Source: Actinomycetaceae bacterium (GTDB lineage Bacteria > Actinomycetota > Actinomycetes > Actinomycetales > Actinomycetaceae). From it: a stretch of DNA of 64,000 nucleotides. The stretch covers positions 124,001 through 188,000 of the forward strand of contig JAUNHH010000004.1 of NCBI GenBank assembly GCA_030524055.1, read 5' to 3'. Both the position numbers and the translations under genes were made by a program. This document shows positions 1 through 64,000 of the stretch, piece by piece; positions within the stretch are counted from its first letter, which is position 1, and every line of letters starts with the position of its first letter. The notes under the pieces are model-generated. The model was not told the origin of the DNA, searched no databases, and saw nothing but the letters and a program-made list of their open reading frames with translations.

Positions 1-2
1 TT

Positions 3-698
3 GGTCGTGTTCTCGTATTGTCACCGGGAGCGAATTGGGATCTTAATGTTGACGTCTGGCGTTGGGCTGGCCCCAGCCTCGCCGATGCTTCTCCAGTTGT
101 GCGCCACCGTTTCCTTGCCTCTACATCTGACCCTGATAGCGCTGGCAGCGGCGTCACAGTCTCCTCTTTGGCTATGGCTTTGACGTCAGCCCCAGACACG
201 AAAGTCATTACCTCTCTTGCCCTTCTCGGCTTTGACACGATTGTGGTGAAAAATCCTGAGGCGCTGGCGGCACGTGTTGACGCGCTCGGCCGTGCTCCCG
301 GACTCGAAAAAGTTGGCGCCACTGATGCAGGAATGGTGTGGCGTATCCGCCCTGAGGGGCGTAGTCCCGGACGAGTCCATCTCCTCCACAGCAATTCAGC
401 AATGACTCTGCCCTCCGGCCCGATTTCTGTCGCTACTCAAATCTCGGTGAGTTCTGCCCCTGCCACCATCCTCCTGAGTGAACGTTCCGACCCGGCGTGG
501 CAAGCCACCGTTAATGGCACTCCTTTAGAGACCCTCACTCACCCGGATTTCCCCTGGATGCAGGCCTTTGCTGCACCACAATCAGGATATGTGCAGATTA
601 GTCATTCCCCCTGGTGGAAATGGCCGTGGCGTATAGCGGTCGGCCTGGCTGTTGTGGCCTGCCTTGGTGCCGCCGTACCCGTTAGGAGGCGAGGATGA
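3..698 (+). CDS. C-terminal part of a large membrane protein, probably glycosyltransferase family 2 (5' truncated)
   Basis: The reading frame is already open at base 3, so the start lies before the window. About 231 residues remain: a soluble, probably extracytoplasmic stretch ending in one hydrophobic helix (near WPWRIAVGLAVVACLGAAV) and a basic tail RRRG, which is how large polytopic envelope proteins often end. No catalytic motif lies in the visible part. The assignment rests on context: in actinobacteria a membrane glycosyltransferase gene commonly precedes DUF5719, a zincin-like gene and DUF3499, the order seen here. The stop overlaps the next start as ATGA, so the two genes are probably translationally coupled. 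It could be another multi-pass envelope protein. Confidence 0.5.
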   Translation, partial: GRVLVLSPGANWDLNVDVWRWAGPSLADASPVVRHRFLASTSDPDSAGSGVTVSSLAMALTSAPDTKVITSLALLGFDTIVVKNPEALAARVDALGRAPGLEKVGATDAGMVWRIRPEGRSPGRVHLLHSNSAMTLPSGPISVATQISVSSAPATILLSERSDPAWQATVNGTPLETLTHPDFPWMQAFAAPQSGYVQISHSPWWKWPWRIAVGLAVVACLGAAVPVRRRG

Positions 699-2359
699 CT
701 TACAGCCCCCGAAAATTTGCTCTCTCAAGCACCATCCTTATTGCCGCTGCCCTTGCTGGCGCGGCCAGCGTTGTTGGCGTGGGAAAGGGCGTTTCCACGC
801 CAGAAAATGTCATCCACGCTGTGCCGTCAACAGCTGCACGAACAGAAGCGACCCTGGGCTGCCCTGGCGCAATCCTTGACCCTTTTACTGTCAGTGACGC
901 GAATCAGCGCGCAGTGCCCTCTATGGACACTTCGCCATCGGATGCACAGTCACACAATCAGTCAGAATCTCCCGCCTCATCTGCTGCCCAGTCGGCCATG
1001 TCGGGCAGGGCAGTAGAGGCTCCCGCGTCTGGTGCGCCTGTCGATCGCCCAATGTCCGCGCGCGCAACCTCCCCAATGTCGGGGGCGCCAATGTCCGGTA
1101 CACCCTCGGCGATGTCTGGAGCTGACACTCGGGCCTCAGGTGGCGATACCGCTGCCTCGGGCGCACAAAGTGGCGCCCTCATGTGGGCATCCACCCAACC
1201 TACCCGTACCTGGAGCCCAGCCACCTCGACCTTAAGCGGAGTGCGTCATAGTGAAGGGGCACCACCAACGGGTGCTGTCATCGCTGGTTATGGTGGCGGA
1301 GAATTGCGCTCCCTGACCATTTCAGGGTGTAAAGAAGCGGCGACAGAACAATATTTTGCGATTGGCTCCACCACTCTTGGTGAAGACCTGGTCTTAACCC
1401 TTGTTAACCCATCATCGCTACCCACTCAGGTTGATATTACGGCCTTTAGCAGCATTGGCCCCATTTCGGTGCCACCTCTGGAGATTACCGTGCCCGCCGG
1501 GCAAAGTGCGGTGGTCCTGCCAGCCTCATGGATTGTGGAAGAACAGCATCCTGTCCTGAAAATTGCAGCTGATGGGCCGGGTGTTGTTGCCTGGATGCAA
1601 ACTTCAGGTATGCAAGGAGAATTGCCGCTGGGCACAGCGCGGGTTCCCTCCACAACCCCGGCGACGCAGCATGTGATCCCCGGCCTCGTTCCAGGAAAAA
1701 ATGCCACTGCCCGTGTCTTTGTTCCCGGCCCTGATCCTGCCCATGTGACCCTCAGCGTCTCGGGTGAGGATGCAACGGTCCCCCTCGGTGGGGGAGAAGC
1801 TGATATTGACCCCCAGGCGGCCCTTGATATTCCTATCGGCTCCGTTCCGAAAGGCGTATCTGCCCTTGGGGTCTCCTCAACCGTTCCCGTTGTGGTTCAG
1901 GTCCTTCACAGTGGCGAGGGCGGGGCTTTCGCTTCAACAACCTCTACCTGGGGCTCACGTGATGGTCTCAGTCCTTCAACGCCAGTGACTTCCGCGCGCC
2001 TGCCAGGTAGTACTGATATGACGGCGGCTGTTACGCAGACCCTGAGCGCTGCGCCGCTGCGCCCCACGGCTCAACAGACCGCCAGTGGTGTTTCTGAAGT
2101 GAACTCCTCACTAAGTCTGACTGCTCCGGCTGATGCCCCAGCGACAGTCACTATTGGCGGAACCACTCTTGATATTCCGGCAGGAGCAACCCGTCAGACA
2201 CCGCTGCCTGCAACCTCTGAAAATCTGTCAGCGACAGTGCCCATCCATGTCAGCGTAACGCTGAGCGCCACCACACCAACAGGCCCGCTTCAGGCGTCCT
2301 GGCCGGTAGGGACACCCAGCGCAGCCGTGGCGGCGGGCACCGTCCTCGTCAATGACTAA
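695..2359 (+). CDS. DUF5719 family envelope protein
   Basis: A 554-residue protein with an N-terminal hydrophobic segment (about residues 10-30) acting as signal or anchor. A low-complexity stretch (about 85-165) follows, in which short MSG, ASG and QSG units recur. The C-terminal two thirds is beta-rich, with repeated patterns such as TLVNPSSLPTQVDI and SAVVLPASWIVEEQHPVL, as in DUF5719 proteins. The family is restricted to actinobacteria and has no known reaction. The protein is expected outside the membrane, working with the membrane protein encoded just upstream, whose stop codon it overlaps by 4 bp. The gene carries one copy (1915-1926) of the dispersed CGAGGGCGGGGC word. Confidence 0.7.
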   Translation: MTYSPRKFALSSTILIAAALAGAASVVGVGKGVSTPENVIHAVPSTAARTEATLGCPGAILDPFTVSDANQRAVPSMDTSPSDAQSHNQSESPASSAAQSAMSGRAVEAPASGAPVDRPMSARATSPMSGAPMSGTPSAMSGADTRASGGDTAASGAQSGALMWASTQPTRTWSPATSTLSGVRHSEGAPPTGAVIAGYGGGELRSLTISGCKEAATEQYFAIGSTTLGEDLVLTLVNPSSLPTQVDITAFSSIGPISVPPLEITVPAGQSAVVLPASWIVEEQHPVLKIAADGPGVVAWMQTSGMQGELPLGTARVPSTTPATQHVIPGLVPGKNATARVFVPGPDPAHVTLSVSGEDATVPLGGGEADIDPQAALDIPIGSVPKGVSALGVSSTVPVVVQVLHSGEGGAFASTTSTWGSRDGLSPSTPVTSARLPGSTDMTAAVTQTLSAAPLRPTAQQTASGVSEVNSSLSLTAPADAPATVTIGGTTLDIPAGATRQTPLPATSENLSATVPIHVSVTLSATTPTGPLQASWPVGTPSAAVAAGTVLVND

Positions 2360-2396
2360 ATAAGGGATACGCCGGGGCACAACACCGTGAACCCGT

Positions 2397-2840
2397 CTAC
2401 TGCAGGAAGTCCTCTAATTCATCCGGGGGAATCGCAATCACGTGGGAAATGCGCTCTGCCAGAATACGGCGCACTAATGTGGGTACTTCGCCTTTACCGG
2501 AGCGTTCAATAATTGGCAGCCGGTAAATAACGATCCGATCGCGTAAACCTCGGCGCCGATCCGCAGGGAAAAGCCTGGCTAAAACCTGCGAATGATCTTC
2601 CCATTGTGCGGGCGCAGACGGTGGTACATCTTCCGTCGCAAATTCGATAGTGGAGACCGCTGGCCAGCGGCTGGTGAATAAGGCCACGGTTTGTGCTACC
2701 AGAAGATCGAAAATCTCTCGCCGAGTCCGCCACAGGGGAATCCCCGGCAAGACAATAGGTCCGCGTGGACCGCGCCCATGCCGGTCGCGGGCAGGGCGAT
2801 GCGTCGGAGATATGGGTTTGGCAAGATTCTGCTCGGACAC
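2397..2840 (-). CDS. Zincin-like (metallopeptidase-family) protein lacking HExxH
   Basis: A 147-residue protein read from a GTG start. It has the layout of the minimal zincin family: a basic N-terminal tail, a central region, and near the end a segment RRILAERISHVIAI followed by PPDELEDF. In the peptidase family this segment normally carries HExxH (as in VHELAHHFG) followed by a short acidic tail. Here the two zinc histidines are replaced by Ala and Ser and only the Glu remains, so metal binding and proteolysis are unlikely. The gene converges on DUF5719 and diverges from DUF3499, its usual partner in actinobacteria. The role is unknown; the degeneration may be general in the actinobacterial branch. 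Confidence 0.65.
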   Translation of the reverse strand: MSEQNLAKPISPTHRPARDRHGRGPRGPIVLPGIPLWRTRREIFDLLVAQTVALFTSRWPAVSTIEFATEDVPPSAPAQWEDHSQVLARLFPADRRRGLRDRIVIYRLPIIERSGKGEVPTLVRRILAERISHVIAIPPDELEDFLQ

Positions 2841-2918
2841 TCGCCCACACTAACGTCCACACGGCTAACTTTGTGGTCGCCGCACGGAAGACGCCTCCTA
2901 GTGGCGTATTGTTAACCA

Positions 2919-3443
2919 GTGATCGCGGCACGGCACTGTTCTAAACCTGGATGTAAACGCCCCGCAGTGGCGACTTTGACCTACGACTATCAGGACTCCA
3001 CTGCTGTCCTAGGGCCTTTGGCAACCTCAAATGAACCCCATGCCTACGACCTATGCGAAATCCACGCTGACTCTCTGACTGCGCCCAGAGGCTGGCAGGT
3101 CGTGCGGCTGACAACCCGTTTTGATCCGGCCCCGCCGTCGTCTGACGATCTTCTTGCCCTCGTTGATGCGGTCCGCCAAGCGGCTGCGACCGGCGGGAAA
3201 TCTTCCTCACGCGTTGCGGCGAACGACCCTGCCCCGGAAAGTCCAGCGCCGAAGGCTGCGCCCGCCGCTCCCCGCGACGTCGAATACGGTCCTTTCCGTG
3301 ACCGCCACCAGGGGCTTCCAGAAGCACAGGATGCGCAGGACACTGACCTTGGGGATATTCCTGAGCTTCCCGCCCCTTGGGATGAACGTAGAGCACGTTT
3401 CCGCGTCATTTCCGAGGACGAGGGCGGGGCTACGCAGCACTAG
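2919..3443 (+). CDS. DUF3499 domain-containing protein
   Basis: A 174-residue protein with the DUF3499 hallmark at the N-terminus: a Cys pair (HCSKPGC), the segment PAVATLTYDY, then STAVLGPLA and a YDLCEIHADSLTAPRGW segment. The Cys and His residues suggest a small zinc-binding fold. The last 70 residues are Ala/Pro/Glu-rich and probably disordered. The GTG start at 2919 is the first in frame. No Shine-Dalgarno precedes it, but TATTGT lies 7-12 bases upstream, so the message may be leaderless. The 3' end carries a full copy of the dispersed word (3418-3430), encoding DEGGA. Function is unknown; it is nearly universal in actinobacteria. Confidence 0.8.
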   Translation: MIAARHCSKPGCKRPAVATLTYDYQDSTAVLGPLATSNEPHAYDLCEIHADSLTAPRGWQVVRLTTRFDPAPPSSDDLLALVDAVRQAAATGGKSSSRVAANDPAPESPAPKAAPAAPRDVEYGPFRDRHQGLPEAQDAQDTDLGDIPELPAPWDERRARFRVISEDEGGATQH

Positions 3444-3483
3444 GCGCCAAAAGGGGGCTGTGGCTCGGCCACCGAACCCTTCG

Positions 3484-4317
3484 CTAAATCCCCCAGGTAT
3501 GTGCGTGGGCACTTTGTCTACGGATTTTGCCTTGCTCATCTTGCTGGCGTATTTTTCCCCATTCGCGATCACGCAGAATCACTAAAACGGCAGCAATAAA
3601 GCGTTCCGGGTGGGTGCCTTCCGGAGGCGGAGGACTGACCCGGTGCGCAATTCTTTCCGCAATGGAGACTGCGCCCGCTTCGCGTACATGTGGCACTAGC
3701 GAACGATTAGCCCGCAAAAAGGCCAGTGCCTCCATATGAAGATCGACGGGTAGAGGCAAAATATGCGCCGTTGTTGCCCAATATTCCAAACCCGGTGGCA
3801 TCAGTAGTGGCGGGTGGGGAATAGCTTCTGGTAGGCGAATCACCATTGTTCCTGCCGCTAAATCACCCAGGCGTTTACCCATTGGCGACACGAATGTCGA
3901 AATCGTGGCAATAGAACCGAGAGCCAACCAGATCTCTAAAATCGCGGTAATCCACCGCGTAAAAATATGGCGGGCCGTAATAATGCCACCATCATCGCGT
4001 ACCACTTGAATGCCGAAAGCCCATTTCCCTAAGGAACGTCCGCGGGTCAAAAATTCCACAGTGGCGGGAATCAGAACCATAAAGGTCACGAATAATCCGA
4101 CTTGGAGAATCCGCTTGACAGAATCTGAGGCGAATTCCAGGCTGCTCTGGAGAAAAAAGCTCGTGATAAACATCACGATGATCGTAATGTAGACATCAAC
4201 AAGGCCCGCGGCGACTCGAAGATGGGGCGAAGCAGGGTGGATTTCCAACTCGACAGCTTCACCTGTGACGATTGATTCGTCTCGGATACGCCGAATTGGG
4301 GCGACGGGAGAGCTCAT
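3484..4317 (-). CDS. RDD family membrane protein
   Basis: A 277-residue protein with two hydrophobic helices early on (YITIIVMFITSFF and VGLFVTFMVLIPATV) in an RDD-domain pattern: an acidic residue in the first helix, then RSLGKWAFGIQVVRDDGG and a third helix (ILEIWLALGSIATISTF). The cytoplasmic C-terminal 110 residues carry no known motif. RDD proteins sit in the membrane and some have been proposed as ion antiporters. The ATG at 4317 is preferred over 4344, because it leaves a 19-bp gap to the divergent SpoIIM-like gene instead of an 80-bp overlap. No clear ribosome-binding site precedes either. RDD and SpoIIM-like genes are regular neighbours of the MoxR/DUF58 operon in actinobacteria. Confidence 0.8.
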   Translation of the reverse strand: MSSPVAPIRRIRDESIVTGEAVELEIHPASPHLRVAAGLVDVYITIIVMFITSFFLQSSLEFASDSVKRILQVGLFVTFMVLIPATVEFLTRGRSLGKWAFGIQVVRDDGGIITARHIFTRWITAILEIWLALGSIATISTFVSPMGKRLGDLAAGTMVIRLPEAIPHPPLLMPPGLEYWATTAHILPLPVDLHMEALAFLRANRSLVPHVREAGAVSIAERIAHRVSPPPPEGTHPERFIAAVLVILRDREWGKIRQQDEQGKIRRQSAHAHTWGI

Positions 4318-4336
4318 ATATGTAACGCTAGCGGAT

Positions 4337-5329
4337 GTGGACATTGATGCGCTGAAAGAAGCCCGTTCTCAGGATTGGCAAACTCTTCATGACTTGTCGA
4401 CCTCCCGTTACCTTGACGGGCCAAAGATTGACGAATTGGCACGCCAATACCGTTTAGCAACGGCCGATCTGGCGAATGTGCGTTCTTTGAATCCCGATGC
4501 CGATGTGATTCGCTCCCTATCGCGAGATCTTGGCTTAGCGCGTGGCCGCCTCACGGGAGTGTCTGGCGCCTCCTTAGCGGCAATTTCAGCGTGGTTCCGT
4601 ATCCACCTGCCCTCAGCGCTGTACCAACTCCGTTGGTGGACGGTGGGCGTTATGGTGGCGTTTATTATCGTCGCTGCACTGCAGATGGCTTTTTTATTCA
4701 CGAATCCCGAGCTTTTTGCCCTCATGGGAACAGAAAGCGAATTAACCTCTTTTGCTAAACGCGATTTCGTGACCTACTACAGCCAGGATACGAATGCAGA
4801 ATTTGGTGCTTCTGTCTGGTTTAATAATGCTTTTATTGCGGTCCAATGTATTGGCGGTGGCATTACCGGAATATTCCCGCTCTATGTTCTCTATGGCAAT
4901 GCGATGAACCTGGGAGTTACAGGATCGGTTGTGATCCAATATGGCGGGGTGTGGCACTTCTTCCGTTTTATTCTTCCCCACGGTCTTCCTGAATTGACTG
5001 CGATTTTTATTGCTGGTGCAGCGGGGCTGCGAATCTTCTGGTCAATGGTTGCTCCAGGGCCGAAAACTCGCCTCCAGTCCATTGCTGAAACCGGGAGAAA
5101 AATGCTGGTTGTATCCGGTGGGTTGGTTATTCTCCTGTTTATTTCCGGCATTCTGGAAGGCTTTGTGACTCCATCGGCGCTGCCAGATGTCATTAAGATT
5201 TCCCTTGGTGCCGCAGTCACTATTGGCTTGTGGGTCTACACTTTCTGGGTAGGTGGCAAAGCTTATCGCGCTGGTAAATCTGGGGACCTGGACAGCGACG
5301 CAGGATGGTCTGCTCCCACAGCAGGCTAA
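4337..5329 (+). CDS. Stage II sporulation protein M-like (DUF95) membrane protein
   Basis: About 330 residues from a GTG start giving MDIDALKEARSQDW. The N-terminal 90 residues are helical and cytoplasmic, with the family pattern of a tryptophan-containing start, a tyrosine-rich middle and LSRDLGLARGRL. At least five hydrophobic segments follow, including VGVMVAFIIVAALQMAFLF and MLVVSGGLVILLFISGILEG. This is the SpoIIM/DUF95 architecture, here in a non-sporulating type of organism, where such proteins travel with RDD, MoxR and DUF58 genes. Function outside sporulation is unknown; membrane remodelling or transport has been suggested for the family. The gene ends at the bidirectional hairpin 5347-5390. 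Confidence 0.78.
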   Translation: MDIDALKEARSQDWQTLHDLSTSRYLDGPKIDELARQYRLATADLANVRSLNPDADVIRSLSRDLGLARGRLTGVSGASLAAISAWFRIHLPSALYQLRWWTVGVMVAFIIVAALQMAFLFTNPELFALMGTESELTSFAKRDFVTYYSQDTNAEFGASVWFNNAFIAVQCIGGGITGIFPLYVLYGNAMNLGVTGSVVIQYGGVWHFFRFILPHGLPELTAIFIAGAAGLRIFWSMVAPGPKTRLQSIAETGRKMLVVSGGLVILLFISGILEGFVTPSALPDVIKISLGAAVTIGLWVYTFWVGGKAYRAGKSGDLDSDAGWSAPTAG

Positions 5330-5346
5330 ATGCCAAAATACACATG

Positions 5347-5390
5347 AACGAGGGCGGGGCATGCTTTTTATTAGCAGCCCCGCCCTCGTT
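5347..5390. terminator. Bidirectional terminator built from two inverted copies of the dispersed word
   Basis: AACGAGGGCGGGGC at 5347-5360 and GCCCCGCCCTCGTT at 5377-5390 form a perfect 14-bp stem around a 16-nt loop. It lies between two convergent genes, which suits a two-way terminator. Each arm is an exact copy of the word found throughout the window. Confidence 0.85.
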
Positions 5391-5414
5391 AATCTGAAAT
5401 CGAATAACTGGCGA

Positions 5415-6752
5415 CTACAATTTGCCGGCCTTCTTCAACTCCAAATAGGTGTCGGATGTGCGCGCTGCCAAAAGGCCCGCATCAGTGGCCACCACAACAG
5501 CACCTGCACGACGTAAATCCACGGCACTGGCATTTTCTTCTCGAAGAACTGACGCTGCCGCAGAAGCCGTAAACACCTCTTCGGCTGTGGAACGATTCTT
5601 ATGGGCACGCGCCAAATCCGGGTCCTGCGCGGACGCCACCAGAACGACGTGACGTTGCGAAAGCCTGCGCACAGCATCAGTAAAATCCGGATCCGAGCCC
5701 ACAGGGGGAATCTCCGTAGCCAACACAATCAAAGACCGGTGGCGCACAGTCCGATCCACCTCACGCACCACCAGATCCCAATCAATGGGCTGTAACGAGG
5801 GGTGAACATCAACCAGGGACTCCGCTGTGGTGTGCATAAGGGGACCGCCACGCACTCCGGATACACGGGCACGAACCTCACGATCCACGGCGAGGAAATG
5901 CACCTGGTCGCCAGCACGATCCGCCAGCGCTGCCAGTAATAACGCTGCCTCGATCTGCGCATCCAAACGGGCTGTCGATCCTAAATCGAGCACATCGGCA
6001 TCTCCAGTCGAGGTATCTGGCGCCCCTAAAAGAAGAGCCCCTGCTCGACCTGTATCCGTCACAATCACGACATGCCGATCCCGCTCGGGCCGCCATGTCC
6101 GCACCACGAGATCTTTCGAACGGGCCGATGCGCGCCAATCAATATCACGCGGATCGTCACCACGCACATACTCACGGAGCGAATCAAACTCAGTGCCCGG
6201 ACCCCGTAAAACCGTAGCCGTTGTACCTTCTAACTCGTGCAGACGAGCCAAACGTGACGGCAGGATCTTACGAGCACGGAACTCCGGCAGGACCGATAGG
6301 TGAACGGGTGCAGAAATACTGGCCTGCCGTGCTGCCAAGCCCAACGGCCCATAAATCCGGATGGTCACATAATCTGCGGTGCGTGTACCCCGCCTGGTCG
6401 GCGACAACACCGTGGTCACGCTGCCCTTTGCCCCACCAGGAAGACGCATCTCATGGCGGGCAGGGGAGGGCTGACACGAGGGCGGCCACCCATCACGGAT
6501 CAACAAACGAATCCCACGCCGTGTTGGATTCGTCACCGTCACCGTACTTTCAGCACTTTGATCAGCGCGAATGCTGCTTTCGACCTCGCGGGAAATCGAG
6601 ACAACAAAAGGAGAAACCGCCAATACCGCATCAAGGCAGAAAATCAGGACGCACAGCAACACCCATCCCCAAACGAAGGTGGTCGAGGGGAAGAAGACAA
6701 GGGGGATAATCCCAAGAAGAACCAGGATTGCCGCGCGGGGTGACAGTGCCAT
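5415..6752 (-). CDS. DUF58 domain-containing protein
   Basis: A 445-residue protein with two N-terminal membrane helices (ILVLLGIIPLVFF and GWVLLCVLIFCLDAVLAV), then the DUF58 core with the diagnostic FDSLREYVRGDDPRDIDWRASAR (quoted here only as the RGDDPRDIDWRASAR part, about residues 190-215) and a VWA-like region (VVIVTDTGRAG). DUF58 proteins work with MoxR-type AAA ATPases in envelope or protein-complex maturation. Its ATG overlaps the MoxR stop as ATGA, so the pair is translationally coupled, and it is the last gene of a five-gene minus-strand operon. One core copy of the dispersed word lies at 6476-6485. The start is fixed by the overlap. Confidence 0.85.
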   Translation of the reverse strand: MALSPRAAILVLLGIIPLVFFPSTTFVWGWVLLCVLIFCLDAVLAVSPFVVSISREVESSIRADQSAESTVTVTNPTRRGIRLLIRDGWPPSCQPSPARHEMRLPGGAKGSVTTVLSPTRRGTRTADYVTIRIYGPLGLAARQASISAPVHLSVLPEFRARKILPSRLARLHELEGTTATVLRGPGTEFDSLREYVRGDDPRDIDWRASARSKDLVVRTWRPERDRHVVIVTDTGRAGALLLGAPDTSTGDADVLDLGSTARLDAQIEAALLLAALADRAGDQVHFLAVDREVRARVSGVRGGPLMHTTAESLVDVHPSLQPIDWDLVVREVDRTVRHRSLIVLATEIPPVGSDPDFTDAVRRLSQRHVVLVASAQDPDLARAHKNRSTAEEVFTASAAASVLREENASAVDLRRAGAVVVATDAGLLAARTSDTYLELKKAGKL

Positions 6753-8005
6753 CAGCGTGGCACCGGAACCTGAGACAGCAGGGATTCAATCACGCTGCGC
6801 GCAGTAATCCCTTCAAGGTCGGCCTCGGCGCGCAGCCCCACCCTGTGAGCCAAAGTCGGCACAGCCATCGCCTTGACATCATCAGGGGTAACAAAAGCGC
6901 GTCCCTGAAGGAAAGCCCACACCCGCGAGACCCGCAGCAAAGCCGTGGCACCACGAGGGGACACACCAAGACGCAGCGAAGGAGCAGTGCGCGTGGCGCG
7001 AACCAGATCCACCACATAGGCCAAAACCGCAGGCGAAACTTCGACCTTTGCGGCGCTTTTACGGGCAGCGAGAATATCGGCAGGGCCAGCAACGGGCCGA
7101 ACGCCAGCGCCGGCAAGTGAGAGCGGGTCAAAACCATTTTGGTGGCGAGTCAGCACTTGAATTTCATCATCGCGCTCAGGCAGCGGAAGCTCCAGTTTAA
7201 GGAGGAAACGGTCGAGCTGAGCTTCAGGAAGGGGATAGGTCCCCTCATATTCCACCGGGTTCTGGGTGGCGATCACCATAAAGGGATCATCTAAACGGTG
7301 CGTGGTGCCATCAACACTGACCTGGTGCTCTTCCATGGCTTCCAGCAAGGAAGACTGGGTTTTTGGAGGAGTACGGTTAATTTCATCGGCGAGCAGCAGA
7401 TTCGTAAAAACAGGGCCCGGACGGAACTCGAAGGATGAGCTGCCCGCATCCCACACGAGGGAGCCCGTAATATCGGCAGGCATTAAGTCCGGCGTGAATT
7501 GGACGCGTGCCATTTTCATTTCAAGACACTGCGCAAGAGTACGCACCATCAGGGTTTTTGCCACCCCAGGAACACCCTCAAGAAGAGCGTGCCCACCAGC
7601 AACCAGGGCAATGACCAGGCCTGTGACAGCGCCGTGCTGACCCACCACGGCTTTGCCGATTTCCGCGCGGAGCTTTACCAAAGAATCGCGTACCCGTAGT
7701 TCTTCCGCATTGAGCTCAGGCTGGGCGCCGCTATAGAAGGCATTTCCATTCGACGAGGGCGGGGCCTGTTGCTGTGAGGCCTGTGGGGCAGGTGCCTGCG
7801 ACGGACCTGGACCCATAGGCGCACCCTGAGGGGGAGCTGGCTGCGACTGAGGTGCAGCCGGTGCCCCAGGATAGGCGCCCGCCTGGGGATAACCCTGCAC
7901 GGGCGCAGGGTAGGGCTGGGATTGTTGGGGAGCGTGCGGCTGCTGCTGGCCGCCCCAATTCTGCGCGGGGCCCTGCGGCGTTCCAGGGTAGTTCGGATCA
8001 GTCAT
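6752..8005 (-). CDS. MoxR-family AAA+ ATPase
   Basis: A 417-residue protein. The first 125 residues are Pro/Gln/Gly-rich low complexity. The MoxR ATPase follows, with Walker A GVPGVAKT, Walker B LLADEINR, sensor IATQNPVEYEGTYPLPEAQ and the lid domain. MoxR ATPases are chaperone-like and usually act with DUF58/VWA partners, encoded directly downstream here. The start at 8005 (MTDPNYPGT) overlaps the end of the DUF4350 gene by 8 bp; the longer open frame to 8113 would lie inside that gene. A full copy of the dispersed word (7753-7765) falls in the linker and encodes APPSS in this frame. The long disordered N-terminus is typical of Actinomyces-type proteins. Confidence 0.9.
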   Translation of the reverse strand: MTDPNYPGTPQGPAQNWGGQQQPHAPQQSQPYPAPVQGYPQAGAYPGAPAAPQSQPAPPQGAPMGPGPSQAPAPQASQQQAPPSSNGNAFYSGAQPELNAEELRVRDSLVKLRAEIGKAVVGQHGAVTGLVIALVAGGHALLEGVPGVAKTLMVRTLAQCLEMKMARVQFTPDLMPADITGSLVWDAGSSSFEFRPGPVFTNLLLADEINRTPPKTQSSLLEAMEEHQVSVDGTTHRLDDPFMVIATQNPVEYEGTYPLPEAQLDRFLLKLELPLPERDDEIQVLTRHQNGFDPLSLAGAGVRPVAGPADILAARKSAAKVEVSPAVLAYVVDLVRATRTAPSLRLGVSPRGATALLRVSRVWAFLQGRAFVTPDDVKAMAVPTLAHRVGLRAEADLEGITARSVIESLLSQVPVPR

Positions 8006-9158
8006 GAGAGATTTCTTTCTCCAATCGGGACAGGTCGTCCGACAGGGCGACGAGCCCGTCGTCGGTGGTGGGGGTAGCTCCCCAGAACAATTCGCGTGCC
8101 CTAGTGGGGTCAATTCCGCGCCGTGTCAGCGCGTCATATAACGCATCACCAGAGGCCCCAGATGGCAAAGCAAGACGTGACGCGAGGCGTCCTGCTGTTT
8201 CAATACGGAGTGCCCGCGCTGCGTGAGCATGATCTTTTGCCCGGCGCAGCAAGCGCCCTCGTCCAATAACGGTTTCAATGGCAGGAACAACAGAGGGGAA
8301 ATCCTCAGGAACTAAACGCCCCAGACGACGCCCCACAGCGGCAGCCAAGACTAAGCCAGCAGCACACACCATCATGAAAGAGGGGAATAACCAATCAGGA
8401 ACGGGTGTTGGTGATTCCGCCAGTGAATCCTCAAAGGTTGGGTGGTACCAGACAATATCGCCAGTACGACTCATCACTGTCAGAGCAAAAGCCGCATTCC
8501 CGGCCTCATCAATATGCTGATTCGTCAGAGGAGCACCCACTGACAGAATCCCCATCCACGTTGATTCTGTTTCCTTCTCAGTCCAGCCATATTGCGTGTC
8601 GCCGCTGACCTGAACTGGGAAACAATTCACCCAGTCATCTGAGGAGACGATAACCCCTTCTTCAACCGGGGTTAATGCACTGGTTGCCCCGATAGATTTC
8701 GAGGTGCATTCCGGGGTTGGTGAGGAAGAAGAGGTCGCATCCACCCCCAGTTTTGTTGCCCCCGTAATGCCGGATTGGAAAGTGTTATCAAGACCTTCAG
8801 AACCAACAATGACCACTGAAGGGAGGGCACGGATATGCTCCTGCATTTCCTCATTCAAATTTCCCCCGCCAACCACCACTAATGTGGCACCCTGCCGGGC
8901 GCGCGCAATGGCATCGGTAGGGGAGTCAGCAATCCGAACACCTACCCCATGGTCACGTAAGACTTGGACGAGGGCGCGTGTCCCTTCGTCACGAGCATTA
9001 CCTGGATGAAGAGGCTCGAAACTCTCCTCCTCACGCGGCGCCAGCCAGACAACAAGGAAAGCAACAATGAGAAGCGCAATCAGCAGAAGTAATGGGCGGG
9101 CACGTTTGAGAGCTGTCAGTGGGGTGGGAGTGACAACGCTGACTCGGGTCGCTTTCAT
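7998..9158 (-). CDS. DUF4350 domain-containing membrane protein
   Basis: A 386-residue protein with an N-terminal helix (PLLLLIALLIVAFLVVWLA), a DUF4350 domain (about residues 45-220) with LHPGNARDEGTRALVQVLRDHGV and the GATLVVVGGGNL pattern, and a second helix (FMMVCAAGLVLAAAVGRRLG) before a cytoplasmic tail. The domain is related to glutamine-amidotransferase-like folds without a catalytic triad. It stands between DUF4129 and MoxR, with a 4-bp overlap upstream and an 8-bp overlap downstream, as in the conserved actinobacterial operon. It is probably a membrane component of the MoxR/DUF58 system; the precise role is not known. Confidence 0.8.
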   Translation of the reverse strand: MKATRVSVVTPTPLTALKRARPLLLLIALLIVAFLVVWLAPREEESFEPLHPGNARDEGTRALVQVLRDHGVGVRIADSPTDAIARARQGATLVVVGGGNLNEEMQEHIRALPSVVIVGSEGLDNTFQSGITGATKLGVDATSSSSPTPECTSKSIGATSALTPVEEGVIVSSDDWVNCFPVQVSGDTQYGWTEKETESTWMGILSVGAPLTNQHIDEAGNAAFALTVMSRTGDIVWYHPTFEDSLAESPTPVPDWLFPSFMMVCAAGLVLAAAVGRRLGRLVPEDFPSVVPAIETVIGRGRLLRRAKDHAHAARALRIETAGRLASRLALPSGASGDALYDALTRRGIDPTRARELFWGATPTTDDGLVALSDDLSRLEKEISHD

Positions 9159-9799
9159 GCGCTCACCTCACTGAGGACTCGTGTCCGCGGAATAACCGAC
9201 TCAATGTCTTTGACCAGGGCTAAGAGGGCATTGAGTTCAGCCGGGGTACCCGGTTCTTCGCCATAACGTACGCGGTCAAATACATCGGCAGAGGCCGAGA
9301 AATGTGCAGCGTTCGCAGGGATTTCCTTTGAGGCAGCTGCTGCTGCCTCGTGGGCTGTTAAGCCTGGAGCATCGCGTAGAAGTCTGGCTTCAGCCAGGAC
9401 TAAGACGAGGACCCTAAACGCCCAAACAATGGCAGCATTCGTGTCATTAGCTTGGAGGGCCTTTGACAGTTCGTCTCTTGCCTGATCGGAGGTGAATTCT
9501 TCACCATCAAAGACTGTCGCCGATCCGCGCACATTCCGCAGGCGAACGGGGTTGACAACAATAACCACCCCAATGACCACCAGTGCAATGGTGAAACCAA
9601 TCAGAATAATGGCTTCAATTGGGATACCCCCACTGGGTGAGCCACTGAGAATGTCTTGGATGAACTCAAGAATGGAACGGATAATTTTTGATATGGGGTC
9701 TAATTCCGTGCCATATTCCGGTTTAGCGAGTTCCTCCTGGAGCCATTTGCGGGCCTGGTCATCATCAGGGGTCAAGGGGTCCCCGGTCAGGATATTCAC
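9155..9799 (-). CDS. DUF4129 domain-containing membrane protein
   Basis: A 214-residue protein read from GTG. One membrane helix (IEAIILIGFTIALVVIGVVIVV) follows a 60-residue N-terminal part. The C-terminal DUF4129 domain (about residues 105-210) shows AIVWAFRVLVLVLAEARLL and LTAHEAAAAA. The GTG overlaps the preceding stop (GTGA) and the TGA overlaps the DUF4350 start (ATGA), so the operon is read as one coupled unit. DUF4129 often occurs in transglutaminase-like proteins and next to DUF58/MoxR genes, probably in envelope biogenesis. Confidence 0.8.
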   Translation of the reverse strand: MNILTGDPLTPDDDQARKWLQEELAKPEYGTELDPISKIIRSILEFIQDILSGSPSGGIPIEAIILIGFTIALVVIGVVIVVNPVRLRNVRGSATVFDGEEFTSDQARDELSKALQANDTNAAIVWAFRVLVLVLAEARLLRDAPGLTAHEAAAAASKEIPANAAHFSASADVFDRVRYGEEPGTPAELNALLALVKDIESVIPRTRVLSEVSA

Positions 9800-11097
9800 T
9801 GGTTAGCCGCCTGAGCCAGTTGCGTGGCCAATCCTTCTTTCCTCATTCGCTCATCAATAAACATCAATGTGGTCATAGAGGCGGTGAGCGGAAGAATGAG
9901 GCTAGAGATGATGGACTGTAGGAATGTGTTCAATCCTAGAGCAAGCCCTGGAATAATCGCTGAGAAAATGCCGCCAAAGACAAGCGTCACAAGTCCTAAA
10001 ACCATACTGATGACAAATGCAACCAGGATCATGACGATGAACCGGCCAAGAACACGGCCATAGCCCTGATTTGTCAGAGTCCAGGATCGACTGATTGCCT
10101 TAATGGGGCCGGTGCGTTCGAGAACGACTGAGGTGGGGGCGAAAATGAATTTGACGTAGAGAGCAAAAATAGCGACAAGTGCACCGAACATCAGGACGAA
10201 TGCGAGGATCATGATTATGATGACAGCTGGGCCAGGGTTGTCACCAAAAGCGCTAGCAAGCCCTGCGCCGAGCACACCCGTAATCAAAGCAACAATGACA
10301 AACACGATAATGGACCACACGACTAAAATCAGCCAAATAAGAAGGGTATTGACCAGAAGTGCGCCGATACGTCCTTTGACCCGATTCCAGGCATCGCCAA
10401 CAGATGACACGCGCCCAAGGACCGCATCAGATACGGTGACAGAAAGCATGCCGGTAACAATGGTCTGGCCAATAGCAAGAATCAGGCTCCCAGCAAGTTG
10501 ACCGACAAGCAAGCGGGTCAATTGAGTGGCCGCCGCATCGAGAGAGTCCTGCGTGGCTCCCTGAGGTGTCAAACCCAAAAGGTACGATCCAGCGAAGATC
10601 GTATAGGCCGTGTTGAGGACGGCAAGGACTGCCATTACGCCAACAGCAAAACCAAACATGACAGTCGGATTGGCGCGAATAGAGCGGAAAGAACCTTCAA
10701 AAAGCTCCCCAAGAACAAGGGGTCGCAATGGAATAATTCCTGGCTGTTGGGCAGGAGTCCAGTTGATCTGCGCGCTGGGAGCGACGCTTGCGCCATTTGC
10801 CCATGTTGGGGAGGCTGTTGATCCCCATGCGCCAGGTTGTCCCGCAGGGGCACCGCCTGGTGCTCCGGGCTGATCAGCAGGTGCTCCAGGTTGTCCTGGA
10901 TAGGCACCGCCTGGTGCTCCGGGCTGACCAGCAGGTGCTCCAGGTTGTCCTGGATAGGCGCCACCCCCAGTAGGTGAGCCCCCCGGAGATGGAGAAGCTG
11001 GGGCCTGCCATCCCGGTTGTGACTGTCCCGACGGATAGGGGTTGTAGCCTCCTGAGGAATCCATGCCTGAATAGGGGCTCTGGGTGGGGTCACTCAT
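9796..11097 (-). CDS. Glycerophosphoryl diester phosphodiesterase-type membrane-domain protein
   Basis: A 433-residue protein. Residues 1-120 are Pro/Gly/Gln-rich with tandem PGQPGAP units. Then come six or so hydrophobic helices (VMFGFAVGVMAVLAVL, VNTLLIWLILVVWSIIVFVIVALI, VIIIMILAFVLMFGALVAIFAL) and the segment SWTLTNQGYGRVLGRF, typical of the GDPD membrane-domain family. No catalytic GDPD domain is present. It heads the MoxR operon. The start at 11097 (MSDPTQSPY) is preferred to 11187 because GGAGGAT lies just upstream. Its neighbours suggest a scaffold in the cell envelope. Confidence 0.75.
   Translation of the reverse strand: MSDPTQSPYSGMDSSGGYNPYPSGQSQPGWQAPASPSPGGSPTGGGAYPGQPGAPAGQPGAPGGAYPGQPGAPADQPGAPGGAPAGQPGAWGSTASPTWANGASVAPSAQINWTPAQQPGIIPLRPLVLGELFEGSFRSIRANPTVMFGFAVGVMAVLAVLNTAYTIFAGSYLLGLTPQGATQDSLDAAATQLTRLLVGQLAGSLILAIGQTIVTGMLSVTVSDAVLGRVSSVGDAWNRVKGRIGALLVNTLLIWLILVVWSIIVFVIVALITGVLGAGLASAFGDNPGPAVIIIMILAFVLMFGALVAIFALYVKFIFAPTSVVLERTGPIKAISRSWTLTNQGYGRVLGRFIVMILVAFVISMVLGLVTLVFGGIFSAIIPGLALGLNTFLQSIISSLILPLTASMTTLMFIDERMRKEGLATQLAQAANQ
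10859..10966. repeat. 54-bp tandem repeat (2 copies) inside a coding region
   Basis: Bases 10859-10912 and 10913-10966 are nearly identical in tandem. They encode two 18-residue Pro/Gly/Gln/Ala units on the minus strand, so copy number can change without a frameshift. Confidence 0.8.
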
Positions 11098-11255
11098 AGA
11101 TCCTCCGAGGAATCGCAGGGATGGGTATATGAGGAGTGATAACTCCTCGGCCTCCATCGTGCCATGCCGCGTCGAAGAATGCGACAAAAGTGCGCATCGT
11201 GGGCATCACCTCTTTACGGCGCACCGGAGGGGCAGATGTGCACTTTCTCGATCTT

Positions 11256-11272
11256 CGTGACACGATCGTGAC
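11256..11272 (+). promoter_or_regulatory. Candidate response-regulator box in front of mtrA
   Basis: CGTGAC occurs at 11256-11261 and 11267-11272, an 11-bp direct repeat ending at the mtrA ATG. OmpR-type regulators such as MtrA bind direct repeats spaced one helical turn, so this may be an autoregulatory site. No Shine-Dalgarno lies between it and the start codon. Confidence 0.4.
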
Positions 11273-11953
11273 ATGAGTTCGCGCATCCTCGTCGTCGATG
11301 ATGACGTTGCCCTAGCAGAAATGATTGGCATCGTCCTCAAAGCAGAAGGCTTTGAGGTGGAAGAGTGTGCCGATGGTGCTCGTGCAATGGAAACATTACG
11401 CAATGTCAATCCTGATTTGGTTCTTTTGGACCTGATGCTGCCGGGAATTGATGGTATTGAGATTTGCCGCAGTATCCGCCGTGAGTCTGATGTGCCAGTT
11501 GTGATGTTGACAGCGCGTTCTGATACGGCAGATGTTGTTGCTGGTCTGGAAGCGGGGGCGGATGATTATGTGCCTAAGCCTTTCAAGCCAAAGGAATTGG
11601 TGGCGCGTGTCCGGGCCCGTCTGCGTGGGCGGGAAGAGTCCGGCGAAGAACGCCTAACCTTGGGCGATATTGTTGTTGATGTACCCGGGCATGTGGTGCG
11701 CAGGGCGGGCGAAGTTGTTTCGCTCACGCCGCTGGAGTTTGACTTGTTGGTTGCCCTTGGTCGTGCACCGTGGAAAGTCTTCTCCCGGGAAGAATTGCTG
11801 GAGAAAGTGTGGGGGTACCGCCACGCTGCTGACACGCGTTTGGTTAATGTTCATGTCCAGCGTTTGCGTTCCAAGATTGAACGTGATCCGGAACATCCTG
11901 AGGTGATTGTGACCGTCCGTGGGGTGGGGTATCGCGCAGGCAATGGCTCGTAG
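11273..11953 (+). CDS. mtrA: DNA-binding response regulator MtrA
   Basis: A 226-residue OmpR-family regulator. The receiver domain has acidic residues D9-D10, phospho-acceptor D53 in LLDLMLPG, T80 and K102. The C-terminal winged helix (about residues 130-225) contains LTPLEFDLLVALGRAPWKVFSREELLEKVWGY (only the LTPLEFDLL core need be matched) and the RLRSKIE recognition helix. MtrA controls cell-wall metabolism, division and osmoprotection genes in actinobacteria, phosphorylated by MtrB. The mtrB start overlaps its 3' end by 11 bp. No ribosome-binding site is visible, so a leaderless transcript is possible. Confidence 0.96.
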   Translation: MSSRILVVDDDVALAEMIGIVLKAEGFEVEECADGARAMETLRNVNPDLVLLDLMLPGIDGIEICRSIRRESDVPVVMLTARSDTADVVAGLEAGADDYVPKPFKPKELVARVRARLRGREESGEERLTLGDIVVDVPGHVVRRAGEVVSLTPLEFDLLVALGRAPWKVFSREELLEKVWGYRHAADTRLVNVHVQRLRSKIERDPEHPEVIVTVRGVGYRAGNGS

Positions 11954-13526
11954 CGGTCGCCGTTTTTCTTTACGAGGGCGGGGCCTACTGCGAACAATCC
12001 GCTCCTCCCTTTCAGTACGCTCTGCCGTACTTATTACCGCATCGGGACTTCTTTTATCTCTGATTTTCGGTACGATCGTTTCTATTCAACTGACGAATCT
12101 GGTTTTCCAGAGTCGAAAAGACGCGATTCTTGAAGACGCTTCTTTGCGTTTTTCTGAGGCGAATACGATTTTTTCTCAGTCTACGGCGCAAAGTCAGGAA
12201 CAGGTTCAGGAACTGGCTCGTCAGGCAGTGCAGACTATTCATACGTCAGCTGGCGGTGCTGGGGCCAGCAGCGTTGTCCTTTTGCGCTCTCAGAGTGCCA
12301 CTCCAGGATTTCGTATTGCAGAAATTGTGGACCGAGATATTGAAGGTGTCCTCACCGAGGATATTCGCCGGTCATTAGCAGCCTCTGGGCAAGCTCAATG
12401 GCAATCAGTTGAGGTGACCACAGGTGACAGTAATGGAAATACTGCGCCAGGGATTATTGTGGGGACCCAAGTCACATTGCCTCGTGCTGGTGTCCATGAA
12501 CTGTATATTGTCTATTCTCTGGCTAATGATCAGGCCACTATTAATATGGTGATGTGGGTTTTAGCGGTGACCGCGCTCCCTATTCTTCTTACCTTACCTT
12601 TTAGTGTGTATCTGATGATGCATCACGTTTTGCGTCCGGTGCGCACTACTGCTGCCGCGGCTTCGCGTTTATCTGATGGAGATTTGGGGGCACGTGTTGA
12701 TGTCCATGGCAATGATGAAATGAGTCATCTCGCCAATGCCTTTAATGATATGGCCTCCTCACTTCAGAAACAGATTACGGAATATGACGAGTTATCGACA
12801 TTCCAGCAGCGTTTTGTCTCTGATGTTTCGCATGAATTGCGTACTCCACTGACCACTATTCGTATGGCAGAAGAAATGATTTGGGAGGAAAGGCAATCTC
12901 TTCCCCCTCATGCTAAACGTTCGGCGGAACTTCTCCATGAACAGGTCGCCCGCTTTGAATCGATGTTGGCGGACCTCCTGGAAATCTCGCGATATGACGC
13001 CCAAAGTGCTCTTCTTGACCCCGAAAATCTGGATTTACGCATAGTGGTGGTCAAAGTCGTCAAAGCTAATGCTGATTTGGCAGGGAGACTCAATGTTGCG
13101 GTAGATATTCGTAGTCCCGAATCGCCTTGCACCGCTGAAATCGATGCGCGTCGAATTGAGCGCGTCTTGCGGAATCTTCTCGTTAACGCTATTGAACATG
13201 CCGATGGCACGAATGTCATTATCGATATTGCCGCAACCAGTACAGATGTCGCTATTCGCGTGCGCGACCATGGGGTTGGAATGACTCCGGAAGTGGCCTC
13301 CCGTGTTTTTGATCGTTTCTACCGGGCAGACCCAGCACGTACCCGCACAACAGGTGGCACAGGCTTGGGACTATCTATTGCTAGTGAAGATGTGTCCCTC
13401 CATCACGGCACCTTAGAAGCCTGGGGGCAACCCGGCCAAGGCGCCTCATTCTTGATGACGCTGCCATCAAAAGTGGGTCGCGAACTTGTTTCACGTCCCC
13501 TGCAACTCTGGGAGGATAAGGAATAA
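11943..13526 (+). CDS. mtrB: Sensor histidine kinase MtrB
   Basis: A 527-residue membrane kinase: helix one (VLITASGLLLSLIFGTIVSI), an extracytoplasmic domain of about 170 residues, helix two (VMWVLAVTALPILLTLPFSVYL), HAMP (about 225-280), HisKA with phospho-acceptor H297 in SDVSHELRTPL, and an ATPase domain with NLLVNAIEHA, DHGVGM and GTGLGLSI. It phosphorylates MtrA. The ATG at 11943 is preferred to the GTG at 11919. It overlaps mtrA and is followed by lpqB in a TAATG junction, giving one operon. A full copy of the dispersed word (11972-11984) encodes LRGRGL in the N-terminal basic tail. Confidence 0.95.
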   Translation: MARSGRRFSLRGRGLLRTIRSSLSVRSAVLITASGLLLSLIFGTIVSIQLTNLVFQSRKDAILEDASLRFSEANTIFSQSTAQSQEQVQELARQAVQTIHTSAGGAGASSVVLLRSQSATPGFRIAEIVDRDIEGVLTEDIRRSLAASGQAQWQSVEVTTGDSNGNTAPGIIVGTQVTLPRAGVHELYIVYSLANDQATINMVMWVLAVTALPILLTLPFSVYLMMHHVLRPVRTTAAAASRLSDGDLGARVDVHGNDEMSHLANAFNDMASSLQKQITEYDELSTFQQRFVSDVSHELRTPLTTIRMAEEMIWEERQSLPPHAKRSAELLHEQVARFESMLADLLEISRYDAQSALLDPENLDLRIVVVKVVKANADLAGRLNVAVDIRSPESPCTAEIDARRIERVLRNLLVNAIEHADGTNVIIDIAATSTDVAIRVRDHGVGMTPEVASRVFDRFYRADPARTRTTGGTGLGLSIASEDVSLHHGTLEAWGQPGQGASFLMTLPSKVGRELVSRPLQLWEDKE

Positions 13527-15220
13527 TGCGGCACCACACATTCCTCATGCGCGTAACTTCCCTCCTTGTCGCACTTGCTACCGCCTGCGTAATGACCGGC
13601 TGTGCTCAACTGCCGCATTCTGGTGATCCACAAGCCTTCGACCCATCGGCCCCGAATGCTGACCCTATTGATTTAGAAGCAGGTGGCCCAGTAGCTGGTG
13701 CCACCCCAGAGGAGTTAGTCCGCGATTTTCTTCTTGCCTGCGCTGCTGGCCCTTCCGATGATTATGCAACTGCCCGCCTATTTCTTACTCAAGATTCCGC
13801 CCAAGAATGGGATCCTTTAGAGCGCGCAACGATTTATCCCACATCATCGACCCCAAATATTAAGGCAGGTGATGAAAGCGACGCAGGGGTAGATGTATCT
13901 TTAACGGTTCCTGCTATTGGTTCCATTGATTCCGCAGGGGTTTTAACCCTCGCCCCGTCCTCGCAAGTGGAATCGACCCTGCACCTTGTCCGCGTGAATG
14001 ACCAATGGCGGATTCGCGCACCAGAAAATGGAGTTCTTGTTTCCCAATCGGTCTTTATGAACTCCCATCAACGGATCGACTTACAATTCCTTTCCACAAC
14101 GGGAGATGCATTAATTGCTGACCCCAGATGGTTTTCTCGGCGACGTTTAGCAACGCATATTATTGAAGGGCTAATTGCTGGCCCACGTCCTTCACTTGCC
14201 CCTGCTATTCGCACAATTATTCCCCCAGGAACGTCTTTATCACCTGAGGGAGTAGAGATCACCGAAGATACTGCGAAGGTTCAGTTAGAGGCCACCACTC
14301 CCATTGATCCCGTTGATAAACAGCGACTGAATTGGCAGATTATGCGGACGCTGACAGGGGCTCGTGTTTCTACTGAAGTGCAGGTGACACTTAATGAGGA
14401 GCAGGTAAATGCGACCTCGACTCCAGCGGATCCACAATTATCTCTTGATGCGCCTGCAGTGTTAACAGATACCGGTATTTCTGCACTATCGGGCACGGTG
14501 TTTTCCCCCATTGATGGACCGGCCAGTGGGGCACAAAATATTCACTCGATGTCGGTGGGTCCTCGCAATCATGCGCCATTAGCGTGGATGGAAGGCGGAA
14601 GTCTTTTTATCTCAGGGCAAATAGGTGCCCCGCCGCGCCGGATTGACGGTCTGCAGCCGAATCTACAGACCAGTGTTGACCGTTTCGGGTGGGTGTGGAC
14701 TGCTGGAGAAAATGCGCGGGTCAGTGCTTGGCATGAGGACGGGCGAGACTCTCCCCCAGGTCTACCTCAAGACGCCCACACGGGAATTATTTCTCTGCGG
14801 ATTTCCCCAGACGGTTCACGTGCTCTCCTTTTGCGTGCGACAAATGGGGTGACAAGTGCATGGATGGGAACGGTGTCTCGACGTAATGATGGTTCCCCAA
14901 TTGCTATTGACGGCCTGGAACGTGTGGGCGGTTTAGAAGGACATATCGTTGATGCCTCCTGGGCGGGTAGTACGTCTCTCGTTCTCATCCACGACCCGGA
15001 TGGGAATAATGGCGGGGAATTGTCGTTAGTAACTTTCGGGATTGGAGAGTTTCTCACTGAAATATCGGCTCCCCCCACAAGTGTGGCTGTCACTGGTGGA
15101 GCTAATCCCTCTACTGTTCTTGTACGTCTCAAGGATGGCAGCATCCAGTCTCGGTCAGGCTCACTCTGGCAGCCGCTGACCTTGCCCGCCCCTCTTCGGG
15201 AGATCCGTTTTCCAGGTTAG
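13526..15220 (+). CDS. lpqB: Lipoprotein LpqB
   Basis: A 564-residue protein with a lipoprotein signal peptide ending in the lipobox VMTGC (acylated Cys at 26). A GerMN domain (about 190-300) and a beta-propeller-like C-terminal part follow, as in LpqB family proteins. LpqB acts outside the membrane and is thought to modulate MtrB, always encoded beside it. Its ATG shares one base with the mtrB TAA, a coupled junction. No abnormal feature was seen. Confidence 0.92.
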   Translation: MRHHTFLMRVTSLLVALATACVMTGCAQLPHSGDPQAFDPSAPNADPIDLEAGGPVAGATPEELVRDFLLACAAGPSDDYATARLFLTQDSAQEWDPLERATIYPTSSTPNIKAGDESDAGVDVSLTVPAIGSIDSAGVLTLAPSSQVESTLHLVRVNDQWRIRAPENGVLVSQSVFMNSHQRIDLQFLSTTGDALIADPRWFSRRRLATHIIEGLIAGPRPSLAPAIRTIIPPGTSLSPEGVEITEDTAKVQLEATTPIDPVDKQRLNWQIMRTLTGARVSTEVQVTLNEEQVNATSTPADPQLSLDAPAVLTDTGISALSGTVFSPIDGPASGAQNIHSMSVGPRNHAPLAWMEGGSLFISGQIGAPPRRIDGLQPNLQTSVDRFGWVWTAGENARVSAWHEDGRDSPPGLPQDAHTGIISLRISPDGSRALLLRATNGVTSAWMGTVSRRNDGSPIAIDGLERVGGLEGHIVDASWAGSTSLVLIHDPDGNNGGELSLVTFGIGEFLTEISAPPTSVAVTGGANPSTVLVRLKDGSIQSRSGSLWQPLTLPAPLREIRFPG

Positions 15221-15360
15221 GTGCGCAGACCTTCCCCTTCGATGGGGATAGTGACGAGGCCGGGGCACTATCCACAATTGCGTCCTGGCAGAAATACCGC
15301 TATCCACAAGCTGGTTTCGCACCCTTGCCGAATGGGGTGTCCTGCTGTTGAAGTGGCATC
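15221..15360 (+). promoter_or_regulatory. lpqB-comF spacer with two DnaA-box-like sites
   Basis: CTATCCACA occurs at 15268-15276 and 15300-15308, each one mismatch from TTATCCACA. A variant of the dispersed word, ACGAGGCCGGGGC, lies at 15253-15265. The DnaA-box reading rests on sequence only. Confidence 0.35.
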
Positions 15361-16059
15361 ATGCCGCCTGCTACTAGTCCCGCTCTTGCTCGGGACCTGA
15401 TGAATGCACTTTTTCCTGTCCAATGTTTAGGCTGTGGTCAATGGGATACCCCTTTATGCGATCACTGCTCCGCCCTCGTCAATAGCATTCCACATAGGTG
15501 GGAACTCCTCGGCGAAACTCCCAATGATATTCCTCTAGTGGTGGCCGGAAAATATGCTGGCCCATGGCGGAATATTATTTTGGCCCTCAAACACAATCAC
15601 GCCCTTGACGGAAAAGCCCTTTTATTGCGTATTGGCGGCGCCCTCGGGTACGGATTACTCAATAGCGGAATCCCTCCATGTGCTGCTTCTGCCACTGCAG
15701 ACCAAGAAAATATATGGGTGATCCCTGCGCCACCCAGTTGGAAAAGGCGCCTCAGTGGCCACAGCATTACTGACACCTTGGCACTTGGCCTTGCCCGTGT
15801 CCTTGCCAATGAGACTCAGCGGCCCGTCACTGTTGTCAATGCGATCTCCTTGCGTGTGGGCGCCTCATCGCAGGCCAGCCGAAGTGGCGAAGAACGGCGT
15901 CTGGCACGAAAAGGACAGATGCGCCTGCGCCTACCTGTTCCGTCGTCGGTTGACGTGGTCATCGTTGATGATGTGGTGACCACCGGGGCAACGATGCTGG
16001 AAATGGTGGCAATTCTTGGACGTCATCCGTGGGCTGCGCTGGCGATTGCCCGCGCATAA
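15361..16059 (+). CDS. comF: ComF family phosphoribosyltransferase-like protein
   Basis: A 232-residue protein. An N-terminal four-cysteine zinc motif (CLGC at 22-25 and CDHC at 33-36) precedes a PRTase-like domain ending in VVIVDDVVTTGATM (about 199-212), the PRPP-binding loop of the fold. ComF proteins are needed for late steps of DNA uptake and recombination in naturally competent bacteria; in many actinobacteria the gene is conserved but its role is untested. It sits in the usual place between lpqB and hpf. One core copy of the dispersed word (15470-15479) lies in the gene. The ATG start lacks a strong ribosome-binding site. Confidence 0.88.
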   Translation: MPPATSPALARDLMNALFPVQCLGCGQWDTPLCDHCSALVNSIPHRWELLGETPNDIPLVVAGKYAGPWRNIILALKHNHALDGKALLLRIGGALGYGLLNSGIPPCAASATADQENIWVIPAPPSWKRRLSGHSITDTLALGLARVLANETQRPVTVVNAISLRVGASSQASRSGEERRLARKGQMRLRLPVPSSVDVVIVDDVVTTGATMLEMVAILGRHPWAALAIARA

Positions 16060-16278
16060 AAGTCCAGATAGAAAGCAGTACAGAAAAACACCCCCATTCC
16101 ATATGACTCACCTCACGAGGTAGATGTATGATCTGTGCACACACAGCGAAGCCGCTTTGAAGAATGAAGCCAACTTCGCCAAGAGGGGAGGTGGAAGCCA
16201 CGCTCACCGTCCGGGGCGACGAAGCCCACGGACACCGTCATGCGAGCCCTGCTCGCTACTTTTCCGTTGGAGGAGAAA
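16060..16278 (+). promoter_or_regulatory. Leader and likely promoter of hpf
   Basis: ATGACT (16103-16108) and TATGAT (16127-16132) are spaced 18 bp and could be -35 and -10 elements. That would give a leader of about 140 nt to the hpf start. The leader has small GC-rich inverted segments but no recognised riboswitch. GGAGG at 16269-16273 is the hpf ribosome-binding site. Confidence 0.35.
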
Positions 16279-16929
16279 ATGGACATCACCGTCGTCGGAC
16301 GCAATGCGGAAATCCACCCGAATTTCCGCGAGTACGTCGAGGAGAAGGTCGCAAAGATTACACAGTTCTATCCCCGCGCCCAGCGTGTTGATGTGGAACT
16401 CACGCATGAGCGCAACCCTCGCCAAGCAGATACCGCAGAGCGGATTGAGCTCACGGTTTATGGCAAGGGGCCCGTTATTCGCGCGGAAGCTCAATCAGCT
16501 GATCGCTATGCTGCAGTTGATATTGCCGCTGGCAAACTCTTTGAACGCCTCCGTCGCCTCCGTGATCGAGCTAAAGATCATCGGCGCAGATACCCTGGTG
16601 ACATTGTTGAAGACGTAGAAGTCCCAGTGGAAACACTCCAGGAAGAGGTTGTCGAAGAAACACCTCAAGCGCCACCTCATTTGCATAGTTCAGCTGACCT
16701 GAAAGTGGGCGAGGCCCGCGAAGAACAACTGGGTGATTCCCCGGTGGTTGTGCGCCAAAAGGTCCATGAGGCTGAGCCGATGACAGTGGATGAGGCCCTC
16801 TATCAGATGGAACTTGTTGGCCACCCCTTCTTCCTCTTTGTTGATAGCGAAACCGGACAGCCATGCGTGATTTATCACCGGCACGGCTGGACATATGGGG
16901 TTATTCGCCTCAATACGACGGTGGTGTAG
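16279..16929 (+). CDS. hpf: Ribosome hibernation-promoting factor, long form
   Basis: A 216-residue protein. The N-terminal ribosome-binding domain (MDITVVGRNAEIHPNFREYV, then KITQFYPRAQ) occupies residues 1-100. A charged linker follows, and then the C-terminal dimerisation domain (about 155-216) with MTVDEALYQMELVGHPFF, FVDSETG and a GVIRL motif. Long HPF alone makes 100S ribosome dimers in stationary phase. The ATG at 16279 has GGAGG six bases upstream, and the family begins at this methionine, so the open frame from 16240 is too long. The terminator at 16961-17001 closes the unit. Confidence 0.93.
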   Translation: MDITVVGRNAEIHPNFREYVEEKVAKITQFYPRAQRVDVELTHERNPRQADTAERIELTVYGKGPVIRAEAQSADRYAAVDIAAGKLFERLRRLRDRAKDHRRRYPGDIVEDVEVPVETLQEEVVEETPQAPPHLHSSADLKVGEAREEQLGDSPVVVRQKVHEAEPMTVDEALYQMELVGHPFFLFVDSETGQPCVIYHRHGWTYGVIRLNTTVV

Positions 16930-16960
16930 AACCAACTGATGGCCTCTATCTGAGGTCGGG

Positions 16961-17001
16961 CAATAGCGGGGTGGGAGCGCGTAGTTCCCGCCCCGCTATT
17001 G
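16961..17001 (+). terminator. Terminator after hpf
   Basis: CAATAGCGGGGTGGGA (16961-16976) pairs with TCCCGCCCCGCTATTG (16986-17001): a 16-bp stem with one G-U pair and a 9-nt loop, followed by a T-containing stretch. Confidence 0.85.
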
Positions 17002-17552
17002 TGTGTCCTTTGCCCTGACCATTAACGAGGGCGGGGCGCGGGCAGTGCCTGCCCATTATCGTAGACGGAGGATACTTATAACGTTAGGGACATACTCATA
17101 CACTTAGGGACTAAACCCCTACTTTAGGGACTAATCTCTATGTATATAACAGGGGATATTTGTCTCTAACTGTAGGGTTTTGTCTCTAACGCTATGTTTG
17201 GTCACCATCTGAGGAGCAGATCCCAGACGAGGAATAGATCCCAGGTTGGGTACACCTTGGTGGTGGGAATAGAGCAATCTCTGCCACGCAATATGTCTTG
17301 TGGGGGAGAGTCTTGTGGCGACTGAGGTATTTATTCTCGGTGCGCTTTATTCCCGGCGACCTCTCAGTGAGGTGAATCCCGCCCTCGTAGACGGTGCGAG
17401 GGAACTTACCATGACACGCATTCTGTGCGCCGATGGCGAATCTGAAGAGTAATGGGAGGCGCCAGTGGATAGGTTGCGTAGACTGGATACCACGTGCTGC
17501 CACGCACGTCCGGTGTCGATCTCCGACCCGGCCACCAATCAGGGAGACCTCC
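17002..17552. other. hpf-secA intergenic region
   Basis: More than 500 bp without a convincing gene. It holds two copies of the dispersed word facing each other (17025-17037 plus, 17378-17388 minus), the 20-bp-pitch array, and the secA leader. An open frame on the minus strand (17192-17755) runs into secA and resembles no family. Confidence 0.7.
17084..17190. repeat. Symmetric array: three direct and three inverted 8-12-bp boxes on a 20-bp pitch
   Basis: TTAGGGAC occurs at 17084, 17104 and 17124, exactly 20 bp apart. The opposite orientation, GTCTCTAA, occurs at 17162 and 17182, with a degenerate third copy (GTATATAA) at 17142, again 20 bp apart. The full unit resembles TTAGRGACWAA. The stretch is AT-rich compared with its surroundings and lies 360 to 470 bp before secA. 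It is not a CRISPR array (units too short) and matches no element I know. Confidence 0.75.
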
Positions 17553-20432
17553 GTGGGCATCATTGACAAGATCCTCCGCGCTGGCGAGGGACGCACCCTC
17601 AAGAAACTTGACCGCATTGCTGACCAGGTTGACGCCTTGCAGGAGGACTTTGAAGCCCTCACTGACGAGGAATTACGCGCAAAAACCGACGAGTTTAAAG
17701 AGCGCCTCGAAGAGGGAGAGACCCTGGATGATCTCCTCGTTGAAGCTTTTGCCACCGTGCGTGAAGCCGCCTGGCGTACGCTGCGTCAGCGCCCCTTCCA
17801 CGTTCAGGTGATGGGCGGTGCGGCTCTGCACTTGGGCAATATTGCCGAAATGAAAACTGGTGAAGGCAAAACCCTGGTCGCCACAATGCCGTCGTATCTG
17901 CGTTCGCTGACAGGCAAAGGCGTCCACGTGGTTACCGTTAATGACTACCTGGCGAAATACCAGTCCGATTTAATGGCCCGTGTCTTTAACTTCCTTGGCG
18001 TGTCAGTGGGCTGCGTGTTGGTTGGCCAAACCCCAGCGGAACGTCGCCTCCAATATGAAGCCGATATTACGTATGGCACCAATAATGAGTTTGGCTTTGA
18101 CTACCTGCGCGACAATATGGCACAACGCGTCGAAGAAATGGTGCAACGCGGCCATAATTTCGTCATTGTCGATGAGGTGGACTCCATTCTTATTGACGAG
18201 GCCCGGACCCCACTGATTATTTCCGGTCCCGCCTCTGGTGATGTGAACCGCTGGTATACCGAATTTGCGCGTCTTGCTAAGGTCCTTGAACGCGACGTCG
18301 ATTATGAAGTCGATGAGAAAAAGAAGAATATCGGTGTCCTAGAAAGCGGAATCGACACTGTTGAAGACCAGCTTGGCGTCGATAATCTCTACGAGGCGGC
18401 AAATACGCCCCTCATTGGTTTCCTCAATAATGCGATTCGCGCTAAGGAACTTTTCCACCGAGATCGCGACTATATTGTCGATGGGGGAGAAGTCCTTATT
18501 GTTGACGAACATACCGGCCGCGTCTTGCCAGGGCGCCGCTATAACGACGGTATGCACCAGGCTATTGAAGCCAAAGAAGGCGTAGAAATTAAGGCCGAAA
18601 ACCAGACTCTGGCCACGATTACTCTGCAGAACTATTTCCGTCTCTACCCTGAAGGTTCTCGTTCAGGAATGACCGGTACTGCTGAAACAGAAGCAGCAGA
18701 ATTCTCGTCCACCTATAAAATTGGCGTCATCCCAATCCCCACAAATAGGCCGATGGTCCGGAAAGACCAGACGGATTTGGTGTACCCCACCGAAAAGGGA
18801 AAAATGGATGCCATTATTGACGATATTGCTGAACGCCATAAAAAGGGTCAGCCCGTCCTCGTCGGTACTGCATCGGTGGAAAAATCAGAGCTTGTCTCTA
18901 AACTGCTGAAGGCACGCCATATTCCCCACCAGGTGCTCAATGCCAAGCAACATGCGCGCGAAGCGCAGATTGTGGCAATGGCTGGACGTAAAGGTGCCGT
19001 TACTGTGGCCACCAATATGGCAGGTCGAGGTACGGACATTATGCTTGGTGGAAACTCTGAGTTTATTGCCCAAGCAAATCTTGCCTCCCGCGGATTAGAC
19101 GCCAAAGAAAATCCGGAAGAGTACCGCCAGCAATGGCCTATTGCTCTGGCTGAGGCCGAAGCCGCAGTTGAAGCTGAACGGGAAGAGGTCCGTGATCTCG
19201 GTGGCCTCTATGTGCTGGGCACTGAACGTCACGAGTCCCGCCGTATTGATAATCAGTTGCGCGGCCGTTCTGGCCGTCAGGGCGACCCGGGTGAATCCCG
19301 TTTCTACCTGTCCATGGAAGATGACCTCATGCGTCTATTCCAAAATGCTTTGGCGCAGCGCATTATGTCTTCTGGGGCCTATCCGGAAGATATGCCCCTC
19401 GAAAACCGTATGGTGACGCGTTCAATCCAGTCTGCCCAAAGCCAGGTTGAAGCCCGCAACTTTGAGATCCGCAAGAACGTCCTCAAATACGACGATGTGA
19501 TGACTGGTCAACGTGAACTCATTTACGATCAGCGTCGGCGCGTCCTTGAAGGCGAAGATATGGCTCCTCAAATGGAAGCCTTCGCGGAAAGCCTGGTCAC
19601 AGGCATTATTGACGAGAAAATCGAAGGTCTGTCCCCCAAAGAATGGGATCTCGACGTCCTGTGGGATAACCTGCGCGGCTACTATCCGCCGTCAGTGACC
19701 TGGCAGGAAGTTGAAGATGAGCACGGCGGACCCGGATCACTCACCCGCGCTGACCTCGTTCACGAAATTGTCGGCGATATTCACGCCCAATACGCCGAAA
19801 CCGAAGAAAAACTCGCGGCCAATCCGCTGGCGGTCCAGCAGCTCGGTGAAGAACCGATGCGTGCACTAGAGCGTCGTGTTGTGATCTCCACGGTGGATCG
19901 TCTGTGGCGTGAGCACCTCTACGAAATGGACTACCTCAAGGAAGGTATTGGCCTACGCGCTATGGGCCAGCGTGATCCGCTGGTGGAATATAAGGATGAG
20001 GGTGCTCGTCTTTTCTCTGCCATGATGGAACGTATTCGTGAAGAATCCGTCCAGCAGGTCTTCTCCTATGCGCGCCAATTTGAGGTCTCCTTGGAAAAGG
20101 CTCGGGAGACACAAGAGGCTGGACGGCAGGAAGCCCCCGAGGCCTCCTCATCGATTACAGCGGCGCCAACCGCTGCGAGTGGTCCGACCGGGCTGCCAAA
20201 ACGGGCTTCGCGCTCTAAGGCGGCTGCTGCCCCGAAGCCGGCGCAGCGCAGTCCCTTGGCGCCAAAACCCTCCGCCAGTGTGATGGGGGATGCCGGGCAA
20301 CAAAAGCAGCCAACACGGCTCAGTTATTCCTCATCCGATGGACAAAGGAACGAGGGCGGGGCCTCCTCTTCAGAGGGCGGTAATCGCGCCGCCCGCCGTG
20401 CTGCGGCTAAGAAATCCCGTCGTAAACACTGA
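17553..20432 (+). CDS. secA: Preprotein translocase ATPase SecA
   Basis: A 959-residue SecA. Visible are the Walker A motif MKTGEGKTL (about residue 100), [14 protein letters not shown] (about 206), the helicase segment [14 protein letters not shown], and [22 protein letters not shown] (of which [18 protein letters not shown] is the family signature). SecA powers post-translational export through SecYEG. The GTG at 17553 is chosen because AGGGAG lies 7-12 bases before it and the family starts here ([11 protein letters not shown]); the open frame from 17433 is too long. The C-terminal 100 residues are Ala/Pro/Ser-rich and basic and lack the zinc finger of many SecA proteins, which is normal for actinobacterial SecA1. 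A copy of the dispersed word (20350-20362) encodes NEGGA. Confidence 0.97.
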
Positions 20433-20438
20433 CCTGTC

Positions 20439-20480
20439 AGAGAATGGTATGGCCCGGAATTCCGGGCCATACCATTCTCT
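20439..20480. terminator. 42-bp perfect palindrome after secA
   Basis: Positions 20439-20459 are the exact reverse complement of 20460-20480. Folded as RNA this gives a stem of about 19 bp with an AATT-centred loop. Its position seven bases after the secA stop suits a terminator, although only a weak T-rich stretch follows. Confidence 0.75.
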
Positions 20481-20502
20481 TATCGCTGCGAAAGGAAGAA
20501 TA

Positions 20503-20925
20503 GTGCCGACCACCCCCTGGGAAATGCTCTGCGCCGCGCCCCGTGACGACAATGGGAAAGCGCGATGTGCGTGGGGAAAACACGAGTTTATTTATGAGTA
20601 TGACCCGAGTGAAGTGACAGATAAAGAAATAGCGCGCTTTAATGAGGTGGTGAGCGGATACGCCGATGCTTTACCGCTTTTTGCCCAGCGCATTTATGAG
20701 TACTATCCGCCAGAATGGGGTATTAGCCAAGAGGATATTGAAAACGGTCTTGGCGCGCCACAAGTGTATCTATATACCAAGCCAGTGGACGGTCCCGATC
20801 TGGCCAGCTTTATTGATCCCATTCACTTTACCTATTGTGAAGCCACCTTCGACGAGACTCACATTATTGACATTGGCTGTGGGGAGCACTTAAGCGATCT
20901 TCGTTCCGTAATGCTCGATGGCTAA
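20503..20925 (+). CDS. Hypothetical acidic protein
   Basis: A 140-residue acidic protein with no family I can name. It has no signal peptide or membrane helix. Aromatic and acidic patches occur (HEFIYEYDPSEVTDKE, YEYYPPEWG, IDPIHFTYCEATFDE), and the C-terminal half contains DIGCGEHL. The GTG at 20503 is chosen because AAAGGAAG lies just upstream and the frame between secA and this point is unlike the rest; an ATG at 20524 is the alternative. The gene stands alone after the secA palindrome and converges on the Rv3235-like gene. Confidence 0.65.
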   Translation: MPTTPWEMLCAAPRDDNGKARCAWGKHEFIYEYDPSEVTDKEIARFNEVVSGYADALPLFAQRIYEYYPPEWGISQEDIENGLGAPQVYLYTKPVDGPDLASFIDPIHFTYCEATFDETHIIDIGCGEHLSDLRSVMLDG

Positions 20926-20937
20926 AGGCGCACACTT

Positions 20938-21414
20938 TTAGATAGCGTTAAGGGCGGTGGTTATCCACCTGCCCCTACGCCCTTCTAAACGCAAGGCCAC
21001 CACATGACGGCTGTGAGCAGTTGAGACCACAACAGCGGCTTCAACAATGTCGCCTGGCAGATGGCATAGACGTACAGCCCGTGCTTGGCAGGCGCTGGCC
21101 CCACCAGGATTCGGCTTTTTTCTGGCCACCACAGTATCGAGGTAGTCATAAAGGCCAGGGGATAACCACCGCTGGAATTGGGTAACCGGCCGGGCACCAG
21201 CAAGTGCTTCAATGAGTCCCTGCGCCATACCGCGTGCCCAGGGACCGACGTCTGGTAGGGGATCTGATGACAGGGGCAGTTCATCTTCAGAATTGCTTGG
21301 CCACAGACTCGGCACCATATGTTGTTGCACGGCAGCAAGCCAAGCGATATCCAGTGAATTGTCTAATCCTGCTAAACGAGAAGTGGGAGGAGAAGAAAGA
21401 AGAAGAGTAGTCAT
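20938..21414 (-). CDS. Rv3235 family protein
   Basis: A 158-residue cytoplasmic protein of the actinobacterial Rv3235 (DUF6459-like) family. The conserved C-terminal half shows a WARGMAQGLIEALAGARPVTQ segment (core MAQGLIEALAGARP), then QRWLSPGLYDYL, and ends with RVRLCHLPGDIVEAAVV-like strands and a VVALRLEGRRGRWITTAL finish. The function is unknown. Rv3235-type genes lie close to secA and to LysM genes in many actinobacteria. Its ATG overlaps the LysM gene stop (ATGA), so the two are co-translated. Confidence 0.72.
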   Translation of the reverse strand: MTTLLLSSPPTSRLAGLDNSLDIAWLAAVQQHMVPSLWPSNSEDELPLSSDPLPDVGPWARGMAQGLIEALAGARPVTQFQRWLSPGLYDYLDTVVARKKPNPGGASACQARAVRLCHLPGDIVEAAVVVSTAHSRHVVALRLEGRRGRWITTALNAI

Positions 21415-22784
21415 GTCAATTCCTTCGGTACGGTTAAAATATCGCCAGGGTGAATCAGATCAGGGGAATCGCCAATAACCTCGCGATTCTCCTCATAAAT
21501 ACGAGGCCACGCATCGGCAATCTCCGCTTCGCTTGCCTGCGGCCCCAGGACATCCTCGCTAATACTCCACAGTGACTCGCCTTCACGCACCGTATGCTCC
21601 GCCTGCGACGAAGGGGTGGCAGGGACTGTGACTGTCGGGGCTTGTGGTGGTGTATCACTGCCCTGTTGGGGTGGGGCAGAATCCCCACTGGCCGGCGCAG
21701 AAGGCGCTTTTTCTTCCGGAGTGGAGATCATCTCAACAAGGCTGGTAAAAGACTGTTGAGCCCAGGTGCCAATCTCCTCAGCCGATGCCGTCGAGGCTGG
21801 ACTTTGTGCTGATTGTGCAGACGCTGCTGGCTCGGGGATACGAGTAGGATCAGGGTCTCCAGGAAGAGTCACAGCGGGATCAGCAATATCGATATGCCGA
21901 GGTGGTGGAGCAGCGGCGTGTGGCGCTGGTGCTTCAGGGCCGGGCACCTCAGCGGAAGGTGCGGGAGTATTTCGGGCAGGAACCTCTAAAGGATTAGGTT
22001 CTTGAGGCTGTAAATCTTCTACCTGCAGGGCGGGCGGAGCCGCCGATGGGACAGGCGGGGGAGTTGCCACTTCTGGGTTTGACTCAGTGGCTGAGCGGCC
22101 AGGTTGTGGAGCTGGCGCCGGGGCATCTGTCGGTACCGGAGTTTCCGTAGGAACTGTTGGGCTGCCGCCCTCGTGAGAAGACGAAGGAGAGGAAGGAATA
22201 TCCAAAGGATTTGGCTCTGCTCCAGGAGATGGCACTGCTGGCGCGGATGGACCCGTTGGCCCGCCAGGGGATACTTCCCCTGAGGGAAGCGGCCACTGAA
22301 GATTATCGGGGATCGGGGCCTCTTCGTAGATATGTGATGGTGCTGATTGCGTGTGGTCAGGATGCGGGGGCGAGGGCGGGGTAGGCGACAAAGGAGAAGC
22401 CATTGCGCTCTGCCCACCACCAACGAGGGCCATCGCTAATGCGGCAGTGGCGCTACGGCGGGCAAGAATCTGCCGTGCCGCGGGAGTACCAATACGCTGA
22501 ATAATTGCCGCAATTCCTGACGCCACTAACCGCGGCAGGAAGCGTGACGTGGCAATATGTGCAAGAAGGCAGGTAACCACATTCCATATCAGAAGAGCGC
22601 CAGCAAGAGCTGCCACAATACTGGCTAAAACAAAAACAGGGTCCTGTTCAATACTGCTTGGCCACATCCACCACGCGAAAAAGAACAACGCGGTGCCGCA
22701 GGGTAAACCCAAGAGGAGAAGAACTCGCTCAAGGGCATCATTATGAGGTTCATACGATGGATCAGGAAGCACAGTAACCTCCAC
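21411..22784 (-). CDS. LysM domain membrane protein with long proline-rich linker
   Basis: About 457 residues from a GTG at 22784. Two hydrophobic helices come first (VLLLLGLPCGTALFFFAWWMW and FVLASIVAALAGALLIWNVV). A 250-residue Pro/Ser/Ala/Glu-rich region follows, and then a C-terminal LysM domain (HTVREGESLWSISEDVLG to HPGDILTVPKELT). LysM binds peptidoglycan, so the protein probably spans the membrane and reaches the wall. The longer frame to 22913 is rejected because it would overlap the divergent gene starting at 22886. The exact start is uncertain (22784 or 22772). A core and a near copy of the dispersed word lie at 22165 and 22371. Confidence 0.75.
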   Translation of the reverse strand: MEVTVLPDPSYEPHNDALERVLLLLGLPCGTALFFFAWWMWPSSIEQDPVFVLASIVAALAGALLIWNVVTCLLAHIATSRFLPRLVASGIAAIIQRIGTPAARQILARRSATAALAMALVGGGQSAMASPLSPTPPSPPHPDHTQSAPSHIYEEAPIPDNLQWPLPSGEVSPGGPTGPSAPAVPSPGAEPNPLDIPSSPSSSHEGGSPTVPTETPVPTDAPAPAPQPGRSATESNPEVATPPPVPSAAPPALQVEDLQPQEPNPLEVPARNTPAPSAEVPGPEAPAPHAAAPPPRHIDIADPAVTLPGDPDPTRIPEPAASAQSAQSPASTASAEEIGTWAQQSFTSLVEMISTPEEKAPSAPASGDSAPPQQGSDTPPQAPTVTVPATPSSQAEHTVREGESLWSISEDVLGPQASEAEIADAWPRIYEENREVIGDSPDLIHPGDILTVPKELT

Positions 22785-22885
22785 TTCGAGGCAGTTCGTC
22801 GAACTTGTATATAGATCATCTTCCGCCACCAAAAAGCCATTGTCAACCCCCTGCGCAAAGATTGGGAGTGTGGAAAAGTAAAAGG

Positions 22886-23443
22886 ATGGATCTCGACCTC
22901 TTCCTCGCCTCAATCTCTGCTCGATTCGATGCCGACCTTAGAGAAGAGCTCAATGCTCAAGTAGAAGAACTTGCTGACGCTGAACGTGTAGCTATTACCC
23001 TCAACTCTCGTATTCGCAGCGCATTTGGTGGACCTCTCAATGTCATCCTCCGAGGTGGGCAACGTGTTCGCGGTATCGTCGTCGAAACTGGGAAAGACTG
23101 GGTGCTGATTCGAGAAGGGGTGTACCACTGCCTTGTACATACACCTGCCATTGTTGCTGCCTATCCATTAGGTGCAGCTGATGCCCGTAGTGGCCCTACC
23201 GCAGATGGGCCCGGAATTGGTTACCTTTTGCGCGAACTTGCCCAGGAAAAAATCGCTGTGGCTATTGGCCATGATGCCGGAGAACAAAGCGGAATAGTTG
23301 GCGGAGTTTACGCTGACCACTTTGATGTTGATACCAGTGGAACACGCGCTATTGACACTCGGGATCAATGGAGTGCGCCAGTAATATCCCTACAAATCAA
23401 CGGTATTCGGTGGATACGAATGAATGACTTTCAACGCGCATAA
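22886..23443 (+). CDS. Conserved actinobacterial protein of unknown function
   Basis: A 185-residue soluble protein. The N-terminal 45 residues form an acidic helix (MDLDLFLASISARFDADLREE). A compact beta segment (PLNVILRGGQRVRGIVVETGKDWVLIREG) reminiscent of an Sm-like barrel follows, then a C-terminal part with GIGYLLRELAQEKIAVAIG and ISLQINGIRWIRM. I recognise the pattern only as an actinobacterial neighbour of the BldC-like regulator and have no function to offer. The ATG at 22886 follows GGAAAAGTAAAAGG, a reasonable ribosome-binding site. It diverges from the LysM gene. Confidence 0.68.
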   Translation: MDLDLFLASISARFDADLREELNAQVEELADAERVAITLNSRIRSAFGGPLNVILRGGQRVRGIVVETGKDWVLIREGVYHCLVHTPAIVAAYPLGAADARSGPTADGPGIGYLLRELAQEKIAVAIGHDAGEQSGIVGGVYADHFDVDTSGTRAIDTRDQWSAPVISLQINGIRWIRMNDFQRA

Positions 23444-23584
23444 AAAATCAGCGGACCTGCCCCGATAGTGCAAGCTGGAGCGACTCTTTATCACTTCGAC
23501 AACAGCCCACAGCTATCAGAGCAGGCCCTTACGATGGTTAAGGAAATCCGCCCGGAATACAGGATTCCGGAAAGATCAGAAAGG

Positions 23585-23797
23585 TCAGTCTTTGTGGCCT
23601 GACTCAATCCGCTTACGGGTCGCGGTGTACTGGTCCTGAATGAACTTTTCCAGTGCAGCTTCTTCAATCCTCCAGGTGCGCTTACCACCAACCTGGATGG
23701 CGGGAAGTTCCCCAGAAGAGACCAATGCACGGGTCGCTGACATGGTCAAGTTCAGGGTTTCGGATACATCTGCCAGAGTTAGGAATCGTGGTGCCAT
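23585..23797 (-). CDS. BldC-like helix-turn-helix regulator
   Basis: A 70-residue protein that is almost wholly a MerR/excisionase-type winged helix: FLTLADVSETLNLT, then MSATRALVSSGELPAIQVGGKRTWRI, the typical beta-wing and recognition layout of BldC-type proteins. BldC family members bind DNA as head-to-tail oligomers and control development in Streptomyces. The gene is single, with the SAF gene diverging 122 bp away, so it may control that operon. The short length matches the family. Confidence 0.8.
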   Translation of the reverse strand: MAPRFLTLADVSETLNLTMSATRALVSSGELPAIQVGGKRTWRIEEAALEKFIQDQYTATRKRIESGHKD

Positions 23798-23919
23798 GGG
23801 ACTATCTTGCCATTGAATAGCGGTTCTTGCTCGCTCTAAGACATCTTAAGTGGCGAGTAATTTTCGGGGAAGGCTTTCAAAAAGCCACGCGGCGCGCGTT
23901 TAACTGCAATTATGCTCCT

Positions 23920-24531
23920 ATGATCAGCCTCAAGTCTTTCTCTCGAAATCCCCGGAAAGCTCATCGCAACCCTCGTTTTATCTCTGGCATCGTCTTTATC
24001 GCTCTTGCAGTAGTCGGCGCAGCCTCTCTCACTCGCCTTTATGAAGGTGGTACTGAGGTTCTCGTCGCCACCCAGGCGCTTGCTCCTGGTGATCGAATCA
24101 CCGCAGCCAATACGGAAGTTGCCCGCGTATCTGTACCTGGAGAAACCTACCTCAAAGCAGGAAATGGCCCGCAAAGTGGAGTTGTGTCGCGTGCGGTCAC
24201 ACCCGGTGAACTCATTCCTGTGGCGATTGTTTCCGAAGAATCCCAAGTAAATCAACGCCGTATTGTTATCACCATCGCTGAAGCACTTCCAGCATCAGCA
24301 CGGAGTGGAGACCGTGTCCAAATCTGGGCGCTTCCTGCGCAGGACCCTGGTGGAGAAAAGAGCGCACCCCAATCACTAGGTGATGCCACATTTATCGCCA
24401 TTGTCGAAGAGCAAATACGCACTGGCTCAGGTCAGCGTATTGAAGTCCTCGTCCCCAATGAATCCCTCGCCAATGTCATTGCCAATATGGGTGGCCGCGG
24501 CGACCTCACCGCAGTCGTGGTGGGACGATGA
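23920..24531 (+). CDS. SAF domain membrane protein (CpaB-like)
   Basis: A 203-residue protein with a basic N-terminus, one membrane helix (FISGIVFIALAVVGAASLT) and an SAF domain (VLVATQALAPGDRITAANTEVARV then SRAVTPGELIPVAIV). SAF domains of this kind occur in CpaB of Tad pili and FlgA of flagella. The methionine at 23920 is chosen because the upstream extension is uncharged noise. The stop overlaps the next gene as ATGA. Only the CpaE-like ATPase follows; no CpaF, TadB or pilin gene lies nearby, so this may be a stand-alone membrane pair rather than a pilus system. Confidence 0.75.
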   Translation: MISLKSFSRNPRKAHRNPRFISGIVFIALAVVGAASLTRLYEGGTEVLVATQALAPGDRITAANTEVARVSVPGETYLKAGNGPQSGVVSRAVTPGELIPVAIVSEESQVNQRRIVITIAEALPASARSGDRVQIWALPAQDPGGEKSAPQSLGDATFIAIVEEQIRTGSGQRIEVLVPNESLANVIANMGGRGDLTAVVVGR

Positions 24532-25787
24532 TGGATAGTCACGTTCACGGCGTTGCCGTCCTTGCTGATCCAGATACGGAGGCCGCCCTCGTCGAGGAAA
24601 TCGGACGCCACCGGGACACCCTCGAAGTTCAACGCCGATGTGCTGACCTCGCTGAAGTCCTTGCTGCCACCCGAGCAGGCATTGTTGACCTGGTTTGTAT
24701 TGATGGGGAAGACCCGGACCTTGACGCCCGACTCCTCGAAGAAATCCGTGGACATGGCGCAGGAATCGTTATCCTCGCCGGGAGTCACCGAATCCGCGAC
24801 CTCATGGCAATGGGAGCTGACGCGGTCATCGGCCATCAGCAACCTGCACGTGCCGTAGAAGCCCTTCTCGCTCTCGTTCGTGTTGATCTTGCTAGTAGAC
24901 GCGCCCTCGGAGCAGAGTTCGGCTCGACCTCGCCCGATACAGATTTCTTCCCACCCGCGCCACAGGTGCCAACGCCGGGAGGGCGTATCCTCGTCGTGTG
25001 GGGAACGACAGGTGCTCCAGGGCGCTCGACGACGGCGCTCGCGGTGGCCTCAATTGTGGGTGCGCAGATCCCGACATTGCTTATTGATGCGGATACAGCG
25101 AATCCGTCGATTGCGCATATGTTGGCTATTCCTCCGGAGCCTTCTGGTGTTTCTGCATTATCCCGAATTGGCGCACGAGGGCGGATTAGTCCTGTCGATT
25201 TAACACGCGCGGCTGTGCCTATTGTTGACCGCCTGGATGTATTAACGGGAATAGCTGTTCCCCAACGATGGAGGGAAACGGGCCCAGCTCCAATGGTGGA
25301 GATTCTGACCACGGCTCAACAACTTTATGGCTGTATTGTCGTCGATGTGGGTGCTGTTTCTTTAGACCCTGTCGGAAGTGAAATGCGTCATCAAGGCAGT
25401 CGCGATGAACTCACGGCCGCAATACTCCGTCAGGCTGATGATGTTCTTCTTGTGGGGCGTGCTGACGCGATTGGAATTCACCGCATAGTTGCTGCGCATG
25501 AATGGTGGCTGGATAATATTTCCGCTCCGCGGCTACACATTATGGTGAATCGCTATCACAGCCATGGAGTGGGGAAACAGGGGATGACAGCATTGCGCAT
25601 CGCACTCAACCCCTTTATCGAAGGCAAAGTCATTCATATTATTCCCGAGGACGTGGCCGTATTATCGGCACAACTTCACGCGGATACCTTGCCCCGATTT
25701 GCTCCGAAATCTCAGGCATTACAGGCATGGCGAGCCCAAGTGAGTGACCTTGGAATACGGCATCTCCACGAGGAAATGCAGCGATAA
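24528..25787 (+). CDS. CpaE-like P-loop ATPase (MinD/ParA superfamily)
   Basis: A 419-residue protein. The N-terminal part (1-130) resembles a receiver-like domain (LVCIDGEDPDLDARLLEEI, then GAGIVILAG). The C-terminal ATPase has the P-loop VWGTTGAPGRSTTA (about 150), in which the deviant-Walker lysine of typical ParA/MinD proteins is not evident, then LLIDADTANPS and IVVDVGAVSLD. Such proteins place or assemble envelope machines (Tad pili, septum-site factors). It is coupled to the SAF gene. It carries two core copies of the dispersed word (24583 minus, 25175 plus). Confidence 0.75.
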   Translation: MMDSHVHGVAVLADPDTEAALVEEIGRHRDTLEVQRRCADLAEVLAATRAGIVDLVCIDGEDPDLDARLLEEIRGHGAGIVILAGSHRIRDLMAMGADAVIGHQQPARAVEALLALVRVDLASRRALGAEFGSTSPDTDFFPPAPQVPTPGGRILVVWGTTGAPGRSTTALAVASIVGAQIPTLLIDADTANPSIAHMLAIPPEPSGVSALSRIGARGRISPVDLTRAAVPIVDRLDVLTGIAVPQRWRETGPAPMVEILTTAQQLYGCIVVDVGAVSLDPVGSEMRHQGSRDELTAAILRQADDVLLVGRADAIGIHRIVAAHEWWLDNISAPRLHIMVNRYHSHGVGKQGMTALRIALNPFIEGKVIHIIPEDVAVLSAQLHADTLPRFAPKSQALQAWRAQVSDLGIRHLHEEMQR

Positions 25788-25812
25788 CTTCCCGGCGTGC
25801 GACACTTACATT

Positions 25813-26265
25813 ATGCGCATTTATCTTCCAGCAACCTCCAGTGACCTTATTGCACCCCAACCTCCAAGTGGCCCAGCATGGACAGTGAAAGCCGCCCCCG
25901 GTATTGGCGCAGAAGACCTGGAAGTCCTCGAGGATGACGCGCAGACAGAGGCTGCGTTGGCATCGCTGATTCGTCTTCGTGACGAGGGCGGGGCCCGACG
26001 CAGAATAGTGCTGGCTGCCGACTGGGATGGCCATATTTCAGCTGCCGATGACGGTGTGATTGAGGTGGCCGCTGCTGGCCTCCAATGGAGCGATATTGTT
26101 GCGATCCTCATTGACTCTTCGGCGGCTGAAACCGCAGTTGAGGCAGTTCTGGCCGCCGAAGAGCAAGAGGATGCTGACGCTGCTGTGGCCACCCTGTGGG
26201 ATGAATCCTTACAGTGGTATGACCGCGAGGAACGCAATGCGTTAATTGCTGATTTAGGTCAGTAA
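25813..26265 (+). CDS. DUF6912 family protein
   Basis: A 150-residue acidic protein beginning MRIYLPATSSDL, the usual start of the actinobacterial DUF6912 family. An alternating alpha/beta pattern follows (RIVLAADWDG, WSDIVAILIDSS) with an Ala/Glu-rich helix. No signal, membrane helix or catalytic motif is visible and the role is unknown. Start 25813 is chosen over 25744 because the extension would overlap the preceding gene and the family starts here. A full copy of the dispersed word (25982-25994) encodes RDEGGAR. The gene ends at the hairpin shared with sbcC. Confidence 0.72.
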   Translation: MRIYLPATSSDLIAPQPPSGPAWTVKAAPGIGAEDLEVLEDDAQTEAALASLIRLRDEGGARRRIVLAADWDGHISAADDGVIEVAAAGLQWSDIVAILIDSSAAETAVEAVLAAEEQEDADAAVATLWDESLQWYDREERNALIADLGQ

Positions 26266-26271
26266 CGCTGG

Positions 26272-26307
26272 TAGGCGGTGGTGAGGAGACCACGCGGCCA
26301 CTGCCTA
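26272..26307. terminator. Hairpin between convergent DUF6912 and sbcC genes
   Basis: TAGGCGGTGG (26272-26281) pairs with CCACTGCCTA (26298-26307) with one mismatched or wobble position. It overlaps the sbcC stop and could end both transcripts. Confidence 0.5.
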
Positions 26308-29300
26308 ACTCCGTACCTTTACGGTTGAACCTACTCCTGGCGCCCACCTGACCTGGATTTGATCGGGAATACGCCGCGCCATTTCATCGACATGACTAAT
26401 GACGCCAATGGTGCGCCCATGGTCGCGCAGAGCCTGAAGCTGAGCCATCACCGTGTCGAGTTTATTGGCATCAAGGGAGCCGAAACCTTCATCAATAAAC
26501 ATTGTGCGCAGTTCTACTCCTCCCGCTTCGGCGGTGACAACATCGGCTAAACCCAACGCTAAAGACAGCGAACAATAGAAGGTTTCTCCCCCCGATAATG
26601 TGCGGGTCGCGCGTTCTTCTTCCACATCGTGGTCAATAATGGCCAGGCCCAGGCCAGATTTTCGTGAGGCTGTCCCATCATCATGACTTCGCCGCAACTC
26701 ATAGCGGCCATCAGAAATCGCTAAAAGGCGCGGATTAGCAGCAGCCAGCACATCGTCTAAACGTGACGTCAAAACCCACGATCCCAATGGGGTCTGGGAG
26801 AGATTTTCTGAACTCGACGCCAAAGCCAGATTCGCCAGGCGCACTGCGGGTGCGGCACTAGCGCGGGCATCAAGGTAGTCCTTCGCGCGGGCACGGGCCG
26901 CGCCATAAGCACGATTGGCGAACTCGAGACGCGAATGAGCGGCCCCTGCCTGGGCGGTGAGTGTCTTGACGCTGTCATCAGCTGCTGCGTGGCGGGCAGC
27001 AGCCCCCTCAATATCGGGGCTGACAGTCATGTCAATATCTTTCAAACGCGGCGAGGCAAGAGTGGCGCGAACTCCAGCTATCTCCTGGTCATAGGTGTGA
27101 AGGGTAGTTTCAGCCCGCTGCTGGGCGGCCGGATCTAAAGAGGAAGCCAGCAGGTGGTCAAGATCGTGCGGCTCTGCAGAAAAGCCGGCGTCCTCAAGGG
27201 CGCCTGTCAGTGCAATAGAGGCATAGTGGTGCTCAGAGTAGGTGTCTTCCCAGTGATCAATGGCAGCAATGGCCTGTGCACAAAGATTCCGCCAGGCATT
27301 GAGTTTGTCACGATGACTATCTGCCTGGGGAATTAATGTGTGAAGGTCATGGTTTGACAATGATTGCTCTCGCCGAGAAATATCCTCTTCAAGTGCGCCG
27401 CGGCGGGAACGTAACGACGCTAACTCTGTTTCAATCCGAGTGGAGGATGTTCGGATCTGTTCCAGTTCCGTTTCAGCGGCAGCAATCGTTTCGCGTAAAT
27501 TGGCGGCCTCTGTGCGTGCCTGGTGGGCAGCGTCAAGACGTGAAGCGGCCTCGTTTCGCGCTAACGCAAGGGAAGCGGAGTCGCCCTTTGCTTGTTCATT
27601 CAGCACAGTAATCATCCGAATGGCATCCGAATGTGCGGTGCGAGCCTGGTCAAATTGGGTATCGGCCTTGCGGCTAGCCGCATCAAATGCCGCAACATCC
27701 TCGCGAGTCATGACCTCTTCTTCGCCAGGGGAGTCACCTCGCTGATGAGCGGGCGCGGGATGGGTGGCACTGCCACATACTGGGCAGGCCAGGCCCTCTT
27801 TCAGAGTTTCTGACAGGACGCGGGCAGTATCTGCCAGCCACAATTCATGGGCAGCACTGGCCGCCTGTCGCGCCACACTTGCTTCGCGTTTGGCCTGTCC
27901 CAATCGGAGGGATAAATCCTCCAAGTTGCCTCGAAGGGTGTCAGCCTTGGCGGCGGCCGCAATCCGAGTCTCTAAAGCCGCTATTTCCACATCGAGAGCG
28001 GGAATAGTAGCAGCACAAGTTTCTTTATCGGCAAGAATACGGCGCTGAGTAGCTAAGGCATCTGGGGCGGCTTCTATTGTGCGGCGGAGAGAGTCGCGCT
28101 GGGTTAGGAGGTCTTTTTCTTCCGTATCCAATGCCTGGAATTGGGTTTTGCTGTGTTCAAGGGCGTCACGTTGGGGTATGAGCCCAGCCAAAGTGGTGAC
28201 AACTTCTAATGCCTGCTCTGACAGGGAGGTCAATTGTTGGCGGAGTGAATGTGCTTGATCAGGTGTTGTGGGTGACTGCAGGGTAGGGGAAGGCAGGGGC
28301 TGTGGGGTTGTGGCGGCTAAAACGACAGCTGAGTGCATCTGCTGTTCAGCCGTGTCGAGAGACTCAGCGGCCACGGTAAGGCGCCTATTGGCGGTGCGTA
28401 TTGGGGCTACTTTTTTCGCGAATTCCACGCGGGTGCGCAGATTGTCAATCTCTTCTGTGCGTGACGTCAGGTTGACCAGGGTAGTCTCGGCAGCAGTTTT
28501 TTCGTCAATGAGGGCAGCCAATTGTTTGGCATTGTCGAGGGCGGAGCGCGCCTGATTTTCTTCAGCTTTTGCCGGTTCAATGGCCTGATCAGCAAGGGCG
28601 GCGTCAGTTTGGGCAGCGTGAAGGGCAGGAGTGAGTGGGGCTAGCAACTCCTCAAGAGAATCTGCGAGGGGGCGATAATCGACGCCACTTTCAGGAGTGG
28701 AAGTGTCAGAGTCATCAGTAGGAGAAAGAGAATCCTCTGGTAATAATGATCGGAGTGAATCTGCTGCACTAAGAAAAGCCTGCCATGCTGTTTCCCGCGT
28801 ACTCTTGCGCAATGTTGCTTCTGTTTTCAGATCGTTTTGGAGGCGCTCGAAGATACGGGTTCCGAAAACGTCTTGGAGAATCTCTTCTCGCTCTTTAGAG
28901 GTGGAGGTAAGAAAACGTGAAAACTTGCCCTGCGGCAGAATCACCGTCTGCAGAAATTGATCTTTATTGAGGCCAATAGCGGCAGTAATCTCACGATTCA
29001 CCTCCTGAATTGCTTGAGATATAGCCGCTACCGGAACCCACGTCCCATCGTCCTTTTCGGCAACGCGTTCAAGAAGGGCGCGTTCTTTTTCTGGTGATTT
29101 CTTATCGCTGCGCTGATATTTTGGGCGCCGGATAACGCGGAAAATCCCGGAGGGCACCTCAAAAATCAACGAGACTTCGCTGATCTGGTGATCCTGGCAA
29201 TAGGTGGAGCGTAGACGGGATTTATCAGAGTCCTTTTGTCTGGCCACATCGCCATAAAGGGCAAAAGTGACTGCGTCAATAATGGTGGACTTGCCTGCCC

Positions 29301-29412
29301 CTGTAGGCCCTTGAAGGAGGAATAGTCCAGAGGCTTCAAAGGCAGAGAAATCAATAGAATGGGCATTCGGATAGGGGCCAATACCACTAAACTCTAAAAG
29401 CCGTAATTTCAT
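26305..29412 (-). CDS. sbcC: Exonuclease subunit SbcC (SMC-like ATPase)
   Basis: A 1035-residue Rad50-like protein: Walker A GPTGAGKSTIIDAV near residue 40, long coiled-coil arms rich in Ala/Glu/Arg, a zinc hook ACPVCGS near 540, a second arm, and the C-terminal ATPase half with the signature LSGGETFYCSLSLALG and Walker B MFIDEGFG. With SbcD it forms the MRN-like nuclease that opens DNA hairpins and processes double-strand ends. The ATG overlaps the sbcD stop (ATGA). A CGAGGGCGG word occurs at 28536. The length is normal. Confidence 0.96.
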   Translation of the reverse strand: MKLRLLEFSGIGPYPNAHSIDFSAFEASGLFLLQGPTGAGKSTIIDAVTFALYGDVARQKDSDKSRLRSTYCQDHQISEVSLIFEVPSGIFRVIRRPKYQRSDKKSPEKERALLERVAEKDDGTWVPVAAISQAIQEVNREITAAIGLNKDQFLQTVILPQGKFSRFLTSTSKEREEILQDVFGTRIFERLQNDLKTEATLRKSTRETAWQAFLSAADSLRSLLPEDSLSPTDDSDTSTPESGVDYRPLADSLEELLAPLTPALHAAQTDAALADQAIEPAKAEENQARSALDNAKQLAALIDEKTAAETTLVNLTSRTEEIDNLRTRVEFAKKVAPIRTANRRLTVAAESLDTAEQQMHSAVVLAATTPQPLPSPTLQSPTTPDQAHSLRQQLTSLSEQALEVVTTLAGLIPQRDALEHSKTQFQALDTEEKDLLTQRDSLRRTIEAAPDALATQRRILADKETCAATIPALDVEIAALETRIAAAAKADTLRGNLEDLSLRLGQAKREASVARQAASAAHELWLADTARVLSETLKEGLACPVCGSATHPAPAHQRGDSPGEEEVMTREDVAAFDAASRKADTQFDQARTAHSDAIRMITVLNEQAKGDSASLALARNEAASRLDAAHQARTEAANLRETIAAAETELEQIRTSSTRIETELASLRSRRGALEEDISRREQSLSNHDLHTLIPQADSHRDKLNAWRNLCAQAIAAIDHWEDTYSEHHYASIALTGALEDAGFSAEPHDLDHLLASSLDPAAQQRAETTLHTYDQEIAGVRATLASPRLKDIDMTVSPDIEGAAARHAAADDSVKTLTAQAGAAHSRLEFANRAYGAARARAKDYLDARASAAPAVRLANLALASSSENLSQTPLGSWVLTSRLDDVLAAANPRLLAISDGRYELRRSHDDGTASRKSGLGLAIIDHDVEEERATRTLSGGETFYCSLSLALGLADVVTAEAGGVELRTMFIDEGFGSLDANKLDTVMAQLQALRDHGRTIGVISHVDEMARRIPDQIQVRWAPGVGSTVKVRS

Positions 29413-30614
29413 TGGGAGTCCTTGCTGCGCATAGCCGTCAAAATATCGTCCAGAAGAGCATGTTCATCGGCATTTAAATCACGCCCGCCCACATCAGTAA
29501 AAAACGACTGCGCTATTTCCCGGGTTGTTCGGCCAACAATAGAAGCAGAAGGAAGAATATCGCCAGTGACTGCACCTTCGTGAAGGATCACAAGAGCATA
29601 AGGGAAATGATCGCGTAGGCGCGTAACTAACTCTGGTGGGCGATGCGTGTCTGTGACAGTAATATGCAGCCAGGACTGTTGTGCCCATTCATAAGTGGGG
29701 GAAAGAAGGTTCTCCAAAGAATCCCGAATCTGAGCAAGCGGCCGAAATTCTGGAATCTCTACGCTGTCAATTTGCTGTACCTTACCTTCAGACAGCGTCA
29801 CTATAGTCACTGATTTCTTGACCCCCACCTCGGAAAAAGAATAGGCCAAAGGTGAGCCTGAATAGCGAATAGGAACTGTAGCGCCAGAAATATTTTGTGC
29901 GCGGTGAAGGTGCCCTGCCGCAATATATGACAGGGTGCAATGAGAATAGGTGTCCCCCTCATGATGATTTCCACCCAGAGAATCGAAAATCGCTGCAGGA
30001 ATAGAATCCACACCGCCCACCTGAATATCGCGCTCGGAATCGGAGGGTGCCCCACCACTAATAAAGGCATGGACCATACAGATTGCTGCGCGCTGATCCC
30101 CCTGTGCCCGGCGCACATAAAGATCGCTACGAATCCGCCGTAAAGCCGCGGAAATAACAGCCTCATGTGAGCGTGCCACCAGGTCATCATCGTGAGATAA
30201 AGAGTGTCGTGTCAGATCTGGCTCAAGATAAGGAAGGGGGTAAATTAATGCGCCATTGTCGCCAGTCCCAATTTCAACGGGCCTCCCAATATCGGCCACA
30301 TCAGAAATAATCCGCAATTGTGGTTGAATCAGGCGGGCAGCAAAACCCAGCCGCGTTGCTGAATCATGATTTCCGGGAGTGATCACTACCGTAGTGAGGT
30401 CACATAGGGTCTCTAAAGCTGAACTGAGCCGACGCAAAGAAGCAATGGGCGGAAGCGCCCGGTCAAAAATATCCCCACTGACCAGCAAAGCACCCACAGG
30501 ATTGGCCTGAATATAGGCAATGAGCCATTCAAGAAAGGCATCAGCTGCCTCAGACAGGTCAGCCCCATGAAGTGACCTGCCTAAATGCCAATCTGATGTG
30601 TGGAGGATACGCAT
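29409..30614 (-). CDS. sbcD: Exonuclease subunit SbcD
   Basis: A 401-residue Mre11-like metallophosphoesterase. The motifs are in order: TSDWHLG (residues 6-12), SGDIFDRA (46-53), GNHDSATRLG (about 80), and GHLHRAQ (about 235) for the two-metal site. It is the nuclease subunit of SbcCD. It is coupled to sbcC by a 4-bp overlap and is the first gene of the pair. The C-terminal 120 residues form the capping region. Confidence 0.95.
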   Translation of the reverse strand: MRILHTSDWHLGRSLHGADLSEAADAFLEWLIAYIQANPVGALLVSGDIFDRALPPIASLRRLSSALETLCDLTTVVITPGNHDSATRLGFAARLIQPQLRIISDVADIGRPVEIGTGDNGALIYPLPYLEPDLTRHSLSHDDDLVARSHEAVISAALRRIRSDLYVRRAQGDQRAAICMVHAFISGGAPSDSERDIQVGGVDSIPAAIFDSLGGNHHEGDTYSHCTLSYIAAGHLHRAQNISGATVPIRYSGSPLAYSFSEVGVKKSVTIVTLSEGKVQQIDSVEIPEFRPLAQIRDSLENLLSPTYEWAQQSWLHITVTDTHRPPELVTRLRDHFPYALVILHEGAVTGDILPSASIVGRTTREIAQSFFTDVGGRDLNADEHALLDDILTAMRSKDSQ

Positions 30615-30685
30615 AGGTTAAGTCTGACATCTGCCACCCACATCTGTGTGAATGCGTTGGCAGATACCAGCAATGGAGCAGATGC

Positions 30686-31489
30686 CTACTTCTCGCGCCC
30701 CGCCCTCGTCCCAAGACAATCAAGGACAAGGGAATGCAGATGGCCATTGGTTGCTACCGCATTGCCGCCCCAGGGCCCATCCTCGCCCCCAAGAGAGGTA
30801 AAACGCCCCCCAGCTTCAGTGACAATCGGTACCAACGCCGCCATATCGTAAAGGGCCAGTTCAGGCTCTGCGGCGACATCGACAACTCCTTCAGCCACCA
30901 ACATATAACTGTAGAAATCGCCATAGGCCCGCGTGCGCCACATCTGGCCCATCAGCTCAGCAAACTCCGCCTCGCGCCCAAACTGCGCCCACCCCCCGAG
31001 GGAGGCATAGGACAGGGAAGCGTCTTCCAGTGCGGCAATCTCAGACACCTGGATCTGACGCGGCTCGCGGTCCATCCACTGACAATACGCACCCTGGCCA
31101 AGGCGCGCCCACCAGCGCCGATTCAAAGCAGGTGCAGACACTACTCCAAGGACGACCTGGTCATCCTCAACTAAAGCAATAAGAGTTGCCCAAAGTGGCA
31201 CTCCCCGAAGAAAATTATGTGTCCCATCAATCGGATCAATAATCCACCTGCGGCGGCTTTCCCCCTCGGTTCCGCGCTCTTCTCCCAGAAGAGAATCACC
31301 TGGGCGCGCATGAAGAATGAGCTGGCGGATTGCATCTTCTGCTGCCTGATCTGCATCGGTGACATAGGTGCGGTCAGGTTTCGTGCTCACCCGCAGATCC
31401 TGGGCCCCAAAACGCTCGACAGTAATGCGATCGGCAACATCGGCGGCATCGAGTGCGAGTTTAAGGTCCTGATCTATGGCGCTGCTCAT
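30686..31489 (-). CDS. hisN: Inositol-monophosphatase-family enzyme, probably histidinol-phosphatase HisN
   Basis: A 267-residue Mg-dependent phosphatase. The metal-binding motifs are GEERGTEG (about 70) and IDPIDGTHNFLRG (about 85-97), and the C-terminal motif is YDMAALVPIVTEAGG with a Trp/Gly end. In actinobacteria this subfamily commonly serves as histidinol-phosphatase; an inositol or nucleotide phosphatase is the alternative. The start is uncertain (31489 or 31495); the longer frame to 31540 is less likely. It is divergent from the amidotransferase gene. A full copy of the dispersed word (30697-30709) overlaps the codons just before the stop. Confidence 0.78.
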   Translation of the reverse strand: MSSAIDQDLKLALDAADVADRITVERFGAQDLRVSTKPDRTYVTDADQAAEDAIRQLILHARPGDSLLGEERGTEGESRRRWIIDPIDGTHNFLRGVPLWATLIALVEDDQVVLGVVSAPALNRRWWARLGQGAYCQWMDREPRQIQVSEIAALEDASLSYASLGGWAQFGREAEFAELMGQMWRTRAYGDFYSYMLVAEGVVDVAAEPELALYDMAALVPIVTEAGGRFTSLGGEDGPWGGNAVATNGHLHSLVLDCLGTRAGREK

Positions 31490-31649
31490 AGACATTACTG
31501 TAATGGCGCCGAGATAAGGCACTCCCTCAAGTCCACACAATGGGCGCTACTCATCACAAGGGAGGGCTGGAAGCGTGCCCGACCAGGGCGAGTGGATGCA
31601 CACCTTGTTACGTTGTCCCATGCCCCACCTGCCAGGCGCAGTGCTGGCT

Positions 31650-31663
31650 TAGGATACTGCCCA
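31650..31663 (+). promoter_or_regulatory. Leaderless promoter of the amidotransferase gene
   Basis: TAGGAT at 31650-31655 resembles a -10 element and ends 7 bp before the ATG at 31663. No Shine-Dalgarno is present, so transcription probably starts at the start codon. Confidence 0.45.
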
Positions 31664-32394
31664 TGCCCAAACCCTTCCTCATGCTGTCCTCACGCGCAGA
31701 CCCCGTTCCTGCCGCCTCCGAAGCAGAAGCTCTCCCGCGTATTGCCGGTTTACGTCAAGGGGAGTGGGTTCAGGTCAAAATGGAGCAGGTCGGTTTTCCT
31801 GAAATTGACTTAAATGACTGGTCGGGGATTATTGTCTGCGGATCGCCTTTTGACGTGGGTACACCCGAGGAAGAGAAAAGCGCTATTCAGCGCAATATTG
31901 AGGCGGGATTACGGAATATTTATCCGCGTATTCTCGATGAGTCTTTCCCGTATTTGGGTTTGTGCTATGGGTTGGGGACTTTGAATCTCTACCTCGGCGG
32001 AGAAATGGGGACCGATGGAGGAGAGGCCATTTCTGCTCCCTTATTAACGGTGAATGATGCCGGACGCAATGACGAATTACTGAAGGGTATGCCGACGACT
32101 TTCCATTCCTATGTGGGTCATCATGAGGCAGTGACCCGCCTTGGAGAAGGAATGGAAGTTCTGGTCACCGGGGAAATTTGCCCGATCCATATGGTACGAG
32201 TTGGGGATAAAGCCTGGGCAACTCAATTCCACCCGGAATTAGATTTAGCGGGAATTGAAGTGCGCATTGATGAATATGGTGGTCGCTATTATCCAGCGGA
32301 AGAGGCGGACGCTATTCGTGAAGTTGTGCGTAGTGTGGATGTGACGCCCTGCCATAACGTTTTATCTACTTTCGTCGAATTGCACCGTCGCTAG
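31663..32394 (+). CDS. Class I glutamine amidotransferase-like protein
   Basis: A 243-residue protein of the GMP-synthase-type amidotransferase fold. Visible are WSGIIVCGSPFDV, the nucleophile elbow YLGLCYGLG with catalytic Cys, and the His-x-Glu partner in ATQFHPELD. Such stand-alone proteins hydrolyse glutamine or gamma-glutamyl substrates; the acceptor is not predictable. The ATG at 31663 begins MPKPFLMLSSR, the family start, and the open frame from 31540 is too long. It is monocistronic, converging on rsgA. Confidence 0.82.
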   Translation: MPKPFLMLSSRADPVPAASEAEALPRIAGLRQGEWVQVKMEQVGFPEIDLNDWSGIIVCGSPFDVGTPEEEKSAIQRNIEAGLRNIYPRILDESFPYLGLCYGLGTLNLYLGGEMGTDGGEAISAPLLTVNDAGRNDELLKGMPTTFHSYVGHHEAVTRLGEGMEVLVTGEICPIHMVRVGDKAWATQFHPELDLAGIEVRIDEYGGRYYPAEEADAIREVVRSVDVTPCHNVLSTFVELHRR

Positions 32395-32430
32395 GATTTC
32401 CTTGTGTGACGAGGGCGGAGCGCTGGGCGT
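32395..32430. other. Convergent spacer with one copy of the dispersed word
   Basis: Thirty-six bases between the amidotransferase and rsgA stops. They hold ACGAGGGCGGAGC at 32409-32421, one base off the full word, followed by a weak AGCGC-type hairpin. Confidence 0.5.
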
Positions 32431-33501
32431 TTAGCGCGCTGCCCGCAATGCGGCTTCAGCGCGCGCCACGGCCTCCAATAGTCTGCGCAATGCGCCCACC
32501 CGGCCCGTGCGGCGAGCCATATCGGCCTCACTAATGGCGTCAAAAGGCGCCTCGCCAATGCGCCATGAATCCAACGCACAGGATTGTTCACTGTCCAAGT
32601 GGCTACACAATGGCAGACACCATTTGGTGGCTTCAGCCGCATCGGGATACACCCCAAGAACGTCATCCCGATCAACATGGCCCAAACCAAAAGACCGTAC
32701 CCCCGGGGTGTCAACAATCCACCCACCATCAGGCAACTCAAAAGCCTGAGAAGACGTGGATGTGTGGCGGCCTCGACCGGTCACTTCATTGACAACCCCG
32801 ACAGAGCGATCGGCCCCAGGAATCAGCGCATTAATCAGGGTTGACTTTCCCACGCCCGAATGGCCGACCAACACCGAAAAATGGCCACGAATATAGGCAA
32901 GCAGATCCTCCAAACCGCGGGGATTGCCATCAGCGCCAATTTGGGTGACAACACTGTGGACATCCATATCGGAATAGAGGTCAAAAAGCTCGCTGGGGTC
33001 ACCTAAATCTGCTTTAGTCAGACATAGCACCGGCGTCATTCCCGCCTCGAAGGCTGCCACCAGGCAGCGGTCAATCATTCCCGGCCGCGGCGGAGGATCC
33101 GCCAGTGCCGTGACAATCACCATGACATCAGCATTAGCGACGATTACTTTTTCGCCTTTATGGTCGGGCGCATCTTCTAGTGAACGCCGCAATACACTGC
33201 TGCGCTGCTCCACAGCAACAATGCGCGCCAAAGTATCAACCCGCCCAGAAAGGTCCCCAGTCAGGCGCACAATATCGCCCATTACTACCGTTCCGCGCCC
33301 TAGTTCTTTAGCGCGAACGGCACTCACCCGAACAGGCGGGGCGCCCTGGCGAATAATGACGTCATAACGCCCGCGGTCAATAGCAATAACCTGGCCTAAA
33401 GGCCGCGTTGACCAGTCAGGGCGGACTTTTGTGCGCGGCCGCGAAGAACGCCCAGGACGAATACGTACACGCGGATCATCAGTGCCACTGTCGCGTGCCA
33501 T
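32431..33501 (-). CDS. rsgA: Ribosome small-subunit-dependent GTPase RsgA
   Basis: A 356-residue circularly permuted GTPase: OB-fold first, then G4 (TKAD), G1 (GHSGVGKSTL) and G3 (VDTPGVRSFG), followed by a zinc site (KWCLPLCSHLDSEQSCAL). RsgA checks and matures the 30S subunit. The start at 33501 (MARDSGTDD) overlaps the aroA stop as ATGA. The pairing aroA-rsgA is standard in actinobacteria. Confidence 0.94.
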   Translation of the reverse strand: MARDSGTDDPRVRIRPGRSSRPRTKVRPDWSTRPLGQVIAIDRGRYDVIIRQGAPPVRVSAVRAKELGRGTVVMGDIVRLTGDLSGRVDTLARIVAVEQRSSVLRRSLEDAPDHKGEKVIVANADVMVIVTALADPPPRPGMIDRCLVAAFEAGMTPVLCLTKADLGDPSELFDLYSDMDVHSVVTQIGADGNPRGLEDLLAYIRGHFSVLVGHSGVGKSTLINALIPGADRSVGVVNEVTGRGRHTSTSSQAFELPDGGWIVDTPGVRSFGLGHVDRDDVLGVYPDAAEATKWCLPLCSHLDSEQSCALDSWRIGEAPFDAISEADMARRTGRVGALRRLLEAVARAEAALRAAR

Positions 33502-34799
33502 CAGTGGGCCTTTGCCAACATGGATTCCCACATCTGCGGGAAATCGGGGAGAGTTTTAGAGGTGGCCTCAATTTCGTCGATAATCACGCCTGGAACAATC
33601 AACCCAACAATGGCAGCAAAAGTCGCTAAACGGTGGTCACCCCAGGCCCTCAGTGTTGCCCCAGAAAGAGAGGTTGGCGTAATCGAAATGCCATCGCTTT
33701 CTTCCTTTAAGGTTCCCCCTAAACGGGTGACAGAATCGGCCAGTGCCGCCAGGCGATCCGTTTCATGACCGCGTAAATGACCGACCCCGCGAATACGCGA
33801 CGGGCTGGAAGCAAAAAGTAGAATAGCAGCCAGAGTGGGCACTAATTCCCCAAAGTCACGCATATCAATATCGAGGCCGCTATAGGCGCCAGCCCCCGGG
33901 CCAATGAGCGTGAGTCCGCCCTCGTCAAGTGAGATCGACGCTCCAAGGTCAGCCAAAAGCGTGCGCCAATAATCGCCTGCCTGGGTGGTGACTAAAGGCC
34001 ACGACGGAATATGAATCTGCCCAGCGGTCAACATGGCGGCGGCCAGGAAAACTCCTGCATTAGATAAATCAGGCTCAACATGACTATTGCCGCCATTGGG
34101 TCTACCTGGAGTAACTTCCCAGTGGTATTCCCCCAACTTGTCAATAGTGATCCCACGGCCACGCAATGCCTCAACAGTCATATCAATATGGGGGGCGGAA
34201 ATCACGCTTCCCACAGCGCGAATAGCAGTGGGCTGGTCGAAAAGTGGGGCCGCTAAAAGGAGGGCGGACAGGAATTGTGACGAGGCCGAAGTATCAACCT
34301 CAATCACCCCGCCGGGCACCGCGCCCGCTTTCCCATCAAGAGTAAAGGGAAGAAAACCCGCTTCGCCCTCATAACTAATGGAGACCCCAAGGGCGTGTAA
34401 TGCCTCCAATAATGGCCCCATCGGACGTAACCGCGCAGCCGCATCACCATCAAAACGCGCAGAAATACCTAACGCAGCAACAATCGCGGGAAGAAAACGC
34501 ATCACCGTTCCGGCCAGCCCACAATCAATATCAACGCGGTCACCGTGAATAATCGCATCGCGAGGAATGGGCTGAATAACAAGGTCCCCATTATCCCTAT
34601 CAGTAATAGAGGCCCCTAAGGAGGTTAAAGCCGCTCGCATTAAGGAGGTATCCCGGCAACGCAGGGCCCCAGAAATACGTGACGGCCCATCCGCAATCGC
34701 TGCAAGGAGAAGAGCGCGGGCAGTATGCGATTTTGAGCCGGGAATAGTGACAGTGGCATCAATAGGGAAAGGGTGGTCAGGGACCTGCCATAAACTCAT
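33501..34799 (-). CDS. aroA: 3-phosphoshikimate 1-carboxyvinyltransferase (EPSP synthase)
   Basis: A 432-residue enzyme of the shikimate pathway that joins shikimate-3-phosphate and PEP. The substrate loop PGSKSHTARALLLAA (about 21-35), GLAGTVMRFLPA (about 93-104), a DTSASSQFLSALLLAAP segment (about 168-184) and GHETDRLAALA (about 345) are present. Length is normal. Its stop overlaps rsgA, its start overlaps the DoxX stop (ATGC junction), giving a three-gene unit. A core copy of the dispersed word lies at 33916-33925. Confidence 0.95.
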   Translation of the reverse strand: MSLWQVPDHPFPIDATVTIPGSKSHTARALLLAAIADGPSRISGALRCRDTSLMRAALTSLGASITDRDNGDLVIQPIPRDAIIHGDRVDIDCGLAGTVMRFLPAIVAALGISARFDGDAAARLRPMGPLLEALHALGVSISYEGEAGFLPFTLDGKAGAVPGGVIEVDTSASSQFLSALLLAAPLFDQPTAIRAVGSVISAPHIDMTVEALRGRGITIDKLGEYHWEVTPGRPNGGNSHVEPDLSNAGVFLAAAMLTAGQIHIPSWPLVTTQAGDYWRTLLADLGASISLDEGGLTLIGPGAGAYSGLDIDMRDFGELVPTLAAILLFASSPSRIRGVGHLRGHETDRLAALADSVTRLGGTLKEESDGISITPTSLSGATLRAWGDHRLATFAAIVGLIVPGVIIDEIEATSKTLPDFPQMWESMLAKAH

Positions 34800-35335
34800 G
34801 CGGCAATTTCCTTCAACGCTGCCACGCGTTCTTCACGACGTTTTGCTGCCTCAATAGCTTTCTGGCGGGCCTCGCGCTCTAGGCGGCGTTCTTTCCGCCA
34901 GGAATTCACGCGCCACGCCGTTGATGGGCGACCCACACGATCAGTCGAAGCAATAAGCATGGCGCCCACAAGTGCACCGCGCAGAGCCAAACCCGACAAC
35001 ATATCGCGCTTATCAGCCGCTGTTCGTCCTGTCCACACAGGGTTATTAACCAGGGCAGTGGGTGCGGCAACGCTCGCTAACAGCAGGGCACTTGAACGAG
35101 GGAACTTGCCGAAAGCAAAGGCAACCCCCGTGCCAATAGTCAAAGCCCCCAGACCCCGAGTAATGGTGGTCAGCGTCTGCGTATCAAGAGAAGAAACGCC
35201 GGGGATTTTGTCAATCACGGGACGGATTCGCTCAATACGTTCCACATGGTCTTCTGGTGAACGCAGTGCAGAAATGCCGTCAAGAATAAAAGGAGTGGCT
35301 AATAGTGGGCGGGCGATGGCGCGGAGAAGATTCAT
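34796..35335 (-). CDS. DoxX family membrane protein
   Basis: A 179-residue protein with the DoxX pattern: RAIARPLLATPFILDGI, a middle segment TRGLGALTIGTGVAFAFG and SALLLASVAAPTAL. Three or four membrane helices are followed by a basic cytoplasmic coiled tail (RKERRLEREARQKAIEAAKRRE). DoxX proteins are linked to oxidative and thiol stress and, in mycobacteria, to a sulfurtransferase and SodA. Its place beside the SigH/RsrA redox pair fits that. It is first in the DoxX-aroA-rsgA unit. Confidence 0.78.
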   Translation of the reverse strand: MNLLRAIARPLLATPFILDGISALRSPEDHVERIERIRPVIDKIPGVSSLDTQTLTTITRGLGALTIGTGVAFAFGKFPRSSALLLASVAAPTALVNNPVWTGRTAADKRDMLSGLALRGALVGAMLIASTDRVGRPSTAWRVNSWRKERRLEREARQKAIEAAKRREERVAALKEIAA

Positions 35336-35424
35336 TCCCCCATTCTTACTGATTCGCTCGAATTAGGCGACAGTGCACGCCGAAAAATTTTGGCACCGCC
35401 CAATCCCCGTTAGTCTTAGGGGTA

Positions 35425-36096
35425 ATGCAGACTGTAACTTCGTCCGGCGTGACTACTGACGAGGCCGGGGCCCCGCCCTCGTCACCTCCTGGCACACTCC
35501 GCACAAAGGAGCGCGCCGAAACTGAGCGCGCAGACCACGATGCGCGCTTTGAGGCTGAAGCGCTACCACTCCTGGGGCAACTTTATGGAGCAGCTCTGGG
35601 CTATACGCGCAACCACTCTGATGCCGAAGACCTTGTCCAAGAGACCTTCCTCAAGGCCTACGACCGTTTCCATCAATACACGCCAGGAACCAATATCAAG
35701 GCCTGGATGTACCGGATCCTGACTAATACCTACCTGTCGAATTACCGCAAAGCTCAGCGCTCTCCGAAGCGCAGCACCTCCGACCAGGTTGAAGACTGGC
35801 AACTCGCCTCGGCAGCATCCCACGCGGATCAGGGACTGACCTCAGCAGAAGACGAGGCCCTGGCTCTTATGCCCTCGCGGGACCTTCGCGAAGCTCTGCA
35901 CGACCTACCGGAAGAACAGCGCCTTATCGTCCTCCTTGTGGACGCGCAAGGATTGACCTATAAGGAGGCAGCCGAAACCTTGGATATCCCTTTAGGAACG
36001 GTCATGTCGCGCCTACATCGCGCTCGGAAAACCCTGCGAGAAGAACTCACGTCACTTGCGCGCGACCACGGAATTGGAGGGCAAGCAGATGACTAA
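35425..36096 (+). CDS. sigH: RNA polymerase sigma factor SigH/SigR (ECF family)
   Basis: A 223-residue ECF sigma factor. Region 2 has [18 protein letters not shown] (about 70-87) and [20 protein letters not shown]; region 4 has [23 protein letters not shown] and [15 protein letters not shown]. Together with the zinc anti-sigma factor encoded downstream this is the thiol-oxidative-stress system SigH/SigR-RsrA. The first 45 residues are an Ala/Pro/Ser-rich extension that includes the inverted pair of the dispersed word. The stop overlaps the rsrA start by 8 bp. Confidence 0.93.
35458..35483. repeat. Inverted pair of the dispersed word inside sigH
   Basis: ACGAGGCCGGGGC (35459-35471, one base off the full word) abuts the exact word in reverse (GCCCCGCCCTCGT, 35470-35482). 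The 26-bp stretch is a near-perfect palindrome lying 12 codons into sigH. Confidence 0.8.
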
Positions 36097-36409
36097 ACAG
36101 TATCGAAACGACAATCTATGCGAGCAGCTACGCGCAACTATCGACTCCCTCTATGACTGTTCACATTGCGAGGAATTGTCGGGCCTGATTGACGACCATA
36201 TTCTTGACGGCCCAGACGCTGCCGCTCGTGCTTTCCTTTACGACCATGCACGTCACTGCGAAACCTGCCAGGATCTTTTAGCCCAGGAAGATCTTCTCCG
36301 CCAGTTACTGCGGTCATGCTGGCCCCAGGTTGCCCCTTCCGGCCTGCAGGCACGCATTATTTCGCGCACAATCCGCGTCAGCGTGGTGACCAGTGGCGGT
36401 GGACAATAG
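36089..36409 (+). CDS. rsrA: Mycothiol-system anti-sigma factor RsrA
   Basis: A 106-residue zinc anti-sigma factor. The ZAS motif is HARHCETC (His-x3-Cys-x2-Cys), preceded by the Cys-containing stretch YDCSHCEEL. On disulphide stress the zinc is lost and SigH/SigR is released. The ATG at 36089 lies in the sigH 3' end with GGAGG upstream. Translation coupling keeps the two proteins in balance. Confidence 0.92.
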
Positions 36410-36450
36410 GGGCACTCCTCTAGCGATAAACAGCACCTGAACGGCCTTTT

Positions 36451-36456
36451 TATAAT
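36451..36456 (+). promoter_or_regulatory. Possible -10 element upstream of bL37
   Basis: A perfect TATAAT lies 96 bp before the bL37 start. No good -35 was found at normal spacing, so it may be chance. Confidence 0.3.
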
Positions 36457-36551
36457 GGCCTGTGCGCAGCTTAACGGGGATGATGTTGGTCGCACGGTGC
36501 CAAATGTGGGACACTGTCGAGGCTGGATACGACATTTTTTGAGGAGACGAC

Positions 36552-36626
36552 ATGTCCAAGAAGGGCCGTAAGCGTCGCGATCGTCGCAAGAATGGGGCTA
36601 ACCACGGTAAGCGTCCCAACGCCTGA
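36552..36626 (+). CDS. 50S ribosomal protein bL37 (24 residues)
   Basis: A 24-residue, strongly basic protein beginning MSKKGRKRRDRRKN and ending ANHGKRPNA. This is the signature of the very small actinobacterial large-subunit protein bL37, commonly missed in annotation. GAGGAGA lies just upstream of the ATG as a ribosome-binding site, and a strong 14-bp terminator hairpin follows the stop. Its place after sigH-rsrA is as in other actinobacteria. Confidence 0.88.
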   Translation: MSKKGRKRRDRRKNGANHGKRPNA

Positions 36627-36638
36627 ACAGTGAAAATG

Positions 36639-36670
36639 CATATGCCCGAAGGACTTCCTTCGGGCATATG
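36639..36670 (+). terminator. Terminator after bL37
   Basis: CATATGCCCGAAGG (36639-36652) and CCTTCGGGCATATG (36657-36670) form a perfect 14-bp stem with an ACTT loop, followed by TTGTATT. Confidence 0.88.
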
Positions 36671-36702
36671 TTGTATTCACAACAGAAACGACGAGGGCGG
36701 GG

Positions 36703-37302
36703 TTATTGCCGCACATTAGCTCCAGTCCACTCATACCAGCCCTGATGCAACACCACCCACGACATCAACGCATACCCCGCCTGGCCAGGCAAAGTCGCCC
36801 CATTTTCTGCACGTGCACCAGAAGCTGCCATATCCTCAAACCACTGATCGTGGGCAACCAGCGGCGTAAAGGTATCGACGTAGGGCAGCGAACGCCGTTC
36901 ACACACCTGCTTGCAGGCCGCCGATAACTCTCCCAAATGCGTGTGGTCAATCCCGGCCAATGGTGGCGGGCCGACAACGAAACTAGGAATCCCCAGTGAC
37001 GTCGCACGATCGGTAATATTCGCCAGATTCAAACGCGACCGGGCAGTTGTTGATCCCGAGGTCACGTCAGCAGCACCAATACCGATTACTAGCGCTCGCG
37101 GGCCCTCATTTCCAAGGCGCGCGCGCACTTCCGCTTCCCACCGGGCTGATAAACCTGCCGTTGGTTCGCCAGGAATAGGCAGCGTCATCACAAGTGGGGG
37201 CGTATCGAATTGAGAACGTGCAATCACCCTGCCGACCCATCCCAGGGCGCGGGGGTCACCAACTCCTGCGACAAGTTCGTCACCGATGACACAGATCCGC
37301 AT
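36703..37302 (-). CDS. SGNH/GDSL-type hydrolase
   Basis: A 199-residue protein starting MRICVIGDELVAGVGDPRALGW. The nucleophile block GDS is read here as GDE (RICVIGDELV), so the usual serine is a Glu, but later blocks fit: VIGIGAADV for block III, and a C-terminal His in LVAHDQWFED. The family cleaves esters or acetyl groups. The changed block I raises doubt about activity. Start 37302 has GGAG upstream. A 12-base copy of the dispersed word (36691-36702) touches its stop. Confidence 0.62.
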   Translation of the reverse strand: MRICVIGDELVAGVGDPRALGWVGRVIARSQFDTPPLVMTLPIPGEPTAGLSARWEAEVRARLGNEGPRALVIGIGAADVTSGSTTARSRLNLANITDRATSLGIPSFVVGPPPLAGIDHTHLGELSAACKQVCERRSLPYVDTFTPLVAHDQWFEDMAASGARAENGATLPGQAGYALMSWVVLHQGWYEWTGANVRQ

Positions 37303-37471
37303 GGACACTCCAGTTTTCAGGGCTTGGCCGGACACAGGCACAGATTATGCCGCTTATTGGCCAGGGGGCGTGTGGCTCGCCTCACCGGAGCAGAATTCTT
37401 CTGGGAAGCACTCCGCAGCGGTGAGGTTGTCATTGTTATCCCTGATTGACCTTGGAAGGCAAGTGTGCTGG

Positions 37472-40400
37472 TCACAGCTGGAAGGCAGAGTCCACAAGGG
37501 TCGCAAGTTGTTCTTTGTGTAGAGCCGAGCGGCCAGCGGCCGTTGTGGCTGACGCTGGACGCGAGACACGACGCACCTGCAGACCCAGCTCTGGGAAGAG
37601 TTCCAAAGCTAAGAATGGCCATGGTCCCTGGTTGGAGGGTTCATCTTGGACCCAGGTCACTTGAGCGCCAGGATATTTCGCGAGTTGGGCTGCCAAGGCG
37701 TCGGTGGGCAGGGGGTACAGCTGCTCAAGGCGAATAATCGCGACATCACTGCGACCTCGTGAGGTCCGCTCACGCAGCAGATCGTAATAAATACGTCCGC
37801 TGCACAGCATGACGTGGCGAATATTTGAGGGGGTAATTGCCGGGTCGATTTCCCCAATAACGGGGTGGAAGGCGCCGTCAGTGAAATCCTCAATGGGGGA
37901 GGTGGCCGCAGAAAGGCGTAAAAGTTGCTTGGGCGTAAAAACAATCAGTGGTTTACGAGGGCGACGGTAGGCCTGCTGACGCAACATATGGAAATGATTA
38001 GCCGGAGTTGATGGCTGAACCACCCACATATTGTCTTCAGCGCAAAGCTGCAAATAGCGTTCAATTCGTGCTGAAGAGTGGTCTGGTCCTTGGCCTTCAT
38101 AGCCATGAGGCAGCATTAAGACCACGGAGGAGCGCTGGCCCCATTTTTGTTCTGCCGAACAGATAAACTCGTCAATAATGGTTTGGGCGCCAATAGCAAA
38201 ATCGCCAAATTGTGCTTCCCAAATGACTAAGGCATCGGGACGTTCAACGGAATAGCCATATTCATAGGCTAAGACTGCGTATTCCGATAGAGGCGAATCT
38301 AAAATAGTGAATTGGCCCTGGTCTTCGGTGAGGTAATTCAGTGGGGTAAATTCACGGCCATCGGTATTGTCATGAAGAACAGCGTGGCGCTGGACGAAAG
38401 TGGCGCGGCGGGCATCCTGGCCGGAAAGACGTACAGGGGTGCCTTCCATCAGGAGAGTACCCAGAGCAAGAAGTTCACCAAAGCCCCAATCGACGGGGAC
38501 TTCTCCACGTGACATGGCAGCGCGACGTTCGCAAAGCTGGCGGATCTTTGGGTGAGGCGTGAAGCCCTCGGGGAAGGATTGTTGGGCCTGCCCAACCCTT
38601 TCGATTGCCTGTGCGGGAGCTGCGGAGGTCCACCCAATCATCATGCCGTAGCCCGGTAACTGGGATTCAGGGATCTGCCATCCAGTATCGCCAGTGGTGT
38701 TGACTGGGGTGGGTGCGGCATGAGCAAAGGGGCCTGTACGCGCTGGGGTAGTGGAGGTGGCAGACGAGGATGGGATCCACCCGTGTTGGCGAGTTTGCTC
38801 GAGGATGTCGTTGAGTTGGTCCTCATATTCGCGTGAGAGTTGCGCAGCTTCGTCTTCTGTCAGTTGGCCGCGTCCGATGAGGTTGCGGGTATAGACCGCG
38901 CGCGTAGAGGGAATGGAGTTAATCAGCGTGTACATGACGGGCTGCGTCATTGACGGGTCATCGCCTTCATTATGTCCACGCCGCCGGTAACACACCATGT
39001 CAATAATGACGTCCTTATGGAATTCATTCCGGTATTCCGCGGCGAGGCGAGCTACCCTCACCACCTGTTCCGGGTCGTCTCCATTAACGTGCAGAATTGG
39101 CACCTGAAGACCTTTAGCAAGGTCAGTTGGGTAACGTGTTGAGCGCCCCGATGTTGGGCCGGTTGTAAATCCAATTTGGTTATTGACAATGACGTGGATG
39201 GTGCCACCTGTGCGATATCCCGCTAATTGCGACATATTCAGGCATTCTTGGACGACTCCTTGGCCAATAAATGCGGCATCGCCGTGAACTAAAAGGGGCA
39301 CAACGGGCAGGTCTGGGTCATCTAAAAGATCCTGTTTGGCACGGACAATACCTTCTAAAACGCCATCAGCGGCTTCCAAGTGTGACGGGTTGGCAGCCAA
39401 ATACACCTTCGTGGCGACACCATCTTCAGCGGAATACACGCCTTCTGTACCCAAATGGTATTTCACATCGCCTGAGCCTTGGAGAAGACGATGATCCTGG
39501 TTGCCTTCAAATTCAGAGAAGATTTGGGCATAGGACTTGCCTGCAAGATTTGCCAGGACATTGAGGCGCCCACGGTGGGCCATGCCAATAGCGACCTCAT
39601 GGATCCCTTGCCGAGCGCTGGTAGCGAGAACTTCATCCAGAAGAGGAATGAGAGATTCCCCGCCTTCAAGAGAAAAACGCTTTTGGCCGACATATTTTGT
39701 CTGGAGGAATTCCTCGAATGCTTCTGCTCGAATCAGAGTGTCAAGAATGCGAGCGCGTTCAGCTGCTGTTGGAGGTTCATAGGGGCGTTCAATACGTTGT
39801 TGGAGCCATTGGCGCTGCTCTGGATCCTGAATATGCATATATTCAATGCCAACACTACGCGTATAGGTATCGCGAAGGCGGGAAAGAATATCGCGGAGGA
39901 GCATAGTGTCTTTTCCGCCGAATCCGCCGGTGGGGAAAGATCGGTCCAAATCCCATACGCTCAGGCCATAGCGACCTAAATGGAGATCTGGGTGTCGGCG
40001 GACTCGATAGGCAAGGGGGTCCGTATCTGCAGCTAAATGTCCACGCGAACGGAAAGCATGAATTAATTCGACAATACGGGCAGGCTTGCCTTTTTCTCTT
40101 TCCTCATCATAATCATAGTCAGCTTCCCAGGTATAGGGCTGATGAGGAATATGGAGGGAAGTGAAAACGCGATCATAAAAACCGTCTTGACCGGTGAGTT
40201 TCAAGTCAATAAGGCGGAGGAATTCCCCTGATGTTGCCCCCTGAATCACCCGGTGATCATAGGTGGAGGACATATACATCGTTTTACCGATGCCTAAAGT
40301 CGCTAATCGTGTTTCGGGAACGCCCGCATAAGCAGCGGGATAACTGGTGGCGCCCACACCCACAATAAGTCCCTGGCCAGTCATTAAACGAGGAACAGAA

Positions 40401-41314
40401 GTTGTGGTGCCTAATGTCCCTGGATTAGTCAGGGTTACTGTGGCTCCACTGTAATCTTCTGCCGTTAATGTGCCTTTACGTGCTTTAGCGACAAGTTCCT
40501 GATAGGCATTGACGAACTCCATAAAGGTGAGCGTGTCTGCCTTTTTGAGGACAGGAACAATGAGGGAACGTTCTTTCCCGGTAGAGACATCTATTGCTAA
40601 ACCAAAGCCGACATGGGCCATTCGAGTAATGGCGGGTTTATTGCCATCAAGGTCATAGCGCACATTCATTTCGGGCTTTTCGCATAGCGCCTCAACTACG
40701 GCATAGCCAATAAGGTGCGTAAAGGAGATTTTGCCACCAATAGTACGGGCGAGATGGGCATTAATTAGGGCGCGATTCTCAATGAGGAATTTCGCGGGAA
40801 TATCGCGTTGAGAAGTTGCGGTAGGAACAGTGAGAGACAACTCCATATTTTTTGCTGTGGCCCGACTGATCCCTTTTAAGGCCTGGGTGCGATCTTCATC
40901 AATCGCGTCGGGGGTGAGTGCGGCTGCTGTGTGGCCCAGGAGTTGTTGACGGGTATAGGGCGATGTTGCTTCCGCAATGCGTGCGCGTGGGGCAGGTGGG
41001 AGGTCAGAGCGGGTCACTGATTCGATATTGCGCCCATTGCCGTTATTCCCAGAGATTTCAGTTTCTGCGGTGACGTTGATCTGCCGATTGATATTTGACG
41101 AGGGCGGTGCGGGCGGCGCAGGAGGATCTGTGAGAGTAACCGGAGTGGGTGGGGTGACCTCTGTCGGGGAGGGAGGTTGCGGCGTTGGGGCGTTGGATCC
41201 AGCAAAATACGCCTGCCAGGATTCATCAACTGACGTTGGGTCACTCAGCCATTGGCTGCGCATACGTTCTACGAACCATGTGTTATTGCCTCGGGTGGCG
41301 TCTGTCGAAGTCAC
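37472..41314 (-). CDS. kgd: Multifunctional 2-oxoglutarate decarboxylase/dehydrogenase E1-E2 (Kgd)
   Basis: A 1280-residue fusion typical of actinobacteria. It has a short N-terminal E1-like segment (WFVERMRSQWLSDP), a Pro-rich linker, an E2o-type acyltransferase core with STYDHRVIQGATSGEFL (about 355), and the thiamine-diphosphate E1 core with AMAHRGRLNVLANLAGK, GDAAFIGQGVVQE and VNNQIGFTTG. It works in the TCA cycle, with E3 and lipoylated E2p supplied elsewhere. GTG start at 41314 with GAGGAC upstream. A copy of the dispersed word (41098-41110, one base off) encodes APPSS in the linker. Confidence 0.96.
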   Translation of the reverse strand: MTSTDATRGNNTWFVERMRSQWLSDPTSVDESWQAYFAGSNAPTPQPPSPTEVTPPTPVTLTDPPAPPAPPSSNINRQINVTAETEISGNNGNGRNIESVTRSDLPPAPRARIAEATSPYTRQQLLGHTAAALTPDAIDEDRTQALKGISRATAKNMELSLTVPTATSQRDIPAKFLIENRALINAHLARTIGGKISFTHLIGYAVVEALCEKPEMNVRYDLDGNKPAITRMAHVGFGLAIDVSTGKERSLIVPVLKKADTLTFMEFVNAYQELVAKARKGTLTAEDYSGATVTLTNPGTLGTTTSVPRLMTGQGLIVGVGATSYPAAYAGVPETRLATLGIGKTMYMSSTYDHRVIQGATSGEFLRLIDLKLTGQDGFYDRVFTSLHIPHQPYTWEADYDYDEEREKGKPARIVELIHAFRSRGHLAADTDPLAYRVRRHPDLHLGRYGLSVWDLDRSFPTGGFGGKDTMLLRDILSRLRDTYTRSVGIEYMHIQDPEQRQWLQQRIERPYEPPTAAERARILDTLIRAEAFEEFLQTKYVGQKRFSLEGGESLIPLLDEVLATSARQGIHEVAIGMAHRGRLNVLANLAGKSYAQIFSEFEGNQDHRLLQGSGDVKYHLGTEGVYSAEDGVATKVYLAANPSHLEAADGVLEGIVRAKQDLLDDPDLPVVPLLVHGDAAFIGQGVVQECLNMSQLAGYRTGGTIHVIVNNQIGFTTGPTSGRSTRYPTDLAKGLQVPILHVNGDDPEQVVRVARLAAEYRNEFHKDVIIDMVCYRRRGHNEGDDPSMTQPVMYTLINSIPSTRAVYTRNLIGRGQLTEDEAAQLSREYEDQLNDILEQTRQHGWIPSSSATSTTPARTGPFAHAAPTPVNTTGDTGWQIPESQLPGYGMMIGWTSAAPAQAIERVGQAQQSFPEGFTPHPKIRQLCERRAAMSRGEVPVDWGFGELLALGTLLMEGTPVRLSGQDARRATFVQRHAVLHDNTDGREFTPLNYLTEDQGQFTILDSPLSEYAVLAYEYGYSVERPDALVIWEAQFGDFAIGAQTIIDEFICSAEQKWGQRSSVVLMLPHGYEGQGPDHSSARIERYLQLCAEDNMWVVQPSTPANHFHMLRQQAYRRPRKPLIVFTPKQLLRLSAATSPIEDFTDGAFHPVIGEIDPAITPSNIRHVMLCSGRIYYDLLRERTSRGRSDVAIIRLEQLYPLPTDALAAQLAKYPGAQVTWVQDEPSNQGPWPFLALELFPELGLQVRRVSRPASATTAAGRSALHKEQLATLVDSAFQL

Positions 41315-41371
41315 CTTTGTCCTCGCTCCATTGTTGTTGTGTCATCGGGTGGGTGCCCGAGTACGTGTCAA

Positions 41372-41398
41372 AGTGTAGAGCCTCAGGGACCTAGGTCC
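41372..41398 (-). promoter_or_regulatory. Probable kgd promoter with palindromic operator
   Basis: On the minus strand TACACT (41377-41372) suits a -10 element. The perfect 12-bp palindrome GGACCTAGGTCC (41387-41398) lies over the expected -35. This would place a dimeric regulator on the kgd promoter. Confidence 0.4.
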
Positions 41399-41583
41399 GT
41401 AGTATTTGGTGGAGTTTTGAGGTGTCTCGGAGGGGAATTTTGCTTAGAGGTCGATCCTTTACCTGAACTTTATTTTCCTTTACGTGGGGCAGAAGAGAGG
41501 GGTGAGAGGAAAAAATGTGATCTGGAGCACTAGAAATGAGGTGGAGGCGGATTTTTTGGCGGAATTTCGGGAGTAAAGCACCC
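41399..41583. other. Intergenic spacer between kgd and the CPBP cassette
   Basis: Between the kgd promoter and the CPBP operator I see no gene. A short minus-strand frame (41391-41693) has no family features. The two divergent promoters flank it. Confidence 0.6.
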
Positions 41584-41633
41584 TTGACATTGATGTCAAG
41601 GATGCTTGACCTCAATGTCAAGGACGCTATACA
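41584..41633 (+). promoter_or_regulatory. Double operator and promoter of the CPBP-HTH cassette
   Basis: Two tandem 22-bp repeats (41584-41605, 41606-41627) each begin with a 16-bp inverted repeat of TTGAC...GTCAA. The second overlaps a promoter: TTGACC (41606-41611), 16-bp spacer, TATACA (41628-41633). The ATG follows 8 bp later, so the transcript is probably leaderless. Confidence 0.75.
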
Positions 41634-41641
41634 TTTGAGCC

Positions 41642-42367
41642 ATGAATACAACAGCTTCTTCCCCCATACAGATCGCTTCAACCCAGGTTCCATTTGGACG
41701 ACTCGCTATTGCAATGGGAATTCGTTTTCTCCCCATTCTTGCTGCCTCAGCGACATTTCTCGCTCTGGGAATCAACCCCTATTTTCTCAATGTCGCCATT
41801 ATTGGCATTGACATTTTGACATTGGTCGTCCTTCACTTCTTCATGAAGGCAGAAGGCAAACGCTTGCGGGATCTTTTTCTTCCCTTCAAAGCTATCGATA
41901 TCGCATGGGGATTACTTGCTTTCCTTATCTTCGTTGTCACCTGGTGGATCGCCAGTTTCATTTCGTGGCTCATTGTGTATCAAGGGCAAATGCCCACCGC
42001 AGGGTATTCTCAACCCAGTATTCCATTATGGCTGGGACTCATCTCCGTGGTGATTATGCCCATCACTATTGCCCTCGCTGAAGAAGCCCTTTATCGCGGA
42101 TACCTCCAAACTCGTTTATCCACACGTTTTGGCGCAGTCTCTGGTCTCCTACTTTCCGCTATTGTCTTTGGTATTCAGCACATTGGATTCCGACTGCCAA
42201 ATATTCAAGCCAGTGCTGTTCAGGTACTCACTACCCTTATTGCCGGCCTCGTCCTCGGAGGGTTGATGCTTTGGTTCAAGCGCACAGGCCCTCTTGTGAT
42301 CGCCCACTGGGGACTCGATTTTCTCTTCCTGGGTCTGCCTGCCCTCTTCCTCGCCATCGCCAACTGA
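41642..42367 (+). CDS. CPBP family intramembrane glutamic endopeptidase
   Basis: A 241-residue polytopic protein with about seven hydrophobic helices. The catalytic motifs are EEALYRGYL (Glu at 147-148), FGIQHIGF (His at 180) and a later HWGLDFLF (His at 222), the signature of CPBP (Abi) intramembrane proteases. Family members process prenylated proteins or give self-protection against bacteriocins. It heads a four-gene plus-strand unit with the double operator. The target is unknown. Confidence 0.88.
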   Translation: MNTTASSPIQIASTQVPFGRLAIAMGIRFLPILAASATFLALGINPYFLNVAIIGIDILTLVVLHFFMKAEGKRLRDLFLPFKAIDIAWGLLAFLIFVVTWWIASFISWLIVYQGQMPTAGYSQPSIPLWLGLISVVIMPITIALAEEALYRGYLQTRLSTRFGAVSGLLLSAIVFGIQHIGFRLPNIQASAVQVLTTLIAGLVLGGLMLWFKRTGPLVIAHWGLDFLFLGLPALFLAIAN

Positions 42368-42397
42368 AATATCGATCTCTAGAAAGGAAACGCTGCC

Positions 42398-42778
42398 ATG
42401 GAACCGTCAACCAAGAACTATGTCATTCGATTCGGAGCGGGGATGAGTGTCTACACCGCCTGTCTCGTTGGAGGCCTGTCTATCGCCCGACTTTTACCTC
42501 CACACCTCGCTCCGCTCACCATCCTCGCAGTTCTCCCAGGTATTGCCCTGGTTATCCGCGCAGTCATTCTCCACTGGGCAGAAAGTGACGAATTTGCTCG
42601 AACGCAAATACAATCGGGAATGGCCCTGGCATTTGCCGCTAGCGCACCGATCCTATTAGCTCTCGGCCTATTAGAACTCTCATTGGGAATTCGGATTCAC
42701 TTTATCTGGTCCTTCGCGATTGTCATGATGACGTGGGCCCTGACCGCCGCACAAGTGGCAATGAGGTACCGGTCATGA
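42398..42778 (+). CDS. Small four-helix membrane protein
   Basis: A 126-residue protein with about four hydrophobic helices (FGAGMSVYTACLVGGLSIARLL, PLTILAVLPGIALVIRAVIL, MALAFAASAPILLALGLLEL, FIWSFAIVMMTWALTAAQVAM). The layout is like the small membrane partners often encoded just before YozG-type HTH regulators. AGAAAGGA lies before the ATG. Its stop overlaps the first HTH gene as ATGA. Function is unknown. Confidence 0.75.
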   Translation: MEPSTKNYVIRFGAGMSVYTACLVGGLSIARLLPPHLAPLTILAVLPGIALVIRAVILHWAESDEFARTQIQSGMALAFAASAPILLALGLLELSLGIRIHFIWSFAIVMMTWALTAAQVAMRYRS

Positions 42779-42999
42779 AAAACTCACTGCGTGAATTGCG
42801 TTCTGACAGGCGTCTTGCTCAAGCTGATCTTGGTCGGCGTCTGGGCGTGTCGCGCCAGACCATTATCTCCATCGAGAATGAGAGATATGATCCTTCACTT
42901 GCATTGGCTTTTGCGATCGCCGCAGAGTTCTCGCTCAAAATAGAAGACATCTTCGAACCGCGGGACGTTGCCATAGCACAGGGACGAACAAGGCAGTAG
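42775..42999 (+). CDS. Cro/C1-type HTH regulator, first copy
   Basis: A 74-residue protein that is essentially one XRE helix-turn-helix (LRELRSDRRLAQADLGRRLGVSRQTI, recognition helix SRQTIISIEN). The tail IEDIFEPRDVAIAQ is typical of the YozG-like regulators. It is about 80 percent identical over its first 60 residues to the next gene, a tandem duplication. This copy has changes in the core (Ala for Thr before QADL, Glu-Arg for Gly-Lys after IEN), so it may be diverging. It starts inside the stop of the membrane gene. Confidence 0.85.
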   Translation: MKNSLRELRSDRRLAQADLGRRLGVSRQTIISIENERYDPSLALAFAIAAEFSLKIEDIFEPRDVAIAQGRTRQ

Positions 43000-43001
43000 A
43001 C

Positions 43002-43211
43002 ATGAAGAACTCACTTCGCGAATTGCGCTCAGACAAGCGACTCACTCAGGCCGATCTTGGTCAACGTCTGGGGGTTTCCCGACAGACCATTATCGCCATT
43101 GAGAATGGGAAATATGATCCTTCGCTTGCATTAGCATTCGCGATTGCGGCCGAGTTCTCGCTGAAAATAGAAGACATTTTCGATCCAACTGAAGATGATG
43201 CAGCGAAGTAG
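43002..43211 (+). CDS. Cro/C1-type HTH regulator, second copy
   Basis: A 69-residue XRE regulator, LRELRSDKRLTQADLGQRLGVSRQTI with recognition helix SRQTIIAIENGKYDPSLA. It keeps the family consensus (TQADLG, IENGKYDPS) better than the preceding copy. Only 2 bp separate the genes. It probably binds the TTGAC operator in front of the cassette. A strong terminator follows. Confidence 0.88.
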   Translation: MKNSLRELRSDKRLTQADLGQRLGVSRQTIIAIENGKYDPSLALAFAIAAEFSLKIEDIFDPTEDDAAK

Positions 43212-43235
43212 GAAGGTGCCCCTACGGAACTGCTC

Positions 43236-43285
43236 AAGGTGCCCTTAACAACAATCACACGGTGAATCGTTGTTAAGGGCGCCTT
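43236..43285 (+). terminator. Terminator of the CPBP-HTH cassette
   Basis: AAGGTGCCCTTAACAACAAT (43236-43255) pairs with 43266-43285 with two non-Watson-Crick positions, a 20-bp stem with a 10-nt loop, followed by a T-rich base run. Confidence 0.8.
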
Positions 43286-43430
43286 TATGTGTCGGCTCTT
43301 ACGTGTCATTGTTGACAGGGTCATAGGTTTGCTCGCCCCACCCCGACTACACTCATCAACATCATGGACAGTGACAGTTGCCCTTTATATTGCCCTGCAT
43401 ACCTCCGCCCATTAGCAGGAGGTGCCCAAT

Positions 43431-44750
43431 ATGCTCGTTGATATTGCCATGCTTGCCCTTGGAGTACTCCTCACCGCAGGAACCTTCGTCTTCGTGGCCT
43501 CTGAGTTCTCTCTCGTTTCCCTGGACCAACCTGTTTTAGAGCGGCGCAGCGCAGAAGGCGATAAGGGAGCCACCCAGGTTCTCAAAGCCACACGAACGTT
43601 GTCCACCCAACTCAGTGGTGCCCAAGTCGGGATTACACTCACCACGATTCTTCTGGGCTACACCACTCAAACATCCCTAGCGAATCTGCTCACCACCGTA
43701 TTCGGGCATGCAGGTCTGGCCCAGGCCGCCGCCACCGGTATTGCTGTTCTTGTGGCAGCAATAACTGTCAATGGCTTCTCTATGCTTTTTGGGGAACTTG
43801 TCCCCAAGAACTTCGCCCTCGCTCAGCCTCTCAAAACAGCGCGCGCCATTGTGCCACTTCACATGCTTTTTACTGCCCTGATGGGCCCTCTTATTCGTGT
43901 TCTCAATGCCAGCGCCAATTGGATTCTGGGCAGAATGGGGATCGAACCACAGGAAGAAATTTCTGCTGCGCGATCAGCTTCTGAACTCGCAGCACTGGTC
44001 CGCCATAGCGCTCAAGAAGGCACCCTTGATACCTCAACAGCGGCCCTCTTTACTAACTCCATCCGAATGGGTGATTTGAGTGCCGCTGATGTGATGACAG
44101 ACCGTGGCCGTGTTCATTTCCTTAGTCAAGAGGCCAGTGCCGCTGATGTTGTCACCCTCGCACATGAGACGGGACATTCTCGTTTCCCCGTATCAGGCGA
44201 AGACAGTGACGACATTATTGGTTTTGTCTCCCTGCGGCGTGCCATTGCGGTCCCCGCCGAGCGCCGCAATGATGTGCCTGTTGTGTCGTCATCCCTTTTG
44301 GCGCCAGCGCCTAGAGTTCCAGAAACGCTGGAACTCGGTCCGCTTATGCTGCAATTGCGCGATGAAGGCCTACAAATGGCCGTTGTGGTTGACGAATATG
44401 GTGGCGTTGCCGGAATTGTTACCCTCGAAGATGTTGTTGAGGAAATTGTCGGCGAAGTAGCAGATGAACATGATCAGCGTCGCCTGGGGATTCGTACGCG
44501 AAATGATGGGACCCTATTAATTCCAGGTACATTGCGCCCGGATGAATTATTAGAACGGACAGGTATTGCCTTGCCTGATGATGGGCCGTGGGACACGATT
44601 GCTGGCCTCGTGATGCAACGTTTAGGCAGAGTCTGTGTTGTGGGCGATAGCGTCGAGGTGGCGAATTGCTACCTGGAAGTCACCCAAATTCAAGGACGCC
44701 GCGTCACCCAAATTGCCATCACGCCCAATGCGGACAGGGGGCAAGAGTGA
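43431..44750 (+). CDS. CNNM/HlyC-CorC family membrane protein
   Basis: A 439-residue protein: a DUF21 membrane domain with four helices (IAMLALGVLLTAGTFVFVASEFSL first), two CBS domains with FPVSGEDSDDIIGFV and VVVDEYGGVAGIVTLEDVVEEIVGEV, and a CorC/HlyC C-terminal domain. Such proteins export magnesium or related cations, or respond to them. AGGAGG ends 8 bases before the ATG at 43431, so the GTG at 43422 is less likely. Its stop overlaps the GTG of the paralogue that follows (GTGA). Confidence 0.88.
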   Translation: MLVDIAMLALGVLLTAGTFVFVASEFSLVSLDQPVLERRSAEGDKGATQVLKATRTLSTQLSGAQVGITLTTILLGYTTQTSLANLLTTVFGHAGLAQAAATGIAVLVAAITVNGFSMLFGELVPKNFALAQPLKTARAIVPLHMLFTALMGPLIRVLNASANWILGRMGIEPQEEISAARSASELAALVRHSAQEGTLDTSTAALFTNSIRMGDLSAADVMTDRGRVHFLSQEASAADVVTLAHETGHSRFPVSGEDSDDIIGFVSLRRAIAVPAERRNDVPVVSSSLLAPAPRVPETLELGPLMLQLRDEGLQMAVVVDEYGGVAGIVTLEDVVEEIVGEVADEHDQRRLGIRTRNDGTLLIPGTLRPDELLERTGIALPDDGPWDTIAGLVMQRLGRVCVVGDSVEVANCYLEVTQIQGRRVTQIAITPNADRGQE

Positions 44751-45793
44751 ATCCGACTTTCGCCCTGATCTTCGCCATTATCCTCCTGGCTATTAATGCC
44801 TTTTTTGTTGCTGGAGAGTTTGCGACCACTTCGACGCGGCGTGCGCAAATTGAGCCCCTCGTTGCTCAGAAGAAAGCAGGGGCCGCCCAAGCCCTTTATG
44901 CCATTGAGCATGTTTCTCTTATGCTGGCAATTTGCCAATTGGGGATTACAGTTGCCTCCACCTCTTTAGGTGTGGTCGCAGAGCCAGCAATTGCGCACCT
45001 CATTGAAGAGCCTCTCGTTCATTTAGGTTTGCCTGCTGCCTCATCTCATATTATTGGTTTTACCGTAGCTCTCGCGATTGTGCTTTATGCCCACGTTGTT
45101 TTAGGGGAAATGGTTCCGAAGAATATTTCCATTGCCTCACCGCAGAAAACCCTGCTGATTCTGGCGCCGCCTCTTGTGGCAATTGGTCATATTTTACGCC
45201 CGATTATTACCCTTATGGATGGAATCGCCAATTGGTTCCTCAGGCTGGCAAAAATCGAACCGCAATCGGAAGTTGGCGCAGCATTTACCGTTGAAGAAGT
45301 TGCTTCCATTGTCGAACTCAGTGCCCAGGAAGGAAAACTTGACGATGAATTGGGTCTGCTTTCTGGGACTTTAGAGTTTTCCACTGAGGATGCGTTATCC
45401 ACCATGGTGCCATTGGCGGACCTCGTTGTTCTGCCTGAAGATGTCACACCAGCTCAAGTAGAACGTGAAGTGGCCGTCACGGGCTTTTCCCGTTTCCCTG
45501 TTGTTGCCCCAGATGGACGCCTCAGTGGATATATCCACCTTAAAGACGTCCTTTATGCGACTGAAGATAATCGCGATACTCCTATCGCGTCGTGGCGTAT
45601 TCGCCGAATGGATTCGGTTCAGGCAAATGACGAGGTGGAAGATGTTCTTCGTCATATGCAGCGTATTGGCACCCATTGTGTTGAGGTGATTGACAGTGAA
45701 GGGGATGTTGTTGGCGTCCTTTTCCTCGAAGACATCATTGAGCAATTGGTTGGCGAAGTGCGCGATTCATTGCAGCGTGATCAGGGAATATAA
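44747..45793 (+). CDS. CNNM/HlyC-CorC family membrane protein, paralogue
   Basis: A 348-residue relative of the preceding protein, with a DUF21 domain (LIFAIILLAINAFFVAGEFATTSTRRAQ) and a CBS pair (FPVVAPDGRLSGYIHLKDVL and VEVIDSEGDVVGVLFLEDIIEQLVGEV), but without the C-terminal CorC domain. The pair probably forms a heteromeric transporter, as tandem CNNM genes are common in actinobacteria. The GTG start overlaps the upstream stop and has a GGGGG-rich ribosome-binding stretch. A hairpin terminator follows. Confidence 0.87.
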   Translation: MNPTFALIFAIILLAINAFFVAGEFATTSTRRAQIEPLVAQKKAGAAQALYAIEHVSLMLAICQLGITVASTSLGVVAEPAIAHLIEEPLVHLGLPAASSHIIGFTVALAIVLYAHVVLGEMVPKNISIASPQKTLLILAPPLVAIGHILRPIITLMDGIANWFLRLAKIEPQSEVGAAFTVEEVASIVELSAQEGKLDDELGLLSGTLEFSTEDALSTMVPLADLVVLPEDVTPAQVEREVAVTGFSRFPVVAPDGRLSGYIHLKDVLYATEDNRDTPIASWRIRRMDSVQANDEVEDVLRHMQRIGTHCVEVIDSEGDVVGVLFLEDIIEQLVGEVRDSLQRDQGI

Positions 45794-45804
45794 GAAAAGG
45801 CGTC

Positions 45805-45837
45805 CCCCGCCCTCGTAAATAATTGACGAGGACGGGG
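45805..45837 (+). terminator. Terminator made from the dispersed word and its variant
   Basis: CCCCGCCCTCGT (45805-45816) faces ACGAGGACGGGG (45826-45837): a 12-bp stem with one mismatch and a 9-nt loop after the second CNNM gene. The right arm is a one-base variant of the word. Confidence 0.75.
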
Positions 45838-45839
45838 AG

Positions 45840-45986
45840 GCGAATATCACGTGACATCCTCCGATAACTACTGTGGCGAATTCCTTCCCAAAGGAACTAG
45901 CCCTACGAAGGGGTGTCAGGGTAATCTTGTCCGCGGCGTACATTCGCCCAGCGCATATGTGCTGGCCCAGAGGAATGGAGTTGTGC
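45840..45986 (+). ncRNA. Structured leader of the M23 peptidase gene, possible riboswitch
   Basis: GGCGAAT and ATTCGCC pair over about 70 bases (near 45879 and 45946) and enclose two smaller hairpins, TTCC...GGAA and CCCTACGAAGGG. Cyclic di-AMP riboswitches often precede wall-hydrolase genes in actinobacteria, which makes that class worth testing. I could not match its consensus convincingly. Confidence 0.3.
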
Positions 45987-47576
45987 GTGAATAACGAGGG
46001 CCCCAAACCCTGTCCGTTGCCGAAGCGGAGAGATCTTCACTCTCGCGAGGCCGCATCAGTTACCCCCGATTCTCCCTCTGTCACATCGGCACCTGTTGCC
46101 CTTGCGGAGAGGCCACAGGCCACTCCTTCTGCTCCGCCGGTTCCACACTTCCCAAAGCGCTCCCAGATTCATCGCCGCGAAGACGCTGCCCCCTCCTCAT
46201 TCCCCACTTCGCTTCCACGCCGCATTCCTGCGGTTGGCGCAGTGAAGCAACCCCTTCCAGCAGTCAGTGATGCTCCTGTTTTAAGCACACTTTCGCCGTC
46301 AACTGCTGCTCCAACTTCTACGGTTGCTCCTCCACCTTCTCGTCCTGCACCCGATCCGCGTGCACTTGCTTCTCGTCAGGCTCCTGATGCTTCAGGCCGC
46401 CGGGTTGTGCGTCGTCGCCGCCCAACTGGCGCGCCTGTGCCTGGCGCCGTACCTCCCGCAGCAGATCCACAAAAGGTCTTACGCGGGCCCATTGCTTTAT
46501 CGCAACCTTCCGCTTTACCGACAATGTCTGCGCGGCTAACCCCTGCAGATGGTTATGGGACCATCGCTGCAGATATGGCTGCCCCGCTTCGTGAACCCCT
46601 GTCCGCCCCGTGGTTGCCGGTGGCCTCCGATTTCGGTTCGGGCGTAGATCAGTTGTCACCTGCTTCTGCGCACACTCCAGAAATTACTGACGATCTTTTC
46701 GCTAGTGCTGACAATCAAGACCTCAGTGATGGCGCTGAACCTATTGATGTCTCCTCGGCGTATTTGCGGGCAGTAGGACGTTCACCTCGCGCTACCGCGC
46801 AGATTATGAATACGCCAACTCGGCGCGGACGTCGCACACGTTCAGGTGTACGTCTTGCCCTGGTGTCCACCCTTGCTGCCACCACAGTGGCACTGCCTCT
46901 GTCTGGTTTTATTGCCCCTGGCAGTGAAACTTCTGTAGCCGCAGTTAATGTTGTCCGTGACCAGCCTGGTGGTGCGACATGGGTGACCGTCTCGCCCAGT
47001 GTCACTGCTGCTGAATCGCTTGGTGAAGACCTCGGGGCTGCCTCACGTAGCCGCGTGCGTTCACCTCTGGTGGTTTCTTCATGTGTTCCTGCACGCGCAG
47101 CTGACGGCTCGCGTCAGATCACCGTGCAGCAGCGTATTGTCTGGCCCATCGCCCAGAACGCCTACGAAATCACCTCCGGATTCGCTATGCGTATTTCTCC
47201 GGTGTCGGGGCAGTTAATGATGCACGAAGGCATTGATATGTCCGCCCCAATGGATGAACCCCTCTACTCCATCGCTGAGGGCACCGTTGTTGAGGTCTCC
47301 GAAAACTCCCGTTCCGGGGCGCTGGTGAAAATCAAGCATGAGCCCGAAGACGGGAAGGTCTTCTATTCAATGTACCTTCACCAGTACATGAATAAGATCA
47401 CCGTTAAGGTCGGCGATAAAGTTACCGCAGGGCAACATATTGGGGCCGTTGGCTCTAATGGATGGTCTACTGGGCCGCACCTGCACTTTGAAATCCATAA
47501 TGAGCGTGGCGAGCCTGTCGATCCTGAAGCCTGGCTGAAGCAAGCCAACGCCTCACATGTTGGGGTTGGCTGCTAA
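45987..47576 (+). CDS. M23 family metallopeptidase with long disordered N-terminus
   Basis: About 529 residues. The first 300 are Pro/Ala/Arg-rich, with repeated motifs of type KRRDLHSREAA and KRSQIHRREDAA. A membrane helix (LALVSTLAATTVALPLSGFI) follows near 290. The C-terminal lysostaphin-type M23 domain has the zinc ligands in HEGIDMSAP and GPHLHFEIH. It should cut peptidoglycan cross-bridges outside the membrane. GTG at 45987 is preferred, with GGAG 6 bases before; an ATG at 45975 is an alternative. The stop shares a base with the next start. Confidence 0.85.
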   Translation: MNNEGPKPCPLPKRRDLHSREAASVTPDSPSVTSAPVALAERPQATPSAPPVPHFPKRSQIHRREDAAPSSFPTSLPRRIPAVGAVKQPLPAVSDAPVLSTLSPSTAAPTSTVAPPPSRPAPDPRALASRQAPDASGRRVVRRRRPTGAPVPGAVPPAADPQKVLRGPIALSQPSALPTMSARLTPADGYGTIAADMAAPLREPLSAPWLPVASDFGSGVDQLSPASAHTPEITDDLFASADNQDLSDGAEPIDVSSAYLRAVGRSPRATAQIMNTPTRRGRRTRSGVRLALVSTLAATTVALPLSGFIAPGSETSVAAVNVVRDQPGGATWVTVSPSVTAAESLGEDLGAASRSRVRSPLVVSSCVPARAADGSRQITVQQRIVWPIAQNAYEITSGFAMRISPVSGQLMMHEGIDMSAPMDEPLYSIAEGTVVEVSENSRSGALVKIKHEPEDGKVFYSMYLHQYMNKITVKVGDKVTAGQHIGAVGSNGWSTGPHLHFEIHNERGEPVDPEAWLKQANASHVGVGC

Positions 47577-48331
47577 TGATGCCGGTGGCCCGCCGTGGCG
47601 GCCCGCTGATTTTTGCCCACAGGGGTGGTACTGAATACGCCCTGGAAAATACGTGGGAGGCATTTGATTATGCGCGCTCTATTGGGGTTACCCATTGTGA
47701 AACGGACGCGCATTTAAGTGCTGATGGCGTAGTGGTGATCCACCATGACGACACCCTGGAATGTACTTTCGGTATTGCGCGTGCTATTTCCGATATGCGG
47801 TGGGAAGAATTGCAGGATGTACGAGGGCGGGGTGGCGAAAGGATTCTCCGTCTTTCCGATGCCCTCCAGTCCTTTCCCGACCTCTATTTCAATATCGACG
47901 CAAAGTCGAATCAGGTGGCAGTGCCCCTTGTGGATGAATTGCGTATCTGCAATGCCTTGGATCGCACCCTAGTGGCGTCCTTCTCTGAATCGCGTTTGCA
48001 ACATCTGCGGCGCTATGAACCTGCTTTATCGACCTCTTTAGGCACTACTGCTGTGGCGCGCCTTCTCCTTGCTGCTCAGAGTGCGACTCGCCCTGAGCGC
48101 TGGTGTGTGCCTGGACCGGCCAATGGTGTCCGTGCAGTCCAAGTTCCGCCCATCTATTCCGGTATTCCTGTCGTTACCCCGCGTTTTATTGCCACTGCCC
48201 ATCAGGCGGGCCTTGCAGTCCATGTGTGGACTATTAACGATCCTGTGCAGGTGCAGCAGCTTCTTGCCATGCGTGTGGATGGGATTGTGACAGACAGGCC
48301 CACAATGGTCCGCGATATTGTTGGCGCCTAA
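47576..48331 (+). CDS. Glycerophosphodiester phosphodiesterase
   Basis: A 251-residue GDPD barrel: FAHRGGTEYALENT (catalytic His-Arg-Gly, about 14-27), CETDAHLSADGVVVIHHDDTLE (metal-binding Glu/Asp and second His), and the C-terminal VHVWTIND. It hydrolyses glycerophosphodiesters to glycerol-3-phosphate. It lacks a signal peptide, so it is probably cytoplasmic. It is co-translated with the M23 gene. A 12-base copy of the dispersed word (47821-47832) encodes VRGRG. Confidence 0.92.
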   Translation: MMPVARRGGPLIFAHRGGTEYALENTWEAFDYARSIGVTHCETDAHLSADGVVVIHHDDTLECTFGIARAISDMRWEELQDVRGRGGERILRLSDALQSFPDLYFNIDAKSNQVAVPLVDELRICNALDRTLVASFSESRLQHLRRYEPALSTSLGTTAVARLLLAAQSATRPERWCVPGPANGVRAVQVPPIYSGIPVVTPRFIATAHQAGLAVHVWTINDPVQVQQLLAMRVDGIVTDRPTMVRDIVGA

Positions 48332-48420
48332 AAAGGGCTGCTTCGGGTGAAAAAAGCCCGGGTTAAAGGCCGGTGGGTGTCCACCGCAGAATATCTCGGG
48401 TGCCCATCTTCATCGCGCCT

Positions 48421-48615
48421 GGTGGACAAAGCGCCGGCAGGACGTGTTTTCAAGGGGCGATTGTCGTTGTGGGCGCGGGTTGTCAGTTGAGGCTCTGGGC
48501 CAGCAATGGGTGACCTGCGAAAATGGTGGCCTCGCCCTCGCAGATCAATACAAACCGCCACCAGGACGTATTTCTACACAGCTCATTGTCGTTGTGGGCG
48601 CGGTTTGTCCCGCAC
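48421..48615 (+). repeat. Intergenic repeat element, copy A
   Basis: This stretch aligns without gaps to the reverse complement of 51555-51750. Each copy has two related units of about 55 bp (one beginning near GGACAAAGCGCC, one near ACAAACCGCCACC), each ending in GCGGKTTGTC, so the unit ends are inverted repeats. A 70-bp centre separates them. Confidence 0.75.
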
Positions 48616-48668
48616 AAGGAAATCCACCCTGGCGCGGCCTGCCCACCAAACACAATCTGCCCTACAAC

Positions 48669-48704
48669 CGAAAGGGCCCCAGAAATAAATCTGAGGCCCT
48701 TTCG
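48669..48704. terminator. Terminator between GDPD and NhaD genes
   Basis: CGAAAGGGCCCCAG (48669-48682) pairs with CTGAGGCCCTTTCG (48691-48704) with one mismatch and an 8-nt loop. It lies between convergent genes. Confidence 0.75.
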
Positions 48705-48745
48705 ATATCAATGCTTACGTGAGTCGCACAAGAAGCACTTTCCGG

Positions 48746-50161
48746 TTACTCATTGAGCCCCGGCCGAGCTAACTCTTGCTGCTGCGCTTTACGGATACGC
48801 ATTAGCGAAATCCCCACCAAGCCTGCAGTCAAAACCCACCCAGCAATCGGAGCCACGGGGCTTTCCACAATGAAAATGAGTGCCATCGCTGCCAGAACAG
48901 GGCCGAGTAGGAGCAGGGCATCCAGGAAGTACTTCCCGAAACTTGGCATTTTCACGCCGTCACCTTCAGCAACAGCTTTTACCATGAAATTCGGGCCATT
49001 CCCAATGTAGGTCATCGCACCGCAGAAGACTGCGCCTAAGGAGATCGAAATCAGATAATGTTCCGGTACGCCAGCGACAAGAACCTGATCGGGTCCAGCC
49101 AAGACCTTCGCCATCTCAAAGAAGGTGAGATAGGTCGGCGCATTATCGAGGAATGCCGAGAGGGACCCAGTAAAGATAAAGAAGGTTGTTGTATTCAGCG
49201 GTAAAGTCGGTGCGATTTGCTCCAAGAAATGCAGGGCAGGGGCCATGGTGGCGAAAATGCCAATAAAGAGAATGGCGACTTCAAGGATAGGTGGCCACGT
49301 ATAGAGATTGTCTTTAAATCGGACCTCTTTGCTTCCAAGGAAATATGAGGCCGCTGCCGCAGAAAGCATGACAATTTCGCGCCACGGAATGAGCTGCATT
49401 CCATGGGCATGGCCCGCAGCAACTTCATGGGCGTCAACGGAGGGGATAAAGGCCACTGAAAGAATGATTGCGGCAAAGAAAATCAGGCTAACACTGCCTT
49501 TAAGGCGGAGGGGAGTGATCTCTGTGCGGTCGCGTTGAACAGAGGTGCTAGGTTCCATCGCGTAGTACATTTTGTCCAGCGAATAGTAGCTGAGCAGCAA
49601 CAGCACGAGGACGAAGATCCATTCTTTAAACAGGTTGAAGGTCCAGATAAAGGGGACCCCCTTAAGGAAACCCATAAAGAGGGGTGGGTCTCCAAGCGGT
49701 GTCAGCAGGCCGCCGCAATTGGCCACAATAAAGATGGTAAAGAGGACCGTGTGGACTTTGTGGATACGCTCTTTATTGGTCGCCAAAAGTGGGCGAATAA
49801 GAAGCATTGCGGCACCAGTCGTACCAATAAAGGATGCTAGTACGCCGCCAATCGCAAGGAATATCGTGTTATTTCTTGGTGTCGCTTCAATATCGCCGGA
49901 GAGGTGGATGCCACCGGAAACGACATAGAGCGCAAAGAGGAGGGTAATGAATTGGAAGTAGTCAATGACGGTAATGACTAGTGGTTCGGATCCTGCGAAA
50001 AAGAACATCCACACAGTGGTGGGTATGCCAAGCCCTAAAGCCACAAGAAGTTGGGAGGAATTCTTTTCCCACCAGTGAGAGGTAGCTGGAATAATCGGCA
50101 AGATCGCGATGCTGCCTAGCATCAAGACAAAGGGGATCAATGACCATGCGGGATACGCCAT
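48746..50161 (-). CDS. nhaD: NhaD-type sodium/proton antiporter
   Basis: A 471-residue membrane protein with about 12 helices. Family features include SGDIEATPRNNTIFLAIGGVLASFIGTTGAAMLLIRP (short core TGAAMLLIRP), GLLTPLGDPPLFMGFLKGVPF, and NAPTYLTFFEMAK with GNGPNFMVKAVAE near the end, as in the NhaD/ArsB ion-transporter superfamily. It exchanges sodium for protons in pH and salt homeostasis. ATG with AAAGGAGT upstream; the gene is monocistronic. Confidence 0.88.
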   Translation of the reverse strand: MAYPAWSLIPFVLMLGSIAILPIIPATSHWWEKNSSQLLVALGLGIPTTVWMFFFAGSEPLVITVIDYFQFITLLFALYVVSGGIHLSGDIEATPRNNTIFLAIGGVLASFIGTTGAAMLLIRPLLATNKERIHKVHTVLFTIFIVANCGGLLTPLGDPPLFMGFLKGVPFIWTFNLFKEWIFVLVLLLLSYYSLDKMYYAMEPSTSVQRDRTEITPLRLKGSVSLIFFAAIILSVAFIPSVDAHEVAAGHAHGMQLIPWREIVMLSAAAASYFLGSKEVRFKDNLYTWPPILEVAILFIGIFATMAPALHFLEQIAPTLPLNTTTFFIFTGSLSAFLDNAPTYLTFFEMAKVLAGPDQVLVAGVPEHYLISISLGAVFCGAMTYIGNGPNFMVKAVAEGDGVKMPSFGKYFLDALLLLGPVLAAMALIFIVESPVAPIAGWVLTAGLVGISLMRIRKAQQQELARPGLNE

Positions 50162-50465
50162 TGGTACTCCTTTCGTGAAGATTCCTTATCGCAAGACCGC
50201 CCTTAGTTTACTGGGTGGCTGCAGGTCATGTGTCCCGAAAGGTGATCTTGGACGCTTAAAGGGGGTGATTTGGTCATTTGGGGGTGTCGAGTTGTACCAG
50301 TTCTTGTACTGTTACACACTGTCTGTAGTGAGGTGGTGAGATCCCGTCACCAGGAGTAGCCTGCTACTCCGCCCTCGTGCAGTGCCATCAGACTTAGGCG
50401 CCTCCCGCCGGGAAAGTTCCCCACGGGTGAGGCTAGAGTTTGCAGAAAGTGAAGGAGCGTATTGG
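50162..50465. promoter_or_regulatory. Divergent promoter region
   Basis: About 300 bp between nhaD and the next plus-strand gene. A perfect inverted repeat GGAGTAGC/GCTACTCC (50353-50360, 50363-50370) is followed directly by a core copy of the dispersed word (50369-50378, minus). No gene is evident. Confidence 0.55.
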
Positions 50466-51359
50466 ATGAGTCAACGTCCCACCCACATCATCCCCTCGTC
50501 GGGGCCAGCTGCGGTGAGCGATCGTCGTTCGTTGGTACGCCTCTTCACCATTGTTGTCATGGCCTTGGGCTTGGTTATTGGAATGGTCCTCGGATGGCGG
50601 CACTTTAGCGGGGCCCATCACCTTGATTTTGGACCCTTCCCTGGGTGGACGGTTGAAGGCGGGCAGTCGCAGAAATGGGAGCAGGATCGTCTGCGCGCCT
50701 CTGGGGCTGGGCAAAGTGGGCAGAGCGCGAATGCAGCCACTCCCACTGCTTCCGTTGGCCAAAGTGGTGCAGCAACTCGCCCTCAAAGTGGATCCCAAAG
50801 CGGAAAGTTCCCACGGGATAGCGTCAAGGCTGAAGGGCCAGGTGGTCCTGCCGCACAGGCGCAGATTGGTAAATCGGGGGATGCGACAACAGACCCCAGT
50901 TGCGGTAAGAGCGGGTGTGCAGAACCCATTGTTTCCACTGAGCCCATAACGCCTGAGGAGCCCGAGACTAATACTGCCTCTGAGGGAACTAAGACTCCGT
51001 CGCAGCCAACTCCTCCATCCGCGCAGCAACCCGCTCCTGCTGCGCCTCCGGCTCCAGCTCCGGCTCCTCCGCCTGCGGCGCAGCCTCCCCAGGCTCAGCC
51101 GCGTCCCCAGCAACCTCCTCGTCAGCAAGCGCCCCCTCAGCGCAATGATGACCGCTATGAAGACGATGACGATGACAACCGTCGTCACGATGATCGTCGT
51201 GATGATGACGATGACGACGATGATGACGACGACGATCGTTGGCGGGATGAGGAACGTGAGCGTTGGCGTCAATGGGAACGTGATCGTGACCGAGGGCGGG
51301 GTCCCTGGCGTCACTGGGAACGCCATGAACGCTGGCCTGGTTACTATTGGGGTTGGTGA
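50466..51359 (+). CDS. Membrane-anchored protein with QSG repeats, Pro-rich and Asp-rich tail
   Basis: A 297-residue protein with one N-terminal helix (LFTIVVMALGLVIGMVLGW, about 30-50). A region of QSG units (GQSGQSA, GQSGAATRPQSG) follows, then a Pro/Ala/Gln run, then a tail of alternating Asp runs (up to a dozen Asp in a row, near 251-262) and Arg/Trp (RWRDEERERWRQWERDRDRG) ending GYYWGW. No domain is recognised. The QSG linker is shared with the DUF6318 proteins at 57-60 kb. ATG with GGAGC upstream. Confidence 0.68.
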   Translation: MSQRPTHIIPSSGPAAVSDRRSLVRLFTIVVMALGLVIGMVLGWRHFSGAHHLDFGPFPGWTVEGGQSQKWEQDRLRASGAGQSGQSANAATPTASVGQSGAATRPQSGSQSGKFPRDSVKAEGPGGPAAQAQIGKSGDATTDPSCGKSGCAEPIVSTEPITPEEPETNTASEGTKTPSQPTPPSAQQPAPAAPPAPAPAPPPAAQPPQAQPRPQQPPRQQAPPQRNDDRYEDDDDDNRRHDDRRDDDDDDDDDDDDRWRDEERERWRQWERDRDRGRGPWRHWERHERWPGYYWGW

Positions 51360-51532
51360 GCCTCAAGAGAGTAGCCCCATCCTGGTCTAATAGAAGATAG
51401 ACGCCGAATCTGGGCAATAGGTGCTGGCTGAAAGGCTTGGCACTATTGCCCAGATTTTGTGTACCCCGCGCCCAGCGGCGAGGTATCTGGGTGTGGATTG
51501 TGGGTGTGGGCGGGAGTTCCATTGGGGTGGGT

Positions 51533-51566
51533 TTCGTTGTGGCAGACAATTCGTTGTGGCAGACAA
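51533..51566. repeat. Tandem 17-bp direct repeat
   Basis: TTCGTTGTGGCAGACAA occurs at 51533-51549 and again at 51550-51566, exactly abutting, at the edge of element copy B. Confidence 0.85.
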
Positions 51567-51750
51567 ACCGCTGCCACGATGACATGTGCCGCCTGAAAAT
51601 GCGTCGTGGTGGCCGTTTGTATGTGATGGACGAGGGCGGGGCTGCTATTTGTGCAGGTCAGAAATTTTGGTCCCACAGTCCCGACTGACAACCCGCGCCC
51701 GCAACGACAATTGCCGCTTGGAAACACGTCTTGGCGGCGGTTTGTCCGCC
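51555..51750 (-). repeat. Intergenic repeat element, copy B
   Basis: The reverse complement of 48421-48615, aligned without gaps. The dispersed word ACGAGGGCGGGGC (51630-51642) lies near its centre; copy A has a degraded form there (CTCGCCCTCG). It ends 46 bp from tRNA-Arg. Confidence 0.75.
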
Positions 51751-51796
51751 TGGGGCGATGGAGATAAGAGAGGATCCGAATCCGGGCATAAAAAAG

Positions 51797-51869
51797 TGCC
51801 CCGAACAGGATTCGAACCTGCGACCTTTCGCTCCGGAGGCGAACGCTCTATCCACTGAGCTATCGGGGC
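51797..51869 (-). tRNA. tRNA-Arg (anticodon CCG)
   Basis: A complete 73-nt cloverleaf. The acceptor GCCCCGA pairs with TCGGGGC, with discriminator A. The anticodon loop is CTCCGGA (CCG), the D-arm AGCTCAGTGGATAGAGC, and the T-loop GGTTCGAATCC. CCA is not encoded. A run of T follows the 3' end. Confidence 0.96.
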
Positions 51870-52009
51870 CAACAGCATTGCAGCCTAGCATGATCAGGGC
51901 TTGAGGAATGGGGGTCACTGGTCCAATGAGAGTTCTCGTGAGAGATGCCATAATTAGCGGGCTATCTCGTGATTGTGCTACGGCGCTCAACTCTTAAAGG
52001 AAGGTCACT

Positions 52010-52459
52010 ATGCGTGTCCATATTGGTACTGATCATGCCGGCTTTGAATTGAAGAATGCCATCGTTACCTACCTGCAAGAAAAAGGGTATGACGTGGTGG
52101 ATCACGGCGCACACACCTATGACGCCCTTGATGACTACCCGCCTTTTTGTATTGCCGCTGCTGAAGCGGTCGTTAATGAGCCGGGCTCTTTAGGGATTGT
52201 CATTGGCGGGTCGGGCAATGGCGAACAAATGGCCGCCAATTGTGTCAAGGGAGTGCGCGCCGCCCTCGTATGGAATGACAGCACTGCTGCCCTAGCTCGC
52301 GAACACAATGACGCTAATGTCATTTCTGTGGGAGGCCGCCAACATTCCACCGAAGAAGTTTTGCGCTTTATTGATATTTTCTTGACCACTCCATTTTCTG
52401 GGGACGAACGCCACCAACGCAGGATTGACCTGATGGCTGACTACGAGGAAACCCGCTAG
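52010..52459 (+). CDS. rpiB: Ribose-5-phosphate isomerase B
   Basis: A 149-residue RpiB/LacAB-type isomerase: GTDHAGFELKNAI at the start, a GSGNGEQMAANCVKGVRAAL motif, and REHNDANVISVGGR in the middle. It interconverts ribose-5-phosphate and ribulose-5-phosphate. The motif following IGGSGNG has Ala-Ala-Asn-Cys, so a Cys is close to the usual position. AAGGA lies before the ATG. A core copy of the dispersed word lies at 52260-52269. Confidence 0.93.
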   Translation: MRVHIGTDHAGFELKNAIVTYLQEKGYDVVDHGAHTYDALDDYPPFCIAAAEAVVNEPGSLGIVIGGSGNGEQMAANCVKGVRAALVWNDSTAALAREHNDANVISVGGRQHSTEEVLRFIDIFLTTPFSGDERHQRRIDLMADYEETR

Positions 52460-52472
52460 GAAAAGGATAGGG

Positions 52473-53705
52473 CTACCCTCCCTGCACAACGATCTGAGCG
52501 ATCAGGAAAATATTCAGCGCCACAATGACCACTGCCACCGCACATGCCACGGCAGTGGTCATTCGCGTATTCACATAGTCGCCCATTACGGATTTCTGCG
52601 CTGTTAAATAGACCAGCGGAATAATGGCAAAAGGGATACCGAAAGACAGCAGAACTTGGGATAAAACTAATGCCCATGTGGGTTCCACACCCACCGCCAA
52701 AATCCCTAAAGCGGGCAATAGCGTCAATGCTCGCCGCGCTAAAAGGGGCACTTTAATATGCAGAAGCCCTTTCATGATTTCTGATCCTGCATAGGCGCCA
52801 ACGGAAGTTGATGCTAAACCAGAAGCCAATAATCCCACGGCGAAAATCCCGCCAACCCATGGCCCTAATGCCATGGAAATAGCGCTGTGGGCACCTTCGA
52901 TAGTATCTGTGCCTTCGATTCCTTGCAGTGCTGATGCCGCAAGAAGGAGGAGGCCAATATTGACAATCCCAGCAAGCCCTAACGCCCAGATAATGTCCCA
53001 ACGAGTGGCTCGGATAAGGGTATGTATTTGTGTGCTGTCACGCGTTTCGGCGCTCCCGTGGCGGTCATTGACCAAAGAAGAATGTAGATAGACCGCATGG
53101 GGCATCACCGTTGCCCCCAACATTGAGGCCGCCACAATCACTGAATCAAGACCAGCAAAACGAGGAATAAGCCCTGCGCCAACGGCACTCCAATCAGGAT
53201 GGGAAATCAATAACCCGCTGAGGAAACCCAGGGTAATGACAAGGAGGAGGGCAATAATTGTCGCCTCAAAAAAGCGTTGATGGCCTCGCCCTTGAAGGAT
53301 TAAATGCAGCATTGATGCGCTGCCAATAATGACGCCGCCCCACAGAAGGGGGATACCAAAAAGCAAATGAAGAGCAAGCGCCCCACCAATGACCTCAGCG
53401 ACATCTGTAGCGGCCGCAACGACTTCCGCTTGAACCCAATAGGCTAAACGCGGGAAACGCCCCAATTTTTGACCGAGAAGGCGGGGAAAGGAGGTGGCGG
53501 TGACCAGACCAATTTTTGCTGACAAATACTGGATGAGCATGGCGGCAAGATTGGCACTGACTAAAACCCAAATGAGGACATAGCCATAACGTGCGCCAGC
53601 AGTAATATTTGCTGCCACATTGCCTGGGTCCACATAGGCAATTGCAGCGACAAAAGCCGGTCCTAAAAGGGGAAGGAGACGGCGCTTGGTCGCTGATGGT
53701 GACAT
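52473..53705 (-). CDS. mntH: Nramp family divalent metal transporter
   Basis: A 410-residue protein with 11 predicted helices. The Nramp metal-site motifs are AYVDPGNVAANI in helix 1 and GATVMPHAVYLHSSLV in helix 6. It imports manganese (or iron) by proton symport. AGGAGGAG lies just before the ATG. An inverted repeat at 53747-53762 may be its operator. It converges on rpiB. Confidence 0.93.
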   Translation of the reverse strand: MSPSATKRRLLPLLGPAFVAAIAYVDPGNVAANITAGARYGYVLIWVLVSANLAAMLIQYLSAKIGLVTATSFPRLLGQKLGRFPRLAYWVQAEVVAAATDVAEVIGGALALHLLFGIPLLWGGVIIGSASMLHLILQGRGHQRFFEATIIALLLVITLGFLSGLLISHPDWSAVGAGLIPRFAGLDSVIVAASMLGATVMPHAVYLHSSLVNDRHGSAETRDSTQIHTLIRATRWDIIWALGLAGIVNIGLLLLAASALQGIEGTDTIEGAHSAISMALGPWVGGIFAVGLLASGLASTSVGAYAGSEIMKGLLHIKVPLLARRALTLLPALGILAVGVEPTWALVLSQVLLSFGIPFAIIPLVYLTAQKSVMGDYVNTRMTTAVACAVAVVIVALNIFLIAQIVVQGG

Positions 53706-54016
53706 TGCTCCTCCTGTGTGATGATGCCGTCTGACTGTAGCGCTAGTTTCGGGTATCCGAAAAATAGGGGTGGAGCGCCAACGCCACCGCCTGACAACCA
53801 GCCTGAGGCGACGACGGTGGGGAGGAGGGTTTTTGCCCGCGCTAGCGCGGTTCTGGCCAGCGAGTGCGAGCTGGCCACAGTGGCCGCGTTGCTGCTATTT
53901 GACGCCAGGCGTCTTGTGCTTATGTCTTTGTCGCGGACGGGAATTAGTGCGCGTTGCGAGTACCTAAATATGGGCGGGTTGGCAGTGGCGCGCGTCAACG
54001 TCCTAAGCTTTTCTTC
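53706..54016. promoter_or_regulatory. mntH-argS divergent region
   Basis: About 310 bp without a credible gene. TTTCGG-GTAT-CCGAAA (53747-53762) is a possible metalloregulator operator on the mntH side. TGGCCAGC...GCTGGCCA (53854-53861, 53870-53877) is a hairpin in the argS leader. TAAGCT at 54004-54009 could be a -10 element for a leaderless argS. Confidence 0.5.
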
Positions 54017-55696
54017 GTGACCCCAGAAGAACTTGCTGACCTTATTCGCATCTGCCTTAATGATGCTGTTGCTAGCGGCGCACTCGCGCTAGCACAGGAG
54101 GACATTCCCGAAACGGTGAAGGTAGAGCGTCCCCGAAATCGTGATCATGGGGATTGGGCAACAAATGTCGCTCTGCAATTGGCGAAGAAGGCGCAGAGTT
54201 CTCCTCGCGATTTTGCCCAGGCATTAGCCGATCTTCTTTCTGCGAAAGACGGCATTGATTCTGTTGAGGTGGCAGGGCCTGGTTTTATTAATATTCGCCT
54301 TGCGGCTGCCTCTGCGGGTGAACTTGCCCGTCTTATTGTTCAGTCGCAAGGGGAGTATGGCCGTAATGAGTCCCTCGCCGGTAAACATATTAATCTCGAA
54401 TATGTTTCTGCTAATCCCACGGGCCCCATTCATTTAGGTGGTGCACGGTGGGCTGCTGTTGGGGATTCCCTGGCCCGTTTAATGGTGGCTAGTGGCGCAC
54501 AAGTCACGCGCGAATACTATTTCAATGATCACGGTGCGCAGATTGATCGTTTTGCGCGTTCATTGCTGGCTCGGGCACGTGGCCAGGAAGCCCCCGAAGA
54601 TGGCTACGGCGGGCAATATATTGCTGATATCGCTGATCAGGTTCGTGCTGATGCTGCGGCAGCGGGTGAGGTTGACCCGGCCACCTTGCCTGAGGACGAA
54701 GCCGTAGAAGCCTTCCGCTCGCGCGGCGTGGCATTAATGTTTGCCGAAATCAAGGCACGCCTCAGTGCCTTTAATGCCGAGTTTGATGTCTTTTTCCACG
54801 AGGACTCACTGCATGATTCTGGAGCAGTTACGCGCGCTATTAATGTTTTGCGCGAGCGTGGAGAAATCTTCGATGAAGCGGGAGCGACGTGGTTACGTAC
54901 CACCCGTTATGGTGATGATAAAGACCGGGTACTCATTAAATCCGATGGGCAGGCTGCGTATTTTGCCGGTGATGTTGCCTATTATTTAGATAAACGAGGG
55001 CGGGGCGCTGATACCGCTATTTATCTTCTTGGTGCCGACCACCATGGGTATATCGGCCGAATGATGGCAATGTGCGAAGCCTTTGGCGATAAACCGCATG
55101 AGAATATGCAAATCCTTATTGGCCAGATGGTGAATCTGGTCAAAAATGGGGAACCTGTGCGAATGTCGAAACGCGCAGGAAATATTGTCACCCTGGATGA
55201 TTTAGTGGACGCTGTTGGCGTTGATGCGGCCCGCTATGCATTAGTGCGCGTATCCATGGATTCCAATCTGGATATTGACCTGGATCTTTTGGCCTCGCAT
55301 TCCAATGACAATCCCGTGTACTACGTGCAATACGCCCATGCCCGGACCTGCAATGTCGCCCGTAATGCGCATGACCATGGGGTCACGCGCGACGGTGGAT
55401 TCGAGCCGGGTGCTTTAGATAGCCCCGCAGACGCGGATCTTCTTGGGGTGCTGGCACAATTCCCCGCACAGATTGCTCAGGCGGCCGATTTACGTGAACC
55501 TCACCGTCTGGCCCGCTACTTAGAGTCGCTGGCTGCTGCTTACCACACGTGGTATGGCAAGTGCCGGGTTGCTCCTCGTGGAGATGACCCTGTTGAAGCT
55601 GGTCATATTGCTCGTTTGTGGCTCAATGATGCTGTCACCCAGGTGCTGCGCACTGGCTTGGGTCTGCTGGGTGTGTCAGCTCCAGAAAGGATGTGA
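54017..55696 (+). CDS. argS: Arginyl-tRNA synthetase
   Basis: A 559-residue class I synthetase: N-terminal Add1 domain, [20 protein letters not shown] with the HIGH-like HLGG (about 139), and the later [28 protein letters not shown] with the KMSKS-like MSKRAG (about 382). The GTG at 54017 begins the family sequence ([13 protein letters not shown]) and the upstream frame is unlike it. A leaderless start is likely. Coupled to lysA. It carries a full copy of the dispersed word (54994-55006, KRGRGA). Confidence 0.95.
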
Positions 55697-57126
55697 TGAT
55701 GGGTTCGTCATCTGCTGAATCGCGTGAAGAAGCCCCGGTCGGTTCCTTGATTTGTCCGGAGCCTGCCGAGCGTCCAGATTTGTGGCCATGGACAATGCGC
55801 AGAGACGCCGACGGGGTGCTGTCCCTCGCTGGCGTTCCATTGACTACGATTGCCCAGGATTTCGCGACCCCTGCTTTTGTCATGGATCGCGCCGATTTAC
55901 GAGGGCGGGCACAGGTGTGGGCCAGCGCCATGGCAGAAGAATTCTGGGATGGCTATGGAATGAGTGGGGGAGATGCCTTTTATGCAGGTAAAGCTTTCCT
56001 CTGTTCCGACGTTGTCCGCACGGTAACAGGCGTTGGAATGGGCGTGGATACTGCGTCTTTAGGTGAACTCACCTGCGCATTGCGCGGGGGAGCCCTGCCT
56101 AGTGTCATTGGACTGCACGGGAATAATAAACTCGATAGTGAAATTGAAACGGCGCTTTTAGCGGGAGATAAAGAGGGAATCGAGAGGATCTTTATCGACT
56201 CGCTCTCTGAAGTTGCGCAGGTTGAGAAAATCGCGGCACACCTTGGGGTCCGCGCCCGTGTGATGATTCGCGTCAAAACGGGTGTGCACGCGGGAGGAAA
56301 TGAATATATTTCCACAGGGCACGAAGACCAGAAGTTCGGGGTTGGCGCATTTGATGGGCAACTCGATGAGGTTGTCAGCGCAATTGCTGCCAGTCCACAT
56401 TTGGAATTGCGGGGTCTTCATAGCCATATTGGCTCTCAGATTCACGGGGTCGATGCTTTTAAAGAAGCAGCCGCTATTATGTGCGATCTGAGTGCGAAGG
56501 TTAGCGCGCAGATTGGTGCTCCTTTGCCGGAAATTGATTTAGGTGGGGGAGTAGGTATTGCCTATACGGGTGCAGACCCTGTTCCCACTGCTCCAATTGA
56601 GGTTGTTCGCGCTGTTGCGAGTGTCATTCGCGAGAAATGCACAGAATTGGGGATCGCGATTCCGCGAGTTTCTGTTGAGCCTGGCCGCAGTGTGGTGGGT
56701 CCAACCACTATTAGCTTGTATCGCGTTGGGGCGGTAAAAGACGCGATTCTTGGATCTGATACGCATCGCCGGCGTTATGTCGCTGTTGATGGGGGAATGG
56801 CAGATAATATTCGCCCGGCGCTTTATGGTGCGCACTATACGGCGACTTTAGCGAATCGCATTTCGGACGCCCCTGTTGTTCGTAGCCGGGTGGTGGGAAA
56901 ACACTGCGAAAGCGGCGACATTATTGTGTGGGATGTGGACCTACCCAGCGATATTCAATCGGGGGATCTTCTAGCTGTTCCAGCCACAGGAGCCTATGGA
57001 TATTCCATGGCCTCGAATTACAATATGCTTCCCAAGCCCGGTGTGATTGCCGTTGAAAACAGTGAGGCGAAGTGGATTGTCCGCCCGCAAACCATCGATG
57101 ACGTTCTCGCTCTGGATTGCGGCTGA
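55696..57126 (+). CDS. lysA: Diaminopimelate decarboxylase
   Basis: A 476-residue PLP enzyme making lysine from meso-diaminopimelate. The Schiff-base lysine is K99 in YAGKAF. Other motifs are HSHIGSQIHG, DLGGGVGIAY, and VEPGRSVVGP in the substrate loop. The ATG at 55696 has GAAAGG upstream; the GTG at 55693 is also possible. It overlaps the end of argS by one base. The usual next gene hom is absent; a strong terminator follows and then the DUF6318 cluster. A core copy of the dispersed word lies at 55899. Confidence 0.95.
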   Translation: MMGSSSAESREEAPVGSLICPEPAERPDLWPWTMRRDADGVLSLAGVPLTTIAQDFATPAFVMDRADLRGRAQVWASAMAEEFWDGYGMSGGDAFYAGKAFLCSDVVRTVTGVGMGVDTASLGELTCALRGGALPSVIGLHGNNKLDSEIETALLAGDKEGIERIFIDSLSEVAQVEKIAAHLGVRARVMIRVKTGVHAGGNEYISTGHEDQKFGVGAFDGQLDEVVSAIAASPHLELRGLHSHIGSQIHGVDAFKEAAAIMCDLSAKVSAQIGAPLPEIDLGGGVGIAYTGADPVPTAPIEVVRAVASVIREKCTELGIAIPRVSVEPGRSVVGPTTISLYRVGAVKDAILGSDTHRRRYVAVDGGMADNIRPALYGAHYTATLANRISDAPVVRSRVVGKHCESGDIIVWDVDLPSDIQSGDLLAVPATGAYGYSMASNYNMLPKPGVIAVENSEAKWIVRPQTIDDVLALDCG

Positions 57127-57152
57127 TAATCCAGATCCTCGCCTTGCACTGA

Positions 57153-57195
57153 GCTCAAACTCCTACGGATATGCCTCGTCCGTAGGAGTTTGAGC
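57153..57195 (+). terminator. Terminator after lysA
   Basis: GCTCAAACTCCTACGGA (57153-57169) and TCCGTAGGAGTTTGAGC (57179-57195) form a perfect 17-bp stem with a 9-nt loop, followed by CGAGGACGGGGC (a variant word) and TTTTTT. Confidence 0.92.
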
Positions 57196-57424
57196 GAGGA
57201 CGGGGCCTGGTTTTTTGGGGTGGGGGTTGTTGGTGTGACCTGGTGGTTTGGGGGCGGGTCATTGCGGTGTGGGGCTGGTGATGATTTTGGTGTGGTTTGA
57301 GCGGCGTGTGGGGGCGTGTTTTTCCAGGTCAGCCGTCGTTTAGTGCCTGTGGTCTGGGTTTTTGGTGTGTTTGTGTGTGTTCAAAGTGGTGACAGGGGGT
57401 GTGATGTTGGTCTAACGTTTGTGT
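57196..57424 (+). other. G+T-rich leader region before the DUF6318 cluster
   Basis: The plus strand between 57211 and 57420 is strongly G and T biased (long runs such as TTTTTTGGGGTGGGGG), unlike the rest of the window. No gene is seen. TAACGT at 57413-57418 may be a -10 element for a leaderless start. Confidence 0.55.
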
Positions 57425-58270
57425 ATGTGTCCAGATAGGCATGATTATGGTGGTGGTTCTCCTCGTTATAGCGGTGCTGCTAGGCGGGGTGAGGATCGTG
57501 AGTTTGAGCGTGATGATCCGGAGATGGATCGGGTGATTAGGCGCTGGTGGTGGGCGGCTGGAATCTCATGGCTGGTTGCTATTTGCGTCGTGTATTTGAC
57601 GTTTTGCCATAAGCCGCCCCAGGAGCCGTCCACTAGTGCGGTTCGCCCGGCTGCGCCTGCTGCTGTTGTTCAATCTGGCGCGGGTCAGTCTGGTGCTGGT
57701 CAGTCGGGCGGTGGTGCTGGTGGGCAGTCGGGTGCTACGGGTGGGCAGTCTGTTGGGGATGGGCCGATGTCCAATGGGTACAGGGTTGGCCCTGATGGGC
57801 GTCTGCTTCAGCCCGACCAGGGAAACCTGACCCCACCAGAACTACCCGAAGAAGCAAAACAAGAAAGCGCTGCGGGGGCCGAGGCGTATGCGAAATATTA
57901 CTTTGCCTTGCTGAGTTACGCCTTGAAAACAGGGGATACTGATGAGCTAAAAAGTACCTATAACACGGACTGTAAGTCGTGCGCGCAACGCACTGCAAAC
58001 ATTGAGAATCAATATAAGAACGGTGGCTGGTTTCATGGAGAGGGTCATCTCATTGAGGAATCGTATCCGGGGATTCAGTTGAATGATGAGGAACGTGCTC
58101 GCCACCGTTGGCAGGTATATATGCGTTTACATACTCCTGCTTATACGCAGTACTACCCTGATGGTTCACTAAAGCCAACTCAGGAGAATCGGACTGAGGT
58201 GTTAACTGAAACCTGTTGGAAAGGTGACGCTTGGACGATTTGCGGAACCACAATTGAGGAAAGAAAATGA
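57425..58270 (+). CDS. DUF6318 family membrane-anchored protein, copy 1
   Basis: A 281-residue protein. A cytoplasmic acidic/basic N-terminus (about 40 residues) precedes one helix (WWWAAGISWLVAICVVYLTF), then QSG repeats (SGAGQSGAGQSGGG...GGQSG), then a DUF6318 domain with AYAKYYFALLSYALKTGDTDELKSTYNTDCKSCAQRT (core ALKTGDTDELK...CKSC) and a C-terminal Cys pair (ETCWKGDAWTICG). DUF6318 is an actinobacterial extracytoplasmic domain of unknown role. The ATG at 57425 is preferred over TTG at 57419. The stop overlaps the PKD-like gene as ATGA. Confidence 0.8.
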   Translation: MCPDRHDYGGGSPRYSGAARRGEDREFERDDPEMDRVIRRWWWAAGISWLVAICVVYLTFCHKPPQEPSTSAVRPAAPAAVVQSGAGQSGAGQSGGGAGGQSGATGGQSVGDGPMSNGYRVGPDGRLLQPDQGNLTPPELPEEAKQESAAGAEAYAKYYFALLSYALKTGDTDELKSTYNTDCKSCAQRTANIENQYKNGGWFHGEGHLIEESYPGIQLNDEERARHRWQVYMRLHTPAYTQYYPDGSLKPTQENRTEVLTETCWKGDAWTICGTTIEERK

Positions 58271-59190
58271 CTAGAAAATGGCTTTTTCCGCTAATTCTTG
58301 TTCCCATCGTATTCAATGTACCTGTGGCGTTTGCTAATGACTGTGACGGCTCAGGTTGCGAAGACTCCGCTAACTTAAGCACCACTTCAGACGGCGATAC
58401 GGTAAAACTCTCAGCTTCTCGTGAGGTGGTGGTTCCGGGGTCTTCTGGGGTTGTGGAGTCTGGTCCGCCTGTTTCTGAGGTAGCGCCTGAGGTGGAGGCT
58501 CCTGTGGTGGACTCTTCTGGTGAGGGGTCGCCTTTTAGTGCGGAGAATCTGACAACGCCATCGTCAGTGACGCCTGATTGTGAGGCACTGGATTCGCCTA
58601 TTGCTCAAGGAGCGTGCCTTGGGTCGCAGTTCGCGTTGCTTGCCTCCAGGGGTGGTGGGTCTGAAGAGTTTGTCTCTGCTACCCCGCGTGAGCGTGTGGA
58701 TCTGCGCCAAGCGGTGACGAATGTGCCTACGCGTCGTATTGTCAGCCACGCTTCTGGTTTTGCTGGGGTGAAGGGTGCTGGTCTTGTGGTGGAGCCGTAT
58801 CGGCATAAGGTGACTAAGGTGCCTGTGGTGGTACATGCTTCCCAGCCGCGTCAGGTTAAAGAAGTGGAGTTGTTTGGCCGCAAAATTGCGGTGACGTTTG
58901 TGGGGACCTCGTTTGTGTTTGATTTCAATGACGGGTCCGAACCGTTGGTTTCCGCGACTCCTGGGGCGCCGTATCCGTCTATGGAGTTGCAGCATATTTA
59001 TCGTAAAGGCAGCCCTGCTCAAACAGTGACGCTGACAACGACGTGGGAGGTGACGTTGACGAATCCGTGGACTGGGCAGACCAGTACGACTAAGGATGCT
59101 TTGGTCACGGTGGAAACTTCTGACCCGTTCCGCGTCTATAGCATCCACACTTATCTGACTGACACCGCTGAAGAAGAAGCCGGCCACTAA
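58267..59190 (+). CDS. Secreted PKD-like domain protein
   Basis: A 307-residue exported protein with a signal peptide (KWLFPLILVPIVFNVPVAFA, then NDCDGSGCED). A Ser/Glu/Pro-rich linker follows. A C-terminal PKD-like immunoglobulin-fold domain has VFDFNDGSEP, then MELQHIYRKGSPAQTVTLTTTW with the WEVTLTNPWTG ending. Such domains mediate surface contacts. It is coupled to DUF6318 copy 1 by a 4-bp overlap, so the two may form a surface complex. No anchor motif is visible at the end. Confidence 0.72.
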   Translation: MTRKWLFPLILVPIVFNVPVAFANDCDGSGCEDSANLSTTSDGDTVKLSASREVVVPGSSGVVESGPPVSEVAPEVEAPVVDSSGEGSPFSAENLTTPSSVTPDCEALDSPIAQGACLGSQFALLASRGGGSEEFVSATPRERVDLRQAVTNVPTRRIVSHASGFAGVKGAGLVVEPYRHKVTKVPVVVHASQPRQVKEVELFGRKIAVTFVGTSFVFDFNDGSEPLVSATPGAPYPSMELQHIYRKGSPAQTVTLTTTWEVTLTNPWTGQTSTTKDALVTVETSDPFRVYSIHTYLTDTAEEEAGH

Positions 59191-59359
59191 CCCGTCCCTC
59201 CTTTCTTGCCAAGGGTCTTGCCTGTCCCTGGGGAGTTGGTGGTTCGGCTTGGACCAAGCCTGGCCCTGCTGCTTGCAGTAAAGAATCCGTTTTGTCCCCT
59301 TCGATTCCTACTTCTTACCCACATGTTTCATGGTGTCGTGTTTTAAGGAGGTCTTTGTC
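59191..59359 (+). other. Short spacer between the PKD-like gene and DUF6318 copy 2
   Basis: A GGCTTGG-type palindrome lies near 59237. No gene is seen. Confidence 0.5.
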
Positions 59360-60364
59360 GTGTCTGGTGGTCCGCAGTCTCAGCGCCCGTCTGGCAATAC
59401 ACCCCACCGCCCTCATCACCGTCGTGGCGGGCCGGCTGGGGGTGAGCAGGCGGGTTCTGCTGCTTTGGTGGAGCGGGATCAAAGCGAGGCCAGTGACGGT
59501 GAGGCTGGTGATGATCAGGGGGTGTGGTATGAGCATGTGAATCTCACGGGGAAAGACTTGTTTCGTGCTCTTTTATGGGCTAACGGGATTGTGATTGCGG
59601 TGTGTGTTTTCCATGCTGTCATGTTTTTGCCTCCTTATGGCGTGTTTTATGACGGGCCTGCACGGCCAGGTCACCTAGAACACCACGCCACCGACACGGT
59701 CGATAACCACCCGCCGCATACTGGTGACGCCCAGGCCGCAAGTGGTAGTAGTGGTGGTGGTCAGTCGGATTCTGGTCTGGCACAGTCCACTGTTCAAACC
59801 CCGCACCCGCCCAATCACAGTGGCAGTGGCAGTGGTGATGCTCCCAGCAGCACTGGCACTGGCAGTGACAGTGCTGGTCAGTCTGCTGCCCCGCCCTCGT
59901 CAACTAGTGCCGATACGCCACTACCAGAAAAACCCAACACCCCCCACAACCTAGACGACAACAGTGCGATAGAGCTAGCGAATTACTATGTTGATGTCCT
60001 GACCTACTCCGCTGACACAGGCGACACGAAACCGCTAGATGACCTTTTTGCTCCTAACTGTCAAGAATGTGCCAATGTCAGCAAGGGTATACGGAGTCTG
60101 TATGACAAAGGTGCCTGGGTAGAAGGGATCTCGTATTCCATTGATGGTGAGATCACCACCTCGCGTGGTCCGCAGCAAAGTGGGCGACATCCTTACTGGC
60201 TTGTTCACATTCGACTTCTCAGTTCACAACACGCTATTACTGACCTCCAATCCCGGAAAAGGCACCCCGCCTCCCAGACATCCACCACCCTGGCCCTATG
60301 CCAACACAACACCCAATGGAAAATCTGCGCCATCCGCCAGGAACCGGCCCAACAATCAAGATAG
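59360..60364 (+). CDS. DUF6318 family membrane-anchored protein, copy 2
   Basis: A 334-residue paralogue: a basic, His-rich N-terminus, one helix (ALLWANGIVIAVCVFHAVMFL), a Ser/Gly/Pro-rich linker (QSDSGLAQST, SGSGSGDAPSST), and a DUF6318 domain (IELANYYVDVLTYSADTGDTKPLDDLFAPNCQEC, of which YSADTGDTKPL and CQEC match copy 1). The C-terminal Cys pair is present (LCQHNTQWKICA). GTG at 59360 has AAGGAGG 10 bases upstream. The 5' half is G+T-rich and the 3' half A+C-rich on the same strand, a clear switch. A full copy of the dispersed word (59888-59900, minus) encodes APPSS. Confidence 0.78.
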   Translation: MSGGPQSQRPSGNTPHRPHHRRGGPAGGEQAGSAALVERDQSEASDGEAGDDQGVWYEHVNLTGKDLFRALLWANGIVIAVCVFHAVMFLPPYGVFYDGPARPGHLEHHATDTVDNHPPHTGDAQAASGSSGGGQSDSGLAQSTVQTPHPPNHSGSGSGDAPSSTGTGSDSAGQSAAPPSSTSADTPLPEKPNTPHNLDDNSAIELANYYVDVLTYSADTGDTKPLDDLFAPNCQECANVSKGIRSLYDKGAWVEGISYSIDGEITTSRGPQQSGRHPYWLVHIRLLSSQHAITDLQSRKRHPASQTSTTLALCQHNTQWKICAIRQEPAQQSR

Positions 60365-60435
60365 GCAACAGCCACTAGAAACCCGACACCCAATATCACA
60401 GGCATCCGGCGCCGCTGTGCTTCAGGTGTGCGTCA

Positions 60436-61389
60436 TTAATCGGTGCGGTCCATGCCAAGAAGTAGACGTGCAGTATCCATATCAGTCACCAGGTGATCGA
60501 CCAAGCCGCCCCTAAGTGCAGCGCTAATTGCTGCTGCTTTAACATCACCCCAGGCGACTGCAATGACGCAGGGGATTTCCTTAATTCGACTAAAGGGAAC
60601 TGCAATTAAACGTCGGCAGATATCCATATCTAAGTGCTCACCACTAGCGTTGAAATGATGTGCGCCAATATGCCCTACTGCCCCCGCCTTCACTAAAGTT
60701 GAATGCTCTTGTTGCGTGAGATAATGGGAAAAAATGGCGCCATCAGATTGCGGTGACGTTGCCCCAATACCAGTCAAATAAATATCCGCATGAGACGCCA
60801 TAGTTAATGTTGTCGATACTCGATCTTCCCTGCGTAATGCTGCTGCCATTTGTACACTTGACACCACTAATGGCGCGGGGAGAACCCGGTAGGTCGAAGA
60901 GAATTTTTCGGCGAGAATCCGGCAAATTTCCTGCGAATCAATAAGGTGGTTATTATCTGCCACCGCCCCTAAAGCTTGAATAATCTCCAGATGAGGATAA
61001 CGGAGCGGTTTTAACTCGCGGACCAGGTTCGAAATCGTGTGCCCATTGGACACTGCAACAACGGAGTCCTGCCGTAGGTATTCCACAAGGACCTGCCCCG
61101 CAAGGCGCGATACTTCCGTACTATCTGCCGTTGCTGAACTTAAACTCACCGTAGCCCCGCGCAACTCGTAATGACGTTTCAGCGCAGTTTCCATTTCAAC
61201 GGCGCGTTCTAGAGGGTGACCCACACTAATAGTGACCACTCCTTCTTTGCGCGCTTCACTGAGAAGACGCGACACCATCGATGGAGAGTAGCCAATTTCT
61301 TTGGCAATGCTCCCTTGGTCTTTGCCGTCAATCCAGTAACTTCGGGCAACCGACATCAGTAGGTCAAGGCGCTGACGATCCACCATCAT
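60436..61389 (-). CDS. SorC/DeoR-type sugar-binding transcriptional regulator
   Basis: A 317-residue regulator. The N-terminal helix-turn-helix is DLLMSVARSYWIDGKDQGSIAKEIGYSPSMVSRLLSEARKEG (core GSIAKEIGYSPSMVSRLL). The sugar-binding SorC domain follows, with SNGHTISNLVRELKP, IQALGAV and SSVQMAAALR, and VAVAWGDVKAAAISAALRGG near the end. It is divergent from the sugar operon, which it probably controls in response to a phosphorylated sugar. The start at 61389 is chosen because AAGGA precedes it by 6 bases. Confidence 0.85.
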   Translation of the reverse strand: MMVDRQRLDLLMSVARSYWIDGKDQGSIAKEIGYSPSMVSRLLSEARKEGVVTISVGHPLERAVEMETALKRHYELRGATVSLSSATADSTEVSRLAGQVLVEYLRQDSVVAVSNGHTISNLVRELKPLRYPHLEIIQALGAVADNNHLIDSQEICRILAEKFSSTYRVLPAPLVVSSVQMAAALRREDRVSTTLTMASHADIYLTGIGATSPQSDGAIFSHYLTQQEHSTLVKAGAVGHIGAHHFNASGEHLDMDICRRLIAVPFSRIKEIPCVIAVAWGDVKAAAISAALRGGLVDHLVTDMDTARLLLGMDRTD

Positions 61390-61565
61390 GCACATCCTTG
61401 CAAGCTTAGAGGCTGATCTATCGCACTATATTGCTTTTTCCTCGCGAAATAAAGACCTTGCAGATGAGGACTATGCATAAATATGAACGCTTCTGCTGTT
61501 CTTCTTGAGATTCGCGGGAAAGACTAAAAGCACCGATTCGCCCCGTGAAGCAAAGGAGCATTCTC
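61390..61565. promoter_or_regulatory. Divergent regulatory region of the sugar operon
   Basis: About 175 bp between the SorC-type regulator and the PTE gene. TTGCAG near 61456 with ATAAATATG downstream is a weak promoter candidate. AAAGGAG before 61566 is the ribosome-binding site. The operator for the regulator should lie here. Confidence 0.5.
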
Positions 61566-62558
61566 ATGGCCATCATCCGCACCATTAATGGAGATGTTGC
61601 CCCAGAAACCCTCGGTGTTGTCAACGCTCATGACCACCTCATCCGTGTTGGTGCTGGCGAGGTTTATATCGACCCTGACCACCTACTTGATGACATTGAT
61701 AAGGCAGTCGAAGAAGCCACCTACTTTGTTGAAGCATCCCGCCAATGGGCCGATGGCGGAACCATTGTTGATATGTGTCCAGCAGCCTGTGGGCGTGACG
61801 TTCTCAAAGTGCGGGAAGTTGCCTCGCGCGTTCCCGGCCTGCAAGTCATCCAATCCACCGGCTTTCACCAGCAGAAAGTCTATTTAGAATGGCGTCAAAG
61901 CTGGGTCAACCAATACACGATCACCCAGATTGCCGACCTTCTTATTGCCGATATTGTCGAAGGCGTAGACCGTTTTGACTATATGGGCCCCATTGTTGAA
62001 CGCACTGACATTAAAGCGGGTGTCATTAAATGGGCAACTGCCTACGGGAAAATCACCCCATGGGAAGTGAAAACCGGTAAAGCTGTAGCTATTGCCGCAA
62101 AAGAAACAGGTGCGCCCATTAATACCCACGTCACCGCTGGCACCTGCGGTCCCGAACAAGCCCAATTCCTTATTGCGGAAGGAGTTGAGCCTTCCCGGAT
62201 CGCCATTGGACATATCCAACGCAACTGGGATCCATGGGTTCAAGAGCAAATTTGCAAACTTGGTTGCTATGTCGAACTCGATGGAACCAATCGCATTAAA
62301 TATGTCCCCGACCATGCCCGTGTCAACCTGGTCAAAGTTCTCGGCGAAAAAGGATACGGGCAACAGATTCTTCTCGGGACGGACTCAGGCAAAGCGTCGT
62401 ACCAGAAGGCCTATGGCTCTGTGACCGGTATTGATTTCGATCCAGCGGTTTTCGCACCGCGACTCATTAACGACGAAGGATTTGAGCGTAGTTATGTCGA
62501 TGATCTCTTGATCGGCAATGCCGCCACTTTCTTCGCCTGGGAACCGTTAAAGGGGTAG
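61566..62558 (+). CDS. Phosphotriesterase (PTE)-family metal hydrolase
   Basis: A 330-residue amidohydrolase-fold enzyme. The binuclear metal motifs are VNAHDHLIR (His 22 and 24), a candidate bridging lysine in GVIKWAT (about 155), NTHVTAGT, GHIQRN and LLGTDSGK (Asp). Some family members hydrolyse phosphorylated sugar lactones. It heads the UlaD-UlaE operon, so it could open a lactone of a sugar acid phosphate, a step done in E. coli by the unrelated UlaG. This is inference from position. The ATG at 61566 has AAAGGAG upstream. Confidence 0.85.
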   Translation: MAIIRTINGDVAPETLGVVNAHDHLIRVGAGEVYIDPDHLLDDIDKAVEEATYFVEASRQWADGGTIVDMCPAACGRDVLKVREVASRVPGLQVIQSTGFHQQKVYLEWRQSWVNQYTITQIADLLIADIVEGVDRFDYMGPIVERTDIKAGVIKWATAYGKITPWEVKTGKAVAIAAKETGAPINTHVTAGTCGPEQAQFLIAEGVEPSRIAIGHIQRNWDPWVQEQICKLGCYVELDGTNRIKYVPDHARVNLVKVLGEKGYGQQILLGTDSGKASYQKAYGSVTGIDFDPAVFAPRLINDEGFERSYVDDLLIGNAATFFAWEPLKG

Positions 62559-62565
62559 GGAAGTC

Positions 62566-63225
62566 ATGTCCACATTGCCACGCCTTCAAATAGCCCTCGA
62601 CACCACTGATATGCCGACTGCGTTGGGCCCCCTCAATAAAGCCATTGACCACATTGACATTATTGAGTGCGGAACAATCCTTATTCTCAGTGAAGGACTC
62701 CATGCAGTGCGCGCTATTCGTGCCCTGTACCCGGATACTCCGATTCTGGCCGATGTTCGTATTGCTGAAGCCGGCTCCAAAATCTCCCGTCTCGCATTTG
62801 AAGCCGGTGCCACATTAGTGTCCTGCGTGGCCGGGGCATCAATGACGACGATTGAGCAGGTCTGCGCAGTCGCTAAAGAATTCGGCGGCGAAGTACAAGT
62901 CGAATTAGCAGACGAATGGTATGACGTTGAACGTGCCCGCGCTTGGCATAACGTTGGCGTTGAGCATGTCATTGTCAAACGCTCCCGCGATAAAGAAGCG
63001 GCAGGGGATTTATCGTGGAATCCCGATGATATTGCCCGGGTTGCTGAATTGGCAGATATTGGCTTTACAGTCACAATTACCGGCGGAGTTTCCCCTAAAG
63101 ATCTCCCCGTTTTTGCTGGCAGCCCAGTCGGTATTGTCATTGCTGGACGCTCGATTGTTGCCGCAGAAAACCCCGCCGAAGCAGCTGCTGAATTGCGTAC
63201 CGCAATTGCTGAGGTCTGGTCATGA
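62566..63225 (+). CDS. UlaD-like 3-keto-L-gulonate-6-phosphate decarboxylase family enzyme (altered active site)
   Basis: A 219-residue OMPDC-suprafamily protein. The body matches UlaD closely: IDIIECGTILILSEG, AKEFGGEVQVELADEW, KRSRDKEAAG, FTVTITGGVSPKDLPVF and GIVIAGRSI. The catalytic triplet, however, reads ADVRIAEAG where UlaD has the D-x-K-x-x-D pattern, so Lys becomes Arg (residue 65) and Asp becomes Glu (68). The UlaD His in HRSRD is Lys here (138). The first Asp (63) is kept. Substrate or reaction may therefore differ. The gene ends in an ATGA overlap with UlaE. Confidence 0.8.
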   Translation: MSTLPRLQIALDTTDMPTALGPLNKAIDHIDIIECGTILILSEGLHAVRAIRALYPDTPILADVRIAEAGSKISRLAFEAGATLVSCVAGASMTTIEQVCAVAKEFGGEVQVELADEWYDVERARAWHNVGVEHVIVKRSRDKEAAGDLSWNPDDIARVAELADIGFTVTITGGVSPKDLPVFAGSPVGIVIAGRSIVAAENPAEAAAELRTAIAEVWS

Positions 63226-64000
63226 CTGCCCTCGTCGATGGAATTAGCCTTGGCATATACGAAAAGGCTCTCATCGGGGACCCAGATGAAGAAAAACGTG
63301 ACTGGAATGCCTGGTTTGCTCAGGTTCCTCAGGCAGGTTTTTCCTTTGTGGACCTTTCCATTGATGAATCGGAGCAACGGGAAGCCCGTTTGCAATGGAC
63401 TCCACGTCAATGTGTGGCTATTCGCCACGCAGCTGACAATGCGGGCACCACTATTGGTGGAATATGCCTGTCAATCCATCGTAAAGTCGGCCCGGGCAGC
63501 GCCGATCCTGCGGTGCGGCAAAAAGCCCGCGACATTATGGCTCGTGGCCTGCAGGTCTGCCATGATCTGGGTGTGGGCGTCATCCAGATTGCTGGCTACT
63601 ACTGCTACTACGAAGATCCCCACCCGGACGCAGAACGGTGGTATGCGCAGATGCTTGCCGATGCTGTGCCAATGGCAGCGCGCCTTGGAGTGATTATGGG
63701 GATTGAGAATGTTGATGGGCACGATGTCACCTCGATTGCGAAAGCAATGGAGTTTGTTCATCAGGTGAATTCTCCCTGGCTTCAGGTTTATCCAGACTTG
63801 GGCAATATTGTCGAACAGGGTAAGGATCCGTTAGCTGACTTAGAAGCAGGCCGCAATCATATGGTGGCAATGCACGCCAAAGATGTGCGCCAAGGGGAGC
63901 CTCGACGCGTTGATATGGGAACCGGTATTGTCGATTGGGACTTGAGTTTCCAGGTCCTTAAAGCCCAAGGTTGGGCTGGCCGTCTCATGATCGAGATGTG
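63222..64000 (+). CDS. ulaE: L-ribulose-5-phosphate 3-epimerase (UlaE/SgbU family), cut by window end
   Basis: At least 259 residues; the stop lies beyond the window. The xylose-isomerase-like barrel shows the metal ligands expected in UlaE: Glu about 162 (GIENVDG), Asp 192 (YPDLGNI), His 218 (MHAKDVR) and Glu 258 (MIEM). It turns a ketopentose-phosphate such as L-xylulose-5-phosphate into L-ribulose-5-phosphate. The ATG overlaps the UlaD-like stop. Pathway partners (UlaF, transporter) may follow outside. Confidence 0.85.
   Translation, partial: MTALVDGISLGIYEKALIGDPDEEKRDWNAWFAQVPQAGFSFVDLSIDESEQREARLQWTPRQCVAIRHAADNAGTTIGGICLSIHRKVGPGSADPAVRQKARDIMARGLQVCHDLGVGVIQIAGYYCYYEDPHPDAERWYAQMLADAVPMAARLGVIMGIENVDGHDVTSIAKAMEFVHQVNSPWLQVYPDLGNIVEQGKDPLADLEAGRNHMVAMHAKDVRQGEPRRVDMGTGIVDWDLSFQVLKAQGWAGRLMIEM

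What the first reader, a model, noticed from the sequence alone, without database searches (positions are those of the whole stretch)
1915..59900. Highly over-represented asymmetric word ACGAGGGCGGGGC: candidate DNA uptake sequence or other genome-wide signal
Seen: I count 28 copies of the 10-base core ACGAGGGCGG on the two strands in 64 kb, 16 plus and 12 minus, and 13 exact 13-mers. By base composition (about 57 percent GC) a random 10-mer of this make-up is expected about 0.3 times. Copies avoid no gene class, are about 2 kb apart, and 9 of 28 are intergenic although such DNA is only about a tenth of the window. Three places hold inverted pairs that form hairpins. Established: Neisseria DUS and Haemophilus USS show the same traits: short asymmetric word, both strands, inverted pairs reused as terminators. 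No such word is known to me in actinobacteria. A comF gene lies in the window, but is not proof. Chi-like, KOPS-like, nucleoid-protein or modification-site roles are alternatives; the balanced strand use argues against a strongly polar one.
Basis: partly seen in the sequence, partly recalled or inferred. Interest (0 to 1): 0.92.

Follow-up and report, generated by a model that had tools for sequence, protein, structure and literature searches.

The report
Gram-positive DNA self-recognition word
A short DNA word is scattered over a thousand times through this Actinomyces-like bacterium and, in altered 'dialects', through many of its sister species, and it looks like the self-recognition tags that two families of Gram-negative bacteria use when they take up DNA.

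Summary
ACGAGGGCGG occurs 28 times in the window (0.16 expected) and 689+688 times in the 3.03-Mb genome; read backwards it occurs 7+6 times. In the 15% of the genome sampled, neither codon use nor a mobile repeat explains it. The motif is about 17 bp, ATTgACGAGG(G/A/C)CGGGGC. It lies on both strands and in all frames, favours convergent gaps, is regularly spaced and forms inverted-pair hairpins. Congeners carry words sharing CGAGG: ACGAGGCCG 738-1131 times in nine genomes, ACGAGGACG 1039 times in another, CGAGGCG in a third. Two word-free 20-kb stretches of a relative are a mobile element and a polysaccharide locus. The genome has comEA-comEC, dprA, a comF-like gene and two Tad/Flp loci, the layout reported for competent Micrococcus luteus. 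Best reading: an actinobacterial DNA uptake sequence with dialects, working like Neisseria DUS or Haemophilus USS with another word and pilus. Uptake is untested. Congener G032 has ComEC and TadA but no excess of three of the words counted.

The parts
3418..3430 (+). 13-mer word (exact 10-mer core 3418-3427), in gene
5348..5360 (+). 13-mer word; left arm of inverted pair between convergent genes
5377..5389 (-). 13-mer word; right arm of the pair (fold -37.1 kcal/mol)
6476..6485 (+). 10-mer core, in gene
7753..7765 (+). 13-mer word, in gene
11972..11984 (+). 13-mer word, in gene
15470..15479 (-). 10-mer core, in comF-like gene
17025..17037 (+). 13-mer word, intergenic
17379..17388 (-). 10-mer core, called intergenic, upstream of secA
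20350..20362 (+). 13-mer word, in secA
22165..22174 (-). 10-mer core, in gene
24583..24592 (-). 10-mer core, in gene
25175..25184 (+). 10-mer core, in gene
25982..25994 (+). 13-mer word, in gene
30697..30709 (-). 13-mer word, in gene
32409..32418 (+). 10-mer core, intergenic between convergent genes
33916..33925 (-). 10-mer core, in EPSP synthase gene
35470..35482 (-). 13-mer word, paired with variant at 35459
36691..36700 (+). 10-mer core, intergenic
41098..41107 (+). 10-mer core, called intergenic; inside the longer ORF start of 37472-41314
45807..45816 (-). 10-mer core, paired with variant at 45826
47821..47830 (+). 10-mer core, in gene
50369..50378 (-). 10-mer core, intergenic
51630..51642 (+). 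13-mer word, intergenic
52260..52269 (-). 10-mer core, in gene
54994..55006 (+). 13-mer word, in argS
55899..55908 (+). 10-mer core, in Orn/DAP/Arg-type decarboxylase gene
59888..59900 (-). 13-mer word, called non-coding but inside ORF 59330-60364
1680..1689 (-). variant ACGAGG[AC]CGG
2340..2349 (-). variant ACGAGG[AC]CGG
15254..15263 (+). variant ACGAGG[AC]CGG, intergenic
18853..18862 (-). variant ACGAGG[AC]CGG
35459..35468 (+). variant ACGAGGCCGG, arm of inverted pair
42243..42252 (-). variant ACGAGG[AC]CGG
45826..45835 (+). variant ACGAGGACGG, arm of inverted pair
15361..16059 (+). comF-like gene (TIGR00201, below curated cut-off)

Best explanation
The word is a DNA uptake sequence of a Schaalia-type actinobacterium. 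Inferred mechanism: a surface DNA-binding component of the competence apparatus (a Tad/Flp pilin or minor pilin, or ComEA) prefers double-stranded DNA that carries ATTgACGAGGvCGGGGC. Such fragments are taken in through ComEC and recombined into the chromosome. Copies therefore accumulate by repeated biased uptake and recombination of self DNA (molecular drive), on either strand and anywhere tolerated. Intergenic copies are over-retained, and inverted pairs sit where hairpins suit terminators. The recognised letters shift between lineages and give dialects around a CGAGG core. Shown: the word, its distribution, the dialects, the genes. Inferred: binding, preferential uptake, drive, the receptor.
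For: (1) 689+/688- copies genome-wide, 7/6 for the word read backwards; words with this core head the k-mer lists of a 385-kb own sample, ACGAGGGCGGGG 110 seen, 0.06 expected. (2) Not codon use: ACGAGGGCGG 43 sense + 48 antisense in genes, 2.2 + 2.3 after codon shuffling; 82 more intergenic. (3) Sharp motif: of 102 one-off 13-mers, 30 are at position 7 and 23 are C to T at position 13; CGAGG and the following CG are nearly invariant. (4) 5-kb bins under-dispersed: var/mean 0.51, random placement mean 0.90, lowest of 2000 trials 0.55; within 60 bp 25 inverted and 4 same-strand neighbours, about 10 expected by chance in all; 22 of 24 tabulated inverted pairs intergenic, 10 of 24 between convergent genes; 5.83 words/kb in convergent gaps, 1.47 divergent, 1.84 tandem. 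(5) Dialects: ACGAGGCCG 738-1131 copies in nine congeners that hold 40-64 ACGAGGGCGG; ACGAGGACG 1039 in G005; CGAGGCG in G030 and CGAGGCC in G016 and G024, all above codon-shuffled counts. (6) Relative G014: 0 words in a relaxase-bearing element and 0 in a capsule-type locus, 117 plus and 119 minus over 22 pieces (sums mine). (7) comEA-comEC operon, dprA, comF-like gene, two Tad loci, as reported for competent M. luteus (PMC6370729, passages seen). (8) In close pairs of the CGAGGCC dialect 75-92% of words are identical at 90-95% nucleotide identity, above the 49-69% expected for an average 7-mer (identity to the 7th power, my arithmetic).
Against: No uptake or binding data exist here, and no receptor was identified. 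G032 (same genus, 99% complete) has ComEC and TadA but no excess of ACGAGGGCGG (0), ACGAGGCCG (22, control 25) or ACGAGGACG (50, control 68); only the left half ATTGACGAGG is mildly up (16, control 2). G035, of another genus and without a codon-corrected excess, also has ComEC and TadA, so the machinery does not predict the word. Own-genome detail rests on 445 kb of 3.03 Mb. In high-GC congeners the codon-corrected excess is modest (G014 CGAGG|GCG 136, expected 87.5) and in G001 and G002 weak. Some congeners mix words (G013: 458 ACGAGGGCGG, 808 ACGAGGCCG, 984 ACGAGGACG). Several competence-gene matches lie below curated NCBIfam cut-offs. A purely structural DNA-binding protein would explain many of the same traits.
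Confidence: 0.76

Rival explanations
1. The word is the binding site of a chromosome-organising or nucleoid-associated protein, kept by selection at about 2-kb intervals on both strands.
For: Regular spacing and enrichment between genes would also fit a structural site; neighbouring words tend to lie on opposite strands (84 same, 137 opposite, p 4e-4), which uptake does not obviously explain.
Against: Lineage-specific changes at single positions, inverted-pair hairpins at gene ends and absence from a mobile and a capsule stretch repeat the uptake-sequence pattern. Known organising sites such as parS and matS are confined to chromosome regions (recalled).
Confidence: 0.12
2. A polar recombination or segregation signal (Chi-like stop for AdnAB/RecBCD, or KOPS-like).
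For: Short asymmetric over-represented word.
Against: 689/688 strands; 43 sense, 48 antisense to genes; 117 plus and 119 minus, mixed within pieces, over 22 pieces along a 3.3-Mb contig of G014, though ori and ter were not located (sums mine); neighbours tend to opposite strands.
Confidence: 0.03
3. Modification or restriction recognition sequence, or a side product of a modification system.
For: An asymmetric core with an invariant CGAGG could be a methylation target.
Against: The motif extends to about 17 bp with graded positions; modification sites are not usually enriched a hundredfold or regularly spaced (recalled). No methylation data were available.
Confidence: 0.05
4. A REP- or MITE-like mobile repeat family, or simply a set of transcription terminators.
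For: 24 tabulated inverted pairs, many beside stop codons.
Against: Flanks are unrelated; 91 of 174 copies are inside genes, in all six frames; most copies are single (25 close inverted pairs among 271 sites).
Confidence: 0.03

Closest known systems
Neisseriaceae DNA uptake sequences (DUS) and their dialects (PMC3630211, passages seen)
   Same: Very abundant short word, eight lineage dialects around an invariant core, inverted pairs linked to terminators, no obvious abundant repeat in five genomes of the family.
   Different: Unrelated word (core CTG there, CGAGG here); host is an actinobacterium; the pilus genes found are Tad/Flp, not type IVa with ComP.
Pasteurellaceae uptake signal sequence (USS) (PMC12616744, passages seen)
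   Same: Highly enriched short word with an extended motif, two dialects, inner core invariant.
   Different: Inner core GCGG there; it occurs in the own dialect ACGAGGGCGG but not in the CGAGGCC or CGAGGACGA words. Different machinery and phylum.
Micrococcus luteus Tad/Flp competence (PMC6370729, passages seen)
   Same: comEA, comEC, two tad-like clusters with TadA, TadE and an Flp-type pilin.
   Different: The M. luteus passages I saw mention no uptake word; I did not examine M. luteus genomes.
Chi and KOPS motifs (recalled)
   Same: Short asymmetric over-represented words.
   Different: They are oriented with replication (recalled); this word is strand-balanced.

Membership tests
DNA uptake sequence (functional class) | Word raises DNA uptake/transformation of the host | not testable with these tools
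   Needs an uptake experiment
DNA uptake sequence (functional class) | Extreme genome-wide over-representation on both strands, not codon-driven | tested here: met
   (codon test on the own-genome sample)
DNA uptake sequence (functional class) | Asymmetric word, single copies in genes plus intergenic inverted pairs at gene ends | tested here: met
   transcription termination itself not tested
DNA uptake sequence (functional class) | Dialects around an invariant core | tested here: met
   weak in G001 and G002, none of three words in G032
DNA uptake sequence (functional class) | Dialects track relatedness | tested here: inconclusive
   Tree of 21 proteins with 23-kb samples: CGAGGCC excess in one strong clade of four and again in the two S. 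odontolytica-like rows; S. georgiae next to them shows CGAGGCG; no genus-wide tree
DNA uptake sequence (functional class) | Host has DNA-import genes | tested here: met
   comEA-comEC, dprA, Tad loci
DNA uptake sequence (functional class) | Scarce in foreign DNA | tested here: inconclusive
   2 of 22 pieces of G014 hold no word; they are a mobile element and a polysaccharide locus; one of 14 listed own-genome gaps was annotated; no statistical test
Neisseria DUS/ComP system | CTG-core DUS and type IVa pilus with ComP | tested here: not met
   Core is CGAGG; the two well-scoring secretion ATPases in the own genome are Tad-type; ComP itself was not searched for
Pasteurellaceae USS system | GCGG inner core in all dialects | tested here: not met
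   CGAGGCC and CGAGGACGA words lack it
Chi/KOPS | Polarity with replication | tested here: not met
   ori and ter not mapped
REP/MITE repeats | Longer shared unit, mainly intergenic | tested here: not met

The most novel reading that the evidence does not exclude
A DNA uptake sequence system in Gram-positive bacteria, a third independent origin, working with a Tad/Flp pilus and diversified into several dialects (CGAGGGCG, CGAGGACG, CGAGGCG, CGAGGCC) that limit gene exchange between species of one genus; weaker traces in A. minihominis, Varibaculum and Gleimia would make it older than the genus.
Probability: 0.72. Interest if true: 0.94.

Novelty: new variant of a known kind. Interest (0 to 1): 0.9.

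Why it matters
[quoted passage not shown] A third, independent case in a monoderm phylum with a different pilus would show that self-specific uptake evolves repeatedly. It would predict active natural transformation across Schaalia-type bacteria, give a handle for finding the DNA receptor of Tad/Flp competence, and explain gene-flow barriers between these species.

Tried and rejected
Rejected: codon-use artefact; mobile repeat; Chi/KOPS polarity. A comparison with plasmids gave only weak matches. TadA and ComEC distribution does not separate genomes with and without the word. Conservation controls had only 0-8 cases each, so only the word's own conservation is reported. In some searches pieces with 100 or more N or of 3000 bases or fewer were left out, which removed about half of the G014 sample. 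G032 could be sampled de novo from one 20-kb piece only; its other three pieces read entirely N. A larger tree (secA, genus-wide) could not be made because the search gave no answer. Odds were changed once on re-checking: best explanation from 0.77 to 0.76, because the dialect-phylogeny match proved weaker than first written.
Full report
What was claimed and what is there. The window holds 28 exact copies of ACGAGGGCGG (16 plus, 12 minus) and 13 of the 13-mer; shuffled windows hold 0.16 and 0 on average. The window is part of a 3,034,260-base draft genome in 47 contigs, which holds 689 forward and 688 reverse copies, while the same letters read backwards occur 7 and 6 times. In a 385-kb own-genome sample (window plus 20 other pieces) words containing this core head the lists of over-represented 8-, 10- and 12-mers; ACGAGGGCGGGG was seen 110 times with 0.06 expected from trinucleotides.

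The host. The best named relatives of a window protein are Actinomycetaceae (highest identity 76%, to Actinomyces culturomici). Congeners have contigs of exactly the length of named ones: G016 (2,003,922 bases, NZ_LT707420.1, A. marseillensis) and G013 (1,603,907 bases, NZ_LS991316.1, A. culturomici). I infer that the genus is the Schaalia-type group.

Anatomy of the word. Aligning 168 copies gives ATT(g)ACGAGG[G>A,C]CGGGG[C>T]; information drops to near background outside positions -4 to +12. Of 102 one-off variants of the 13-mer, 30 are at position 7 and 23 are C to T at position 13; CGAGG and the following CG hardly vary. Single coding copies and single intergenic copies show similar profiles, the intergenic ones sharper (136 coding, 69 intergenic, 57 paired). 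There is no shared flank, so no repeat element carries it.

Not codon use. In a 405-kb sample 91 of 174 copies are in genes, 43 sense and 48 antisense, in all six frames; 82 are intergenic and 1 spans an edge. Shuffling synonymous codons inside each gene leaves 2.2 and 2.3. My gene caller is simple; it leaves about 16% of the sample non-coding, an upper bound because it misses some genes.

Layout. In the 445-kb sample (24 pieces, 271 sites of ACGAGGNCGG) counts per 5 kb vary less than random placement: variance/mean 0.51, random mean 0.90, lowest of 2000 trials 0.55. Of 29 neighbour pairs within 60 bp (about 10 expected by chance), 25 are inverted and 4 are same-strand. Of the 24 inverted pairs tabulated (gap up to 45 bp), 22 are intergenic and 10 lie between convergent genes. 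Density is 5.83 per kb in convergent gaps (28 words), 1.47 in divergent (17) and 1.84 in tandem gaps (41) (gaps of 20-800 bp). Inverted pairs tied to terminators are also described for DUS (PMC3630211, passages seen).

No polarity seen. Words are balanced genome-wide and relative to genes. In 22 pieces along a 3.3-Mb contig of G014 both strands are used within every word-bearing piece, 117 plus and 119 minus in sum (sums mine); I did not locate ori and ter. Neighbouring words more than 75 bp apart tend to lie on opposite strands (84 same, 137 opposite, p 4e-4); a second motif definition in the same sample gives 72 and 95 (p 0.09). Six congeners lean the same way without reaching significance singly; summed by me, they give 262 same and 337 opposite. 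I cannot explain this.

Dialects. De novo counting in congeners gave related words. Following CGAGG in coding DNA, observed and codon-shuffled counts are: G000 GCG 160 (33); G005 ACG 95 (25); G030 CGC 38 (8), CGG 33 (10) and CGA 31 (9); G016 CCG 63 (13) and CCT 40 (5); G024 CCG 44 (9); G004 GCG 56 (12), ACG 44 (14), CCG 38 (9) and TCG 29 (8); G003 GCG 39 (12) and GTG 17 (6.5). The high-GC G014 shows GCG 136 (88); G002 41 (23) and G001 35 (16) are weak. G035, of another genus, shows none (16 genomes sampled). Whole-genome counts agree: ACGAGGCCG has 738-1131 copies in G010, G011, G012, G019, G022, G023, G025, G028 and G034, with backward-word controls of 25-49, and these nine hold only 40-64 ACGAGGGCGG. 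ACGAGGACG has 1039 copies in G005. Some congeners mix: G013 has 458 ACGAGGGCGG, 808 ACGAGGCCG and 984 ACGAGGACG. ATTGACGAGG, the common left half, ranges from 6 to 312 in the 35 genus genomes (G000 312, G005 229, G003 214, G030 156); of 178 other family genomes only two exceed 40 (41 and 54) (recounted by me). In a tree of 21 proteins four rows with a CGAGGCC excess form one clade (100/100); the two S. odontolytica-like rows also show a CGAGGCC excess, and S. georgiae beside them a CGAGGCG excess, so the match of dialect to tree is partial. A. minihominis, Varibaculum and, weakly, Gleimia and Mobiluncus show CGAGGNCG excess in 23-kb samples; Actinomyces massiliensis, A. gerencseriae, A. sp. 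oral taxon 448, Trueperella bernardiae, Flaviflexus and Buchananella show none that is clear.

Against the simple story. G032, a 99% complete congener, shows no excess of the three right-hand words (0, 22 and 50 copies; backward controls 3, 25 and 68) and only a mild one of ATTGACGAGG (16, control 2), yet has ComEC and the first Tad ATPase. I could not rule out an uncounted dialect there. Neisseriaceae also contain members without an obvious DUS.

Foreign DNA. Two of 22 G014 pieces hold no word: one carries a TrwC relaxase, ArdC, a primase-polymerase and an Mrr-type nuclease, the other glycosyltransferases, LicD and WbsX. The longest own-genome gap in the sample (8.5 kb, cut by the piece's edge) holds a HINT-domain protein and immunity-type genes; the other 13 listed gaps were not annotated for this. 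This is suggestive, not a statistical test.

Machinery. comEA (SLBB plus helix-hairpin-helix) and comEC (PF03772) form an operon with holA; dprA is present; a comF-like gene is in the window. ComEC is in 55 of 58 relatives and 53 of 53 good ones. Two Tad loci exist: one with TadA (419 bits, over its cut-off), a T2SSF protein, a DUF4244 protein that I take for the Flp pilin and a TadE-type minor pilin (39.2 bits, cut-off 40), the other with a second TadA (267 bits, below cut-off), two T2SSF proteins and TadE. The NCBIfam comEA, full-length ComEC/Rec2 and comF models are matched below their cut-offs; the Pfam matches named here are above theirs. The first-type TadA was found in 21 of 22 genus genomes (my sorting of its rows) and in 13 of 15 genus genomes (G000 and G021 are in both; the misses are G021, 70% complete, and G029, 88% complete). 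Micrococcus luteus takes up DNA with comEA, comEC and Flp/Tad pili and has two tad-like clusters (PMC6370729, passages seen).

Maintenance. Between close relatives of the CGAGGCC dialect 15 of 20, 23 of 25 and 23 of 28 words are identical at 95, 94 and 90% nucleotide identity (first direction of each pair; the reverse directions give 15 of 17, 23 of 27 and 24 of 28). Independent 7-mers would give about 69, 63 and 49% (my arithmetic); the matched control words were too few to count.

Conclusion. What is shown is a genome-wide, codon-independent, strand-balanced, dialect-forming word in a Tad/Com-bearing actinobacterial genus. That it works as an uptake sequence is an inference from the match of these traits to DUS and USS. 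It is not a member of either known system: core and pilus differ. Ten paper searches turned up no report of an uptake word in Actinobacteria in the titles and abstract openings listed; PMC12616744 names only the two Gram-negative families (passages seen).

Noticed in passing
own-genome sample (window, L086-L105, L193, L215, L216): Neighbouring words lie on opposite strands more often than chance, mostly within 2 kb (84 same, 137 opposite in all); six congeners lean the same way. Unexplained.
   Followed up: partly
G032 (L186): A congener with ComEC and Tad genes but no excess of three of the words counted; a natural case of loss or of an unknown dialect.
   Followed up: partly
pieces of G035 (L151, L152, L154) and G016 (L143, L144, L188, L189): A unit present 85 or more times (G035) and one about 47 times (G016) in the sampled stretches look like CRISPR arrays.
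   Followed up: no
G014 sample (L118-L120, L155-L174, L194): Overlapping repeated words around AAGTCCGCTCTGTT (37-45 copies) and GGGATGATC (28 intergenic copies) suggest further repeat families.
   Followed up: no
own-genome sample: TATTGCTG is five times over-represented (68 seen, 13 expected) and dispersed; cause unknown.
   Followed up: partly
L104:1-8553: Word-free stretch with a pretoxin-HINT protein and SUKH/Imm1 immunity-type genes; further on, at 10893-12146, a PF00144 (beta-lactamase-fold) protein.
   Followed up: no
L006: Record titled Trueperella pyogenes strain 331 groups with Schaalia-type species, not with T. bernardiae; its contig has the same length as one in G024. The species label looks wrong.
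   Followed up: partly
L021, L015, L014: Varibaculum, Gleimia and A. minihominis show CGAGGNCG excess in 23-kb samples, hinting at an origin older than the genus.
   Followed up: partly
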